Source: an uncultured Selenomonadales bacterium (GTDB lineage Bacteria > Bacillota > Negativicutes > Selenomonadales > Selenomonadaceae). From it: a stretch of DNA of 51,244 bases. The notes beneath the pieces were generated by a model. It made no database searches. It was not told the DNA's origin and saw only the letters and a list, made by a program, of their open reading frames with translations. A program made the position numbers and the translations under genes. The DNA lies in contig CAMZAX010000017.1 of the NCBI GenBank assembly GCA_947304355.1, forward strand, positions 1-51,244. Direction: 5' to 3'. Every line of letters begins with the position of its first letter. The first letter of the stretch is position 1. Shown here piece after piece: positions 1 to 51,244 of the stretch.

Positions 1-3000
1 GCGTGTAATTGCCGACAGTCAAGACCGCGTCCGAGCCGTTGAGGCTTGTGCTTGTAAGAACCGCGCCGAGTGAAATTTTGTCGCCCGTCGCGTAGTCGGT
101 TATAACGTCGTTGCCTGCGCTGTGCACGAACAGATCATTGCCTGTGCCGCCCGTCAAGGTGTCGTTGCCCGTACCGCCAAGCAGAGTGTCGTCGCCCGCA
201 CCGCCGAGCAAGTTGTCATTGCCCGCGTCGCCGCTGAGATAATCATTTTCGTTGCCGCCGTTAATGTTGTCGTCGCCTGCGCCGCCGTAAACCGTATCGT
301 CGCCGTTGCCCACGCTTATCGTGTCGGAACCGGAGCCGCCCAAGATTGAGTTGTCCATTTTGTTCGCGACTATCTTTATGGCTGTCGTGCGCGTCGAGGC
401 GTCTGCCGTTTTAATATCGGAAGCGAGAGTAATTTTGTCGTCCGCAGTGTCATCGAGCGCAAGGTAGGACGCATCACGGCTTTTTATATTGACAGAGGAA
501 AGGCTTGCCGCGTCTTTGAGTGTAATTGAGCCCGTGCCGACTTCAACGATAATATCTGCACCGCTGACCTGCGTTTCACAAGTAGCCGTGCCGTCGCCGA
601 TTTGGAGCGTGGACGTTGCGTTGAAGCCTTCGATAACGTCATTGCCGTCGCCTTCGGTATATTGGAACAGGGCATTTGCGCCGTTGTTAATTATGGTGTC
701 GTTGCCCGCGCCGCCGAGGACGGTTGCGTTGGAGCCGTTGTTTCTGATTGAATCGTTGTTGTCGCCGCCGTCAATGTAGACTTTTTCGCTGTAGTAATTG
801 GAGATCGAATCGGAGCCTGCGCCGCCGTTTAGCGAGACAAATGAGCCGCCGTTCCAAACATAGTCATTGTTGGCACCGCCGTCGATTGTTACGGAGTCGC
901 CGTAGTTGGAAATTGAATCGTTGCCGCCTGCGCCGACAAGCGTCGCAACATCGCCGTAGTTGACGATATTGTCATGGTTTGCGCCCGCGTGGATTAAAAC
1001 GTTTTTCGTCCAGCCGGCGTTGGAAATTGAATCGTTGCCGCCGAGCGCGTTGACCGTCACGTTTGAATGAATGTTTCCGATTTTATCGCCGGCGGCGGTG
1101 CCCGATATTACGCTTACGGCTTCGGTTTCGTCGGTTCCGAGGATGTTGAGGTTGGACAGCGACATTATATTTTCCAAATTGACTTTATACTGGCCGACGA
1201 TAACAAGCACGTTATCGCCGGAGCCTTGCAAAGAGTAGGTATCGGTTGTGCCGTTGCCGATTTGGAGCGTTGAGGTGGAGTTAAAGCCTTGAATCGTGTC
1301 GTTGCCTTCGCCCGACTTGTATTGGAAGAAGACATTTGCGCCGTATTCGTTGACGATTAAATCTGCCCAGGTGCCGCCGTTTATTGTGGCGTTGGAGCCG
1401 TAATTCAAGATTGTGTCGTTGCCCGCGCCGCCGTTAATCGAAACGTTTTCCGTCCAGCCGGCGTTGGAGATTAAATCATTGCCTGCCAGAGCCGAAACGG
1501 TAACGTCGGAATAGACATTGCCGATTGTGTCTGCTTCCGCCGTGCCTGTGATTGTTGCTGAGTAGGTGCCGCCTTGGAGCGAGCCGAGGATATTGGGCGC
1601 GACCCACGAATCGAAGGCGTTGACGAGTTGAACGTAACCGGTGCCGACCTTGACGAAAAGATCTGCGCCGACTCCTTCCAAAGAGTAAGCGACTCTGCCG
1701 TTTCCGATTTGCAACGTAGACGTTTCGTTAAAACCTTCAATAACGTCGTTGCCGTCGCCCGAAGCGTAAGAAAAAAGAACGTTATCGCCCGCGTTTTCAA
1801 TCGAGTCGTCACCTTTGCCGCCGACTATGGTGTTATTGTCGTTGTCGTTGTAAATGGAGTCGTTGCCTGCGTCCGCGTTAATCGAAATATCGGAGCCGCC
1901 GAAATTGGCAATGGTATCGTCACCCGCGCCCGCGTTTATGGTTACGAATTCGTCGGAATTGTTTTCGACGTAATCGTTGCCTGCGCCGGCGTCGACAGTG
2001 ACGGAATCGGCGGTGTTGTAGATTGAATCGGAGCCGTCGCCGCCCGATATTGAAATCTGGTTGCCCCAGTTGTTTTCCAGGTAGTCGTCACCTTTGCCGC
2101 CCGCCATTGTCACGGTTGAGCCGTAATTGATAACGTAGTCGTCGTCGTCGCCCGCGTCCATTTTGACGGAGTCGCCGTTGTTTGTAATTTCGTCGGCACC
2201 CGCGCCGCCGTTGATGGAAACGCTTGCACCGTTGTTTTCGATTGTGTCGTCGCCGCCAACGCCGAGGATTGTAACTTTTTCGCCGTCATTGGAGACGCTG
2301 TCGTCACCTGCGCCCGCGTTGATTGTGATTTGGTTTGCGCTCCATTCGTTGAAGATGATGTCATTGCCGGCGTCGCCCGCGATTGAGACTGACGAGCCGC
2401 CGTAGTTGTTAATTTCGTCGTCGTCTGCGCCGGCGTTGATTCGGGCACTGTCTGCCCAGTTTTCGATGTAATCGTCGCCCGCGCCGCCGAGGATTGTTGT
2501 TTTGGTTGCAGCTTCGTCGTTGGAGACGGTGTCGTAACCCGCGCCGGCGTTGATTAAGGCACTCTCGCCGCTGTTTTCGATATAATCGTCGTCGTCGCCC
2601 GCGTTGATTGTTACCTGTGTTGCGGTGTTGTAAACGTAATCGTAACCCGCGTCGCCGGCCATTGAGACACTTGCACCCGTGTTGTCAAGGGTGTCGTCGC
2701 CGTCGCCGCCGTTTAGCGTGACTCTTGAGGCTTCATTGGTTAAGCTGTCGTCGTCGTCGCCGCCCGAAAGCGTGACATTAGAGGCGGTGTTTATGATTTC
2801 GTCATTGCCTGCGCCGCCGAATACGGAAACTCTCGTGCCGCTGTTGGTTATTAAATCGAAGTCTTCGCCGCCGTCAATGGTGACGGTTGCGGCGGTGTTG
2901 TCAACGGTATCGTCGCCCGCCAGCGCATAGATTTTGACGTTGGCCGTCTCGTTTGAATAGTCGTCGGGATCCTCCGTCAAAGAAATTTCCGTGGCAGCAA

Positions 3001-3031
3001 AACGTTGGAGATAAAATTTGAATTCGTCCAT
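1..3031 (-). CDS. Giant RTX-like repeat protein, 3' end beyond window
   Basis: Reads continuously from an ATG at 3031 to the left edge with no stop, about 1,010 codons, so the C-terminus is missing. An AAGGAG site lies about 8 nt upstream. The N-terminus (MDEFKFYLQRFAA) has no signal peptide. Residues from about 45 are imperfect 20-22-residue repeats of the type [GGAGDD-x-I-x-N-x-G-x-x-V-x-I]. Three larger repeats contain GFNxTSTLQIG (near residues 430, 575 and 795). The visible end (about residues 890-975) has classical RTX nonapeptides such as GGAGDDTLLGGTGNDTL. RTX repeats bind calcium in many type I secreted proteins, so I infer a type I secreted surface or extracellular protein. No catalytic domain is visible. 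No transporter gene is next to it in this window. Confidence 0.85.
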   Translation of the reverse strand, partial: MDEFKFYLQRFAATEISLTEDPDDYSNETANVKIYALAGDDTVDNTAATVTIDGGEDFDLITNSGTRVSVFGGAGNDEIINTASNVTLSGGDDDDSLTNEASRVTLNGGDGDDTLDNTGASVSMAGDAGYDYVYNTATQVTINAGDDDDYIENSGESALINAGAGYDTVSNDEAATKTTILGGAGDDYIENWADSARINAGADDDEINNYGGSSVSIAGDAGNDIIFNEWSANQITINAGAGDDSVSNDGEKVTILGVGGDDTIENNGASVSINGGAGADEITNNGDSVKMDAGDDDDYVINYGSTVTMAGGKGDDYLENNWGNQISISGGDGSDSIYNTADSVTVDAGAGNDYVENNSDEFVTINAGAGDDTIANFGGSDISINADAGNDSIYNDNDNNTIVGGKGDDSIENAGDNVLFSYASGDGNDVIEGFNETSTLQIGNGRVAYSLEGVGADLFVKVGTGYVQLVNAFDSWVAPNILGSLQGGTYSATITGTAEADTIGNVYSDVTVSALAGNDLISNAGWTENVSINGGAGNDTILNYGSNATINGGTWADLIVNEYGANVFFQYKSGEGNDTIQGFNSTSTLQIGNGTTDTYSLQGSGDNVLVIVGQYKVNLENIMSLSNLNILGTDETEAVSVISGTAAGDKIGNIHSNVTVNALGGNDSISNAGWTKNVLIHAGANHDNIVNYGDVATLVGAGGNDSISNYGDSVTIDGGANNDYVWNGGSFVSLNGGAGSDSISNYYSEKVYIDGGDNNDSIRNNGSNATVLGGAGNDTIINNGANALFQYTEGDGNDVIEGFNATSTLQIGDGTATCETQVSGADIIVEVGTGSITLKDAASLSSVNIKSRDASYLALDDTADDKITLASDIKTADASTRTTAIKIVANKMDNSILGGSGSDTISVGNGDDTVYGGAGDDNINGGNENDYLSGDAGNDNLLGGAGDDTLLGGTGNDTLTGGTGNDLFVHSAGNDVITDYATGDKISLGAVLTSTSLNGSDAVLTVGNYT

Positions 3032-3071
3032 GCTTATCGCTCCTTCCAATAGTCAAAAAACATTTGATAAC

Positions 3072-3100
3072 ATTATAAGCCAATCGGTAACGCGGCGCAA
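3072..3100 (-). promoter_or_regulatory. Sigma-A type promoter of the RTX-like gene
   Basis: On the minus strand TTGCGC (3100-3095) and TATAAT (3077-3072) are separated by exactly 17 nt, about 40 nt upstream of the ATG at 3031. The -10 is perfect; the -35 matches at its first three bases only. Confidence 0.6.
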
Positions 3101-3183
3101 TGATTAAGCATTAAATTTTGATAAATATTCAAACGTCGCTTGTTGACTAACCTTCTTTAGCAAACGACTTTCACTTAAGCAAC

Positions 3184-3211
3184 AAAAAAACGGAGCCCGA
3201 AGACTCCGCTT
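3184..3211 (-). terminator. Rho-independent terminator of the ilvA-rsmD-coaD operon
   Basis: On the minus strand a 9-bp stem (AGCGGAGTC pairing with GGCTCCGTT, including G-U pairs) closed by a UUCG tetraloop is followed by seven T. It lies just after the stop of the coiled-coil gene at 3218. Confidence 0.85.
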
Positions 3212-3217
3212 AAAATG

Positions 3218-3898
3218 TCATCTCTGTTCTTGCGGCGGATATTGTTGCTGATTGTAGCCTTGTTGCGTTTGGTCGTATTGTTGCTGTTGACCGTAGCCCG
3301 GCTGATTTTGGTCATATTGTTGTTGTTGACCGTAGCCCGGCTGTTGCACGCCGTAAGATTGCGCGTAGGCCTGTTGAGCCGCCTGCTGATTCATTTGGAG
3401 TTTAGCTTGCTGAAGGATTTGCCGCGCGTTTTCAAGACCCGCCTGAGCCTGTTGCACGCCCTGGAAAGTGTTGGTGACGTGCGCGATGAGTTGGTCGAAG
3501 ACTTGATTGGCGTAGCGGTCGGCGTCGTCTTGCAGTTGCCGGGAATTTTGGCGCGTCCGCTCCATGATTTCGGCTTCCTGCTGTTGCGCTTGACTTAAAA
3601 CCATGCGCGATTTTTCGCGGGCTTTGACAACGATGTCGTTTTCGTCGATGAGCTGTTCGGCTTGAATCTGCGCCTGCTTTATGATGTTGTCCGCTTCCAG
3701 TTGCGCGTTGCGAATAATGTTGTCGTGTTCCTTCATGACTTCGGTCGCGTGTTCGAGTTCCTGCGGCAAATCCTTGCGCAATTCCTCAACCAAGTGAACA
3801 AGGTCTTCTTCCGCGATAATCGTTCTGTTCGTCAGCGGCAAATGCGGCGCGCCCGCCACGAGGCTTTCTATTTTATTCAAGGTGTCACGTACTGCCAT
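3218..3898 (-). CDS. Coiled-coil protein with Gln-rich tandem repeats, downstream of coaD
   Basis: 226 aa. ATG at 3898 chosen because AAAGGTG lies 7 nt upstream; earlier in-frame starts overlap that site. Residues about 25-150 are a long charged alpha-helical region rich in A, E, Q and K (NAQLEADNIIKQAQIQAEQL), resembling DivIVA or ATP-synthase-b-like coiled coils. The last ~50 residues hold a low-complexity tandem repeat (PGYGQQQQYDQNQ, PGYGQQQQYDQTQ, QGYNQQQY). It is the last gene of the operon after coaD. Coiled-coil proteins of this kind are commonly next to coaD in Firmicutes, often of unknown role; no function is assigned. The Q/Y/G tail looks intrinsically disordered and may vary in copy number. 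Confidence 0.75.
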   Translation of the reverse strand: MAVRDTLNKIESLVAGAPHLPLTNRTIIAEEDLVHLVEELRKDLPQELEHATEVMKEHDNIIRNAQLEADNIIKQAQIQAEQLIDENDIVVKAREKSRMVLSQAQQQEAEIMERTRQNSRQLQDDADRYANQVFDQLIAHVTNTFQGVQQAQAGLENARQILQQAKLQMNQQAAQQAYAQSYGVQQPGYGQQQQYDQNQPGYGQQQQYDQTQQGYNQQQYPPQEQR

Positions 3899-3911
3899 AA
3901 TCATCACCTTT

Positions 3912-3944
3912 CTAGTCCCTAGTCCCTAGTTCCTAGTCCCTAAC
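3912..3944. repeat. Heptamer tract (TAGTCCC/TAGTTCC) at coaD 3' end
   Basis: About four and a half 7-nt units. The tract supplies the last codons (V-R-D) and the stop codon of coaD (3933-3935) and fills the gap to the next gene. Confidence 0.85.
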
Positions 3945-4412
3945 TTTAGTTTGGAGCGCGAATTCAACGCACTGCGGAACGAGCCCGTGCACGTCGCCGC
4001 CGAAATGCGCCAACTCGCGCACGCCCGAAGAACTTATAAACAAAAATTCGGGTGCTGTCAATAAAAAAATCGTGTCGACGTTCGGGAGCAGGTGACGCAT
4101 CATTTGCGCTTGGTTGACTTCGTATTCAAAGTCCGCCGCCGAACGCAGTCCGCGAATTATCAGCCCGATGTCGTGTTGCTTTATGTAGTCGGCGGCAAGC
4201 CCGGTGCACGCGTCGACGGTCAAGTTGTCGATGTGAGCGGTCGCCGCGCGCAACAGGTCAACACGTTCCTGCATGTCGAAGAGAAATTTTTTATGCTCGT
4301 TGACGAAGACGCAGACAATCAGTTCGTCGACGAGACGCGCCGCCCGCTCAAAAATATTCACGTGACCGTTGGTGACGGGGTCGAAACTTCCCGTGCAAAT
4401 CGCTTTCTTCAT
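3933..4412 (-). CDS. coaD: Pantetheine-phosphate adenylyltransferase
   Basis: 159 aa, usual family length. Transfers AMP from ATP to 4'-phosphopantetheine, giving dephospho-CoA in coenzyme A synthesis. The nucleotidyltransferase signature TGSFDPVTNGH (residues 7-17, with the T/HxGH motif), the IIRGLRSAADFEYE segment and the C-terminal ISSSGVRE motif are all present. Its start overlaps the 3' end of rsmD by 4 nt (4409-4412), a standard rsmD-coaD pair in Firmicutes. Oddity: the last three residues and the stop are encoded by a heptamer repeat tract, so the native C-terminus was probably replaced. Confidence 0.97.
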   Translation of the reverse strand: MKKAICTGSFDPVTNGHVNIFERAARLVDELIVCVFVNEHKKFLFDMQERVDLLRAATAHIDNLTVDACTGLAADYIKQHDIGLIIRGLRSAADFEYEVNQAQMMRHLLPNVDTIFLLTAPEFLFISSSGVRELAHFGGDVHGLVPQCVEFALQTKVRD

Positions 4413-4969
4413 GCCGTTTGCTCCTTAACAAAAATTTCAATCGCCGTGGTGTTACCGTAGGTTGCGTTGCGGACGAGGCGCAGTGTCGGCGGAGCGATTA
4501 AAATTTCGTCCGCGCCGTGTTCGACGACAGTCAAGCCGCCCGCTCTCAACAGATTCAGTTCCGCGACGAGATTAAGCGATTGTTGCGCCAGACCTTTGCC
4601 GTAGGGCGCGTCGCTGAATATCAAATCGAACGTCAGCCCTTGCCGCGAAAGTCGCCGCAAAATTTTATCGAAGTCGCCGCGCAGGACGTTGCAGCCGTCG
4701 AAGCGTGTCCGCGTCACGTTGTCGCGAATGATTTGCGTCGTCGTTGTGTCAATGAACGTTGCCGCCCGTGCGCCGCGCGACACAGCCTCAAGTCCCAACG
4801 CGCCCGTGCCCGCGAAGATGTCAAGCACCGTGTCGATTTCCGCGAAGTCAATCAGCCCGCCCAATATGCTGAACAGCGATTCTTTAACGCGGTCGCTCGT
4901 CGGTCTCGTCGAAAGTCCGGCGGGCGTTTTAAGTTTCAAGCCGCGCGCTCGTCCCGTGATGATTCGCAT
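4409..4969 (-). CDS. rsmD: 16S rRNA (guanine-N2)-methyltransferase RsmD
   Basis: 186 aa. Methylates G966 (E. coli numbering) of 16S rRNA during 30S maturation, using S-adenosylmethionine. N-terminal MRIITGRARGLKL and TRPTSDRVKESLFS are diagnostic of the family. The SAM-binding loop is DIFAGTGALG (50-59). The catalytic motif is DAPY (120-123) in place of the more usual DPPY/NPPY, a small deviation that may be tolerated. Lies 3 nt after ilvA and overlaps coaD by 4 nt, so translation is probably coupled. Confidence 0.95.
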   Translation of the reverse strand: MRIITGRARGLKLKTPAGLSTRPTSDRVKESLFSILGGLIDFAEIDTVLDIFAGTGALGLEAVSRGARAATFIDTTTTQIIRDNVTRTRFDGCNVLRGDFDKILRRLSRQGLTFDLIFSDAPYGKGLAQQSLNLVAELNLLRAGGLTVVEHGADEILIAPPTLRLVRNATYGNTTAIEIFVKEQTA

Positions 4970-4972
4970 GAT

Positions 4973-6229
4973 TCAGCGGAGCAAGTCAATCTTTTCGATC
5001 TCGTAGCCGTGCTTGCTCATTGCGCGGACGATTCGGTCAATGTGTTCGTGATTGTGCGTCTCGACGGTGACTTCCAAGCCGACCTTTTTAAAGCTGTCCG
5101 TGACGCGCGCCTGATCGTGTTCAAGCTTAATGACGTTAGCGTTTTCCTCGGAGAGGATTCGCGACACGTTCAAGAGTTCACCGGGCTTGTCGGCAAGCAA
5201 CACGCCGAAACAGAAAATCCGTCCGCGAACGATTAACGCCTTGTCAATCAGCGCGGAGAGCGTCGAAATATCGATGTTGCCGCCGCTGACAATCGCGACG
5301 ACCTTTTTGCCCTTGAAGCCCAATTTATTCAGCGCGGCAAGCGACAGGACGCCCGCGCCCTCGGCAATCAGCTTGTGCTTTTCGATAAGGTAAAGCAATG
5401 CGGACATGATTTCCATTTCGTTGACGGTGATGACTTCGTCGAGATATTTTTGGCAAAAGGCGAACGTCAAATCGCCCGCAGTTTTAACGGCGCAACCGTC
5501 GGCAACGGTGTCGGAGCTTTTCAGCGTGACGAGCTTGCCCGCGTCGAGAGCCGCCTTCATGCACGCCGCGTTTTCGGGTTCGACGCCTATAACTTTGACG
5601 TGCGGGCTGACGACCTTTGTGGCGAGCGCAACGCCCGAAGCGAAACCGCCGCCGCCAACCGGAACAAGAATCGCGTCCACGTCCTTGAGTTCGTTGATGA
5701 TTTCAAGTGCGGTCGTGCCCTGCCCCAACAAAACTTCCAGATCGTTGAACGGGTGAACGTAAACGTAGCCGTGCGCCTTGCAAAGTTCCAGGCTGTGCAG
5801 ATAGGCGTCGTCGAATCCGTCGCCGTGCAAGACGACTTCCGCGCCGTAAGCTTTGGTCGCCTCGACTTTCAAAATCGGCGTGGTGGCAGGCATACAGATG
5901 ACGGCTTTGACGCCGAGTTTCTGCGCGGCGAAAGCGACGCCCTGCGCGTGGTTGCCGGCGGACGCCGTGATAACTCCGCGCTTGCGTTCGTCGTCAGTCA
6001 AGTGGCTGATTTTGTTGTACGCGCCGCGCAACTTGAACGCGCCCGTATGTTGCATGTTTTCGGGCTTAAGGTAAACTTCGTTGCCGCTGAGCTCCGAAAA
6101 GAATTCGCTTTGTATGAGTTTCGTTTTCTTGACGATGCCCGCCAGTTGCTTGTCGGCGCGGTACACGTCGGCTATTGTCGTGCGCTCGACGATTTCGGCG
6201 GGCGTCAAAGTTTTTGTCTCGTCACTCAA
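4973..6229 (-). CDS. ilvA: Threonine ammonia-lyase (threonine dehydratase)
   Basis: 418 aa with start TTG at 6229, which has GGGAGG about 9 nt upstream and lies about 30 nt after a good promoter (6289-6261); the longer open frame to 6289 begins upstream of that promoter. PLP-dependent deamination of threonine to 2-oxobutanoate, first committed step to isoleucine (or catabolic threonine breakdown). TGAFKLRGA holds the PLP lysine (Lys66). SAGNHAQG and the glycine loop VGGGGFASG follow. A C-terminal ACT domain (about residues 340-418) suggests allosteric control by amino acids. Length fits the single-ACT form rather than the long two-ACT biosynthetic form, so whether it is IlvA or TdcB-like cannot be settled here. 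Confidence 0.93.
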   Translation of the reverse strand: MSDETKTLTPAEIVERTTIADVYRADKQLAGIVKKTKLIQSEFFSELSGNEVYLKPENMQHTGAFKLRGAYNKISHLTDDERKRGVITASAGNHAQGVAFAAQKLGVKAVICMPATTPILKVEATKAYGAEVVLHGDGFDDAYLHSLELCKAHGYVYVHPFNDLEVLLGQGTTALEIINELKDVDAILVPVGGGGFASGVALATKVVSPHVKVIGVEPENAACMKAALDAGKLVTLKSSDTVADGCAVKTAGDLTFAFCQKYLDEVITVNEMEIMSALLYLIEKHKLIAEGAGVLSLAALNKLGFKGKKVVAIVSGGNIDISTLSALIDKALIVRGRIFCFGVLLADKPGELLNVSRILSEENANVIKLEHDQARVTDSFKKVGLEVTVETHNHEHIDRIVRAMSKHGYEIEKIDLLR

Positions 6230-6260
6230 AATTTGTAACCTCCCGTTGCTTGGTGCAGAT

Positions 6261-6289
6261 AATTTATCATTACGCAAGCGGCGCGTCAA
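6261..6289 (-). promoter_or_regulatory. Sigma-A type promoter of ilvA operon
   Basis: Minus strand TTGACG (6289-6284), 17-nt spacer, TAAATT (6266-6261). Predicts a short leader before the TTG start at 6229. Confidence 0.65.
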
Positions 6290-6319
6290 TAAAAAAGCGG
6301 ACAGCCGTTTTGACTGCCC
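6288..6319 (-). terminator. Terminator after leader-type gene
   Basis: Minus strand GGGCAG-(9 nt)-CTGTCC followed by GC and six T. One G-U pair in a 6-bp stem, so moderate strength. It overlaps the -35 of the ilvA promoter. Confidence 0.6.
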
Positions 6320-6462
6320 GTCGAAAAAATTTTTAGGGGTAAGGTATTAAAGTCGACGAATTGGTCGCCCGTCGCCTTTACGAAGGCGTCAACAACTTGC
6401 GCTTTGTTGGCGGGCGGCTGTTCCGTCTTGAGGATTTCGTCTGCAAAAATTTTTTGTGCAAC

Positions 6463-6807
6463 TTATTTGCCCTTGATTATGTCCAAAACCTGTTGATGAG
6501 TGAGCGATTGTCCGTCGCGGCTGTATTTGTTCGGCGCGCCCTCTGTTATGTAATCATGTCCGGCCAAATAGTATTCGCCAAGGTTAATCGTCGAGTCAAT
6601 CCCGTAATGTTCCTTCAAATACGGTGCCACTTCGCCAATCGAAAGATACGTGTAAAAGTCTTTGGGCTCATTGTTGTAGTAACCGTGCACCAAACGAACT
6701 TCACCGATAGTCCTGCGCAAATCGTTCGTTTCGGAAACGGTGCCGCCCGCCACGTTGTCGAGTTCATCGTCGCTCATGATTTCGTCTTTCAAAATCTCTT
6801 TCGCCAT
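6463..6807 (-). CDS. Double-glycine leader-type small protein (RiPP/bacteriocin-like)
   Basis: 114 aa. ATG at 6807 with TTGGAGG about 9 nt upstream. Residues 1-22 form a leader (MAKEILKDEI then SDDELDNVAGG), the pattern of double-glycine or Nif11/NHLP-type leaders, with predicted cleavage after Gly22. The remainder (about 92 aa) is neutral to acidic, rich in Y and G, Cys-free, and ends in NKYSRDGQSLTHQQVLDIIKGK-like sequence that matches the C-termini of the proteins at 49905 and 50718. It is larger than ordinary class II bacteriocins. The same reading frame stays open for a further 58 codons after the TAA at 6463. No maturase or exporter is adjacent. Function unknown. Confidence 0.75.
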   Translation of the reverse strand: MAKEILKDEIMSDDELDNVAGGTVSETNDLRRTIGEVRLVHGYYNNEPKDFYTYLSIGEVAPYLKEHYGIDSTINLGEYYLAGHDYITEGAPNKYSRDGQSLTHQQVLDIIKGK

Positions 6808-6922
6808 TGCAATCAACCTCCAAAATCTTTCTGCCTATTATACGACGCGCGGCAAGTTTTGTTACAAAAAATTTTCGCGCTGTGCTAAAATATTTTCGAC
6901 TAATCGAACGGGAGGAACTGCT

Positions 6923-7996
6923 TTGTTTGTACGAGGAGAGCTTGAGAAAATCGAACAGAAAGTCCTGCGCGGCGAACGACTTACGCGCGAGGACGGCTTG
7001 GAACTTTTTGCCTGTCACGAGTTGAGTTGGCTGGGCGCGCTTGCCGACAGCGTGCGCAAGAAAATTTGCGGCGACGCCGTTTACTACAACGTCAACTGCC
7101 ACGTGAACTTAACGAACATCTGCGCGGCGCGGTGCAAGTTCTGCGCGTTCGGGCGCGACGCCGACAACCGCAGAGCCTACGCCATGACGCTTGACGACGC
7201 GATTGACTTGGTGACGGAAGCGAGCCGCGACCCGCACTTGACGGGCTTGCACATCGTCAGCGGTTTGCACCCGACGTGGAGCTTTGATCATTACGTTGAG
7301 TTCGTCGAGACGTTGCACAAAAAATTTCCCGCGTTGCACGTCAAAGGCTTCACGGGCGTCGAGATTCAACACTTCGCGAACATCAGCGGCTTGAGCGTCG
7401 AGGAAGTCTTAACCCGGCTGAAGGCGGCGGGCTTGCAATCGATAGCGGGCGGCGGCGCAGAAATTTTGTCAGAACGCGTGAGAAATTTGCTTTGCCCGAA
7501 AAAAGCCACTGCCGACCAATGGTTGAACGTCGCACGAATCGCGCACCGGCTCGGCATAAAATCCAACGCGTCAATGCTTTACGGACACATCGAGACGCTT
7601 GCCGAACGCGTCGACCACTTAATCAGACTGCGCGCCCTGCAGGACGAGACCGGCGGCTTTCAAACGTTCATCTGCTTTCCGTTCCTGCCGAAGAACACCG
7701 CGCTTGAACGCGACATCAAGCAAACGTCAATGTGGGACGACCTGCGCACGATTGCGATTGCGCGGCTCATGCTTGACAACTTCCCGAACATCAAGGCGTA
7801 TTGGGTTATGTTGACGGTGCCCGTCGCGCAGGTTGCGTTGAGTTTCGGAGCCAACGACATTGACGGCACGATTCACCGCGAAAATATTCTTCACGACGCC
7901 GGAGCCACTTCGCCGCGCAGTCTTGCCGAGAACGAAATCATCAGAATCATTCGCGAGGCGGGACGCGTGCCCGTCGCCACGGGAGGCAACGCATGA
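6923..7996 (+). CDS. mqnE: Aminofutalosine synthase MqnE (radical SAM)
   Basis: 357 aa. TTG at 6923 chosen from GGAGGA 6 nt upstream; the frame is open further upstream across the neighbouring gene. Joins the enolpyruvyl group of chorismate-derived substrate to SAM in the futalosine route to menaquinone. The radical-SAM cluster is CAARCKFC (Cys67, 71, 74). The segments LHIVSGLHP, FTGVEIQHFA, GGGAEILSERVR, MLYGHIET and LSFGANDIDGT are typical of MqnE. Its stop overlaps the ATG of the next gene (ATGA), so the pair is co-translated. Confidence 0.9.
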   Translation: MFVRGELEKIEQKVLRGERLTREDGLELFACHELSWLGALADSVRKKICGDAVYYNVNCHVNLTNICAARCKFCAFGRDADNRRAYAMTLDDAIDLVTEASRDPHLTGLHIVSGLHPTWSFDHYVEFVETLHKKFPALHVKGFTGVEIQHFANISGLSVEEVLTRLKAAGLQSIAGGGAEILSERVRNLLCPKKATADQWLNVARIAHRLGIKSNASMLYGHIETLAERVDHLIRLRALQDETGGFQTFICFPFLPKNTALERDIKQTSMWDDLRTIAIARLMLDNFPNIKAYWVMLTVPVAQVALSFGANDIDGTIHRENILHDAGATSPRSLAENEIIRIIREAGRVPVATGGNA

Positions 7997-9072
7997 ACAG
8001 CTTACAATCGGCGCATGAAAAAATTTCTTCGGGGCAACGCCTTGAACGCGACGAAATTCTTGCGCTTTACGACGAAAACGATCTGCTGTACCTTGCCGAA
8101 TCTGCGCGGCGCGTCAAGGAGGCGAAGACCGGCAAGAAAGTTTTTTACACCGTCAACCGCCACATAAACTTAACCAACGTCTGCAACGCGAACTGTCCGC
8201 TGTGCGCCTTCCAATGTCAAAGCGGCGACAATCGCGCCTTCACGTTGGAGCTTGCCGACATTGCAAAAATCTTGTCCCTTGTCCCTTGTCCCCAGTCCCT
8301 TTCAGAAATTCATATCGTCAGCTCGTTGCACCCCGCCAAGGATTTTGCTTACTACCTCGACGCCGTAAAGCTCGTGAAAAAAATTTTGCCGCACGTCGGC
8401 ATTAACGCGTTCACGCCCGTCGAAATCGTCAACTTCAGCAAAATCAGCGGCAAGACCGTCGCCGAAGTCCTGCACGATTTGATTGACGCGGGCGTCACGT
8501 CGTTGGCGGGCGGCGGTGCAGAAATTTTGTCCGACCGCGTCCGCGAAATCATATGCCCGAAAAAATGTTCCGCGTCGCAGTGGCTTGAAGTTATGCGCAC
8601 GGCTCACGGGCTCGGCTTGCGAACGAACGCGTCAATCATGTACGGGCACGTCGAAACGGTTGCGGAGCGCGTCGACCATCTGTTGAAGTTGCGCGCCCTG
8701 CAGGACGACACCGGCGGCTTTCAAGCGATGATGCTGTTCCCGTTTCACCCCGCCAATACGGAGCTCGGCAAGCGATTCAACTTGCGGCGCGTCGGCTCGT
8801 GGGAAGATTTGAAAATGCTCGCGCTGACCCGATTGACGCTCGACAACTTTGCGCACGTCAAAGCGTTTTGGATTATGCTCACGTTGCCGATTGCGCAGTT
8901 GGCTTTGAGCTTCGGCGCGGACGACCTTGACGGCACGCTCGGCGAAGAAAAAATCATTCACGCGGCAGGCGCGGCGGGCTCGTCGATAACTCGCGGCGCG
9001 TTGACGAAATTAATTTCGGAGACGGGTTACACGCCCGTCGAACGCGACAGCTTTTATCGGGAGGCGATTTGA
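7993..9072 (+). CDS. Second MqnE-like radical SAM enzyme
   Basis: 359 aa, clearly paralogous to the preceding MqnE along its full length. Keeps the cluster CNANCPLC (Cys64, 68, 71), IHIVSSLHP, FTPVEIVNFS, GGGAEILSDRVR, IMYGHVET and LSFGADDLDGT. These features are MqnE-like rather than MqnC-like (MqnC usually reads QGG and SPPEI at the corresponding places), so it may be a sub-functionalised aminofutalosine synthase or act in a related step; a MqnC role cannot be excluded. Residues about 94-102 (LSLVPCPQS) are encoded by a TTGTCCC heptamer tract, yet the spacing to the flanking motifs equals that of the first paralog. Confidence 0.85.
   Translation: MNSLQSAHEKISSGQRLERDEILALYDENDLLYLAESARRVKEAKTGKKVFYTVNRHINLTNVCNANCPLCAFQCQSGDNRAFTLELADIAKILSLVPCPQSLSEIHIVSSLHPAKDFAYYLDAVKLVKKILPHVGINAFTPVEIVNFSKISGKTVAEVLHDLIDAGVTSLAGGGAEILSDRVREIICPKKCSASQWLEVMRTAHGLGLRTNASIMYGHVETVAERVDHLLKLRALQDDTGGFQAMMLFPFHPANTELGKRFNLRRVGSWEDLKMLALTRLTLDNFAHVKAFWIMLTLPIAQLALSFGADDLDGTLGEEKIIHAAGAAGSSITRGALTKLISETGYTPVERDSFYREAI
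8271..8300. repeat. In-frame heptamer tract (TTGTCCC) in mqnE-like gene
   Basis: Three TTGTCCC units and one CAGTCCC unit. Encodes LSLVPCPQS, the same peptide produced by the GGGACAA tract inside purL. Confidence 0.85.
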
Positions 9073-11028
9073 TTGGCTGCACTTGACGACCTTATCCGCG
9101 AAATTCAAGATGACGACCTGCGCGGGCGTATCAAAGCCGAATTCGACAAACTTCGCAAGCGGAAGAAGTTCGGGCTCGTCTTTGAGTCCGCCGCCGAATA
9201 TTCGCCGCTCTGCAACGCACCCGTCAAAGTCGGCTCGCTCGTCGCCAAGGGAGGCAAGCTCGACGCCGTTTACAAAGTCACCGCGATTGACGGCGACGAT
9301 GTCACTTGCGTCCGCGACAACGAAACTGTCACCTGCCGCCGCGCAGATTTAATTGTCGTCACGCGTTTGGGTGATTCGGTTTATCCCGCGCTGACCAAGC
9401 TCGACGACGTGTGTCGTGCGCCCGATTCCGACTTGTGGCACGTGCTCATTGAGGCAGAAAATTTTCACGCCCTGCAACTATTGCGCTACCTTTACGCCGG
9501 CAAGGTTGACTGCCTGTACATTGACCCACCCTACAACACCGGCGCGCGCGATTGGAAGTACAACAACGATTACGTCGACGCGGCGGACAAATATCGCCAC
9601 AGCAAATGGCTGTCGATGATGGAGCGGCGGCTCGCGCTTGCCAAGGAGCTGTTGTCGGACAGCGGCGCGATTTTCATTTCAATCGATGACAACGAACAAG
9701 CAAGTCTAAAATTTCTTTGCGATGAAATTTTTGGCGTAAAAAATTTTGTCGCGCAAATTGTTGTCATTACCAATTTGAGCGGACGCGATTACGGCGGCGT
9801 CGCCCGAATGCATGAATATGTTTTGATTTATCGGAAGACTGACGCGCTGAAAATAAACCTTATCAACGACGCAGAGGGAAAGTTCAAACTGTTTGACGAG
9901 CTGGGCGGCTTTGAACTGCGAGAGCTGCGAAACCGCAACGTGCGTTTCAACGTCGACAATCGCCCGAATCTTTACTACCCGTTTTATATCGACCCGAATA
10001 ATGCCGACGAAAACGGCTTGCACAAAATTTCGCTTGACTTCCAGCTTGGTTGGCATGAACTTTATCCGCTCGAATCGCAAGGCGTCAAGACGGTTTGGCG
10101 GTGGGGAAAAGAAAAATCTGCGGCAAATATCAACGTCAACATAATGGCTAAGCCGATGAGAAATAATCGCTGGATGATTGTAGAAAAATATCGCGAAGAA
10201 CGGAAAATGGCGCGTTCAGTCTGGGCAGAAAAAGAATTTCGCAACGAGGCGGGCACTTTGCTTCTTAAAAATTTTTTCGGCGAAAGAGTTTTCGATTATC
10301 CAAAATCATTGGAAGTGCTGTTGAGGATTATTAAAATGGCGACGAATAAAAATTCGCTCGTGCTTGACTTCTTCGCGGGCAGCGGCACCACCCTCCACGC
10401 CGTGAATCTTCTCAACGCGGAAGACGGCGGCAAACGTCGCTGTATCCTCGTCACCAACAACGAAGTCTCGGAGGCGGAGGCAAAGCGCATGACGGCGGCA
10501 GGACTCACGCCCGCAGACGCCGCTTGGCAAGCAGCGGGTATCGCTCGGCACGTCACGTGGCAACGGACGGTTTGCAGTATCGAAGGGCACGACATAAACG
10601 GCGCGCCGCTCAACGGCAACTATCTCGGCTCCGATTTGCCGATGGCTGACGGTTTCAAAGCCAACGCGATATTTTTCAAGCTTGACTGCCTGGACAAGGA
10701 CGCCGTTGCTTTGGGCGAATGTTTCCGCGAATTGTTGCCGGTGCTGTGGCTAAAGGCGGGCGGCTTCGGCAAGTGTCCTGTCGTCGAAGAAAATCCTTTG
10801 CCGCCGTTCAAAATCTTCGCCGAAAACAAATTCGCGGTGTTGCTCGACGAACGCCGATTCGGCGACTTCACGACGGCACTCAAACACGCGACGATTGAAA
10901 CGGTCTTCATTGTGACGGGCAGGAACGCAGCTTTGAACAAAATGCGCGAACTGTTGCGCGTCCCGAAAGCTTATCGGCTGTACGGCGACTATCTGAAAAA
11001 CATCAAGCTCAAGGAGGCAAAGCGATGA
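9073..11028 (+). CDS. Type III-like restriction-modification methyltransferase (Mod)
   Basis: 651 aa, TTG at 9073 with GGGAGG 8 nt upstream, abutting the previous stop. DNA N6-adenine (or N4-cytosine) methyltransferase of the beta arrangement: catalytic DPPYNTG (Asp151-Gly157) precedes the SAM motif DFFAGSGTT (about residue 433). KWLSMMERRLALAKELL and IFISIDDNEQ are also typical. The central part is the likely target recognition domain. A long C-terminal extension of about 200 residues (from VTNNEVSEAEAKRM on) is larger than in classical Mod. Overlaps the res gene by 4 nt. Recognition sequence cannot be read from the sequence. Confidence 0.9.
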   Translation: MAALDDLIREIQDDDLRGRIKAEFDKLRKRKKFGLVFESAAEYSPLCNAPVKVGSLVAKGGKLDAVYKVTAIDGDDVTCVRDNETVTCRRADLIVVTRLGDSVYPALTKLDDVCRAPDSDLWHVLIEAENFHALQLLRYLYAGKVDCLYIDPPYNTGARDWKYNNDYVDAADKYRHSKWLSMMERRLALAKELLSDSGAIFISIDDNEQASLKFLCDEIFGVKNFVAQIVVITNLSGRDYGGVARMHEYVLIYRKTDALKINLINDAEGKFKLFDELGGFELRELRNRNVRFNVDNRPNLYYPFYIDPNNADENGLHKISLDFQLGWHELYPLESQGVKTVWRWGKEKSAANINVNIMAKPMRNNRWMIVEKYREERKMARSVWAEKEFRNEAGTLLLKNFFGERVFDYPKSLEVLLRIIKMATNKNSLVLDFFAGSGTTLHAVNLLNAEDGGKRRCILVTNNEVSEAEAKRMTAAGLTPADAAWQAAGIARHVTWQRTVCSIEGHDINGAPLNGNYLGSDLPMADGFKANAIFFKLDCLDKDAVALGECFRELLPVLWLKAGGFGKCPVVEENPLPPFKIFAENKFAVLLDERRFGDFTTALKHATIETVFIVTGRNAALNKMRELLRVPKAYRLYGDYLKNIKLKEAKR

Positions 11029-13610
11029 AAATCAATCTGCGCGACTTTCAAGAGGACGCCCGCAAAAAATTACGGCGCAAACTGCACAGAGCGGCTGAAA
11101 ACTACGCCGAGGAACACGAATCGCAAATCATATCGTTCACGGCGGCGACGGGCGCGGGCAAGACGATTATCCTTGTCTCGTTGGTCGAAAGCGTTTACAA
11201 CGGCGACGCAACTTATCCCGCGCAGGACGACGCGATTTTTGTTTGGCTGAGCGATTCGCCCGAACTCAACGAACAATCGCGCCAAAAATTTTCACGTTAC
11301 GGCGACGACTCCATAGGCACCAGGCTTGTCACGATAACGGACGAAGACTTTGACGCCGAGACGCTTGACGCCGGAAAGATTTACTTCCTGAACACGCAGA
11401 AACTTTCGCGGACAAGCAATTTGACGCGGGAATCGGATACGCGGCAGTTCACGATATGGCAGACGTTGCAGAACACGGCGGCGGAAAAATCTGCGCGGCT
11501 GTGTTTGATAATCGACGAGGCACATCGGGGCGCGACGAACCGGCGCGAGACGTTGACAATCATGCAGAAATTCATACGCGGCAGCGAAGCGGACGGACTC
11601 AAGCCTTTGCCGTTGGTAATCGGAATGTCGGCGACGATTGAACGGTTTAACGCCTTGATAAGCGACGCGGACTTGTCAACGGATTATTGCAAGGTGTCAA
11701 ACGCGGACGTGCGCGAGGCGGGCTTGGTGAAGGAGCGAATAATTGTCGTCTATCCCGAAAAAGACGCGGGCAATCGCGAACTGTCACTGCTGATGGCGGC
11801 GACGCAAGATTGGCTGAACAAATGCGCGCATTGGCGAAGTTACGACGCGACAGTTAAGCCGGTGTTTATCGTGCAGGTGCAGAGCGGCACGGGCGACAAC
11901 GTTTCGGACACGGATTTGGACGCGTGCCTTAAGACAATCGAGGCGGCGGTCGGCGAAAGTTTTCAAGTCGGTGAAGTCGTTCACACGTTCGGCGAGACGG
12001 CTGACTTGACGCTCAACGGCTTGCGAGTCGTCTATAAGGAGCCGTCAAAAATTTCGGGCGACGATACGATAAAAGTCGTGCTGTTCAAGGAAAATCTTTC
12101 GACGGGCTGGGATTGTCCGCGAGCCGAAACGATGATGTCATTCCGCCGCGCCGCAGACAAAACGTATATCGCGCAACTTATCGGGCGCATGATTCGCACG
12201 CCGTTGCAAAGGCGAATCGACACGAACGAGACACTCAACGACGTGCGCCTGTTCCTGCCGAATTTTGACCGCGAGACCGTCAACGAAATCATTGACAGCC
12301 TTAAGGGTTCCGAACTCGGCGCAATCACGGATGTAAACGGGCAAGCTTTGGGCGCGAAAACCTTCGAGACGTGGACGATAACGCTTGAGCCGCCCGCGAC
12401 GAACAATTTGCCGCAAGCGGAAGGACTTGCCTTGACACCGCTTGAACTGTCGAAGAAAATTGCCGCGATTAATCGCAAAGAAGTTTTTGACTTCTTGAAC
12501 GCGCTTGCATTACCGACTTATCGAGCCAAACCGAAAAAGACCGTCAACCGTTTGACAGCGTTGCTTGACTTGGCGCGGCTTTTGACGTGGACGCAGATTC
12601 ACATTGACGCGCTGGACGAAGTAATTGATTCGCCGGTCGAGATGATTCGGGCACACGTCGACGCGCTCAAGGCGGCAGGCGAATACGACGAGGCGATTGA
12701 ACGCTTGATTAAGTTCAAACTTGCCGCGCATGTTATCGACGTTTTGGATTGGACAGCTCACGATTTCGTTTCGGAAAATTTATTTGCTGCCAACGAAAGC
12801 GACACGGAAAGGCAATTTGATTTCGCAGCGGCAAAGCTTTGCGACGAAGCGATTGCGTTACGGTATCTGAAAAAATACGGCGGCGACGATTTGAACGCGG
12901 CAAAGCTTGAAGTGATTTTATTCGCCTTCGACAACGCCTGCACGGACGCCGTGGAAAAATTCGCGGAGAAAAAATATCGCGAATACGTTGCCGCTTATCG
13001 CAGTCGATTCGCGACGGCTGACCCGGAAATACGAAAATCTTACGATGACATTTCCGATTCTGCCGACGAAATAAGCGAACACAATTTTGAGTTACCGCAA
13101 GTGATGACCGACTTGCCGCGAGCCGAAGACGGCATTGAATACGCCGATCATTTGTTCGTTGACGCGCAGAGCCGTACGGCGCGAATCAAGCTGAACACGT
13201 GGGAGGCGAGCCTCTTGGCTGAAGAACAAGCGCGCAATGATTTCGTCTGTTGGCTCAGAAATTTTGACCGCAAGCATTGGTCGTTGTGCTTGCCCTATCA
13301 AGACGAGCACGGCGTTTGGCAAGGATTCTATCCCGATATGATAATAGTGCGGCGCGGGGTAGCAGGTTACGTTGCAGATATTTTGGAGCCGCATGATTCT
13401 ACACGGCGTGACAATATCGGCAAGGCACGGGCGTTGGCAAAGTACGCGGCGGAAAATCAAGCCTTGCAACGAATTCAGCTGATTCGTCAAGTGAACAACG
13501 TTTTGAGGCGGCTGGACATGCGACGCGACGACGTTCGCGAAAAAGTTTTGCAGGCGTCGACGAACGTTGCGCTTGATAACATCTTCGACGAATACGGGAC
13601 GGCATCTTGA
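11025..13610 (+). CDS. Type III-like restriction enzyme subunit (Res), SF2 helicase
   Basis: 861 aa. N-terminal superfamily 2 ATPase: Walker A ATGAGKT (41-47), DEAH (164-167), SAT motif as MSATIE, and a C-terminal helicase motif QLIGRMIRTP. Drives ATP-dependent translocation for cleavage of unmodified DNA. The C-terminus has YPDMIIVRRGVAGYVADILE, the place of the PD-(D/E)xK nuclease, but the expected E-x-K reads DILEPHD without an obvious lysine. It may belong to a variant subfamily or need another residue. Last gene of the operon, followed by a strong terminator. Confidence 0.87.
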   Translation: MKINLRDFQEDARKKLRRKLHRAAENYAEEHESQIISFTAATGAGKTIILVSLVESVYNGDATYPAQDDAIFVWLSDSPELNEQSRQKFSRYGDDSIGTRLVTITDEDFDAETLDAGKIYFLNTQKLSRTSNLTRESDTRQFTIWQTLQNTAAEKSARLCLIIDEAHRGATNRRETLTIMQKFIRGSEADGLKPLPLVIGMSATIERFNALISDADLSTDYCKVSNADVREAGLVKERIIVVYPEKDAGNRELSLLMAATQDWLNKCAHWRSYDATVKPVFIVQVQSGTGDNVSDTDLDACLKTIEAAVGESFQVGEVVHTFGETADLTLNGLRVVYKEPSKISGDDTIKVVLFKENLSTGWDCPRAETMMSFRRAADKTYIAQLIGRMIRTPLQRRIDTNETLNDVRLFLPNFDRETVNEIIDSLKGSELGAITDVNGQALGAKTFETWTITLEPPATNNLPQAEGLALTPLELSKKIAAINRKEVFDFLNALALPTYRAKPKKTVNRLTALLDLARLLTWTQIHIDALDEVIDSPVEMIRAHVDALKAAGEYDEAIERLIKFKLAAHVIDVLDWTAHDFVSENLFAANESDTERQFDFAAAKLCDEAIALRYLKKYGGDDLNAAKLEVILFAFDNACTDAVEKFAEKKYREYVAAYRSRFATADPEIRKSYDDISDSADEISEHNFELPQVMTDLPRAEDGIEYADHLFVDAQSRTARIKLNTWEASLLAEEQARNDFVCWLRNFDRKHWSLCLPYQDEHGVWQGFYPDMIIVRRGVAGYVADILEPHDSTRRDNIGKARALAKYAAENQALQRIQLIRQVNNVLRRLDMRRDDVREKVLQASTNVALDNIFDEYGTAS

Positions 13611-13614
13611 ATAA

Positions 13615-13651
13615 AAAATCTGTCGGCAAAATTGTCGGCGGATTTTTTTTT
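13615..13651 (+). terminator. Rho-independent terminator of the mqnE-res operon
   Basis: A 13-bp stem starting AAAATCTGTCGGC pairs with GTCGGCGGATTTT (three G-U pairs) around an AAAATT loop, then a run of T that merges into the next -35. Confidence 0.8.
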
Positions 13652-13678
13652 GACAATATCGCCGTCATTTGCTATAAC
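13650..13678 (+). promoter_or_regulatory. Sigma-A promoter of glyQS
   Basis: Perfect TTGACA (13650-13655), 17-nt spacer, TATAAC (13673-13678). The -35 begins inside the T-run of the preceding terminator. Confidence 0.85.
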
Positions 13679-13709
13679 GGGCTTGATTTTCACTAAGGAG
13701 GTAACACGC

Positions 13710-16691
13710 TTGAAATATCAGGAATTGGTTTTCGCGTTGCAGAAATTCTGGGCGGACAAGGGTTGCTTGTTGGCGGAGCCCTACGACGTGGAAAAAGGCG
13801 CGGGCACGATGAACCCGTTCACGTTTTTGCGGGTGCTCGGTCCCGAACCTTGGAACACGGCATACACGGAGCCTTCGCGCAGACCGGCGGACGGTCGTTA
13901 CGGCGACAATCCCAATCGCCTTTATCAGCATCATCAGTTGCAGTTGATTATGAAACCGTCGCCCGACAATATCCAGGAACTTTACCTGGAAAGTCTCGCG
14001 GCTATCGGCATTGAGGCGGCTAAGCACGACATTCGCTTCGTCGAGGACAACTGGGAATCGCCGACTTTGGGCGCGTGGGGTCTCGGCTGGGAAGTTTGGC
14101 TTGACGGCATGGAAATCACGCAGTTCACGTATTTTCAGCAGGTTGGCAGTCAAGATGTCAAACCCGTTGCCGTGGAGATAACCTACGGGCTTGAACGGCT
14201 CGCCATGTACATTCAGGGCGTCGAGAATGTTTACGACGTGGAGTGGGCGGACGGCGTCACTTACGGCGACGTTTTTCACCAGAACGAATTTGAGCAGACG
14301 AGTTACGCCTTCGACTTGAGCGACGAAGATTTACTGTTCGACCTGTTCGACAAGTACGAGGCGGAGGCCGTTCGCATTATCAAGCTCGGCTACGTGCACC
14401 CCGCCTACGATTACGTCTTGAAGTGTTCGCACACGTTCAACCTGCTGGACGCACGCGGGGCGATAAGCGTCAGCGAACGCACGGCATTTATCGGGCGCGT
14501 CAGGAAGTTGGCTCGCATGTGCGCCGAAGTTTACATTCAACAGCGCGAAAAGCTCGGCTATCCGCTTTTGAAAGTTAGGAGTGAGGAGTTAGGAGGTAGG
14601 AGTTGTGACGACGCCAAATTAACTCCTAACTCCTACATCCTAACTTCTAACTCTACATTGCTCCTCGAAATCGGCACGGAAGAAATTCCCGCGCACGCAA
14701 TGCCCGGCATCTTGAATCAGCTCAAGTCGTTGGCGGAAAAAGCCTTGACGGAAGCGCGCATCACCTTCGGCACGATTCAAACGCTCGGCACGCCGCGCAG
14801 GTTGGCATTGCTCGTCGACGACGTGGCACCCGCTCAAGCAGACGTGCAGACCGAAAAGCGCGGTCCTTCGGCGAAGATTGCGTTCGACGCGGAAGGCAAA
14901 CCCTCCAAGGCGGCTGTCGGTTTCGCGCGCGGGCAGAAGGTTGCGCCCGAAGATTTAATCACTCGCGACGGCTACGTTTACGCCGTGATTCGCGAACAAG
15001 GTAAACCCTCCGCCGAAATTCTCGCGACGCTCCTGCCGAAGTTGATTTGCGATTTGAACTTCCCCAACAACATGCGCTGGGGCGATTTGGATTTTAAATT
15101 CATTCGTCCGTTGCGCTGGATTGTCGCGCTGTTCGGCTCGGAAGTCATCCCGTTCACCGTCGCCAACGTCGCAAGCGGCAGAACTTCACGCGGTCACAGA
15201 TTTTTAAGCAAAGGCGATTTCGACATCGCGACGGCGGCAGATTACGTCAAAGCCTGCGCGGACAATTTCGTTATCGTCGACCAAGCCAAGCGTCGCGAAC
15301 TTATCGCCGCGCAGATTGAAGCCGTTGCCAAGTCCAAGGGCGGCGTCGCCGAAATAACCGACGACCTGTTGGAGGAAGTGCTTTACCTCGTCGAATACCC
15401 GACGGCACTTGCGGGCGAATTCGAGACGAAATATCTGCAATTGCCCGCCGAAGCCGTGATAACGCCCATGCGCGACCATCAACGCTACTTCCCCGTCAAG
15501 ACGCTCGGCGGCAAATTAATGCCCCTGTTCGTGACGGTTCGCAACGGCGGCAAGGATTATCTTGACATCGTTCAACACGGCAACGAACGCGTCTTGAAGG
15601 CAAGGCTTGAGGACGCACAATTTTTCTTCAACGAAGACCGCACAAAATCTCTGGACGCGCACCGCGACAAACTTAAGACCGTTGTGTTTCAAGAGGGACT
15701 TGGCAGCGTCTACGAAAAGACCGAACGCCTTGTTGAGCTCGTCAAGCGGATTGCCGACATGTTGGGCGTCGACGCGACAAATGCGATTCGTGCGGCGGAG
15801 CTGTCCAAAGCCGACCTCGTGACGGGCATGGTTACCGAATTCACGGAACTGCAAGGCATCATGGGGCGCGAATACGCAAAACTCGACGGCGAAGACGCGG
15901 AAGTCTGCGCGGCGATTGACGAACACTACATGCCGCGTTTCGCGGGCGACGGACAACCCGCGACGACTGCCGGCAAGATTTTGAGCCTCGCCGACAAGAT
16001 TGACAACATCGTCGCGACGTTCAGCCGTGGACTCGTGCCGACGGGCTCGCAAGATCCGTTTGCCCTGCGCCGCCAAGCGTTGGGTATCGTGAACTTGCTG
16101 ACGGGCGCACGTTGGTCGCTGTCGATTGCCGCGATTGTCGAAACGGCTATGGCTTTGCTGAAAATCACGGACGCCGTCGGGCGCGAAAAGATTCAGCAGG
16201 AAGTGGCGGACTTCATGCGCCTGCGCGTCAAAAACGTCCTCGGCGGCTCGACGCGCTACGACGTTATCGACGCTGTGCTTGACGACGTTGACGACGTGTT
16301 TGCAGTCACGTTGAAGGCGGCGGCTGTCGAACAATTCCTTGCGACGCCCGATTCGACGAAAATCATTCAATCGTTCGTGCGCGTGGGCAACCTCGCCAAG
16401 AAAGCCGAATCAGCCGATCTCGACGCGGACTTGTTCACGCTCGACGCCGAAAAAGTTTTGTACCGCTCCTTCGCGGCGATAAAGGTCGCGGCGGACGAAC
16501 TCATCGACAAAAAAGATTTCCTCGGCGCGCTCGACGTGCTGAAAAAGCTTTCCACGCCGATTGATTCGTTCTTCGATTCGGTCATGGTCATGGACGACGA
16601 CTTGACGATTAGACGCAACCGCCTCGCGCTGCTCAGGGCGATTGACGACTTGCTTGCCAAAATCGCCGACTTCGCCAAAATCGTGCAATGA
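13710..16691 (+). CDS. glyQS: Glycyl-tRNA synthetase, alpha and beta subunits fused
   Basis: 993 aa. TTG at 13710 with AAGGAGG 8 nt upstream; the frame extends to 13632 but without a site. Residues 1-288 are GlyQ ([49 protein letters not shown], ending YPLLK). Residues from about 316 are GlyS ([42 protein letters not shown]). Charges tRNA-Gly. In most bacteria these are two genes; here they are one frame. The linker, residues 289-315 (beginning [15 protein letters not shown]), is encoded exactly by a 78-nt palindromic heptamer element (14574-14651). The element thus replaced the glyQ stop and glyS start. Own promoter and preceding terminator. Confidence 0.95.
14574..14651. repeat. 78-nt palindromic heptamer element inside glyQS
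   Basis: Left arm 14574-14604, 16-nt loop containing GTGACGACGCC, right arm 14621-14651. The arms are made of GTTAGGA/TCCTAAC heptamers and match as inverted repeats at 26 of 31 positions. Length is 26 codons, so the frame is kept. Confidence 0.9.
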
Positions 16692-16769
16692 AAATCGGCA
16701 GGAAGTTTCGCAGCCGCGTCGAAAAAGCCAGTAAAACGTAGAGCGATAAATCTAAAAGGAAGAATGATT

Positions 16770-18455
16770 ATGAGTACAAATTTATTTATCGAACTCGGCG
16801 ACGATTCGCCGTTGAGCCGAATCAAAAGCTATTTCGACGCCCTGCAGAATTCAGCGGACGAATACCTTTTCGCTACCGACTTGAGCACGGGGCAAGTCTT
16901 GCTGTCCAAAAACTTCCTGCGAGATTTTGACTTCCCCGATAACGTCGTCGAAGATTTTGCGACGCTGTTGACGCCGTTTGTTTGGCACGACGACCGAGAG
17001 ATCGTCGAAGACGCTTTCGGGCGACTTGATTCGGTCAACCCCGGCATAGAAATTTTTTGCGAATTCCGTCTGCTCAACCGCAACGGCGAATACGGCTGGG
17101 TTTCAATGCGCATGACGGCGAGCGCGGACGAATACGGTCAACCCGAACTCGTCGCCGGCGTGATTGCGCGTATGGATTTGAAACTCAAGGCGGACTACAT
17201 AACCGGTCTGCTCAATCGCAACGCCTTCCATATCGACCTTATGAAGGAACTCAACAGCTCGCCCGACGCTCACGGCGCGGTGATTTTTATCGGGCTCGAC
17301 AACTTCCAACTTATCAGCGAAACTTACGGCTACGAATTCGGCGACAACGCCTTGAGACAGCTCGCGCAAGACATCACGAACATCTTGCCGCCCGATATTC
17401 GCCTCTACAAACTCGATAACGACATGTTCGCGTTTTTCGTCGCGGACGTCTACCCCGAAGAACTCGAAATTATTTTCTCAAGCATTCAGCTTTGCATGCG
17501 CGAGATTCGCAACATAGAGGATACGATTTTCTGCACGGCTTCGGGCGGCGCGACGTTTTACCCCGAAGACGCCGACGACGTGATTACGCTTATGCGCTAC
17601 GCCGAAGTCGCATTGGAATTCGCCCGCCAAAAAGGCAAAGACCAAATCGCGTTCTTCAGCACCGAATACTACGACCGCTGGCGTTACGATATAGGTATGC
17701 AAAACCTCATGCAGAATTCGATCGCGCGCGGTTGCGAAGACTTCTTCCTTTGCTATCAGCCGCAAGTCGACGCCAAAACCGGCAGGCTCGTCGGCGCGGA
17801 GGCTCTGCTTCGTTGGTACGACAAAGACGGCTCGGTTGTCGCGCCAATGCAATTTATCCCGCTGCTTGAACGCTCGCGCATGATTATCCCCGTTGGGCAT
17901 TGGATTATCGAAAACGCCGTGACGACCGCGAAGAAGTGGTGCCAAATTCAGCCGGACTTTGAAGTCAGCGTGAACATTTCGCTTTATCAGCTGGAAGAGC
18001 AAATGTTTTACGAATTCGTCAAGGACTGCATTGAACGCCACGAACTCAACCCGCGCAACTTGGTTTTCGAGTTGACGGAGAGCAACAAGGTCTACGATTG
18101 GGATTTCGTCAACAAGCAGTTCCATCAGTTCCACGAGCTTGGCATTAAAATCGCGATGGACGATTTCGGCATGGGTTACGCCAATCTTGCCTTCATTAAG
18201 AATTTCCGTTGCAACCAAGTCAAGATTGACCGCGCCTTCGTCGAAGACATTCTCAACAGCGAATACGACCGCGAAGTCGTCAAGCACGTCGTCATGATGT
18301 GTCACGCAGTCGGCATGGAAGTCGTTATCGAGGGCGTCGAGGACGAGGCGACTTACATTTACCTGCGCGACGTGTGCGACGCCGACATCATTCAAGGATT
18401 CTACTTCGGCTATCCCGAAACCGAGGACGTCTTTGAAAAGCGTTTCAAGCAGTAA
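16770..18455 (+). CDS. PAS - degenerate GGDEF - EAL protein, likely c-di-GMP phosphodiesterase
   Basis: 561 aa, ATG at 16770 with AAGGA about 9 nt upstream (an ATG 6 nt earlier is too close to the site). No membrane segment seen. Residues about 20-145 look like a PAS-type sensor. Residues about 150-310 are a GGDEF fold whose signature reads DNDMF (216-220), so diguanylate cyclase activity is unlikely. Residues about 320-560 are an EAL domain with intact EAL (344-346), NISLYQL, ELTES, MDDFGMGYAN, KIDRAFV and EGVED, so c-di-GMP hydrolysis is likely. The degenerate GGDEF may regulate the EAL. May link to motility, given flagellar genes in the window. Confidence 0.9.
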   Translation: MSTNLFIELGDDSPLSRIKSYFDALQNSADEYLFATDLSTGQVLLSKNFLRDFDFPDNVVEDFATLLTPFVWHDDREIVEDAFGRLDSVNPGIEIFCEFRLLNRNGEYGWVSMRMTASADEYGQPELVAGVIARMDLKLKADYITGLLNRNAFHIDLMKELNSSPDAHGAVIFIGLDNFQLISETYGYEFGDNALRQLAQDITNILPPDIRLYKLDNDMFAFFVADVYPEELEIIFSSIQLCMREIRNIEDTIFCTASGGATFYPEDADDVITLMRYAEVALEFARQKGKDQIAFFSTEYYDRWRYDIGMQNLMQNSIARGCEDFFLCYQPQVDAKTGRLVGAEALLRWYDKDGSVVAPMQFIPLLERSRMIIPVGHWIIENAVTTAKKWCQIQPDFEVSVNISLYQLEEQMFYEFVKDCIERHELNPRNLVFELTESNKVYDWDFVNKQFHQFHELGIKIAMDDFGMGYANLAFIKNFRCNQVKIDRAFVEDILNSEYDREVVKHVVMMCHAVGMEVVIEGVEDEATYIYLRDVCDADIIQGFYFGYPETEDVFEKRFKQ

Positions 18456-18473
18456 AGTTTTGGAGGTTTTATC

Positions 18474-18914
18474 ATGAAGTGCAAAGTTTTAACGGCTGTC
18501 ATTTGCGGCGCGATTATGTTGGCTTCGACGTTGTGCTTTGCGGCGGTCGACGGCGGCAAGATTGCGTTGGGCGGCATTTCCCCCGGCATGAGCGAAACCG
18601 ATTTGCTTAACACCTTCGGGCAGCCGAGTAACAGGAGCGGCGACGATTGGACTTATCCGAACTTCAAAGTTGAAGTCGAACGCGGCATTGTCAAGGAAGT
18701 TTCGACGACGAGCCAAGCGATTGCGACGCCGAACGGCGTGCGCGTCGGGCAGGGTGCTGCGGCTCTTAACACAACCTTCGGAAGGGCGGACAGCGTCGAC
18801 AGCGATTACAACGACACCGAATACACATATCACAGCACCGACGGCATTAAGAAGATTGAATTCAAGGTTGTCAACGGCGTCATTGCGAAAATCACTTGTG
18901 AGCTTAGAGATTAA
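18474..18914 (+). CDS. Secreted protein with two BamE/OmlA-like repeats
   Basis: 146 aa, ATG with TTGGAGG upstream. Signal peptide of about 24 residues (MKCKVLTAVICGAIMLASTLCFA) with signal peptidase I type site. The mature part holds two similar modules: GGISPGMSETDLLNTFGQPS... and GVRVGQGAAALNTTFGRADS..., each followed by beta strands ending in G-I-V-K-E-V or G-V-I-A-K-I. This is the pattern of the SmpA/OmlA (BamE-like) fold. Role unknown; outer-membrane proximity is inference. Confidence 0.75.
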   Translation: MKCKVLTAVICGAIMLASTLCFAAVDGGKIALGGISPGMSETDLLNTFGQPSNRSGDDWTYPNFKVEVERGIVKEVSTTSQAIATPNGVRVGQGAAALNTTFGRADSVDSDYNDTEYTYHSTDGIKKIEFKVVNGVIAKITCELRD

Positions 18915-18921
18915 CGATTAC

Positions 18922-19893
18922 ATGAAGACGATAAAATTTTTCCTAATCTGCGCGGCTGCGGTCGGCGGATTTTTTTTTAGCTTGATTAACGGCTCCGTCG
19001 AAATTTCGTCCGCGCAGGTCTTGACGGATTTATTTGGCGGCGAAGTCGCAATCGACGAAACGAAGCACCGGATACTCGAAAACATTCGCTTGCCGCGCAC
19101 AATCGTCGCGGTGCTCGTCGGCGTGAATTTGTCGCTGTCGGGCGCGATACTGCAAGCGGTAATGAAAAACCCGCTCGCCGATCCGCATATAATCGGAATC
19201 TCGTCGGGAGCAGGTTTATTCGGGATTTTCGCAATGATGGTCGCCGGTGACGCGCTTTTGGTGACGCCCGCCGCGTTCGTCGGAGCAATGTTGGCTGCGT
19301 CGCTGATTTACGTTTTGGCGTGGAAGGACGGCATTCGCCCGATTCGCGTGATATTGGCGGGCGTGGCTGTCAGCGCATTCCTCGGCGCGGGCATTTCGGC
19401 TTTGCTGATTTTTGCCGGCGATAAAGTTCAAGGCGCGTTGATGTGGATGGTCGGCGGGCTGTCGGCGCGAAGTTGGCAACACGTCGAACTTTTATTGCCG
19501 TATTCAATCGCGGGGACGTTGGCGACGTTTTTGGCGGCACGACACTTGAACGTTTTGCAACTCGGCGACGAAGTGGCAACGGGCTTGGGTTTGCGCGTCA
19601 ATCTCGTGCGGACGGTCTTGACGGCAATCGCGGCGTTGCTTGCGGCGTCTGCGGTCTGCGTCGTCGGCTTACTCGGTTTCGTCGGGTTAATCGTCCCGCA
19701 CACGGCAAGATTGATTCTCGGCTCCGATTACCGAATACTTTTGCCGGGCGCGGCGACTTTGGGCGCGGCAGTCGTCACGATAAGCGACACCGTTGCCCGA
19801 ACGCTTTTCGCCCCCGCCGAATTGCCCGTCGGAATTTTGATGGCGATGTTGGGCGCGCCGTTCTTCCTGTACCTGTTGCGCCGCGAGCTTTAA
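18922..19893 (+). CDS. FecCD-family ABC transporter permease
   Basis: 323 aa, ATG at 18922, 7 nt after the previous stop. Hydrophobic throughout with about 8-10 predicted membrane segments. NIRLPRTIVAVLVGVNLSLSGAILQAVMKNPLADP and FVGLIVPHTARLILGSDYR are family hallmarks of importers for siderophores, haem or cobalamin (BtuC/FhuB/FecCD). No substrate-binding protein or ATPase gene is adjacent, so it must work with components elsewhere. A cobalamin gene (cbiB) is 1.3 kb away, which makes B12 or cobinamide a possible substrate, but this is only proximity. It converges on the next gene with a 4-nt overlap. Confidence 0.85.
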   Translation: MKTIKFFLICAAAVGGFFFSLINGSVEISSAQVLTDLFGGEVAIDETKHRILENIRLPRTIVAVLVGVNLSLSGAILQAVMKNPLADPHIIGISSGAGLFGIFAMMVAGDALLVTPAAFVGAMLAASLIYVLAWKDGIRPIRVILAGVAVSAFLGAGISALLIFAGDKVQGALMWMVGGLSARSWQHVELLLPYSIAGTLATFLAARHLNVLQLGDEVATGLGLRVNLVRTVLTAIAALLAASAVCVVGLLGFVGLIVPHTARLILGSDYRILLPGAATLGAAVVTISDTVARTLFAPAELPVGILMAMLGAPFFLYLLRREL

Positions 19894-20279
19894 AAGGAGC
19901 CTTTGACTGCCTTGCGTTTGGTTACGTAATTCCACAGCGTGACAATGACCGTCGCGCCGAGCTTTGCTATCAGGTAGTGCATACCCGCCACGTCGACGAA
20001 GAACCACATGCACAGCTGATTGAGCAACAGCCCGACGACGCCCGTCCCGAAGAAAATTATCGCTTGACGCGGCGTCTGTTTGCGTGCGTCTTTGAAGACA
20101 AATTTAATGCACAGCCAATAGTTGAACACGACCGACACGCCGAACGAAATTGCCGACGAGTACAGGTAGTACATGCCCGCGAATTCCGTCAGCGAGTAAA
20201 GTACGGCAAAGTCAACCATAAGCGACAGCCCGCCGACGAAACAGAATCGGATTATTTCAAGCATTCGTTCACGTGTCAT
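19890..20279 (-). CDS. GtrA-family membrane protein
   Basis: 129 aa with four predicted membrane helices. IIRFCFVGGLSLMVDFAVLYSL, NYWLCIKFVF and the final WNYVTKRKAVF-type end are characteristic of GtrA, proteins implicated in flipping polyprenyl-linked sugars during glycan synthesis. Starts 4 nt inside the end of the YdjC-like gene, so the two are translationally coupled, which suggests a shared role in sugar modification of a lipid-linked glycan. Confidence 0.87.
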   Translation of the reverse strand: MTRERMLEIIRFCFVGGLSLMVDFAVLYSLTEFAGMYYLYSSAISFGVSVVFNYWLCIKFVFKDARKQTPRQAIIFFGTGVVGLLLNQLCMWFFVDVAGMHYLIAKLGATVIVTLWNYVTKRKAVKGSF

Positions 20280-21127
20280 GCCGTCGCCTCCAAGTCCCTA
20301 AAGTTCACGGCTTGAATATTTTTTTCGGCAAGCAAATTCAACACGCGCGGCGAAGTGACTGCGGCGAGTTCTTCCTCAAAGTCGTGATCCCATTCGCAGA
20401 AGTCGCGCAGGATTTTGTTGTCGGTGCCGGGGTGAAGCATGACTTCCGTCGTGCCGTCGCGCAGGTTTTCAATCAGCTTGACCATGAAATTTTCGCTGAC
20501 CGATTCGCCCGCAACAATGCCCGCGAAATGTTCGGGCGTCGCGAAATTTTTTTTGTGCGCCGCATGAGCCGCGAACATCGCCAACGAGCCCAAGCCGAGC
20601 CGCCCGACGAATTTGCCCAAGCTGTCCAATTCGCCGTCGAAAATTTTTGTGTTCGCCACGCGCATTGCATTGATACCCGCCGACGCCGCCAACTCCAAAA
20701 CGATTTCGACGATGCCGGGGACGTGGTGCAAATGTTGATGGCTGTCGACGTGCGTCAAAGTCAAGCCCGCACGTTGAATCTTTTCCAACTGCGCGGCAAG
20801 CTCAGCACGCACCTCGTCGAGTGAAATTTTCCCGCTGATGTAGCGTTTCAAGAACTTGACGTAATCGCCGTGAAAAATGCCGTCCTCCGTGACAAGCGTT
20901 GGAATCTCTTGCGTCGGCAGGACGGGGTTGCCGTTGGCAAGCGTGAAGTGAATCCCGACGCCCAAGCCGGGAATTTTTTTCGCGAGGGCAACGGCGTCGT
21001 CGAAGGCAATGCCGCCCGCCATGAGCGTCGCCGAACGCAAACAGCCCGTATCGAACGCGCGACCCACCGCACGATTTATCAGTTCGTGCCGCCCGAAGTC
21101 GTCCGCGTTCACAAGTATTCTTTTCAA
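20276..21127 (-). CDS. ChbG/YdjC-family carbohydrate deacetylase
   Basis: 283 aa. ATG at 21127 with a GGAGG site (AAGGAGGTTTC) upstream. N-terminal LVNADDFG carries the metal-binding Asp-Asp, GVGIHFTLANG the first His, and THVDSHQHLHHVP the next two His; EVMLHPG completes the set seen in the YdjC family. Members remove N-acetyl groups from chitin-like sugars or related glycans (ChbG, HpnK). Coupled to GtrA, so the substrate may be a lipid-linked or envelope sugar rather than chitobiose. Confidence 0.88.
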   Translation of the reverse strand: MKRILVNADDFGRHELINRAVGRAFDTGCLRSATLMAGGIAFDDAVALAKKIPGLGVGIHFTLANGNPVLPTQEIPTLVTEDGIFHGDYVKFLKRYISGKISLDEVRAELAAQLEKIQRAGLTLTHVDSHQHLHHVPGIVEIVLELAASAGINAMRVANTKIFDGELDSLGKFVGRLGLGSLAMFAAHAAHKKNFATPEHFAGIVAGESVSENFMVKLIENLRDGTTEVMLHPGTDNKILRDFCEWDHDFEEELAAVTSPRVLNLLAEKNIQAVNFRDLEATA

Positions 21128-21206
21128 AATGAAACCTCCTTCGCAGGAAAATCAATCGCCCGCCCGAATAAACGTTGACGAAAAATTTTTAATGGAGACT
21201 GATTTG

Positions 21207-22151
21207 ATGAGCCCGATGATTGTTGCAGTCGTCGCCTTCCTGCTCGACGCGCTGATTGGCGACCCGCGCAGTAAATTTCACCCCGTCGTTTTAATCGGCA
21301 AGCTGATTTCCCTGCTTGAAAAATTTTTGCGCCGCGACAGTGACAGCCCGCTTAAGCAGGTCGTCAAGGGCGGCGTCTTGGTTTATGCCGTCGTCATTGC
21401 AAGCCTGTTGGTCGGCCTCGTCATTGAGGATTTGTCGCGACAGGTGCCGAGTCTCGCCGCGCAGATTTTCATTCAAGCGTTGGTGTTGAGCTTCATGATT
21501 TCGCCGCGCACATTGGGCGACGCCGCCCGCGAAATTTATTGGTTGCTTGAAAACGACAACTTGCCGCGTGCCCGCGAAAAAGTCGGCTGGATTGTCGGGC
21601 GCGACACCGCCAACTTGAACGAGGCGGAAGTCACGCGCGCCGCCGTCGAAACCGTTTCGGAGAACACCGTTGACGGAATTATCTCGCCGCTGTTTTACTT
21701 CGCGATTGGCGGGCTGCCGCTTGCGATTTTCTACCGCGCCGTCAACACAATGGATTCAATGCTCGGCTACAAGAACGAGAAATATTTTTTCTTCGGGCGA
21801 ATCGCGGCGCGACTCGACGACGTTGCCAACTGGATACCGGCGCGGCTGACGGCTGTGCTGTTTATCGGCGCGGCGGTTATCCTGCGGCTCGATTGGCGGA
21901 ACGCGTTCAAAATGATGAGGCGCGACGCGTCAAAGCACCCAAGTCCGAACGGCGGCTACGCGGAGGCGACGGTTGCGGGCGCGTTGAACATTCGGCTCGG
22001 CGGCATGAATTATTATTTCGGTCAACCGCATTTCCGCGCGTACATGGGCGAACCGAACAAAAGCTTGGAGGCGGCGCACATACTCGGCGCGATTCGCATG
22101 ATGTACACCGCCACGATTTTATTTTTGATGTGTGCCTGCGTTATCCGTTAA
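21207..22151 (+). CDS. cbiB: Adenosylcobinamide-phosphate synthase
   Basis: 314 aa. ATG at 21207 with TGGAG about 10 nt upstream; an in-frame ATG at 21192 overlaps that site. Membrane protein that attaches aminopropanol (or its phosphate) to adenosylcobyric acid in cobalamin synthesis. LLDALIGDPRSKFHPVVLIG, AVETVSENTVDGIISPLFY, MLGYKNEKYFFFGRIAARLDD and SPNGGYAEATVAGAL are diagnostic. No cobalamin riboswitch fits in the 79 nt upstream. The only cob/cbi gene in the window. Confidence 0.94.
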   Translation: MSPMIVAVVAFLLDALIGDPRSKFHPVVLIGKLISLLEKFLRRDSDSPLKQVVKGGVLVYAVVIASLLVGLVIEDLSRQVPSLAAQIFIQALVLSFMISPRTLGDAAREIYWLLENDNLPRAREKVGWIVGRDTANLNEAEVTRAAVETVSENTVDGIISPLFYFAIGGLPLAIFYRAVNTMDSMLGYKNEKYFFFGRIAARLDDVANWIPARLTAVLFIGAAVILRLDWRNAFKMMRRDASKHPSPNGGYAEATVAGALNIRLGGMNYYFGQPHFRAYMGEPNKSLEAAHILGAIRMMYTATILFLMCACVIR

Positions 22152-22885
22152 TCGAAGACGCGCGGCAGCAAGTCGGCAATGTCAATGGTTATCGGCATGA
22201 AGTAAAGCCCGCCGCTCGAACTTTTGATAAACTCGATGACGCGCTTGGCAAAGGCGATGTTCCAATCCATTGTCGGCGCGAAGCCGGGCGGGAAGACGGC
22301 TTTATCCTTGCGCTCCCAATAGCCGCGACTGCGATTGCTGAAGACCGGCGACACGCCCCAATAAACTTCGTGCCCGTCAAGCAAATCGGCGTACATCTCC
22401 AGAAAGCGCATGTCGAAAAACGGTTGCGTGAAGAAACCCGCCGCGCCCGCTTGAGCCTTGCGCTCGACGCGATACAATTCGTCGCGAATGCCGCTGCGAT
22501 ATTGGTCGACGCCGGCGTAAACTTTCACGTCGGGCAACTCCTCGCGGAACTTGCGAATCACGTCGATGGTCTCGGTCGGGTACACCGTGCGCGTCAAATC
22601 CTTCGGCGGGTCGCCCGCGATTATCAGCACTTCCTTGACGCCGAACTTGATAAAATCGTCGCGCATTGGTAACGGCTTGGCAAGGTCAATGTCCATTGCG
22701 CGGACGTGCGGAATCGTCGGCAAGACGGGTTGCGTGAATTCTGCCGCCTGCCACGGACGCAACGCGAAACTCATTAAGTCGGGGATGTTCACGCAGTCAA
22801 CCTGCGGATATTTTTTTATAACGTCGATGTCGGCTCGGAGTCCCGCCTCGTCGCGCGGAACGATCTCAACGGCGATTCTTCCCAT
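22148..22885 (-). CDS. Short methylenetetrahydrofolate reductase-like protein
   Basis: 245 aa, ATG at 22885 with GGAGGG 7 nt upstream. TIM-barrel flavoprotein family: IAVEIVPRDEAGLRADIDV, LIIAGDPP, KVYAGVDQYR, KAQAGAAGFFTQPFFD. MetF reduces methylene-THF to methyl-THF for methionine synthesis or one-carbon metabolism. The protein is about 40 residues shorter than typical MetF, and the usual N-terminal SFEFFPP motif is replaced by VEIVPRDEAG, as in acetogen or corrinoid-associated short forms. Convergent with cbiB with a 4-nt overlap. Substrate unproven. Confidence 0.78.
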   Translation of the reverse strand: MGRIAVEIVPRDEAGLRADIDVIKKYPQVDCVNIPDLMSFALRPWQAAEFTQPVLPTIPHVRAMDIDLAKPLPMRDDFIKFGVKEVLIIAGDPPKDLTRTVYPTETIDVIRKFREELPDVKVYAGVDQYRSGIRDELYRVERKAQAGAAGFFTQPFFDMRFLEMYADLLDGHEVYWGVSPVFSNRSRGYWERKDKAVFPPGFAPTMDWNIAFAKRVIEFIKSSSGGLYFMPITIDIADLLPRVFD

Positions 22886-22995
22886 GAAAATTCCCTCCAA
22901 TCGATTAATGGCTTGAATTTTACCGCGACGAAAGGCTATAATCAAGCGTAAAACTTAGGGGCTGTTGGTCAAATCTGACAGTGACGGCTCTAATA

Positions 22996-23066
22996 GTTAG
23001 GAGGTAGGAGTTAGGAGTTATAAAAACGCAAATTTAACTCCTAACTCCTAATTCCTCACTCCTAAC
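22996..23066. repeat. Palindromic heptamer element, intergenic copy
   Basis: Left arm 22996-23019 (one heptamer shorter than in glyQS), 16-nt loop with ACGCAAA, right arm 23036-23066. 71 nt, so not frame-neutral, and it contains stop triplets in the frames that glyQS and rlmD copies keep open. Confidence 0.88.
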
Positions 23067-23134
23067 TGAAAAAATTCCTCGTCACATGATGATTTTGAGT
23101 TTACCAACACGCATTGAACGGAACGTGATTTGCC

Positions 23135-23569
23135 ATGAACGATAAAAATTTAAACGACGACGAACTTTACGCGGACAAGCCTTCAGCTGACGACGGGCTT
23201 TACGTCGAAAAAGTTTCGCTCGACAAGACGCCGCCGCCGCGCCCGAAAACTTTCCACAGCAAAAATTTTTCGGACAGCGAAACGCAAGCCGCCGAAGACA
23301 GAAAAAAATCCGCGACGCATGAAACCGAACTTAAACACAAGCTCTCGCACGCGGAGACAAGCGGCGTCGCGATTTCAGCCGTCATGTTGGTTTACAGCCT
23401 CGCCGAAGGTGATAAGCCGCTGTTTTTCTTGTCGATGTCGTTACTGACGTTTCTGTTGCGCCCGATTATCGGCGGACTCTTCGGCAAGAACAATCGCGCC
23501 GTCCAAAACGCCTTGCACAGTTTCAGCGTCGTGCTGTTCGTCGGCGCGTTGATTATGCTGTTCGTGTGA
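23135..23569 (+). CDS. Small membrane protein, unknown function
   Basis: 144 aa. Residues 1-75 are hydrophilic, acidic and probably disordered (many D, K and P). Residues about 85-144 hold two or three hydrophobic segments (SGVAISAVMLVYSL, LFFLSMSLLTFLL, LHSFSVVLFVGALIMLFV). No conserved motif recognised. Only a weak ribosome site precedes the ATG. Followed by a bidirectional terminator shared with leuA. Confidence 0.7.
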   Translation: MNDKNLNDDELYADKPSADDGLYVEKVSLDKTPPPRPKTFHSKNFSDSETQAAEDRKKSATHETELKHKLSHAETSGVAISAVMLVYSLAEGDKPLFFLSMSLLTFLLRPIIGGLFGKNNRAVQNALHSFSVVLFVGALIMLFV

Positions 23570-23587
23570 CGCCGCTTCAAACAAAAA

Positions 23588-23624
23588 GAGCGCGGGGATT
23601 TTTTCTCTGCGCTCAAATTTTTTT
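23588..23624. terminator. Bidirectional terminator between 23135 gene and leuA
   Basis: Stem GAGCGCGG pairs with CTGCGCTC around a T-rich loop; T-runs follow on the plus strand (23618-23624) and on the minus strand (TTTTTG after 23588). Serves both convergent genes. Confidence 0.75.
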
Positions 23625-23636
23625 GCCCGCAAACGA

Positions 23637-25307
<1,671 letters not shown>

Positions 25308-25320
25308 GCTTAACACCTCG

Positions 25321-25410
25321 TTTTAGCTTTTAGCTTTTAGCTGTTAGCTTTTAGCTTTTAGCTGTTAGCCCAAATTCTAAAAGCTAAAAGCTAATCCCTA
25401 AAAGCTAATC
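25321..25410. repeat. Palindromic heptamer element (TTTTAGC/TGTTAGC)
   Basis: Seven 7-nt units on the left arm (25321-25369), short spacer CCAAATT, then inverted units (TAAAAGC) to 25410. Different unit from the GTTAGGA family but same architecture. Lies just upstream of leuA. Confidence 0.88.
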
Positions 25411-25461
25411 TCCGCCGATTATATTCTTAACAAAGTTTAATGTCAAAGCCGCCGATTGAAC

Positions 25462-25490
25462 TTTACTTGCGTCAATTTTTATGTTATAGA
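25462..25490 (+). promoter_or_regulatory. Probable promoter of the LPP20/TPR gene pair
   Basis: TTTACT (25462-25467), 17-nt spacer, TATAGA (25485-25490), 22 nt before the ATG at 25513. Confidence 0.5.
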
Positions 25491-25512
25491 TTTTCCGAGG
25501 GAGGGATGACAC

Positions 25513-26280
25513 ATGAACAGATTTTTCCGAATCATTTTGGCGGCGACGGTGCTGTTGATAACGGCGACGGCACAGGCAGTAATCTCCGACGGCGGCGATT
25601 ATATCGAGGAGGAGGGCATAGCTTATCCCGAAGGTCAATCACCCAACGCCCTGCGCCGAATCGCAATCATGGACGCCTACCGCTACTTGAGCGAGCGCGT
25701 CGACGACATTCACGTTTCCGCAAACGCCACCGTCAGAAATTTGCGCGACTTGGACGACGTGATTAACACCAAAGTCGAAACGGTTCTGCGCGGCGCGCGT
25801 GTCATAAGCGTGACGCGTGAAAGCGACGGCTCCTGCCATGCTATTGTTCGGCTGTATCTGCACGGCAACGCAAATTCTTTGGCGAGCGCGGTTTTGGGCG
25901 AGACGGTCGAGATTGAAGACTTTCCGCCGCCCAAATATACCAACATGGTGTCGGGCAACTACAGCGGGCTGATTATCGATTGTCGCGGGAAAAATCTTTC
26001 GACGGCGATTGCGCCCGTGATAAAGTCCGCCGACGGCACCGAGATTTACGCTTACAAAAACGTGGGCTATCAAGCCGCCGTCAGCAACGGTGTAATTGGC
26101 TATTCATCGAGCGTCGATTCGGGCGTCGAACGTGCGGGCGCGTCGCCGCTGGTCGTCAAGGCTGTAAGTGTTTCGGGCGGTTGCGACGTTGTTGTCAGTG
26201 ATGATGATGCCGATACAATTCTTGCGGCTAATCGCGCGACGAAGTTCCTGAACAACTGCGCGGTCGTCTTGGTGAGGTGA
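25513..26280 (+). CDS. Secreted LPP20-like protein
   Basis: 255 aa. ATG with GGGAGGG upstream. Signal peptide MNRFFRIILAATVLLITATAQA. The mature part has a central region of the type seen in LPP20/FlgP-T families (ALRRIAIMDAYRYLSERVDDIHVSANATVRNL... and VISVTRESDGSCHAIVRL), where a secondary structure of helix plus four strands is expected. The C-terminus has SGLIIDCRGKNLSTAIAPVIKSADG and repeated V-V-K/V-V-S strands. In other bacteria such proteins sit in the envelope or help flagellar outer rings; here this is only suggestive. Probably co-transcribed with the TPR gene 6 nt downstream. Confidence 0.72.
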   Translation: MNRFFRIILAATVLLITATAQAVISDGGDYIEEEGIAYPEGQSPNALRRIAIMDAYRYLSERVDDIHVSANATVRNLRDLDDVINTKVETVLRGARVISVTRESDGSCHAIVRLYLHGNANSLASAVLGETVEIEDFPPPKYTNMVSGNYSGLIIDCRGKNLSTAIAPVIKSADGTEIYAYKNVGYQAAVSNGVIGYSSSVDSGVERAGASPLVVKAVSVSGGCDVVVSDDDADTILAANRATKFLNNCAVVLVR

Positions 26281-26286
26281 TCGGTC

Positions 26287-27402
26287 ATGAAAAAATTTTT
26301 CGGGCTGATTGTCGCGTTGGCTGTGCTGTTTGGCGGCGCAACCGTCTTCGCCGCCGAACGACTTATCGAGGCGTCGGGCGAATACATTATGGACACGCGC
26401 CTTGACGAAACCTTTGCAAGCGCAACTGCACGCGCCCGCGAAGAGGCGAAACGCGCCGCCGTCGAGAAAGCCGGCACTTACGTCAAAACCTACGCCAAAA
26501 CGATTGACTTCGAGTTGGTCGAGGACGAGGTTGAAGCTGTCGCGGCAAGTCTTTTGAAAATCCAAAGCGAAACGAGCAAGACCGACAACGCCGGCGATAA
26601 CCTGCTTAAGTTCACCGTGACGATTAAAGCCTTGGTCAACGAATTGAGCGACGCGGACTTGAAATCGCTCCTTAACAACAGAAACGCTTTGCACGAGGCC
26701 GCCCGCAAATACAATGAGCTGCAACAGGAATACGACGCCTTGAAAACGCAAATGGACGAACTCCGCCGCAACTACGACACGGCTAACGAATCTCAACGCG
26801 CCGACATTAAAAAGCAGGTCGCCCGCAACAGCAAAAATTTTCTCGCGTTGGAGGCGACGGCTCGCGGCAATGAATTCTACTTCGCCAAAAACTACGCGCA
26901 GGCTCTCGCTGCCTACGACGAAGCCTTGACACTCAATCCCAACTGTGCCGAAGCCTGCAACAATCGCGGCATCATCAAATATGAGTCGGGGCAATTTGCC
27001 GAGGCGATAAGCAACTACACCATGGCGATAAAGTTGAAAGCCGATTTCGTCGACGCGCTGAACAATCGCGGCAACGCTTACGCCGCTTTGGGTCAATTCC
27101 AAAACGCCGCGCAGGACTTACAAGCCGCCGTCAAGCTCAACGACAACAACGCCGTCGGGCACAACAACTTGGGCAACGTCTACTACTCGCTGAGGAATTT
27201 CGACGCGGCGATTAAAGAATACACGCGCGCCATTCAGCTCAACCCTGCCTACGCCGAAGCCTATTACAATCGCGGCGCGGTCTACTACGGTCAAAAAAAT
27301 TATGCGGCGGCTCTGTCCGATATCAAGATGTCGATGAGTTTGAATCTCTCCGACAACGCGACGCAGGAACTTTACGGCAAGATTTTGCGCGTGTTCAGCT
27401 GA
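26287..27402 (+). CDS. Secreted TPR-repeat protein
   Basis: 371 aa, signal peptide MKKFFGLIVALAVLFGGATVFAA. Residues about 25-115 resemble the LPP20-like domain of the preceding protein (AREEAKRAAVEKAGTYVKTYAKTIDF). Residues about 135-180 are a coiled coil (EAARKYNELQQEYDALKTQMDELRRNY). Residues about 198-350 are four to five tetratricopeptide repeats (GNEFYFAKNYAQALAAYDEALTLNPN, NNRGIIKYESGQFAEAISNY, and so on), a protein-binding scaffold. With the upstream gene it likely forms an envelope module of unknown function. Ends before a terminator. Confidence 0.85.
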   Translation: MKKFFGLIVALAVLFGGATVFAAERLIEASGEYIMDTRLDETFASATARAREEAKRAAVEKAGTYVKTYAKTIDFELVEDEVEAVAASLLKIQSETSKTDNAGDNLLKFTVTIKALVNELSDADLKSLLNNRNALHEAARKYNELQQEYDALKTQMDELRRNYDTANESQRADIKKQVARNSKNFLALEATARGNEFYFAKNYAQALAAYDEALTLNPNCAEACNNRGIIKYESGQFAEAISNYTMAIKLKADFVDALNNRGNAYAALGQFQNAAQDLQAAVKLNDNNAVGHNNLGNVYYSLRNFDAAIKEYTRAIQLNPAYAEAYYNRGAVYYGQKNYAAALSDIKMSMSLNLSDNATQELYGKILRVFS

Positions 27403-27410
27403 CATGCAAC

Positions 27411-27453
27411 AAAAAACACGGCTCGCCTTCCAATCGGTCGGGTCGTGTTTTTA
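27411..27453 (+). terminator. Rho-independent terminator after TPR gene
   Basis: AAAAACACG pairs with CGTGTTTTT, continued by G-U-containing pairs in the inner stem; T-rich end overlaps the next -35. Confidence 0.75.
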
Positions 27454-27455
27454 TT

Positions 27456-27484
27456 TTGACTTAACGCGGCTTTTCGTGTACAAT
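27456..27484 (+). promoter_or_regulatory. Sigma-A promoter of the 27524-30471 gene group
   Basis: TTGACT (27456-27461), 17-nt spacer, TACAAT (27479-27484). Same arrangement of terminator running into the -35 as at glyQS. Confidence 0.8.
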
Positions 27485-27523
27485 GCCGTGATTGATTGAA
27501 CTATTACCGAGGAGTTGAAAATT

Positions 27524-28066
27524 TTGGTAACGATACTTGAGGGATTAATCATCGCGGTATTGGCAGTCGTGTTGGTCGTGTGGTTTTACTTGAAGCGGCG
27601 CGGGCAGGAAAAAGTTGTTCCGAAGCTCGAAAGCCGCACGCCGTTCAAAATCGAACGCCGCGACGAAAAATCCGTGACGCTCTCGACGACGATAGAATTC
27701 CGCAACGAGGGCACGCAATCGGCAATGATCGTCGACGCGATTTGCAAGCCGCAACTGCCCTTTGAACAGTATGACGGCATGGACGTGCGCGGCAAGGCAG
27801 AGCGCGAAGGCGTCCCGCGCGAAGACGACTACTTTGAGGCGTTGGTTATCGAACATCAACAAAGCGCAATGCTCGTCGCGAAAGTCACGTTGACGGCGCG
27901 CAAAGGTCTTTCGCTCGAAGAAGCCGTAGCGCATATGGTTGACTTCCCAATCGAATTCATTTACCGCGAAGTCGGGCGCACGCCCATGCATTGGTCGATT
28001 GCGCGCGTGATTTTGACTGCCGAAGAACTTGCCAAACTCGTCGGCGTCCGTCACATTGCAGATTAA
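27524..28066 (+). CDS. Membrane-anchored protein, unknown function
   Basis: 180 aa. TTG at 27524 has GAGGAG about 9 nt upstream; a TTG 9 nt earlier touches that site. One N-terminal membrane helix ([20 protein letters not shown]) followed by a soluble, beta-rich domain ([25 protein letters not shown]...). No motif recognised. Followed after 11 nt by the CofE-like gene. Confidence 0.75.
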
Positions 28067-28077
28067 GGAGAACGCTT

Positions 28078-28740
28078 ATGAACGTTGAAATTATTCCGAT
28101 AACGACACGAATCCTGACGCCGAAAGATGATATTGTCGACGTGATTGAACGCTACACCCACGACATAATCGGCGCGGACGACGTGGTTACCGTCGCCGAA
28201 AGCGTCGTCGCGATAACGCAGGGCAATATCATTCGCCCGGACGAAATGCACATCAGCGACTTGGCGCGTCTTTGTTGCCGCTTCATTCCCGATTACGGCA
28301 GTCTTGCCACGCCGCACGGTATGCAGGCACTCATGGAAAAGGAGGGCGAGTGGCGCGTTGCGGGCGCATTGTTCGCGGGCTTTTTGGGCAAGGTTATCGG
28401 CGTGCGCGGGCTGTTCTACAAATGGGGCGGGCGTCAAGCGGCGTTGATTGACGACGTGACGGGCACCATGCCGCCGTTCGACAAATGCGTTGTCTACGGT
28501 CCGGAAAATCCCGAACAAGTTGTCGCCGCGCTCAAGTCTCGGCTGAATTGCTTCGGCGCGATGATTGCCGATGTCAACGACTTGAAACGCTCGCGAATCG
28601 TCGGCGCGACGCCCGGCATGAACGCTCAACTTGCCTCCGATTTGCTTATCGACAATCCCTTTGGCAACGCCTCGCAGAAACGCCCAATTTGCCTGCTGAA
28701 AAACTTCCGCCAATACCAGGAGGCGCAAGGAGGTACCTAA
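28078..28740 (+). CDS. CofE-like (F420-0:gamma-glutamyl ligase family) protein
   Basis: 220 aa, ATG with AAGGAG 8 nt upstream. Begins [20 protein letters not shown] and has [29 protein letters not shown] and [21 protein letters not shown], which fit the FbiB/CofE gamma-glutamyl ligase fold. F420 synthesis is not expected in this kind of organism and no other F420 gene is present, so the real substrate is probably different. Downstream the coiled-coil gene starts 1 nt after the stop. Confidence 0.75.
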
Positions 28741-28741
28741 C

Positions 28742-29017
28742 ATGCCGGAAACTCAACTCAAGGATTTCCGCGACGAATTCCTTGATTCGCGCAAGGAACT
28801 CGCAGCACGCATGGACAGAATTGAACAACGTCAAGACAAACTCGAAACCAAGCTTGAAACCGTGCGTCAAGAATTCAACGACCGCATGGACAAGCTCGAC
28901 GCGAAAATTGACAAGCTCGCGGAAAAGATGGACTCGTCGAACAAACACGGCAACATAATGACGGCATCGGCAATAAGTATCGCCGTCGGTGTGTTGTACG
29001 CGCTTTTCTTTAAATGA
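28742..29017 (+). CDS. Small coiled-coil protein with C-terminal membrane helix
   Basis: 91 aa, ATG with AAGGAGG upstream. Residues 5-66 form heptad-like coiled coil (FRDEFLDSRKELAARMDRIEQRQ..., ending DKLAEKMDSS). Residues 72-90 are a single membrane helix (IMTASAISIAVGVLYALFF). Topology resembles haemolysin XhlA-type or other tail-anchored small proteins. Function unknown. Confidence 0.75.
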   Translation: MPETQLKDFRDEFLDSRKELAARMDRIEQRQDKLETKLETVRQEFNDRMDKLDAKIDKLAEKMDSSNKHGNIMTASAISIAVGVLYALFFK

Positions 29018-29046
29018 ATTCTTGCCGGTTCAAAGGAGCATCGACC

Positions 29047-30471
29047 ATGAAAAAATTTTTATTCGTGCTGTTGCTGTCGACGCTGTTTATCGGCGGCACG
29101 GTCTCGGCGGTACCGATTCCCCTGCGCGGCGTCGTCGAAGGTTTTTACGGCACGCCCTGGACGTTTGAAGACCGCGCGGACATTATCGACTTCTGCCGAC
29201 AAAATAATCTGAACTCCTACGTTTACGCGCCCAAAGACGACCCGTATCACCGCAACAAGTGGCGTGAACCCTATCCCGCCGACAAGCTCGCCGAACTCAA
29301 GCGGCTGGTTGCCGTGGCGCGGGAAAACAACGTGCGCTTTATCTTCGCCGTGTCGCCGGGGCTCGACCTCAACTACAAGGGCAGCAAGGGCGACGAAGAT
29401 TTTCGCAAGCTGATTCGCAAGCTCGACACGATGTATAAAGTTGGCGTGCGCGACTTCGCGATTTTCTTCGACGACCTCAAAGACGACGAGGGCAGGCATC
29501 ACGAGAACGGCAAGCTGCAAGCCGAATTCCTCAACCGCGTGCAAAAAAATCTGCGCGAACGTTACAAGGACGTTGCGCCGCTGATTATTGTGCCGACCGA
29601 ATATTATTACGAAGACATGGTTACCGGCAACAAAGTCAAGCCGTACACTCGCGATTTGGCGGAGAATCTCGACTCGCGAATCGTCGTGCTGTACACGGGG
29701 CGCGGCGTCGTCTGCGACGGCATAACCGATTCCGAACTCGCCGAAGTCAATAAAATTTTCGGACGCGAAGTCGGCATTTGGTGGAACTACCCCGTCAACG
29801 ACTACTCGTTGACGCCCGACGGCAACCGCAACGTCAAGCTGGCTCTCGGCGCGATTGAAAAGCTCCCGTCTGCGAAAATGACCGCGATTTTCTTCAACCC
29901 GATGGAGCAAGTTCAGCTGTCGAAGATCGCCTTGGCGACGGGCGCGATTTACGCCAACAACCCCGCCGTTTACGACGACGCGCGGGCGTGGGATAAAGTG
30001 CTCGACGAAATGTTCGGCTCGCTCGCGCCGCAAATGAAAATCTTCGCCTCGCACTCGCGGCACATGGAAAATTCTTGGGCAAAGGTCGGCGCACCCGACG
30101 CAATCGAATTCTCGACGGCGGCCGCCAATCTGCTCAACGACATGGACAAAAAAACTTTCGTCGACTTCATGCCGCTTGAAAATCAAATCCGCTCGACGGA
30201 ACGCGCCGTCAACGTCTTGATTAAGCGTCTGCCGAAAAAATATTTGGACGAGTGTTGGCCGCAACTCGAACAGCTTAGGCGGATAATGCAAGCCGATCAA
30301 GTCGCGCTCGACTCGCTGAAGTCCGGGGAACTCGACCCGCGCTTGAAGGTCTTGCGCGAAGAAATCACCGCCAATGAAAAAGTTGCCGTCATATCGGAGA
30401 CGGCGGGACGCAAATTTATCGACGACGTGCTGAAATATTTCGACGCGCAGAACGACGGTAAGCGCAAATAA
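29047..30471 (+). CDS. Secreted GH84-family N-acetylglucosaminidase
   Basis: 474 aa. ATG at 29047 with AAAGGAG 7 nt upstream. Signal peptide MKKFLFVLLLSTLFIGGTVSA. RGVVEGFYGTPWTFEDR (27-43) and NNLNSYVYAPKDDPYHRNKWREPYP are hallmarks of GH84 (bacterial O-GlcNAcase / hyaluronidase NagJ-like). The paired catalytic aspartates are Asp142-Asp143 in FAIFFDDLKDD. The C-terminal ~130 residues are helical. Predicted to remove beta-linked GlcNAc outside the cytoplasm, e.g. from host glycoproteins or peptidoglycan-derived material; the true substrate is unknown. Confidence 0.92.
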   Translation: MKKFLFVLLLSTLFIGGTVSAVPIPLRGVVEGFYGTPWTFEDRADIIDFCRQNNLNSYVYAPKDDPYHRNKWREPYPADKLAELKRLVAVARENNVRFIFAVSPGLDLNYKGSKGDEDFRKLIRKLDTMYKVGVRDFAIFFDDLKDDEGRHHENGKLQAEFLNRVQKNLRERYKDVAPLIIVPTEYYYEDMVTGNKVKPYTRDLAENLDSRIVVLYTGRGVVCDGITDSELAEVNKIFGREVGIWWNYPVNDYSLTPDGNRNVKLALGAIEKLPSAKMTAIFFNPMEQVQLSKIALATGAIYANNPAVYDDARAWDKVLDEMFGSLAPQMKIFASHSRHMENSWAKVGAPDAIEFSTAAANLLNDMDKKTFVDFMPLENQIRSTERAVNVLIKRLPKKYLDECWPQLEQLRRIMQADQVALDSLKSGELDPRLKVLREEITANEKVAVISETAGRKFIDDVLKYFDAQNDGKRK

Positions 30472-30477
30472 AATAAA

Positions 30478-30519
30478 AACGGGCATTGCCTCCAAAGAGG
30501 TTGCCCGAATTTTTTTTGC
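30478..30519. terminator. Bidirectional terminator
   Basis: CGGGCA/TGCCCG outer stem plus inner CCTC/GAGG, followed by T8 on the plus strand and TTTTTATTTTA on the minus strand; serves GH84 (+) and the LUD gene (-). Confidence 0.85.
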
Positions 30520-30540
30520 GTGAAAATTTTTCTGTTCAAG

Positions 30541-31146
30541 TCAGAATCCCAACTCCTCGTGAATCAAAATAATCTCGAAGTCGCCGTGGAGCGGTGCGCC
30601 CCACAAAATCGACAGCGCACGACAAATCCTGCCAGGGTTTTCGCAATCGTAACACTTATCCGCCTTAATCGCGCAGGGCGTCTTTGCCTTGACGCGTTGG
30701 GCATTTTTCGGCGCGGCGATGTTTCGCGCTCGGTTCAACGCGGCGGCGCAATCGGCAGCGATTTTGTTTTCGCCGACGACGAAATAAACCGTCTCGTGCC
30801 CGAAGAGTATCGACGAAATGCGGTTGCCGAAGCCGTCGATGTTGACGACTTCGCCGGTCTCTGCCAGCCCGTTCACCGACGACAGGTAAATCTGCGCGGC
30901 AGCGGCTTTGGCACTGACCTCGGCGCGTGTCATGCCGCCGGGCAAGCGATTGTGATAAAAAACGTCGTTGTGCAACGCGAGCCTGTCGTAAAGCCCCATC
31001 TGTTCCAACGTGACGGAGCCGCCGAAGCCGACGGTCTTGCCGCGAATTTTTTCGTCCAGATAATCCGCCGCGTCGTCCGCCGTGTCGAAACAAATGACGC
31101 CGTAGCCGAGCGATTCGAGTTTCGCTTTGAGTTTCGTGAAGTCCAT
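30541..31146 (-). CDS. LUD-domain protein (LutC/YkgG-like)
   Basis: 201 aa, ATG at 31146 with AAGGAGG 8 nt upstream. KLESLGYGVICFDTADDAADYL, KTVGFGGSVTLEQMGLYDRL and EVVNIDGFGNRISSILFGHETVYFVVGENK fit the LUD superfamily (PF02589), which includes lactate-utilisation LutC. A stand-alone member with C-terminal Cys residues (KADKCYDCENPGRIC) that could hold a metal or cluster. Follows fliJ in the same direction after a heptamer tract, but belongs to a different function. Confidence 0.83.
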   Translation of the reverse strand: MDFTKLKAKLESLGYGVICFDTADDAADYLDEKIRGKTVGFGGSVTLEQMGLYDRLALHNDVFYHNRLPGGMTRAEVSAKAAAAQIYLSSVNGLAETGEVVNIDGFGNRISSILFGHETVYFVVGENKIAADCAAALNRARNIAAPKNAQRVKAKTPCAIKADKCYDCENPGRICRALSILWGAPLHGDFEIILIHEELGF

Positions 31147-31213
31147 GCAAATACCTCCTTTCCAACGTAGATTGTCGAAAATATTAGCACGTTTCGCCGC
31201 AAATGTCCAATTT

Positions 31214-31250
31214 AAGGGAAAAGGGAAAAGGGACAAGGGGTTAGGGGTGG
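31214..31250. repeat. Heptamer tract (AAGGGAA/AAGGGAC) at fliJ 3' end
   Basis: About five units; supplies the fliJ stop codon (31241-31243). Confidence 0.8.
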
Positions 31251-31690
31251 CGCATGGAAAGTTGCAAGCCGATTTCGTCAAGCAACTTCTGTTCCTCGGC
31301 AAGCAATTCCGCGTTGTACTCGTTGCGCCGCTTCTCCTTGAGCTGTTCGATGCTTTTCAGGTACGTCATGATTTGCATAAGAATTTTCAGCTTCTGCTGT
31401 TTGTCCTGCGTCGCTTTGAGGATAACGTCTTGCTGGCGTTCGATTTGATTGCGTTTCCAGTTGAAAAAGCTGTTGTACGTCATGATGACTCCGACCTTGA
31501 CGGTTTTGCCCTCGGCGGTGAGTTCGGCGAATTCTTCTTGCCCTTCCTGCAGTTCGCGAATCAATTCCTGCAACTTGGCGCGACAAGCCTCCAGATAGCG
31601 CGACGCCTCGGCAAATTTCAATTCGGCGTCGTCTTTCTTGCGGCGCGTGACCTTCAACAGCGTTTCAAGTTGGAACTTAAATTTTTTCAT
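31241..31690 (-). CDS. fliJ: Flagellar export chaperone FliJ
   Basis: 149 aa, starting MKKFKFQLETLLKVTRRKKDDAE, the usual FliJ start, followed by long coiled coil throughout. FliJ escorts and links the ATPase FliI to the export gate of the flagellar type III secretion system. Begins 1 nt after fliI. Its final codons (RHP-stop) fall in a heptamer tract. Confidence 0.88.
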   Translation of the reverse strand: MKKFKFQLETLLKVTRRKKDDAELKFAEASRYLEACRAKLQELIRELQEGQEEFAELTAEGKTVKVGVIMTYNSFFNWKRNQIERQQDVILKATQDKQQKLKILMQIMTYLKSIEQLKEKRRNEYNAELLAEEQKLLDEIGLQLSMRHP

Positions 31691-31691
31691 G

Positions 31692-33017
31692 TCACTTGCC
31701 CGCGATTCTCATAAGCTTCTGCTTGGTGGCGTTGTAGGTGTCGACCTCGTAAATCCCTTGGCAAAGGAATTCGTTAATGGCGTCAATCTTGCCAATCGCC
31801 TCGTCGATTCGCTTGCTTGAGCCCTTAACGTACGCGCCGATATGAATCAAGTCTTCGGCGTCCCTGTAAACCGCCATAAGAGCCCGCATACGTTGCGCGG
31901 CTTGAAGGTGTTCGGGCGAAACGACTTCGTTCATGACGCGGCTGACGCTGCCCAAAATATCAATGGCGGGATAATGATTCTGCGCGGCGATTGAGCGGCT
32001 CAAGACGATGTGCCCGTCGAGGATTGAGCGCACGGCGTCCGCAATGGGTTCGTTCATGTCGTCGCCGTCGACAAGCACAGTGTAAATCCCCGTGATTGAG
32101 CCGGTATCGGACGTACCCGCGCGTTCCAAAAGTTTCGGCAACAGCGCAAAGACTGACGGCGTGTAACCGCGCGTGGCGGGCGGTTCGCCGATTGTCAAGC
32201 CGACTTCGCGTTGAGCCATTGCAAAGCGCGTGACGGAATCCATCATCAAGATAACCTTGTGCCCTTGGTCGCGAAAATATTCGGCAATGGCGGTTGCAGT
32301 CATCGCGCCTTTGATTCGGACAAGCGCGGGCTGGTCACTCGTTGCGACGACGACGACAGAACGTTTCAAACCCGCCTCGCCCAAGTCGCGTTCGATAAAG
32401 TCACGCACTTCGCGACCGCGTTCGCCGACTAAACCGATAACGCTGATGTCCGCCTCGGTGTTGCGCGCAATCATTGACAGCAACGTTGACTTGCCGACGC
32501 CCGAACCCGCCATAATGCCGATACGTTGTCCGTCGCCCATTGTTATCAGCCCGTCGACTGCGCGAACGCCGACGTAAAGATTTTGCGTGATTCGCGGGCG
32601 GGTCAAAGGGTGCGGCGGCGGTGCTTGCAAGGGATAATATTTCGTCGACAGAATCGGTCCTTTGCCGTCCATGGGGTTGCCGAGCCCGTCAAGCACGCGC
32701 CCCAACAGTTCCTCACCGACACGGACTTGCAACGTCTTCTGCGCGGCGACGACTTCGCAACCGGGGCCGACGCCTTGCATTTCGCCAATCGGCATGAGCA
32801 TTGCCGAGCCTTCGCGGAAGCCGACGACTTCGGCGGGAATGGGCGGCACGTTCTGGAATTTCGACGTAATATAACACAGCTCGCCGACGCTGACCGACGG
32901 ACCTTGCGTTTCGATAACAAGCCCGACGACTTGCGTCACTTTGCCCGTCAACTTAATCGTATTGCATTCGTCAATGGCGTTGCGGAGTTTCTGCAGGTTA
33001 ATATTGTTTTTAATCAT
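31692..33017 (-). CDS. fliI: Flagellar type III export ATPase FliI
   Basis: 441 aa. F1-beta-like ATPase that energises export of flagellar subunits. Walker A GSGVGKST (about 169-176), GLVGERGREVRDF, Walker B-containing VILMMDSVTRFAMAQREVGL and GEPPATRGYTPSVFALLP are characteristic. ATG at 33017 with GGAGGT 9 nt upstream, and the first 8 nt overlap the 3' end of the toxin gene. Confidence 0.97.
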   Translation of the reverse strand: MIKNNINLQKLRNAIDECNTIKLTGKVTQVVGLVIETQGPSVSVGELCYITSKFQNVPPIPAEVVGFREGSAMLMPIGEMQGVGPGCEVVAAQKTLQVRVGEELLGRVLDGLGNPMDGKGPILSTKYYPLQAPPPHPLTRPRITQNLYVGVRAVDGLITMGDGQRIGIMAGSGVGKSTLLSMIARNTEADISVIGLVGERGREVRDFIERDLGEAGLKRSVVVVATSDQPALVRIKGAMTATAIAEYFRDQGHKVILMMDSVTRFAMAQREVGLTIGEPPATRGYTPSVFALLPKLLERAGTSDTGSITGIYTVLVDGDDMNEPIADAVRSILDGHIVLSRSIAAQNHYPAIDILGSVSRVMNEVVSPEHLQAAQRMRALMAVYRDAEDLIHIGAYVKGSSKRIDEAIGKIDAINEFLCQGIYEVDTYNATKQKLMRIAGK

Positions 33018-33426
33018 GCGACCTCCAGTCGACGAAGTTCAGCCCTTCGACGCGGCTCAAGTGGCGGACGTTCGCCGTGACGAGCGTGCAACCGTTGACC
33101 ATTGCAATCGCGGCAATATAAATGTCGTTGTCCTCGATAAGCTGTCCGTTGCGGAGCTGAAGATAAATTTCAATGGCTTTTTCGATTGTCGTCAAATCAT
33201 CTTGGTCAAGGTAGAGATGTTTTGCATTGGAATAAAATTCATCGAAGTCCTTGAGCATTCGAGTTTTGCCCGCCGCTTTCAAGCCGCGAACAACTTCGTA
33301 GTAAACGATTGACGGGATAAAAATATTATCGTCGTTATCAAGAGCCGCGTTCAAATTACGCATTACGTCGGGGTGCTTGCGCAGGATGTCGCTTACGACG
33401 TTTGAATCCAAACAATAATTAGCCAT
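33010..33426 (-). CDS. PIN-domain toxin (VapC-like)
   Basis: 138 aa. PIN-domain RNase: acidic residues Asp7 (YCLDSNVVSDILR), Glu44 (YYEVVRG), and the later LIEDNDIYIAAIAM and VTANVRHL fit VapC, whose targets are often tRNA or rRNA. Start ATG 33426 with AAGGCGG upstream; overlaps the upstream antitoxin-like gene by 8 nt and fliI by 8 nt. The open frame extends further upstream but lacks a site. Part of a toxin-antitoxin pair lodged in the flagellar operon. Confidence 0.88.
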   Translation of the reverse strand: MANYCLDSNVVSDILRKHPDVMRNLNAALDNDDNIFIPSIVYYEVVRGLKAAGKTRMLKDFDEFYSNAKHLYLDQDDLTTIEKAIEIYLQLRNGQLIEDNDIYIAAIAMVNGCTLVTANVRHLSRVEGLNFVDWRSHD

Positions 33427-33655
33427 AAAGAGCCGCCTTTCTTGCCATTTCAGCCTCCATGTATTTGCCGAGAGCTTCTTTTTCGTCATCGTTAAGCAAA
33501 TTTGCGAGCCCCATGAAAACTTCGCGTTGAGTCATTGTTTTTTTCGGCGGCTGAGGATTGCTGTTGTGATTGATAGTTGCAACTTCGGCGCGCAGGGCGT
33601 CAATGTCGGCTTGCATTTTGGTCAGCATGGACAAAATTTTTTCTTCGTTCGACAC
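33419..33655 (-). CDS. Antitoxin-like small protein upstream of vapC-like toxin
   Basis: 78 aa, GTG at 33655 with GGAGGTGAT upstream. N-terminal coiled coil (SNEEKILSMLTKMQADIDALRAEV), then basic linker PPKKTMTQREVFMGLANLL and a helical end. No AbrB/MazE/VapB motif recognised by eye; the antitoxin role is inferred from position, size and 8-nt overlap with the toxin. Confidence 0.7.
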   Translation of the reverse strand: MSNEEKILSMLTKMQADIDALRAEVATINHNSNPQPPKKTMTQREVFMGLANLLNDDEKEALGKYMEAEMARKAALYG

Positions 33656-33668
33656 GGTTAATCACCTC

Positions 33669-34679
33669 CTATCCGTTGAGTACGCTTTCAATGGCGGACT
33701 TCATAAGGTCAAGCTGCGTGGAAAGGCGGGCGTCGACACCGCCGTTGGGCGTCTCGATAACGCAATCGCCGGGCTTTAATGCCTCGTCGGAAATGACTTC
33801 GATAATGGCGGTGCCGTCGGTCAGCATGGATTGGAATTCGCCGCGCGCCATCAAAACCAGATCGTAGCTGTCGGGTTCGACGTGCACTTTGATTTCCTTT
33901 TGGTCGCGCACATGACGAATTGCCTCGCGCACGACGGGCAAGACAACTTGCGGTACGTCAATGAAATGTTGCGGCAGAATCTTATCAATCGCGCGCATGA
34001 CGACTTTGACGACATCATCTTCCGCGCGAATGAAATACTCGGACGTTTGCTCCTTGGCGTCCTGAATGGTCTTTTGCGCCTTGGCGTTGGCTTGGCGAAC
34101 GGTGTCGGCAAGGTCGCGTTCGATTTTGGCTGTGCCGTCCTTAATGCCGTCCGCAGTGCCGTCGGCGTAGCCCGCGTCGTAACCTTCCTTGCGCGTGGTT
34201 TTGAGCAATTCTTCAGCCTCGTGTTGCGTGTCGGCGATGAGTTTTTCCGATTCGGCTTGGGCGTCGGCGACAAGTTGTTCGGCTTGAGCTTTTGCGTCGG
34301 CGATAAGTTTATCGGCTTCGGCTTTTGCGTCGGCGACGTGCTGTTCGGCTTGGCTGTGAAGTTCCTCGGCCTGCGTGTGAAGTTCCTCCGCCAACTTGCG
34401 CAACTCGTCGGCTTTGGCTTTCGACTCCTCGGCTTCGCGAAGGGTTTCGGTCGTCAGTTCGGATTTGCGTTCGATTTCCTCTATCTCGGCGTAGATTTTG
34501 TCCAGCGTCTCTTGGTCAATGCCGCGCACGGGTTCCGGTTCCGATTCGGGTTCGTCGACGGGTTCTTCGGGTTCGTCGACGACTTCCTTGGGCGGCGGTT
34601 CTTCGACGGGCGGCTTGGGTCTTGCGCCGATTATCACGGGCTCGCCGACCGTCATGTAACGAACTATCGGTCTTTGCAA
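33669..34679 (-). CDS. fliH: Flagellar assembly protein FliH
   Basis: 336 aa, TTG at 34679 with GGAGGTGA 7 nt upstream. Regulates FliI ATPase and docks it to the export apparatus. The N-terminal third is a Pro/Glu-rich segment (KPPVEEPPPKEVVDEPEEPVDE) and a long Ala/Glu-rich coiled coil (ADKLIADAKAQAEQLVADAQ), longer than in textbook FliH. The C-terminal domain (from about residue 230: VVKVVMRAIDKILPQHFID..., GGVDARLSTQLDLMKSAIESVL) is the conserved E-set-like part. Confidence 0.9.
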   Translation of the reverse strand: MQRPIVRYMTVGEPVIIGARPKPPVEEPPPKEVVDEPEEPVDEPESEPEPVRGIDQETLDKIYAEIEEIERKSELTTETLREAEESKAKADELRKLAEELHTQAEELHSQAEQHVADAKAEADKLIADAKAQAEQLVADAQAESEKLIADTQHEAEELLKTTRKEGYDAGYADGTADGIKDGTAKIERDLADTVRQANAKAQKTIQDAKEQTSEYFIRAEDDVVKVVMRAIDKILPQHFIDVPQVVLPVVREAIRHVRDQKEIKVHVEPDSYDLVLMARGEFQSMLTDGTAIIEVISDEALKPGDCVIETPNGGVDARLSTQLDLMKSAIESVLNG

Positions 34680-34698
34680 GTAACGTCACCTCCAAAAA

Positions 34699-34776
34699 GC
34701 AATGCGTAATTAGAAATACGCAATGCGCAATTAAATGCGTCAACCATTGCGCATTACGCATTGCGCATTTCGCATT
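34699..34776. repeat. Palindromic heptamer element (ATTACGC/GCGTAAT family)
   Basis: Left arm 34699-34732, right arm 34746-34776, units such as ATTGCGC and ATTACGC. Lies between fliG and fliH; the fliG stop (34775-34777) is in its edge. Confidence 0.85.
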
Positions 34777-35800
34777 AAACCAACATGCCTTCGCCGCCGC
34801 CGCGCACAATGACGATAACGCCTTTGTCTTCGAGCGTGCGAATGACGTTGACGACTTTGGTCTGGGCTTCTTCCACGTCGCGAATCTTGACGGGACCCAT
34901 GTAGGAAATTTCTTCCTTGAGCATATCGGCGGCGCGCTTGGACATGTTCTTGTAAATTTTTTCGGCAACGTCGTCGGAAGTCGCCTTCATTGCAAGCGCA
35001 AGGTCTTTGGTGTCGACTTCGCGCAAGACAAGCTGCAACGAACGGTCGTCCAGCAAAATGATGTCCTCGAACACGAACATGAGTTGCTTAATTTCCTCGG
35101 CGAGTTCGGGGTTGTCGACTTCCAGCGATTCGATAATGGCGCGCTCGGTTGCTCTGTCGACGCGGTTGAGGATTTCGACGACAGCAGGGACGCCGCCCGC
35201 GCTCGTGAAGTCTTGGGTTGACAGCGAAGAAATTTTCCGCTCCAAAACGCGTTCGATTTCGCGGATAACGTCCGGCGACGTTCTGTCCATAAGCGCGATA
35301 CGCTTTGCAACGTCGGACTGCGAATCGATTGACAAGCCGCTCATGACGATACCGGCTTGGTCGGGCGACAGATACGCCATAACCAGCGCGATGGTCTGCG
35401 GGTGTTCGTTCTGCAGGAAGTTCAGCAGTTGTGACGGGTCGGTCTTGCGCAGGAACTCGAACGGGCGCACCTGCAGGCTCGTCGTGAGTCGTTTGAGTAT
35501 ATCGGTCGCCTTTTCCGCGCCGAGAGCTTTTTCAAGAACGGATTGCGCGTATTCAAGCCCGCCGGTTGAAATGTAGTCGTTAGCCATCATCAGCTGATAG
35601 AATTCGCTGATAACCATGTTTTTCTTTTCGATGCTGACTTGCTTGTTGTTGGCGATGTCAAGGGTGATTGCTTCGATTTCTTCTTCGTCCATGTGCGCGA
35701 AAACTTTTGCCGCGTAGTCGCCGCCGAGAGCGATAAAGAGAATCGCCGCCTTTTCGTGAGCTGACATGGGTTTGGGCTCGCTGTACATATCGTCCGCCAT
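34775..35800 (-). CDS. fliG: Flagellar motor switch protein FliG
   Basis: 341 aa. ATG at 35800 with GGAGGTAAT upstream. C-ring rotor protein that receives torque from MotA. KPMSAHEKAAILFIALGGDYAAKVFAHM (FliG-N), EHPQTIALVMAYLSPDQAG (EHPQ motif of the middle domain) and MFVFEDIILLDDRSLQLVLREV (FliG-C, with the charged torque helix) are present. Usual length. Confidence 0.97.
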   Translation of the reverse strand: MADDMYSEPKPMSAHEKAAILFIALGGDYAAKVFAHMDEEEIEAITLDIANNKQVSIEKKNMVISEFYQLMMANDYISTGGLEYAQSVLEKALGAEKATDILKRLTTSLQVRPFEFLRKTDPSQLLNFLQNEHPQTIALVMAYLSPDQAGIVMSGLSIDSQSDVAKRIALMDRTSPDVIREIERVLERKISSLSTQDFTSAGGVPAVVEILNRVDRATERAIIESLEVDNPELAEEIKQLMFVFEDIILLDDRSLQLVLREVDTKDLALAMKATSDDVAEKIYKNMSKRAADMLKEEISYMGPVKIRDVEEAQTKVVNVIRTLEDKGVIVIVRGGGEGMLV

Positions 35801-35823
35801 GTTATTACCTCCGTTCAAAAGAA

Positions 35824-35892
35824 AAGGGACAAGGGATTAGGGACAAGGGACAAGAAAAAACTTGTCCCTTAACCCTTGTCCCTTGTCCCTAA
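35824..35892. repeat. Palindromic heptamer element (GGGACAA/TTGTCCC)
   Basis: Arms of GGGACAA and TTGTCCC units about a six-A loop, between fliG and fliF. The same unit family is inside purL and the mqnE-like gene. Confidence 0.9.
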
Positions 35893-35898
35893 AACAAA

Positions 35899-37665
35899 TC
35901 ACTCGTCTTCGATGAGCCACATCTTGATAAGCCAAGCGACTTCTTCGGGCTTCTCGTCGATTAGTTTCAAGATAGCTTCTTTCTCCATGTTGTGTTGACG
36001 TTCTTCGGGTGTGAGACCGTCGTCTTCATCTTCCTCGTCTTCGTCTTCGGAGGCAACGCCGCCGCCTTTGACGCCCGCGACGCCTTCCGCGACGCCTTCC
36101 GCCGTGATACCCATTGCCGCCAATTCCGACGCACGCGCTTCGGCTTCGGCAAGGCGTTGTTCGATTTGCTCCGCCTCGATGCGCTTTTGCTCCATCTCTT
36201 CGGCGCGCCGCTTTTCTTCCTCGGCTTTAAGAGCCGCCTCTTTCGCCAACCGTTCAGCCTCAAGCTTAGCCTCAAGAGCCGCCTGACGCTCTTTGCGTTT
36301 GCGCCAGCGATACATAAGGAAACCGCCCAACAATAATGCCGCAAGTAAAATCATAGCCGCAATCTCCGTGTAGAAAATCCTGTCTTTGCGTAATTGTTCA
36401 AGCCGCGCCGCTTCAGCCTGTTGGTCGATAAGGCTGGTGTCAAACGGCATGGGCTCGACGGAAATGGTGTCGCCGCGTGCCTCGTTGATACCCGCCGCAG
36501 AACTTACGGCTCTAAGCAAGCCTTCCTGCTGAAGTTCGGTGATTTCGTCGCTGACCAAGACGGCAACGGTAAGGCGGCGAATGGAGCCGGGCGACGCTAT
36601 GATTTTCTGGTTTTCCTCGTTTATCTCGTAATTGCGCGTCGACTCTTTGCGCTCGTATTCGGCGTTGGCGTTTCGTTCCTCGGCGACGTAACCGGGGATA
36701 TTTGCTTGCACGCCTGCGGGACCTCCGGGCATGTTCGATTCGCCGCTGTAGCTTTCGCTGATGTCCTGTTGGCTGCGAATGATACCCGATTCGTCGACCA
36801 CGGGCGTGAAAGTTTGACGGTCAACTTTCCTGTCGTCGAAGTCAAGTTCCACGCTGACACGCACGAAAGCGTTGCCCTCGCCGAGCGTCTTGTCCAGCAT
36901 GGTTTGAATATTTTGCTGAATGTGATCGCGCACCCGTTTGGTCATTTCAATCTGGTTGAGCGTCCGCAAGTTTTGCGCGTTTTGCTTTTCAAGTTCGTCG
37001 TCGTCGCTCTTGTTTAGGATGTTGCCCTGTTCGTCGACGATGGTGATATTTTCGGGCGCGAGCCCTTGAACGCTGTGGCTGACAAGATTGACAATGCCTT
37101 TGACTTCGGGCACGGTCAATTTGGTTTCGGGTTTAAGCATCAACAGGATTGACGCCGTCGCGGGCTTTTCATTTTTTTTGTAGAGACTGTCCTCCGGCAA
37201 AACGATATGAACGCGCGCCTTGTCCACGCTGTCCAAGTGTTCGATTGTGCGCGTCAGCTCCCCTTGAAGGGCTTGAAGGTAATTAACTTTATTTTGGAAC
37301 TCCGTGACGCCGAGCTTGCTGTCGTCGAACAGTTCAAACCCTTTATTGCCGCGCGGCAGTCCCGCACTCGCCAACTCAAGCCTAAGGTCGTGCACTTGCG
37401 TGACGGGGACGAGGATTGTCGCGCCGCGTTTATCTTCAATAAGTTCATAAGGGACGCCCGTTTCTTTCAGGCTGTTCACAACGTCGCCGGCGTCTTTCGT
37501 CTCCAAATTGGTATACAGCGGCACATATTCGGGCTTGCTGCCGTACCAGAAACTGATTCCGACAAAGGCAAGTATCAGCGCGATTATCCCGCCGATAAAA
37601 GCGTAACGTTGCTTTTTGTCGAATCTGTTCCAGAGCTCCCGAAGCCGCTCCCTCCAATTCGCCAA
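35899..37665 (-). CDS. fliF: Flagellar MS-ring protein FliF
   Basis: 588 aa, TTG at 37665 with AAAGGA about 9 nt upstream; the open frame extends to 37704 through repeat sequence. Forms the MS ring, the base of the flagellum. N-terminal membrane helix (YAFIGGIIALILAFVGISFW), YxPLYTNL, GLPRGNKGFELFDDSKLGVTEFQNKVNYLQALQGELTRTIEHLDSVDKARVHIVLPE-type ring-building motif, and a C-terminal membrane helix near residue 435. An unusually long cytoplasmic tail rich in Glu, Ala and Lys (ALEAKLEAERLAKEAALKAEEE) precedes the acidic FliG-binding end. Confidence 0.95.
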   Translation of the reverse strand: MANWRERLRELWNRFDKKQRYAFIGGIIALILAFVGISFWYGSKPEYVPLYTNLETKDAGDVVNSLKETGVPYELIEDKRGATILVPVTQVHDLRLELASAGLPRGNKGFELFDDSKLGVTEFQNKVNYLQALQGELTRTIEHLDSVDKARVHIVLPEDSLYKKNEKPATASILLMLKPETKLTVPEVKGIVNLVSHSVQGLAPENITIVDEQGNILNKSDDDELEKQNAQNLRTLNQIEMTKRVRDHIQQNIQTMLDKTLGEGNAFVRVSVELDFDDRKVDRQTFTPVVDESGIIRSQQDISESYSGESNMPGGPAGVQANIPGYVAEERNANAEYERKESTRNYEINEENQKIIASPGSIRRLTVAVLVSDEITELQQEGLLRAVSSAAGINEARGDTISVEPMPFDTSLIDQQAEAARLEQLRKDRIFYTEIAAMILLAALLLGGFLMYRWRKRKERQAALEAKLEAERLAKEAALKAEEEKRRAEEMEQKRIEAEQIEQRLAEAEARASELAAMGITAEGVAEGVAGVKGGGVASEDEDEEDEDDGLTPEERQHNMEKEAILKLIDEKPEEVAWLIKMWLIEDE

Positions 37666-37680
37666 TAAACTCAGTCCTTT

Positions 37681-37757
37681 CCAGGAACAAGGGACAAGGG
37701 ACAAGGGACCAGCAGGGTTTAGATACTAGTCCCCGGTTCCTAATCCCTAGTCCCTAC
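37681..37757. repeat. Palindromic heptamer element between fliF and fliE
   Basis: Units GGGACAA and, on the other arm, TAGTCCC/GGTTCCT, with an imperfect centre. Abuts the fliE stop codon. Confidence 0.85.
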
Positions 37758-38059
37758 TACACCTGCATACGCATGATTTCTTGATATGCCGCCGTAGCAC
37801 GGTTTCGCAACTGGAGAGTTAATTGGAGCGCGATTTCCGCTTTTTGAGAGGCAACCACAACTTGAGAGACATCCTCTATCCTGCCGGCAGCCAATGCCGC
37901 GTTGAGTCGTTCGGATTCAAGTTTGAGTTCGTTGGTTTTCTTCAGGGCGTCGACGACGTATTGCCCGAAAGATTTAACGGGCTCGTCGACTTTTTTTTCG
38001 CCAATGTGACTGTGTGCGCTCATTTTCACGGGCGTCATTTCCAACGGCGTTATCTCCAT
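37757..38059 (-). CDS. fliE: Flagellar hook-basal body protein FliE
   Basis: 100 aa, ATG with AAGGTGA upstream. Adapter between the MS ring and the rod. SFGQYVVDALKKTNELKLESERLNAALAAG and EIALQLTLQLRNRATAAYQEIMRMQV are diagnostic. Confidence 0.93.
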   Translation of the reverse strand: MEITPLEMTPVKMSAHSHIGEKKVDEPVKSFGQYVVDALKKTNELKLESERLNAALAAGRIEDVSQVVVASQKAEIALQLTLQLRNRATAAYQEIMRMQV

Positions 38060-38098
38060 ATCGTCACCTTCCTTTTAAAGTCGGGAGTTTCCAACGGC

Positions 38099-38548
38099 TT
38101 ACTTGCCGATGTCCAACGCTTTTGTAATCATTGCCTTGGCGGCGGTTATCGCGGTTGAATTCGCCTCATAAGCGCGTTGGGCGGTAATCATATCGATCAT
38201 TTCGCTGACCATGTTGACGTTGGGCTTTTCGACGTAGCCGTCGGCGTTGGCGTCGGGATGCCCCGGGTCGTAGACAAGCGGACCGGGCGTATCGTCCTCG
38301 GCGATTTCGACGGCGCGGACGCCTTCGCTTGCTTGGCGACTCATGCCGACAGCTTTCATAAGCGTTTGCTCGAAAGATTTTGGCTCGCGCTCTCGCGGCT
38401 CGAAGACAACGTATCGGCGTCTGTAAGCCCCGCCGCGGTCGGTGCGCGTCGTGTTCGCGTTGGCGATATTGTTTGAAATAACGTCCATTCGTAATCGCTC
38501 GGCAGTCAAGCCCGAAGCCGAAGCGTCAATTCCCAAAAACAATCCCAT
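38099..38548 (-). CDS. flgC: Flagellar basal-body rod protein FlgC
   Basis: 149 aa. Proximal rod protein. GIDASASGLTAERLRMDVISNNIANANTTRTDRGGAYRRRYVVFE and VEKPNVNMVSEMIDMITAQRAYEANSTAITAAKAM are the conserved N- and C-terminal helices. Follows flgB after a heptamer tract. Confidence 0.96.
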   Translation of the reverse strand: MGLFLGIDASASGLTAERLRMDVISNNIANANTTRTDRGGAYRRRYVVFEPREREPKSFEQTLMKAVGMSRQASEGVRAVEIAEDDTPGPLVYDPGHPDANADGYVEKPNVNMVSEMIDMITAQRAYEANSTAITAAKAMITKALDIGK

Positions 38549-38561
38549 AAAATTTTTCTCC

Positions 38562-38597
38562 TCTAGTTCCCAGTTCCTAGTTCCTAGTCCCTAGTTA
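38562..38597. repeat. Heptamer tract (TAGTTCC/TAGTCCC) between flgC and flgB
   Basis: About five units; ends at the flgB stop codon (38595-38597). Confidence 0.85.
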
Positions 38598-39020
38598 TTG
38601 TTGCCCGCTGGTAATGGCGTTTCTCATTGTGGTGACGTAGCCGCCGAACTGCGTGGCAATCGCGTTGTAGTAAAGTTGATTCTTCGCCAACGACGCCATT
38701 TCAATATCGATGTCGACGTTGTTTTTGTCCATGCGCATTGTCGTGGAATTGTCCTGCACGATTTGCGGCTCGGCGTGGAATGCAAGAGGCTCAAACGGCA
38801 AATGTTTATCGTGCGTCCGTACAAGTTTCAACTTCCCGTCGGGTTCTTCGTCGTAAATTTCTCGCGCCAACAGCTCTTCAAACTCTACGACCGATCTTTT
38901 GTAATTCGGCGTATTGACGTTCGCAATGTTGTCGGCAATGACTTCCTGCCGAATGTTCGCCGCCGTCATGGCTCGCGGCAGATAATTAAAATTCGACGAA
39001 TTAAAGATTTGCTCAAGCAC
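38595..39020 (-). CDS. flgB: Flagellar basal-body rod protein FlgB
   Basis: 141 aa, GTG at 39020; AAAGGTGAG lies 12-15 nt upstream, slightly far, so the start is likely but not certain. First gene of the flagellar operon and first rod protein. FNYLPRAMTAANIRQEVIADNIANVNTPNYKRSVVEFEELLA and DIDIEMASLAKNQLYYNAIATQFGGYVTTMRNAI are typical. Confidence 0.94.
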   Translation of the reverse strand: MLEQIFNSSNFNYLPRAMTAANIRQEVIADNIANVNTPNYKRSVVEFEELLAREIYDEEPDGKLKLVRTHDKHLPFEPLAFHAEPQIVQDNSTTMRMDKNNVDIDIEMASLAKNQLYYNAIATQFGGYVTTMRNAITSGQQ

Positions 39021-39086
39021 GCCTGTTTCACTCACCTTTCCGGCTGTTCGTTTGATAAGTACGATGTTCCGAAAAAATCTTTGTCG

Positions 39087-39115
39087 ATTGTACAACAGAA
39101 AAAAACTTTGTTCAA
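39087..39115 (-). promoter_or_regulatory. Sigma-A promoter of the flagellar operon
   Basis: On the minus strand TTGAAC (39115-39110), 17-nt spacer, TACAAT (39092-39087), about 65 nt upstream of flgB. Confidence 0.75.
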
Positions 39116-39268
39116 CCTTGCCGATAAAAATCGCAAATAAGCTTTTCAATGTTGTTTATAATTTTCCTTTAGCAGGCTCAAAAAAATTTTTGGCGGGCGG
39201 TAGGGATTAGCAACGGCGGGTAGAAATTTTAGGCGCAACGATAATCTTTAGTGGGAGTCTTTAAACTG

Positions 39269-40396
39269 ATGAATCGCAGAAATTTTATACGCAACCTTTT
39301 AATCGGCGGCGCGGGCTTGGCGGCGGCTGCGGGCGGCGGAATTTTTTATTACGTGCGCCAACCGCAATTCGGGCGACTGCCGACGGGCTCGCGGCTCGAA
39401 AAAATTTTGGCGTCCCCGCATTACTTCGGCGACCACTTTGAATGTCTCACGCCCGTCAAAGTCATGAGCGACGACGTTCACGAAAAAGAAAATCGAATCG
39501 CCGCGACGTGGAAATTTCTTTTCGGCGACAAGACCGGTTTGGTGCCGACCGCGCCCGTGCCGACCGTCAAGACCGATTTGAATTCGCTCGGCAACGACGA
39601 CTGCGCCGTTTGGATGGGTCACTCGACGATTTATCTGCAACTCGCCGGACGAAAAATTTTGCTCGACCCGGTGTTTTCGCCGTACGCCTCGCCGATTTTT
39701 TTCGTCAATCGCGCGTTCGCGGGCAGCAACGTCTACACCGCCGCCGACTTCCCGACCATTGACATCTTGGCGATAACGCACGACCATTGGGATCATCTCG
39801 ACTACCCGACAATCAGCGCGCTCAAGCCCAAAATCAAAACCGTGCTGTGTCCGCTGGGCGTTGGCGAATATTTTGAGCAATGGGGCTTCGACGCCGAAAA
39901 AATTATCGAAGACGATTGGGACGCCGTGATTGACTTCGGACACGGCTTGACGGCGCACATTTTGCCGAGCCAACATTTTTCGGGACGCATGTTGACGCAG
40001 AATCCGACCGAGTGGTGCGCGTTCGCCTTCGTCACGCCCGCGCGAAAAATTTTTTGTTCGGGCGACGGCGGCTACTCTGAGCACTTCCGCGACATCGGCA
40101 AAAAGTTCGGCGGCTTCGACTTGGCGTTCATGGAAAACGGGCAATACAATCGCGCGTGGCACGCGATTCATCTTTTGCCCGACGAGACCGCGCAAGCGTC
40201 CGACGACATTCGCGCCGCAAAGGTCGTGCCGATTCACGCCGGGAAGTTCGCGCTTGCCCGCCACGAATGGAACGCGCCTTACAAAGATTTGCTTGCCGAA
40301 AGTGCGGGAAGAAATTACGAGCTCCTGACCCCGCGCATCGGCGAGTTGATAACTTTCGACCGCGAGCAAAATTTTCAGCTGTGGTTCGATTTTTAA
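39269..40396 (+). CDS. Metallo-beta-lactamase fold hydrolase, N-terminal signal
   Basis: 375 aa, ATG at 39269 (GGGAG 11 nt upstream; a GTG at 39251 is the alternative). N-terminus RRNFIRNLLIGGAGLAAAAGGG looks like a twin-arginine signal or membrane anchor. WMGHSTIYLQLAGRKILLDPVFSPYASP and the Zn motif THDHWDHLD, plus IHAGKF later, put it in the UlaG/NAPE-PLD-like branch. Substrate unknown; phospholipid or nucleotide-like esters are the family range. Divergent from the flagellar operon. Confidence 0.85.
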   Translation: MNRRNFIRNLLIGGAGLAAAAGGGIFYYVRQPQFGRLPTGSRLEKILASPHYFGDHFECLTPVKVMSDDVHEKENRIAATWKFLFGDKTGLVPTAPVPTVKTDLNSLGNDDCAVWMGHSTIYLQLAGRKILLDPVFSPYASPIFFVNRAFAGSNVYTAADFPTIDILAITHDHWDHLDYPTISALKPKIKTVLCPLGVGEYFEQWGFDAEKIIEDDWDAVIDFGHGLTAHILPSQHFSGRMLTQNPTEWCAFAFVTPARKIFCSGDGGYSEHFRDIGKKFGGFDLAFMENGQYNRAWHAIHLLPDETAQASDDIRAAKVVPIHAGKFALARHEWNAPYKDLLAESAGRNYELLTPRIGELITFDREQNFQLWFDF

Positions 40397-40463
40397 GATG
40401 GACAGATGGAAAGATGGACAGATTGACAGCTAAAAACTCTCCATCTACCCATCTACCCATCTA
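40397..40463. repeat. Palindromic octamer element (GATGGACA / CCATCTAC)
   Basis: Four 8-nt units on the left arm and three on the right about a TAAAAACT centre. Period 8 instead of 7 but same architecture as the other elements. Confidence 0.85.
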
Positions 40464-40480
40464 AAACAGGAGGGTTTGTC

Positions 40481-41128
40481 ATGAAAAATCTTATCGTCAT
40501 TAACGGAAGTCCGCGCAGAAATTGGAACACCGCCGAGCTGCTTAAACACGCCGTGAAGGGTGCCGAGGACGCCGGCGCGTCGACCGAATTGGTCAACCTG
40601 TATTCGTTGCACTACAAGGGCTGCACGAGCTGCTTCGCCTGCAAAATTAAGACCCGCCCGCACGGAATCTGCGCCATGAGCGACGACCTGTCGCCCGTCT
40701 TGGAACGCGTCAAAGAGTCCGACGCGATTATCTTCGGTTCGCCGATTTACTTCATGAATCTGTCCGCCGGCATGATTGCGTTTATCGAGCGGCTGTTCTT
40801 TTCAAATTACATTTACAGCGACGAAATCCCGACCGTCTTCCCGAAGAAAATGCCGAGCGCGTTTTTCTACACAATGAACATGACCGAAAAGCAATTCGAG
40901 CAATTCGGCATGAAAGAACGCCTTGGCATGTACGAGCTGTTCACGCGGCGCATCTTGGGCGTCACGCCGAAAATCCTGCGCGCTTACAATACCGTGCAGT
41001 TCAAAGACTATTCGCGCTACGAAAGTTCGATCTTCGACCCCGAAGACAAATTCGCTTACCGTGAGAAACATTTCGCCGAAGACTGCGCGGCAGCTTACGA
41101 AATCGGGCGCGCCTTGGTTGCAGAATGA
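40481..41128 (+). CDS. Flavodoxin-like NAD(P)H-dependent oxidoreductase
   Basis: 215 aa, ATG with AGGAGGG upstream. FMN-binding flavodoxin fold: VINGSPRRNWNTAELLK (phosphate loop), DAIIFGSPIYFMNLSAGM. A Cys cluster (GCTSCFACK, followed by GICAMSD) resembles iron-sulfur flavoproteins. Probable electron-transfer or quinone/metal reductase. 4-nt overlap with the next gene. Confidence 0.85.
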   Translation: MKNLIVINGSPRRNWNTAELLKHAVKGAEDAGASTELVNLYSLHYKGCTSCFACKIKTRPHGICAMSDDLSPVLERVKESDAIIFGSPIYFMNLSAGMIAFIERLFFSNYIYSDEIPTVFPKKMPSAFFYTMNMTEKQFEQFGMKERLGMYELFTRRILGVTPKILRAYNTVQFKDYSRYESSIFDPEDKFAYREKHFAEDCAAAYEIGRALVAE

Positions 41129-41754
41129 TTTACCTGCTTGCAATCGCGGCGGGCGTCGCGTTGGTGTTGCTGTATAAATTTTCGTCGACGCCAAAAAATT
41201 TTATCATCATCTGCACGTTGGTCATCTCCGTGTTCGGCGCGAGCGCGTTCATCCGAATCCAACAGCTTGAGCAGGAACAAATTTCGCGGGCGCAACTTGA
41301 GGAACTGCAGGCGCAACAAAAAATCTTCGGCGAATGGTACGCGGCTTATCAAAAGCACATCGACCGCCTCGATCGAAATTGGCAGTCGTATCACAACATC
41401 ATTGACGGCTTGCAGTCCGTCGACGCGCAGACTTTTAACGCCGAGGCGACCAATGCGCGCTTAAAGGATTTGGAGCAGGACGCCGTTGACGAACAAGTTC
41501 AAATCCACATGCTGACCGCGCCGCAGGGTTTGGACAGCGAAATTCGCGCCCGCGTCGACGCCGTGATTCAAAAGACGCAACTTTATGCCGAGGCGCAGAC
41601 TCGCACAATCAGCCTGTCCGAAAACGCCTCCGTGCCGCCCGTCGACTTGGATACGTTGCGCCTGAGCCTCAACGACATCATGATTCGCGAATCGCCCGAA
41701 GGTCTTTTCACCGCGCAGGAAATTTCGGCAATACGCGCCGCATTAGGTGATTGA
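41125..41754 (+). CDS. Membrane protein with coiled coil, unknown
   Basis: 209 aa. Two hydrophobic segments at the N-terminus (IYLLAIAAGVALVLLY and IIICTLVISVFGASAF), then about 130 residues of coiled coil (QLEQEQISRAQLEELQAQQK). No known domain. Lies between the flavodoxin gene and ribF, with overlaps or near-overlaps to both, so transcribed with them. Confidence 0.75.
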   Translation: MIYLLAIAAGVALVLLYKFSSTPKNFIIICTLVISVFGASAFIRIQQLEQEQISRAQLEELQAQQKIFGEWYAAYQKHIDRLDRNWQSYHNIIDGLQSVDAQTFNAEATNARLKDLEQDAVDEQVQIHMLTAPQGLDSEIRARVDAVIQKTQLYAEAQTRTISLSENASVPPVDLDTLRLSLNDIMIRESPEGLFTAQEISAIRAALGD

Positions 41755-41755
41755 A

Positions 41756-42679
41756 TTGGAAATCATAAAAAAACTTACCGGCTTGACAAAAAAATATCCG
41801 CACCCGGTCGTCGCGCTCGGCATGTTCGACGGCGTTCACTTGGGGCACGCTGCCGTTATCGGGCACGCTGTCGACGTTGCCAAAACAATCGGCGGCACCG
41901 CGCTGGTCTTCACGTTCTCGAATCACCCGCTGACGGTTATCGCGCCCGACGACGCGCCGCTTATGATCGGCAGCAAAAATCTCCGCCGCGAAATTTTTGA
42001 CGGCTTGGGCGTCGACGTGCTGATTGAAATTCCCTTCACGAAGGATTTCAGCCGCAAATCGCCCGAAGAATTTTTGGAACTCCTTCAAGAAAAAATCGCG
42101 CCCGCTTACGTCGTCACAGGACCGAATTACACGTTCGGGCGGTTCGGGCGCGGCAACGGGCGTCTGCTCCTGCGCGAGGCTCACGCTTACGGCTTCAAAG
42201 CGGAAGTTTGTCAGGCGTTCACCGTCGACAGAAAAATCGTCAGCAGCACGCGGATTCGCGCTTTGATTGCGGCGGGCGACTTGGCGGGCGCGAATGAACT
42301 TTTGGGCAGAAATTTCACTTACGCGGGCGAAGTCGTCAACGGCGACAGGCGCGGACGCAAGCTCGGCTTCCCGACGGCGAATCTGGAAATTTCCGATAAA
42401 CGTGCCATGTTGCCCAACGGTGCTTACGTCGTGCGCGTCAAGGTTCGCGGGCAAGACTTCAACGGAATCGCCAATATCGGCGACAATCCCACGTTCAAGG
42501 CGCAACGGCGGCGGTTGGAAGTTTTTATCGACAACTTCAGCGGCGACATCTACGGCGAAGAAATTTTCGTCGGCTTCGTCAGCAAGTTGCGCGACGAAAA
42601 AATTTTTGCCTCCGTCGACGATTTGAAGGCTCAACTGAACGAAGACCTAAGGATAATGCGAAATGCCACAAGCGATTAA
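41756..42679 (+). CDS. ribF: Bifunctional riboflavin kinase / FAD synthetase
   Basis: 307 aa from TTG 41756 (AGGTGA 5 nt upstream); GTG 41747 is the alternative and lacks a site. N-terminal FAD synthetase: GMFDGVHLGH, SNHPLTVI, TGPNYTFGRFGRGN, SSTRIRALI. C-terminal flavokinase: GRKLGFPTANLEI and NGIANIGDNPTF. Makes FMN and FAD. Overlaps rlmD by 17 nt. Confidence 0.95.
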   Translation: MEIIKKLTGLTKKYPHPVVALGMFDGVHLGHAAVIGHAVDVAKTIGGTALVFTFSNHPLTVIAPDDAPLMIGSKNLRREIFDGLGVDVLIEIPFTKDFSRKSPEEFLELLQEKIAPAYVVTGPNYTFGRFGRGNGRLLLREAHAYGFKAEVCQAFTVDRKIVSSTRIRALIAAGDLAGANELLGRNFTYAGEVVNGDRRGRKLGFPTANLEISDKRAMLPNGAYVVRVKVRGQDFNGIANIGDNPTFKAQRRRLEVFIDNFSGDIYGEEIFVGFVSKLRDEKIFASVDDLKAQLNEDLRIMRNATSD

Positions 42680-44099
42680 AATTCACGGACTCGGCTCGTC
42701 GGGCGAAGGCGTCGGCAAACTCGGCGAGCTTATTATTTTTGTCGAAGGCGCGTTGCCCGGCGAAGACGTTCTTGCCGAAATCGAAACGCGCAAAAAAAAT
42801 TACGCGGTCGGTCGTCTCGTCGAAGTCGTCAAGCCGTCGCCCGAACGCGTCGCGCCTTTTTGCCCGCTGTATCAAAATTGCGGCGGCTGTCAACTTCAAC
42901 ACATGAGCTATCCCGCGCAGTTGAAATGGAAACGTCAACAGGTCGTCGACGCGATTGAACGCATCGGCAAGTTTGAAATAGTTAGGAGTGAGGAGTTAGG
43001 AATTAGGAGTTATGACGACGCAAAAACAACTCCTAACTCCTACCTTCTAACTCCTAACTGTAATGACGGCGTTGAAGTCTTCGCGACGCTCGGCATGGAA
43101 AATCCCCTGCGTTATCGCAACAAAATGCAATTCCCCGTCGGTCGCGGCAAGGGCGGCTTGATTGTCGGCTGTTACGCGCGCGGCAGTCACAAAATCATTG
43201 ACGCGTCGTCGTGCCCGATTCAAAACGCCGGCAACGACAAAATCTTGAACGCCGTCCGCACCGTCGCCGAAAAGTTCAAGCTGCAACCCTACGACGAAGA
43301 CACGCACAAAGGTTTCCTGCGCCACGTCATGGGTCGCGTCGGTTCGGGCGGCGAATTGATGATCGTACTCGTCACGGCAAGCTCGAACTTCCCCAACGCA
43401 AAAAATTTCGTCCGCGCCCTGCGAAACGAATTGCCCGAAGTCACGAGCATTCAGCAAAACGTTCAGACCTTCCGCAACAACGTCATACTCGGTCGCGACA
43501 CGAAAGTTTTGTACGGCAAGCCGACGATTCGCGACACGATTGGCGGGCTCAAGTTCAACATATCGGCGCGTTCGTTCTTTCAAGTCAACACGGCGCAAGC
43601 GGAAGTTCTTTACAAGACCGCGCTTGACTTCGCGAATCTGCGCGGCAACGAAACGGTTATCGACGCGTACTGCGGCACGGGCACAATCGGCTTGTTCATG
43701 GCGCGCAAAGCCCGCAAGGTTATCGGCGTGGAGGTCGTCAGTTCAGCCGTCGCCGACGCCATTAAAAACGCGCGCGAAAACAAAATCCGCAACGCCGAAT
43801 TCATAACGGGCGACGCCGTGAAAATTTTGCCGCGCCTGTTCGACGCCGGGACTTATGCCGAAGTCGTCGTCGTTGACCCGCCCCGCGCAGGTTGCGACGG
43901 AAAAGTTTTGGAGACCTTCGCCGCAATGGAGCCCGAAAAAATTGTTTACGTGTCGTGCAATCCCGCGACGCTCGCCCGCGATTTGAAAATTCTTGACGGC
44001 TTGGGCTATCGGACAAAAAAAATTCAGCCTGTCGACATGTTTCCGTTCACGTCACATGTCGAGGCTGTTGCACAAATTTTTAAGCAAGCGTCGCGTTAA
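42663..44099 (+). CDS. rlmD: 23S rRNA (uracil-C5)-methyltransferase RlmD-type
   Basis: 478 aa. TRAM-like N-terminus, Fe-S Cys motif CPLYQNCGGCQLQH (about 67-80), SAM domain YCGTGTIGLFMA and VVDPPRAGCDGKVL, with the nucleophile in YVSCNPATLARD. Methylates U1939 or an equivalent in 23S rRNA. Residues 107-132 (VRSEELGIRSYDDAK and on) are an insert encoded by a 78-nt palindromic element in the loop after the cluster domain; flanks continue normally (KFEI before, FATLGMENPLRYRNKM after). RumA or RlmCD identity not separable here. Confidence 0.92.
   Translation: MPQAIKIHGLGSSGEGVGKLGELIIFVEGALPGEDVLAEIETRKKNYAVGRLVEVVKPSPERVAPFCPLYQNCGGCQLQHMSYPAQLKWKRQQVVDAIERIGKFEIVRSEELGIRSYDDAKTTPNSYLLTPNCNDGVEVFATLGMENPLRYRNKMQFPVGRGKGGLIVGCYARGSHKIIDASSCPIQNAGNDKILNAVRTVAEKFKLQPYDEDTHKGFLRHVMGRVGSGGELMIVLVTASSNFPNAKNFVRALRNELPEVTSIQQNVQTFRNNVILGRDTKVLYGKPTIRDTIGGLKFNISARSFFQVNTAQAEVLYKTALDFANLRGNETVIDAYCGTGTIGLFMARKARKVIGVEVVSSAVADAIKNARENKIRNAEFITGDAVKILPRLFDAGTYAEVVVVDPPRAGCDGKVLETFAAMEPEKIVYVSCNPATLARDLKILDGLGYRTKKIQPVDMFPFTSHVEAVAQIFKQASR
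42981..43058. repeat. 78-nt palindromic heptamer element inside rlmD
   Basis: Left arm 42981-43011, 16-nt loop (ATGACGACGCAAAAAC), right arm 43028-43058. The arms match as inverted repeats at 27 of 31 positions. Same length, loop and codon phase as the glyQS copy. Confidence 0.92.
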
Positions 44100-44976
44100 A
44101 TTTTTCAATCAGCTTGACGGGCTTGTAAGACTCCTTCGCCTGCCGCAAGCCGTCAACGCCCATGTCTTCTTCGCGGTTGATGTAAATCATGTCAGCCCAC
44201 TCGTGCTCCACGAAGTTTTGATTAATCGCAACGTAAATGCCGCGAATGTTCGGATCCGCCTTTTCGACGTGAATAACTGCCGTGTCGGAATTGAGCCGCT
44301 CGCCGAACGTGAACGCGGCGACTTTATCGTTAATCAGAATCGCGCCGCCCTTGACCTTGAAGCCGTCGAAGTGATCAAAAATCTCGTGAATCGCCGCTTG
44401 CTCGTAACAGATGAACTCATTGTCGGGATTGGTGCGCCTGTGTGTCTCATACCAGACGTTGAGTTCTTCGCGGCACTGCGGGATAATTTCCTCGGTTATC
44501 GGCACGTAGCGGGCGTCGGGATATTCTTTGCGGAAGGCGTTGAGGTGATTCTTCTTGCCGTGGAATTTGCGCCCCGAAAGATTAATCAAGTCCTGCGCAA
44601 GGTAAACGTAATCGAAGCGGTCGCGCTCGGCGGTGATGTTGAATTTCGCATGAGGATAACGCGCAAGCTCGTCGGCAAATATTTTTTCGACGACGACGAA
44701 CATAAATTTTCTATCGCCGCGCATTTCTTCGGCGACGCGCAAAATTTTCGTGATGGCGTCCTGCATTTTGTCTTGTGCGCCAATCGGTTGCCACGCCGCG
44801 AAAATTTCTTCATCGGAAGAGAAAATATACAGCACGTCGTCTTCTATTGCCCAATGATAATCGCGCATCTTGCGCCACATAAAAAAATTTGTGAACGTGT
44901 AGCCGGAATTTTCGTAGTAGCTCGCGCCGAAGAACTTATCGAACGTCGGCTTGTCGGTGCAAGTCAGTTTCTGCAA
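44080..44976 (-). CDS. DUF2156-type acyl/aminoacyl-transferase-like protein
   Basis: 298 aa, TTG at 44976 (no strong site, GGGAG 15 nt away). TFTNFFMWRKMRDYHWAIEDDVLYI and GRKFHGKKNHLNAFRKEYPDARYVPIT are typical of DUF2156 (GNAT fold, related to phosphatidylglycerol lysyltransferase C-terminal domains). The final NREEDMGVDGLRQAKESYKPVKLIEKF is also family-like. Substrate unknown. Overlaps the end of rlmD by 20 nt on the opposite strand. Confidence 0.85.
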   Translation of the reverse strand: MQKLTCTDKPTFDKFFGASYYENSGYTFTNFFMWRKMRDYHWAIEDDVLYIFSSDEEIFAAWQPIGAQDKMQDAITKILRVAEEMRGDRKFMFVVVEKIFADELARYPHAKFNITAERDRFDYVYLAQDLINLSGRKFHGKKNHLNAFRKEYPDARYVPITEEIIPQCREELNVWYETHRRTNPDNEFICYEQAAIHEIFDHFDGFKVKGGAILINDKVAAFTFGERLNSDTAVIHVEKADPNIRGIYVAINQNFVEHEWADMIYINREEDMGVDGLRQAKESYKPVKLIEKFNATLA

Positions 44977-45002
44977 ATTAATAACAATCAGCTCCCAAAA
45001 AT

Positions 45003-45038
45003 TTCATTACGCATTGCGCATCACGCATTACGCACTAA
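45003..45038. repeat. Heptamer tract (ATTACGC/ATTGCGC) at CCG-protein 3' end
   Basis: About five units; includes the stop codon of the next upstream coding region (45028-45030). Confidence 0.8.
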
Positions 45039-45750
45039 ACAAAAGTTCCGCCAAGTGAAACGCTTTGACGTTGCCAAATTTTAAACCGCGCAGGCAGTAA
45101 TGGCAATACGCGGCGACTTTTGGCGTCGTGATTTGCGCGCAGTGTTCTTGCATGAGTTTGCGCTTTTGCTCGTCGGTGTGCGGCTGAAACAGTCCCTTCG
45201 CGCCGTGCAGAAATCTTTTCGGGGCAAGCGCGGGGTTGCGCGGCGGTTGCGGTTGGTAAAGTGAGTAGCCGCAAAATTTTGTTCGCTCGTGATTTTCGGG
45301 CAGCTCGACGACTTGAAAGTTCATGCGCCGCAAAATTTCTCGAACGGCGTCCTGCTCCGCGACGTTTTCTTTCGACCGCCAACAGTCTTGCACGGTTATC
45401 GGCTCGCCGCCGTGATTCGGGTATTGAAACTTTTCGTCGGACAGAATCAGTTCCCAAATCGACTCGCAACGGATGTCGGGGTGCCGCTCCTCGAAAATCG
45501 CCGAACAGTTGTGGCAAATCGAAACCATCGTTGAGCCGGGCGGGAAGTGTTCAAAATGCTTAATCGCCCGCCACTCGTCGCGATAGTCTTCGGGCATGCG
45601 CTGTTCAAATTCGGCGACCTTGTACTTGTCGACGCAACAGCGGATTATCGGCAGGTTGAAACGCTCGCGGACGTAAGCTTGAACCTTGCGGCTCAAAGCG
45701 GGTGCGCCCTCGGTGAAGACGCAACTCGCCACGAAAAATTTTTGCTCCAT
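45028..45750 (-). CDS. CCG-domain (HdrB/GlpC-like) iron-sulfur protein
   Basis: 240 aa, ATG with GGAGG upstream. The Cys pattern C10-(27)-CC(38-39)-(39)-CxxC (79-82) matches the cysteine-rich CCG domain of heterodisulfide reductase B, GlpC and LutA. A second, weaker set (DCW, FCGYS, YCHYC) fits a second CCG copy. Likely holds a non-cubane or 4Fe-4S cluster and takes part in electron transfer with lactate, glycerol-phosphate or thiol chemistry. No dehydrogenase partner is adjacent; a LUD protein exists 14 kb away. Ends inside a heptamer tract. Confidence 0.7.
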   Translation of the reverse strand: MEQKFFVASCVFTEGAPALSRKVQAYVRERFNLPIIRCCVDKYKVAEFEQRMPEDYRDEWRAIKHFEHFPPGSTMVSICHNCSAIFEERHPDIRCESIWELILSDEKFQYPNHGGEPITVQDCWRSKENVAEQDAVREILRRMNFQVVELPENHERTKFCGYSLYQPQPPRNPALAPKRFLHGAKGLFQPHTDEQKRKLMQEHCAQITTPKVAAYCHYCLRGLKFGNVKAFHLAELLFSA

Positions 45751-45771
45751 GATAAAACCTCCGTAAAAAAT

Positions 45772-45942
45772 TTAATCGCTGTCACTGCCGCCATCGTCGC
45801 CGCCCGAATCGTTGTCGCTGTCGCCGCCGCTGTCAAAGTCGTTGCTATCGTCGAAGTCGTCATCGCCGCTGTCGCTGTCGGAGTTTCTGCGCCGCTGAAG
45901 ATTGGGCGGGTTGTCACTCAACAACCGTTTGAAGATTGACAT
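45772..45942 (-). CDS. Tiny acidic Ser/Asp-repeat protein
   Basis: 56 aa from ATG 45942, with GAGGTGATAAA immediately upstream, to TAA at 45772-45774. Sequence begins MSIFKRLLSDNPPNLQRRR and ends in a run of Asp-Ser-Gly-Gly dipeptides (e.g. DSGDDDFDDSNDFDSGGDS). Strongly acidic, likely disordered. Lies upstream of the CCG protein and downstream of purL. The ribosome site is good, so it looks expressed. No known family. Confidence 0.65.
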   Translation of the reverse strand: MSIFKRLLSDNPPNLQRRRNSDSDSGDDDFDDSNDFDSGGDSDNDSGGDDGGSDSD

Positions 45943-45974
45943 TTTATCACCTCACGAAAAATATTCGACGCCCG

Positions 45975-45991
45975 GCCGCTTTGAAAGCGGC
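45975..45991. repeat. 17-nt inverted repeat after purL
   Basis: GCCGCTTTGAAAGCGGC is a perfect palindrome (8-bp arms, single central base), without a following T-run, so a terminator is unlikely; may be a protein site. Confidence 0.4.
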
Positions 45992-46043
45992 AGAACAGTT
46001 GTCGCGCCTAACGTTACGAAAATTTTCAATACTTCGCCGCGTC

Positions 46044-49000
46044 TTAAGCAAAGTAATCAATTCCCGCCTCGAAAAGGTGTTGATTTTTTTCGCCGTGAAT
46101 GTTTTTGGCGACGTGTTCGCCGATTCGTTCGGAGTGACCCATTTTGCCGAAGATGCGCCCGCTCGCGTCGGTTATGCCCTCGACAGCCCAAGCGGAGCCG
46201 TTCGGATTAAAGGGCAGTTTACCGGTTGGAGCGTCGTCGAAGTCAACGTATTGCGTCGCGATTTGACCGTTGACGGCAAGTTTTTTCAACCAAGCGTCGT
46301 TCGCCGCGAAACGTCCTTCGCCGTGCGACACGGGTATCGCGTGAACGTCGCCGACAGAATTTTTCGCAAGCCACGGCGACAGATTGCTTGCCACGCGCGT
46401 GCGGACGTATTGGCTGACGTGGCGACCAAGGCTGTTGTGCGTCAAAGTCGGCGAATCGTCCTCAAGCTCGCGAATCTCGCCGTAGGGCAACAAGCCAAGC
46501 TTAATCAACGCCTGAAAGCCGTTGCAGATGCCCAAAATCAAGCCGTCGCGTTCGCGCAGGAGTTTCATGACTTCTTCGGCAAGGCGCGGGTTGCGGAACG
46601 TCGCGGCAATGAATTTTCCCGAACCGTCGGGCTCGTCGCCGCCGCTGAAGCCGCCGGGCAACATGATTATCTGCGCGGCGCGAATCCTGTCGACCATTGC
46701 GGCGATACTCTCTTCGACTTGCGCGGGCGTCAAATTCCTCACGACGAAAATATCGGGGACACCGCCGGCTCGTTGCCAAGCTCGTGCGCTGTCGTATTCG
46801 CAATTCGTGCCGGGGAAGACAGGAATAAACACTCTCGGACGCGCAAGCTTAACTTTAGCCGTCGACGTTCGCGGCGTGTGATAAAGCTCGGTTGAAAAAC
46901 TAGTTCCTAGTTCCCGGTTCCTAGTTCCTGTAGGAAAGATTTTTTCAAGCGGTTCGGCAAGTGCGCGTTTGACTTCGGCAAGCGAAATTTTTTCGTCGTC
47001 AAGGATAATCGCGGGCTCGGCAATCGTTTCGCCAATCAAGCGGAAGTCAAGCTCGTCGGTCGCCTCGACGATAAGACTTCCGTAATTTTTAATTCCTAAC
47101 TCCTCATTCCTAACTCCTAACTGCCGCAGGCCGATGTCGTTGCCGATTGTCATTTTGGCGACTGCCTCGGCGATGCCGCCCGCCTGCAAGCTCGAAGCCG
47201 CAACGATTTTGCCCGCGCAGATTAATTCGTGAACGTGTGCGAAATTTTTCTTCAGCGCGTCGAAGTCGGGCACGCCGTCCGAATCGCGCTTGCACTCGAC
47301 GAGATAAACTTTGTGACCCGCCGATTTGAATTCGGGCGATATAACCTGCGCGGCGTCGACGACAGCCACGGCGAAGCTCACAAGCGTCGGGGGCACGTGA
47401 ATGTTTTCAAACGTCCCGCTCATGCTGTCCTTGCCGCCGATTGCCGCGACGCCGAAATTTTTTTGCGCAACGAACGCGCCAAGCAAAGCAGCCAACGGTT
47501 TGCCCCAACGTTGGGGATCGTCGCCAAGCCGCTCGAAATATTCCTGGAACGTCAGATAAGCCCGCGAATAATCCGCGCCAATCGCCGTCAGCTTTGCCAA
47601 CGAACTCGTCACCGCGTCAATCGCGCCGTGGAAGGGACTTTGCTCGGATATGTCCGCGTCGAAGCCGAACGTCATTGCAGTCGCCGTGGAAGTCTCGCCG
47701 TCGACGGGAAGTTTCGCAACCATGCCCTCGGCGGGCGTCAACTGATTCTTTCCGCCGAAAGGCATTAAAACTGTCGCCGCGCCTATCGTCGAATCGAATC
47801 GCTCGACAAGCCCCTTTTGCAAGCAGACGTTCAACCCGCGCAGGGAAGGGACAAGGGATAAGGGACAAGGGACTAGATTTTTCTGCGGAGCCGCGACGTG
47901 AACTGTGACGTGACGTTTGACGCCGTTGGTGTCGAAGAATTTGCGGCTGATGTTGACGATTTGCTTGCCGCGCCAATGCATAATCATGCGCCCGCTGTCC
48001 GTGACTTCTGCGACAACGTAAGCCTCCAAGTTCTCGGCGTCGGCAAGCGCAATGAATTTGTCAACGTCGCCCGCGTCAAGCACGACAGCCATCCGCTCCT
48101 GCGATTCACTGATTGCAAGCTCGGTGCCGTCAAGCCCGTCATATTTTTTGCGCACGGCGTCAAGGTCGATGTTCAAGCCCGCAGCCAGTTCGCCGACGGC
48201 AACAGCCACGCCGCCCGCACCGAAGTCGTTGCAACGTTTAATCAGCGTCGACGCTTCGGGATTCCTGAACAGCCGCTGGATTTTGCGTTCGGTCGGGGGA
48301 TTGCCCTTTTGAACTTCCGCGCCGGCAGTCGTGAGCGATTCGGTCGTGTGAACTTTGCTTGAGCCGGTCGCGCCGCCGATTCCGTCGCGTCCAGTTCTGC
48401 CGCCAAGCAAGACAACTTTATCGCCCGCCGCAGGACGTTTACGCACGACGTTGGCTTGAGGAGCCGCCGCAATGACCGCGCCGATTTCCATACGCTTTGC
48501 AAGGTAGCCTTCGTGGTAAATTTCGCGCACCAGTCCCGTCGCCAAGCCGATTTGATTTCCGTAGGAGCTGTAACCTTGCGCCGCGCCGCGAACGATTTTT
48601 TTCTGCGGGAGTTTGCCGGGCAACGTCTCGGAAAATTTTTTGCGGGGGTCAGCCGCGCCCGTCACGCGCATGGCCTGGTAGACGTAAGACCGCCCGCTTA
48701 ACGGGTCGCGAATCGCACCGCCCAAACACGTCGCCGCGCCGCCGAACGGTTCAATCTCGGTCGGGTGGTTGTGCGTCTCGTTCTTGAACATGACGAGCCA
48801 ATCTTCGGCGTGCCCGTCGACAACGGCTTTGACTTTGATACTGCAGGCGTTGATTTCCTCGGACGTGTCCAAGTCGGCGGGCTTGACGATTTTCGCGCCG
48901 ATGGTTCCCAAATCCATAAGCGAAACGTCTTTGTCGGGATTGTGAGCGGCAAGGTATTCCTTAAATGCACGCTCGACGACTTCCGCGCCCGCGTCGAAGG

Positions 49001-49709
49001 TCACGCCGTCAATCGCGGTGGTAAAGGTCGTGTGGCGGCAATGGTCGCTCCAATACGTGTCGATAACTTTCAGCTCGGTAATCGTCGGCGGACGGTGCTC
49101 GGTGTCGCGGAAGTAGCTTTGACAGAATTTCAAATCGTCGACGTTCATTGCAAGCCCGCGCAGGCTCAGAAATTTTTTCAACGCGTCGTCGTCCAGCGTG
49201 TTGAAGTCGGTCAGCGTCTCGACGTCGGGCGGCGCGTCGGCGGAAATTTTCAACGTCGCGGGCAGGTCGAAGGTCGCCTCGCGTGATTCAATCGCGTTAA
49301 TGCAGTAAACTTTGATTTTGGCGAAGTCGTCGGGCGTGATGTCGCCGCTCAGCGAAATGACGCGCGCGCTGTGAATCGTCGGCAAGTCTTTGCCCGTGAC
49401 GAGCTGAACGCATTGGGCGGCGGAATCGGCGCGTTGGTCGAATTGCCCCGGCAAATACTCAACCGCAAAAGTTTTCGCCGCGTCCAAGTCGGCGGGCAAC
49501 GCGTCGTAAAAATTGTCGACGTTCGGCTCGCGAAAAACGATGTCGCGCACTTTGATAAAGTCTTCGTCGCTCAAGCCCTCAACGTCGTAACGAACAAGCA
49601 AGCGCACGCCGTCAAGCTTAACGTCCAACGTCTCGCGAAAATCCTCAAGCAGTTGGCGGGCGGGCACGTCGAAGCCGGCGCGTTTCTCCACGTAAATTCT
49701 CCTGACCAT
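46044..49709 (-). CDS. purL: Phosphoribosylformylglycinamidine synthase, single chain
   Basis: 1,221 aa. ATG at 49709 with GGAGGG 7 nt upstream; the frame extends to 49766 without a site. Fourth step of purine synthesis (FGAR to FGAM, ATP and glutamine). N-terminal PurS-like part, WSDHCRHTTF, ETHNHPTEIEPFGGAATC, and a C-terminal glutaminase with ILGICNGFQ (nucleophile Cys) and PVSHGEGRF. Three short repeat-encoded stretches are inside: NLVPCPLSLVPSL (47842-47875), LGVRNEELGIK (47091-47122) and GTRNRELGTS (46900-46932), in regions that look like surface loops. Confidence 0.95.
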   Translation of the reverse strand: MVRRIYVEKRAGFDVPARQLLEDFRETLDVKLDGVRLLVRYDVEGLSDEDFIKVRDIVFREPNVDNFYDALPADLDAAKTFAVEYLPGQFDQRADSAAQCVQLVTGKDLPTIHSARVISLSGDITPDDFAKIKVYCINAIESREATFDLPATLKISADAPPDVETLTDFNTLDDDALKKFLSLRGLAMNVDDLKFCQSYFRDTEHRPPTITELKVIDTYWSDHCRHTTFTTAIDGVTFDAGAEVVERAFKEYLAAHNPDKDVSLMDLGTIGAKIVKPADLDTSEEINACSIKVKAVVDGHAEDWLVMFKNETHNHPTEIEPFGGAATCLGGAIRDPLSGRSYVYQAMRVTGAADPRKKFSETLPGKLPQKKIVRGAAQGYSSYGNQIGLATGLVREIYHEGYLAKRMEIGAVIAAAPQANVVRKRPAAGDKVVLLGGRTGRDGIGGATGSSKVHTTESLTTAGAEVQKGNPPTERKIQRLFRNPEASTLIKRCNDFGAGGVAVAVGELAAGLNIDLDAVRKKYDGLDGTELAISESQERMAVVLDAGDVDKFIALADAENLEAYVVAEVTDSGRMIMHWRGKQIVNISRKFFDTNGVKRHVTVHVAAPQKNLVPCPLSLVPSLRGLNVCLQKGLVERFDSTIGAATVLMPFGGKNQLTPAEGMVAKLPVDGETSTATAMTFGFDADISEQSPFHGAIDAVTSSLAKLTAIGADYSRAYLTFQEYFERLGDDPQRWGKPLAALLGAFVAQKNFGVAAIGGKDSMSGTFENIHVPPTLVSFAVAVVDAAQVISPEFKSAGHKVYLVECKRDSDGVPDFDALKKNFAHVHELICAGKIVAASSLQAGGIAEAVAKMTIGNDIGLRQLGVRNEELGIKNYGSLIVEATDELDFRLIGETIAEPAIILDDEKISLAEVKRALAEPLEKIFPTGTRNRELGTSFSTELYHTPRTSTAKVKLARPRVFIPVFPGTNCEYDSARAWQRAGGVPDIFVVRNLTPAQVEESIAAMVDRIRAAQIIMLPGGFSGGDEPDGSGKFIAATFRNPRLAEEVMKLLRERDGLILGICNGFQALIKLGLLPYGEIRELEDDSPTLTHNSLGRHVSQYVRTRVASNLSPWLAKNSVGDVHAIPVSHGEGRFAANDAWLKKLAVNGQIATQYVDFDDAPTGKLPFNPNGSAWAVEGITDASGRIFGKMGHSERIGEHVAKNIHGEKNQHLFEAGIDYFA
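46900..46932. repeat. In-frame heptamer tract in purL (TAGTTCC family)
   Basis: Encodes GTRNRELGTS within PurL. Confidence 0.85.
47091..47122. repeat. In-frame heptamer tract in purL (GTTAGGA family, half element)
   Basis: Only one arm, four units, with the stop-avoiding AATGAGG unit. Codon phase equals that of the glyQS and rlmD copies. Confidence 0.85.
47842..47875. repeat. In-frame heptamer tract in purL (GGGACAA family)
   Basis: Encodes LVPCPLSLVPSL, nearly the peptide found in the mqnE-like gene. Confidence 0.85.
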
Positions 49710-49737
49710 TGGCAACCCTCCGAAAATTTTTTGCTTG

Positions 49738-49743
49738 ATTCTA
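49738..49743 (-). promoter_or_regulatory. Possible extended -10 of purL
   Basis: TGATAGAAT on the minus strand, 29 nt before the ATG; no clear -35. Weak. Confidence 0.35.
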
Positions 49744-49847
49744 TCACAGCGCGCGACTTTTGCCACTCGTTGACCGCCGAAAATTTTTTTATCAGACTGC
49801 GCTCTATCACTGTGGCGACAATGTTATCGGAATATTTTCAAAAATAC

Positions 49848-49872
49848 TTGACAGACCGTTTTTTTTTATAAT
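49848..49872 (+). promoter_or_regulatory. TTGACA / TATAAT pair with poly-T spacer
   Basis: Perfect TTGACA (49848-49853) and TATAAT (49867-49872) but only 13 nt apart; the spacer includes a run of nine T. As given it should be weak; addition of 3-4 T would make the optimal 16-17 nt. Confidence 0.5.
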
Positions 49873-49904
49873 GCCTTATCCTTTAAATTCGGAGGTTGAT
49901 AGTA

Positions 49905-50273
49905 GTGGCAACACGCGAAGAAAATCTTAAAAAAATCGACGCGAAGCTCGAAGCACTGAGCGATGAGCAACTCGACCAAGTCGCGGGCGGCACTTACAAT
50001 GAAGTTGCCGGCGACAGTCGCTTTTTGAACGACATCGGAACGGGCTGCGATCGCTACGGCGCAACAAAAACCTTTTTCGCTTACGACAGCATCAGCGACG
50101 AGGTTTCCGCTGCGTGGAAAAAAGCAGGCATAACCATGGCTCCAAGTTGGGGCGGCAAAAACAAATATTTCGACAGCAAAAACAACGAGATTTCTCGCAA
50201 CGAGGCTATGAAAATCGCCGCAAAAGCTTTCAACAAAGATTTCACGAAATTGGACATGCAAGAGTACTTTTAA
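49905..50273 (+). CDS. Double-glycine leader-type small protein
   Basis: 122 aa, GTG at 49905 with GGAGG about 9 nt upstream (a TTG at 49896 touches the site). Leader residues 1-29 (MATREENLKKIDAKLEALSDEQ then LDQVAGG), predicted cleavage after Gly29. Mature part 93 aa with one Cys (GTGCDRYGATK) and end GKNKYFDSKNNEISRNEAMKIAAKAF, matching the C-terminus of the 50718 and 6463 proteins. First of three tandem genes. Unknown function. Confidence 0.78.
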   Translation: MATREENLKKIDAKLEALSDEQLDQVAGGTYNEVAGDSRFLNDIGTGCDRYGATKTFFAYDSISDEVSAAWKKAGITMAPSWGGKNKYFDSKNNEISRNEAMKIAAKAFNKDFTKLDMQEYF

Positions 50274-50293
50274 TTGAAGTTTCGGATACTCAA

Positions 50294-50327
50294 GCGGCTC
50301 GTCGATAATTCGGCGTCACAGTCGCAA
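50294..50327. repeat. 34-nt direct repeat copy 1
   Basis: Begins GCGGCTCGTCGATAA and ends GTCGCAA; differs at two positions from the copy at 51091-51124. Both lie about 20-32 nt after the stop of a leader-type gene. Confidence 0.85.
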
Positions 50328-50361
50328 CGCGTATAAGCTAAAAAAATTGGAGGATGATAGT

Positions 50362-50610
50362 ATGGCAACACGCGCGGAAAACTTGAAAAAAATCAACGCC
50401 GAGCTCGAATCAATGAGCGACGCGGAACTCGAAAAGGTTGCCGGCGCAGGCATCGACCCTTCGACAATGGGCGATCCGGCACCCAATCCGAACTTCTCGC
50501 AAGTGCCCGGATTTGGTTTGAAGCAGGACGTTAAAGTCGACCCCATGATCGGCAACCCGAATCCCAATCCGAACGTCGACCCCGTGCCCGGATTTGACCC
50601 CAAGCGTTAA
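50362..50610 (+). CDS. Leader-type small protein with Pro/Asn-rich duplicated core
   Basis: 82 aa, ATG with TTGGAGGAT 10 nt upstream. Leader nearly identical to the preceding one (MATRAENLKKINAELESMSD) but the cleavage site reads VAGAG (Gly28-Ala29-Gly30) instead of VAGG. The core (~52 aa) is a tandem duplication: GDPAPNPNFSQVPGFGLK and GNPNPNPNVDPVPGFDPK. It lacks the NKYxRDGQ end. No Cys. Whether it is a decoy, a recombined variant or a distinct peptide is unknown. Confidence 0.72.
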   Translation: MATRAENLKKINAELESMSDAELEKVAGAGIDPSTMGDPAPNPNFSQVPGFGLKQDVKVDPMIGNPNPNPNVDPVPGFDPKR

Positions 50611-50640
50611 AAAACATCAGCGGCACATTCGTAAACAGCA

Positions 50641-50675
50641 AAAAAGCCCTTTGGCGTCTTGTCGGAGGGCTTTTA
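50641..50675 (+). terminator. Rho-independent terminator
   Basis: AAAAAGCCCT pairs with AGGGCTTTT around a loop of about 16 nt. Separates the second and third leader-type genes. Confidence 0.82.
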
Positions 50676-50717
50676 AAAAATATATGAACGATATAAAACG
50701 ATTTGGAGGCTGATATT

Positions 50718-51059
50718 ATGGCTGATGAAAAGAAAATCGCGGACGAAATTCTCACCGATGACGAACTCGACGGCGTGGCGGGCGGCACAATTGACGAAAC
50801 GGCAGCCGATACTCGCGTCCTGAAAAAACTTGGCTTACGAATCGACGGAAGAAGCGCAGAAGATCTCATAGAGTTTTCCAAATTCAGCGAAGCTGCAATT
50901 GAAGTTTCTCAGATTTTTAAAAGGTTCGGCATACGTGTCGACCAATATTGGGGACCAAAAACTAACAAATACTATAGAGACGGTCAAGAAATCAGCCGCG
51001 AATTAGCATTCAAAATCGTTTCCAAAAAATTGGGCAAACCGATGCCGGATCTCTCTTAA
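50718..51059 (+). CDS. Double-glycine leader-type small protein
   Basis: 113 aa, ATG with TTGGAGG upstream. Leader 1-23 (MADEKKIADEI then LTDDELDGVAGG), like that of the 6463 protein. The core (about 90 aa) is basic-acidic mixed, Cys-free, has RVDQYWGPKTNKYYRDGQEI and ends in ISRELAFKIVSKKLGKP. Compare NKYSRDGQSL in the 6463 protein and NKYFDSKNNEI in 49905. The family's shared end suggests a folded functional domain, not a random toxin tail. Confidence 0.78.
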   Translation: MADEKKIADEILTDDELDGVAGGTIDETAADTRVLKKLGLRIDGRSAEDLIEFSKFSEAAIEVSQIFKRFGIRVDQYWGPKTNKYYRDGQEISRELAFKIVSKKLGKPMPDLS

Positions 51060-51090
51060 TAATCCCGCAACGTTCAACACGGAAATAATC

Positions 51091-51124
51091 GCGGCTCGTC
51101 GATAACTCGGCGTCACGGTCGCAA
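51091..51124. repeat. 34-nt direct repeat copy 2
   Basis: See copy at 50294; begins GCGGCTCGTCGATAAC. Downstream of the third leader-type gene. Confidence 0.85.
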
Positions 51125-51135
51125 TCAGCAAACCA

Positions 51136-51166
51136 AAAGCCCTTCGGCGCACGTCGGAGGGTTTTT
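51136..51166 (+). terminator. Rho-independent terminator after the third leader-type gene
   Basis: CCCTTCG pairs with CGGAGGG (one G-U), followed by GTTTTT. Resembles the terminator at 50641. Confidence 0.75.
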
Positions 51167-51195
51167 CGTTTGTCGGCGTGAAAAATTTTTTCTAA

Positions 51196-51207
51196 GAACA
51201 GGTGTTC
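51196..51207. promoter_or_regulatory. Possible LexA/DinR box
   Basis: GAACAGGTGTTC matches the Gram-positive SOS consensus GAAC-N4-GTTC exactly. A gene probably begins at or beyond the right edge (an ATG is at 51241). Inferred SOS control only. Confidence 0.5.
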
Positions 51208-51244
51208 ATAAAAATTGAATAGTGATATAGTAGATACATTATGA

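Follow-up and report, generated by a model that had tools for sequence, protein, structure and literature searches.

Insertions into genes for essential enzymes are usually fatal for the gene concerned. Among the repeats known from cyanobacteria are STRR heptamers and small dispersed repeats, both described as intergenic. According to one account, Rickettsia palindromic elements (RPEs) of ~150 bp comprise ten families, with 44 gene integrations in R. conorii, and occur in frame within protein-coding genes (PMC10969869). Tandem TAACTGA heptamers of Beggiatoaceae, Cyanobacteria and Bacteroidetes have been described as occupying many sites, mostly intergenic and with stops in one orientation; some sets of these heptamers were noted inside ORFs, one of which resembles RNA polymerase beta-prime (PMC4679880).

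The window analysed here (the whole stretch of 51,244 nt) belongs to the draft genome of a Quinella-like rumen member of the Selenomonadaceae (88% complete; designated G000) and carries palindromes built from the heptamer AGTTAGG, together with arrays and hairpins of other heptamers (Table 1).

Table 1. Coordinates of genes, AGTTAGG elements and other heptamer features in the window
Feature	Position	Strand	Basis
Radical SAM gene with CofH/MqnC C-terminal domain (ORF 7993-9072): TTGTCCC array, in frame	8271..8300	+	
glyQS, a single ORF for both glycyl-tRNA synthetase subunits (alpha, beta)	13632..16691	+	PF02091 residues 29-306, PF02092 residues 343-883
Full AGTTAGG palindrome, 80 nt, open in glyQS frame, alpha/beta boundary	14573..14652	+	Junction compared with relatives
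MITE-like shell around intergenic copy, ends TAGGGGCTGTTGGTCAAA / TTTACCAACA, resembling IS4/IS5-type element ends	22956..23111	.	
Full palindrome of 73 nt, intergenic, each of the six frames containing stops	22995..23067	+	Pattern match, frame check
Hairpin of a different heptamer family (arms TTTTAGC), lying between called genes	25321..25410	.	
Hairpin with AATGCG-type arms	34708..34776	.	
Hairpin, arms GGGACAA / TTGTCCC, flanked by ORFs 34775-35818 and 35899-37704	35824..35890	.	
rlmD, 23S rRNA uracil(1939)-C5-methyltransferase	42663..44099	+	TIGR00479, 499.5 bits
In-frame gain in rlmD, 90 nt	42978..43067	+	Empty site in nearest relative; 0/80 orthologues
Full AGTTAGG palindrome, 80 nt, open in rlmD frame	42980..43059	+	Pattern match, frame check
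purL, phosphoribosylformylglycinamidine synthase	46044..49766	-	TIGR01857; variable loops contain three heptamer stretches
Degenerate heptamers in purL, GTRNRELGT, the weakest of the three stretches	46899..46939	-	Loops compared with relatives
Single AGTTAGG arm, open in purL frame, LGVRNEELGIKN	47092..47122	-	Loops compared with relatives
TTGTCCC array in purL, LVPCPLSLVPS	47846..47882	-	Loops compared with relatives

Architecture and distribution of the AGTTAGG element

The initial annotation had reported two near-identical in-frame copies in glyQS (14574-14651) and rlmD (42981-43058), and this was confirmed with respect to position, identity (69 of 78 bases and 21 of 26 residues) and phase (phase 0 of both ORFs). 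The 26-codon stretch of one of this pair, the second of the two listed, encodes the peptide VRSEELGIRSYDDAKTTPNSYLLTPN. Arm pairing within the two copies amounts to 26/31 and 27/31 positions, and the loops read GTGACGACGCCAAATT and ATGACGACGCAAAAAC. The natural ends of the family, AGTTAGG...CCTAACT, bring both copies to 80 nt, the hairpin of this family consisting of two arms of ~4.6 heptamers around a loop of 14-16 nt. The identical codon phase in the two genes, to which the initial annotation had drawn attention, is real, but it is weak evidence for what was claimed: since 7 and 3 have no common factor, a heptamer array encodes the one cyclic heptapeptide VRS*ELG whichever frame of the strand is read, and equal phase is accordingly less telling than it looks, and this argument was dropped.

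Covariation between arms was evaluated in 20 of the 23 full copies, excluding three of odd size, and was ruled out, as the arms of a given copy agree at 417 of 500 positions, a value that was as low in only 2 of 20000 random pairings. Near-perfect palindromes are thus, if anything, avoided, and there is no sign of the hairpin itself being maintained.

A 25 nt arm pattern (up to 3 mismatches) was matched 13 times in the window and not once in each of 20 first-order Markov windows, while the whole G000 draft yielded 123 matches, compared with 0 for the pattern read backwards; a chance origin of the arm pattern is excluded by these controls. The census, a lower bound drawn from ~100 of the 123 arm matches, comprises at least 44 AGTTAGG elements with 67 arms, of which 23 are full palindromes among the matches listed. 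The proposal of a dispersed element with further copies in the genome was therefore borne out. Among the matches listed, the full copies have loop and arms in common and constant ends across all 23, and the majority of the catalogued elements are intergenic. At seven AGTTAGG loci with a counterpart in the nearest relative (G010), the palindrome is present there in none (0/7), and such presence and absence between genomes suggests that the AGTTAGG palindrome is mobile.

The intergenic copy of the window, previously placed at 22996-23066 and described as having lost 7 nt, is real and retains its stops, but its structure reflects more than such a loss, as 4 of the 23 full copies among the matches listed measure 73 nt and an IS-type shell surrounds it. 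IS-type ends were observed on both sides of 2 of the 44 elements and on one side of another (1/44), in each case bounding a shell and not the palindrome; they are absent from 41 of the 44 elements among the matches listed. An IS4/IS5-type transposase element is carried by G010, and the ends of this element were found again at the ends of G000 contigs. Because two palindromes lie inside such ends and one beside them, part of the spread may represent hitch-hiking.

Direct repeats of at least 4 nt near the ends were found in 4 of the 23 full copies, where shuffling gave a mean of 5.0, and strictly adjacent repeats of at least 3 nt in 1 of 23. The Y1 transposase domain (PF01797) gave no match in the G000 draft, which at 88% completeness may be missing a transposase. 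Of 18 further genomes of the genus that were searched, 15 likewise had no match; the matches in G002 and G014 were partial and over the cut-off, and that in G007 fell below it. Since target duplication did not exceed chance and the draft yielded no Y1 transposase, the mode of spread is one that we infer.

Reading frames and genic copies

Among the matches listed, all frames are closed in 38 of the 44 elements, and the remaining six are each open in the frame of the gene in which they reside; for each of these, one frame of six is open, namely the one supported by both flanks. Stop-free full copies (3 of 23 among the matches listed) are all genic and mutually nearest, and both stop codons are gone from each. 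The sites occupied by genic copies are variable loops, a gene junction and positions between domains.

For rlmD, the comparison with orthologues revealed a real in-frame gain. In the nearest relative, ...GGCAAGCTTGAA directly continues into GGAGTCGAAGTC..., representing an exact empty site, and the insertion is clean, with no base lost. The length added is 90 nt and not the 78 nt initially claimed. The 30 corresponding columns of the RlmD alignment contain residues in none of 80 orthologues, and no distant orthologues were found to possess the same residues without repeat DNA. Furthermore, one RlmD loop contains three different words in three species, and one RlmD site holds in-frame elements, with diverged sequences, in five separately deposited records. 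The insert at RlmD residue 20 occurs in five species with a common left border and a patchy place in the tree, a pattern that fits exchange or loss as well as repeated gain. The reading as one clean ancestral insertion was weighed for this site: the best tree requires three changes (bootstrap range 2-3), though well-supported branches alone force only one.

The glyQS ORF also matches the NCBIfam models for glyQ, glyS and fused glycine-tRNA ligase. The glyQS element is in frame, as annotated, but it sits between two ancestral genes as part of a fused gene and is not an insert into one protein. The two genes are also fused in three sister genomes (G010, G001 and G005), where other heptamer arrays occupy the junction; in G010 and G005, it is filled by the word AATGCGT. 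In some relatives, the unfused glyQ and glyS genes overlap, for example in G012 by AATGCGTAATGG, which equals 1.6 units of AATGCGT.

The earlier purL 'copy' corresponds to AGTTAGG sequence that is open in the purL frame, but consists of a single arm only. Besides purL, further open copies are located in glycosyltransferase-like, TPP/ferredoxin oxidoreductase and heavy-metal P-type ATPase genes. As the comparison of the IorA-, CopA- and glycosyltransferase-like inserts with relatives returned only distant CopA-type matches, these cases are called inserts from their repeat sequence. A heptamer array is also present in frame in dnaE.

Heptamer families in sister species

In 400 kb of G000, 35 tandem arrays were detected at lag 7, whereas none of the other lags between 4 and 13 gave more than two; the tandem period that is clearly enriched is 7, together with its multiples. 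Of 51 heptamer arrays in G000, 37 are intergenic, 12 genic and 2 partial, in a genome of which 91% is called coding; in G010, 8 of 15 are genic. The prevailing word differs among sister species, and the same slots hold other words, as observed for the glyQ/glyS junction (G000, G010, G001 and G005), the RlmD loop and the PurL loops. A single RPE-like element, as first proposed, was consequently not borne out; the AGTTAGG palindrome is one of several heptamer families sharing sites in sister species. At several heptamer-insert sites, target bases have been replaced.

The idea that heptamers account for much of the insertion difference between G000 and G010 was considered and dropped: a 7 nt period was present in 6 distinct insertions of 27 measuring at least 14 nt (30 entries, with the twice-aligned rlmD region counted once), four of the six being in stretches fetched for their elements and two in rlmD. 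In 20 random G000/G010 stretches, none of the four G000 gains had a 7 nt period. A viral vector was likewise rejected, as exact arrays were present in IMG/VR (AGTTAGG on 11 stretches and TTGTCCC on three, several of them rich in heptamer hairpins), but no link was found from those stretches to the genus.

Origin of the elements

The explanation that we favour, with moderate confidence when taken as a whole, is that heptamer hairpins are copied into genomes of this Quinella-like genus, with stops purged from genes and the peptide tolerated. An existing hairpin or array would serve as the template for new copies, made by template-switch or break-repair synthesis; in most cases some bases of the target would be replaced, and the target would not be duplicated. 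Selection would then remove stop-bearing copies from genes, so that a stop-free sublineage stays in tolerant loops, and slippage and recombination may later move arrays toward the word that currently prevails in the species. For the added peptide, the most likely status is that of a by-product which is tolerated, not of a function under selection.

A possible, though on balance unlikely, alternative is that an unrecognised transposase acts in trans on a non-autonomous element of the MITE, REPIN or RPE kind, the heptamers being merely the sequence of that element. The constant ends and conserved loop of the 23 full copies among the matches listed are in line with this, as are the clean gain in RlmD and the IS4/IS5-type element of G010, whose ends are found at G000 contig ends and in shells that enclose two palindromes and flank a third on one side. 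Conversely, target duplication does not exceed chance, most elements lack shell ends, PF01797 is absent from G000 and from most of the other genus genomes searched, and a single element family would not explain several unrelated words with the same architecture and sites. As to copying itself, no event was observed and no donor was identified, and the clean rlmD insertion relative to G010 is such as a transposase could leave; both observations count against it.

More speculatively, a dedicated and hitherto undescribed process of the genus might write arrays and hairpins of the species' current heptamer word and re-write existing ones at fixed slots, including loops of essential enzymes, so that linkers in proteins would be repeatedly overwritten, amounting to genome-wide concerted evolution inside coding sequence; we regard this as doubtful.

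It appears improbable that the inserts are kept for a function, either because the peptide alters enzymes or because the hairpin regulates genes. In-frame copies are held in glyQS, purL and rlmD and a heptamer array in dnaE, the repeat-derived GlyQS linker is retained in four sister genomes, and intergenic copies are the most numerous; however, sequence, word and site vary among sister species, most RlmD orthologues lack the insert, and the arms do not covary. Local origin, in which slippage grew each array in place from a chance or ancestral heptamer, is very improbable: the AATGCGT-like overlap of unfused glyQ and glyS (e.g. G012) would suit it in view of the word filling the G010 and G005 junction, and single arrays may still grow and shrink, but it cannot yield inverted arms at many loci or one word at more than 100 places in one species, and the common loop disfavours it for the palindromes. 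An artefact of metagenome assembly or binning is scarcely credible, since, even though the genus members used are drafts with IS ends at contig ends, the in-frame elements at one RlmD site come from five separately deposited, diverged records and frames are kept open.

Implications and comparison with known systems

With a simple seven-base word, nature has supplied a set of in-frame insertions that are tolerated and whose sites are mapped across many species, one gene fusion (glyQ/glyS) being among them. Spread without an evident transposase, the removal of stop codons, the origin of linkers and joint re-writing within a species are questions that can now be tested. Caution is also warranted with predicted proteins of these rumen bacteria, which contain repeat-derived peptides.

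Among known systems, MITEs differ in that target-site duplication above chance was not found here. As to ends in common with an autonomous transposon, IS-type ends lie on both sides of 2 and on one side of 1 of the 44 elements, where they bound the shell and not the palindrome. Heptamer arrays and small dispersed repeats are shared with the cyanobacterial STRR heptamers and small dispersed repeats, and the excess of 7 nt periods and the mostly intergenic arrays of G000 resemble the TAACTGA/STRR type. As portrayed in one source, TAACTGA repeats involve one word in direct arrays, with one indirect repeat, mainly at protein ends (PMC4679880), whereas the present repeats use several words, form inverted pairs around a loop and are inserted between domains or into the loops of conserved enzymes. 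Short inverted pairs forming hairpins and dispersed within a genome are a feature in common with REPINs as described (PMC3116915); REPINs, however, lie outside genes and are linked to a Y1 transposase, whereas here there is no PF01797 match in G000 and the arms are heptamer arrays. Compared by description, RPEs differ from the present elements, which are ~80 nt long, built from heptamers and, in 38 of 44 cases among the matches listed, not open, yet the two features reported for RPEs, namely small dispersed palindromes and in-frame gain inside protein genes (PMC10969869), are both found here.

In-frame palindromes in glyQS and rlmD

Heptamer palindromes built on AGTTAGG lie in frame in protein-coding genes of this bacterium; they are real, and their place in a genus-wide heptamer repertoire is well supported. 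The two in-frame copies described by the initial annotation were confirmed in glyQS and rlmD; they are identical at 69 of 78 bases and at 21 of 26 residues, with the same codon phase (phase 0) in both. Direct comparison showed arm pairing at 26/31 and 27/31 positions. The ends of the family, AGTTAGG...CCTAACT, yield 80 nt. The window forms contig 17 in a draft genome (G000; 2.41 Mb, 66 contigs, 88% complete), whose source we label 'Quinella-like' because its RlmD relatives are mostly rumen Selenomonadaceae, including two records named Quinella sp.

Features of the window, of its draft genome (G000) and of compared genomes (G010, nearest relative; L, individual loci; C, contigs of G000)
Feature	Location	Description
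glyQS element	window 14573-14652	open, full copy; host PF02091 + PF02092, fused-ligase model in NCBIfam
rlmD element	window 42980-43059	open, full copy; host TIGR00479
purL element		open, one arm
Group-1 glycosyltransferase-like gene	C28	open, full copy
Gene with TPP-enzyme and ferredoxin domains	C5	open, one arm
P-type ATPase gene with heavy-metal domains	C6	open, one arm
Intergenic element	window 22995-23067	AGTTAGG palindrome
IS4/IS5-type element or ends	window 22956-23111; L020; L035; L227 from 1937	
dnaE	L220 15084-18509 (G000, C19)	TTGTCCC array within first 15 codons
Fused glyQ/glyS junction	G000	AGTTAGG palindrome
Fused glyQ/glyS junction	G010	AATGCGT/C array
Fused glyQ/glyS junction	G001	GGAGTTA/GGAATTA units, then CTGTAAG-type units
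Fused glyQ/glyS junction	G005	AATGCG units, then AACAGCT-type units
RlmD residue-160 loop	L054	GGGACTAG-type word
RlmD residue-160 loop	L055	AATGCGC-type word
RlmD residue-160 loop	L081	CCCCAGT-type word
Long ORF	window 2-3049 (-)	many degenerate repeats of ~54 nt
Related short coding stretches	window 49906-49989 / 50363-50446; 6727-6786 / 50742-50801	79-80% identical
93-nt gain in G010	partner of L210, at 5091	hairpin, 8-nt unit, AGGGAAAT / TTCCCTTA

Matches to glyQS were obtained in 23 of 25 genomes. The alpha and beta subunits share one frame in four of them (G000, G010, G001 and G005, the last with the 5' end of the gene cut off), each with heptamer units at the junction. A stop precedes a separate glyS in 15 genomes in which the junction was read (G014 and G012 by eye), and in G006, G007, G022 and G023 the subunits were seen as separate matches only. 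By eye, the element in G000 occupies the place of ~40 nt of the G012 junction.

Two further features of the window were observed. The long minus-strand ORF presumably resembles a calcium-binding RTX-type repeat protein, and the related short coding stretches resemble nitrile-hydratase-leader-type peptides (LSDEQLDQVAGG), with no NCBIfam match for the three ORFs searched.

Dispersal and reading frame of AGTTAGG elements

The dispersal anticipated by the initial annotation was borne out, as a 25-nt arm pattern (up to 3 mismatches) gave 123 matches in G000 vs 0 for the pattern read backwards, and 13 in the window vs 0 in each of 20 Markov windows; these matches are not due to chance. Among the matches listed, at least 44 elements were catalogued, of which 23 are full palindromes and the other 21 single arms. 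Full copies share the loop type TGACGACGC-AATTT and arms of ~32 nt, and those among the matches listed measure 78 (n=8), 73 (n=4), 80 (n=3) or 71 nt (n=3), with one each of 66, 77, 79, 85 and 94 nt. In 20 full G000 copies, arms within a copy were less complementary (417/500 positions) than randomly paired arms, 2 of 20000 random pairings being as low, as if near-perfect palindromes were avoided.

Every frame of a perfect AGTTAGG array reaches a stop within 21 nt. Six of the 44 elements among the matches listed have a reading frame that stays open across the element and 30 nt of either flank, one of the six frames in each case, and in all six this was the frame favoured by the codon scores of both flanks. 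Of the 23 listed full copies, 3 were stop-free in some frame, namely the three genic ones, which are all 80 nt long and carry the stop-avoiding substitutions (GAG for TAG in the left arm, TAC for TAA in the right). These three are each other's nearest relatives (0.85, 0.78 and 0.78); all other full-copy pairs average 0.58, yet the best such pair also reaches 0.85. They may descend from one stop-free ancestor copy, or may have converged under selection; both are possible.

Heptamer repertoire across genomes

In 400 kb of G000, 35 arrays were found at lag 7, 28 at lag 14 and 9 at lag 21, whereas no other lag from 4 to 13 gave more than 2; G010 had 12 at lag 7 and no more than 3 at any of the others, and G003 and G020 showed no lag-7 excess. 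Loci of the closer RlmD relatives held 24 arrays in 214 kb, those of the next RlmD group 7 in 135 kb and Selenomonas-group loci 0 in 170 kb.

The heptamer words differ by species. TTGTCCC matched 184 times in G000, 13 in G010 and 0 in 23 other genomes, and CTAGTCC 57 times in G010, 17 in G000 and 8 spread over four others. AGTTAGG gave 63 matches in G016 (reversed control, 1). Its counts were lower in 11 further members of the genus, where some matches are actually AGTTAGT arrays, and 12 genomes from other genera had none. In a phylum sample (up to 2 mismatches), 5 of 397 other genomes had 1-4 AGTTAGG matches vs 99 in G000, and 0 of 10 genomes from other genera of the same family had any. Hairpins with other-word arms are present both in the window and at other places in G000; applied to the G010 sample, the same rule yielded none.

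Our own codon-bias gene caller, at 91% called coding, placed 12 of 51 G000 arrays inside genes (two being arms of one element), 37 between genes and 2 partly in a gene; for G010 it placed 8 of 15 inside genes. The array at the dnaE start (MSDELVPCPLSLVPNF) was counted as intergenic owing to the start that the caller selected. PurL carries heptamer stretches of unequal strength in three variable loops, which hold different words in several relatives, and the linker of an ~850-residue protein is built of TAGGAAC units in G000 vs TAGGGAC units in G010.

Five IMG/VR contigs (L277, L280, L281, L283 and L285; 0.59-0.68 G+C) contain many heptamer arrays and heptamer-armed hairpins, with AGTTAGG among several words; in L285, 21 arrays lie within 14 kb.

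Inserts in RlmD

The suggested comparison of RlmD orthologues revealed absence of the insert, none of 80 having any residue in its 30 columns. The nearest relative joins ...GGCAAGCTTGAA directly to GGAGTCGAAGTC..., a point at which 90 nt separate GAA from GGC in the window. Of 10 further genus genomes 9 matched, and in each of these the flanking matches lay at most 4 nt apart. G010 in this set and L054 are apparently one record, and the comparison sets therefore overlap. In an alignment with S. pneumoniae RlmCD (5xj1), the aligned parts stop at residue 107 and resume at 112, corresponding to residues 102 and 137 of the window protein.

In-frame heptamer inserts were present in 9 of 32 RlmD proteins (window and L054-L084). 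Near residue 160, one loop carries three words in three species. An in-frame element of AGTTAGG or AATTAGG type lies near residue 20 in five species (L062, L077-L080) and is a full palindrome in four of them; L078 reads AVRSYELGGRSYNDAEQLLTPNSSLL, and the left border of the insert is the same in all five. The carriers form no single clade on the best RlmD tree (47 rows, insert columns left out), and near relatives lack the insert. The insert needs three changes on this tree, whereas the starred branches by themselves demand just one; the pattern could reflect repeated gain, loss or exchange between species.

Spread of the elements

None of seven G010 counterparts of AGTTAGG loci holds the palindrome: short or unrelated sequence stands there in five, an array of another heptamer in one and a longer spacer in one. 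Some target bases are seemingly replaced at the compared loci, RlmD excepted, and target duplications among the listed full copies were not above shuffles. We favour a mechanism whereby new copies would be copied in during repair. The main rival is that an unrecognised transposase moves the element. IS4/IS5-type ends enclose two elements, including the intergenic one of the window, and flank one side of a third, and an IS4/IS5-type transposase gene was seen in G010; a Y1 transposase (PF01797) had no match in the 88%-complete G000 or in 15 of 18 other genus genomes.

The IS4/IS5-type element measures ~0.86 kb in G010 and has ends GGGGCTGTTGGTAAA, which also occur at six G000 contig ends (L048, L049, L185, L205, L211 and L221), adjoined by heptamer units at L048, L049 and L221. 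Short shells with such ends contain AGTTAGG palindromes.

PMC4679880 cites a proposal that 7 nt is perhaps the stretch touched by polymerase. The searched text of the Quinella genome paper (PMC9585023) has 'repeat' once and neither 'palindrom-' nor 'heptamer', and the open-licence literature searched listed no account of heptamer hairpins lying in frame in Selenomonadaceae. The likeness to Rickettsia palindromic elements drawn by the initial annotation holds for how the element works; it concerns the working alone and implies no kinship with that family or with another.
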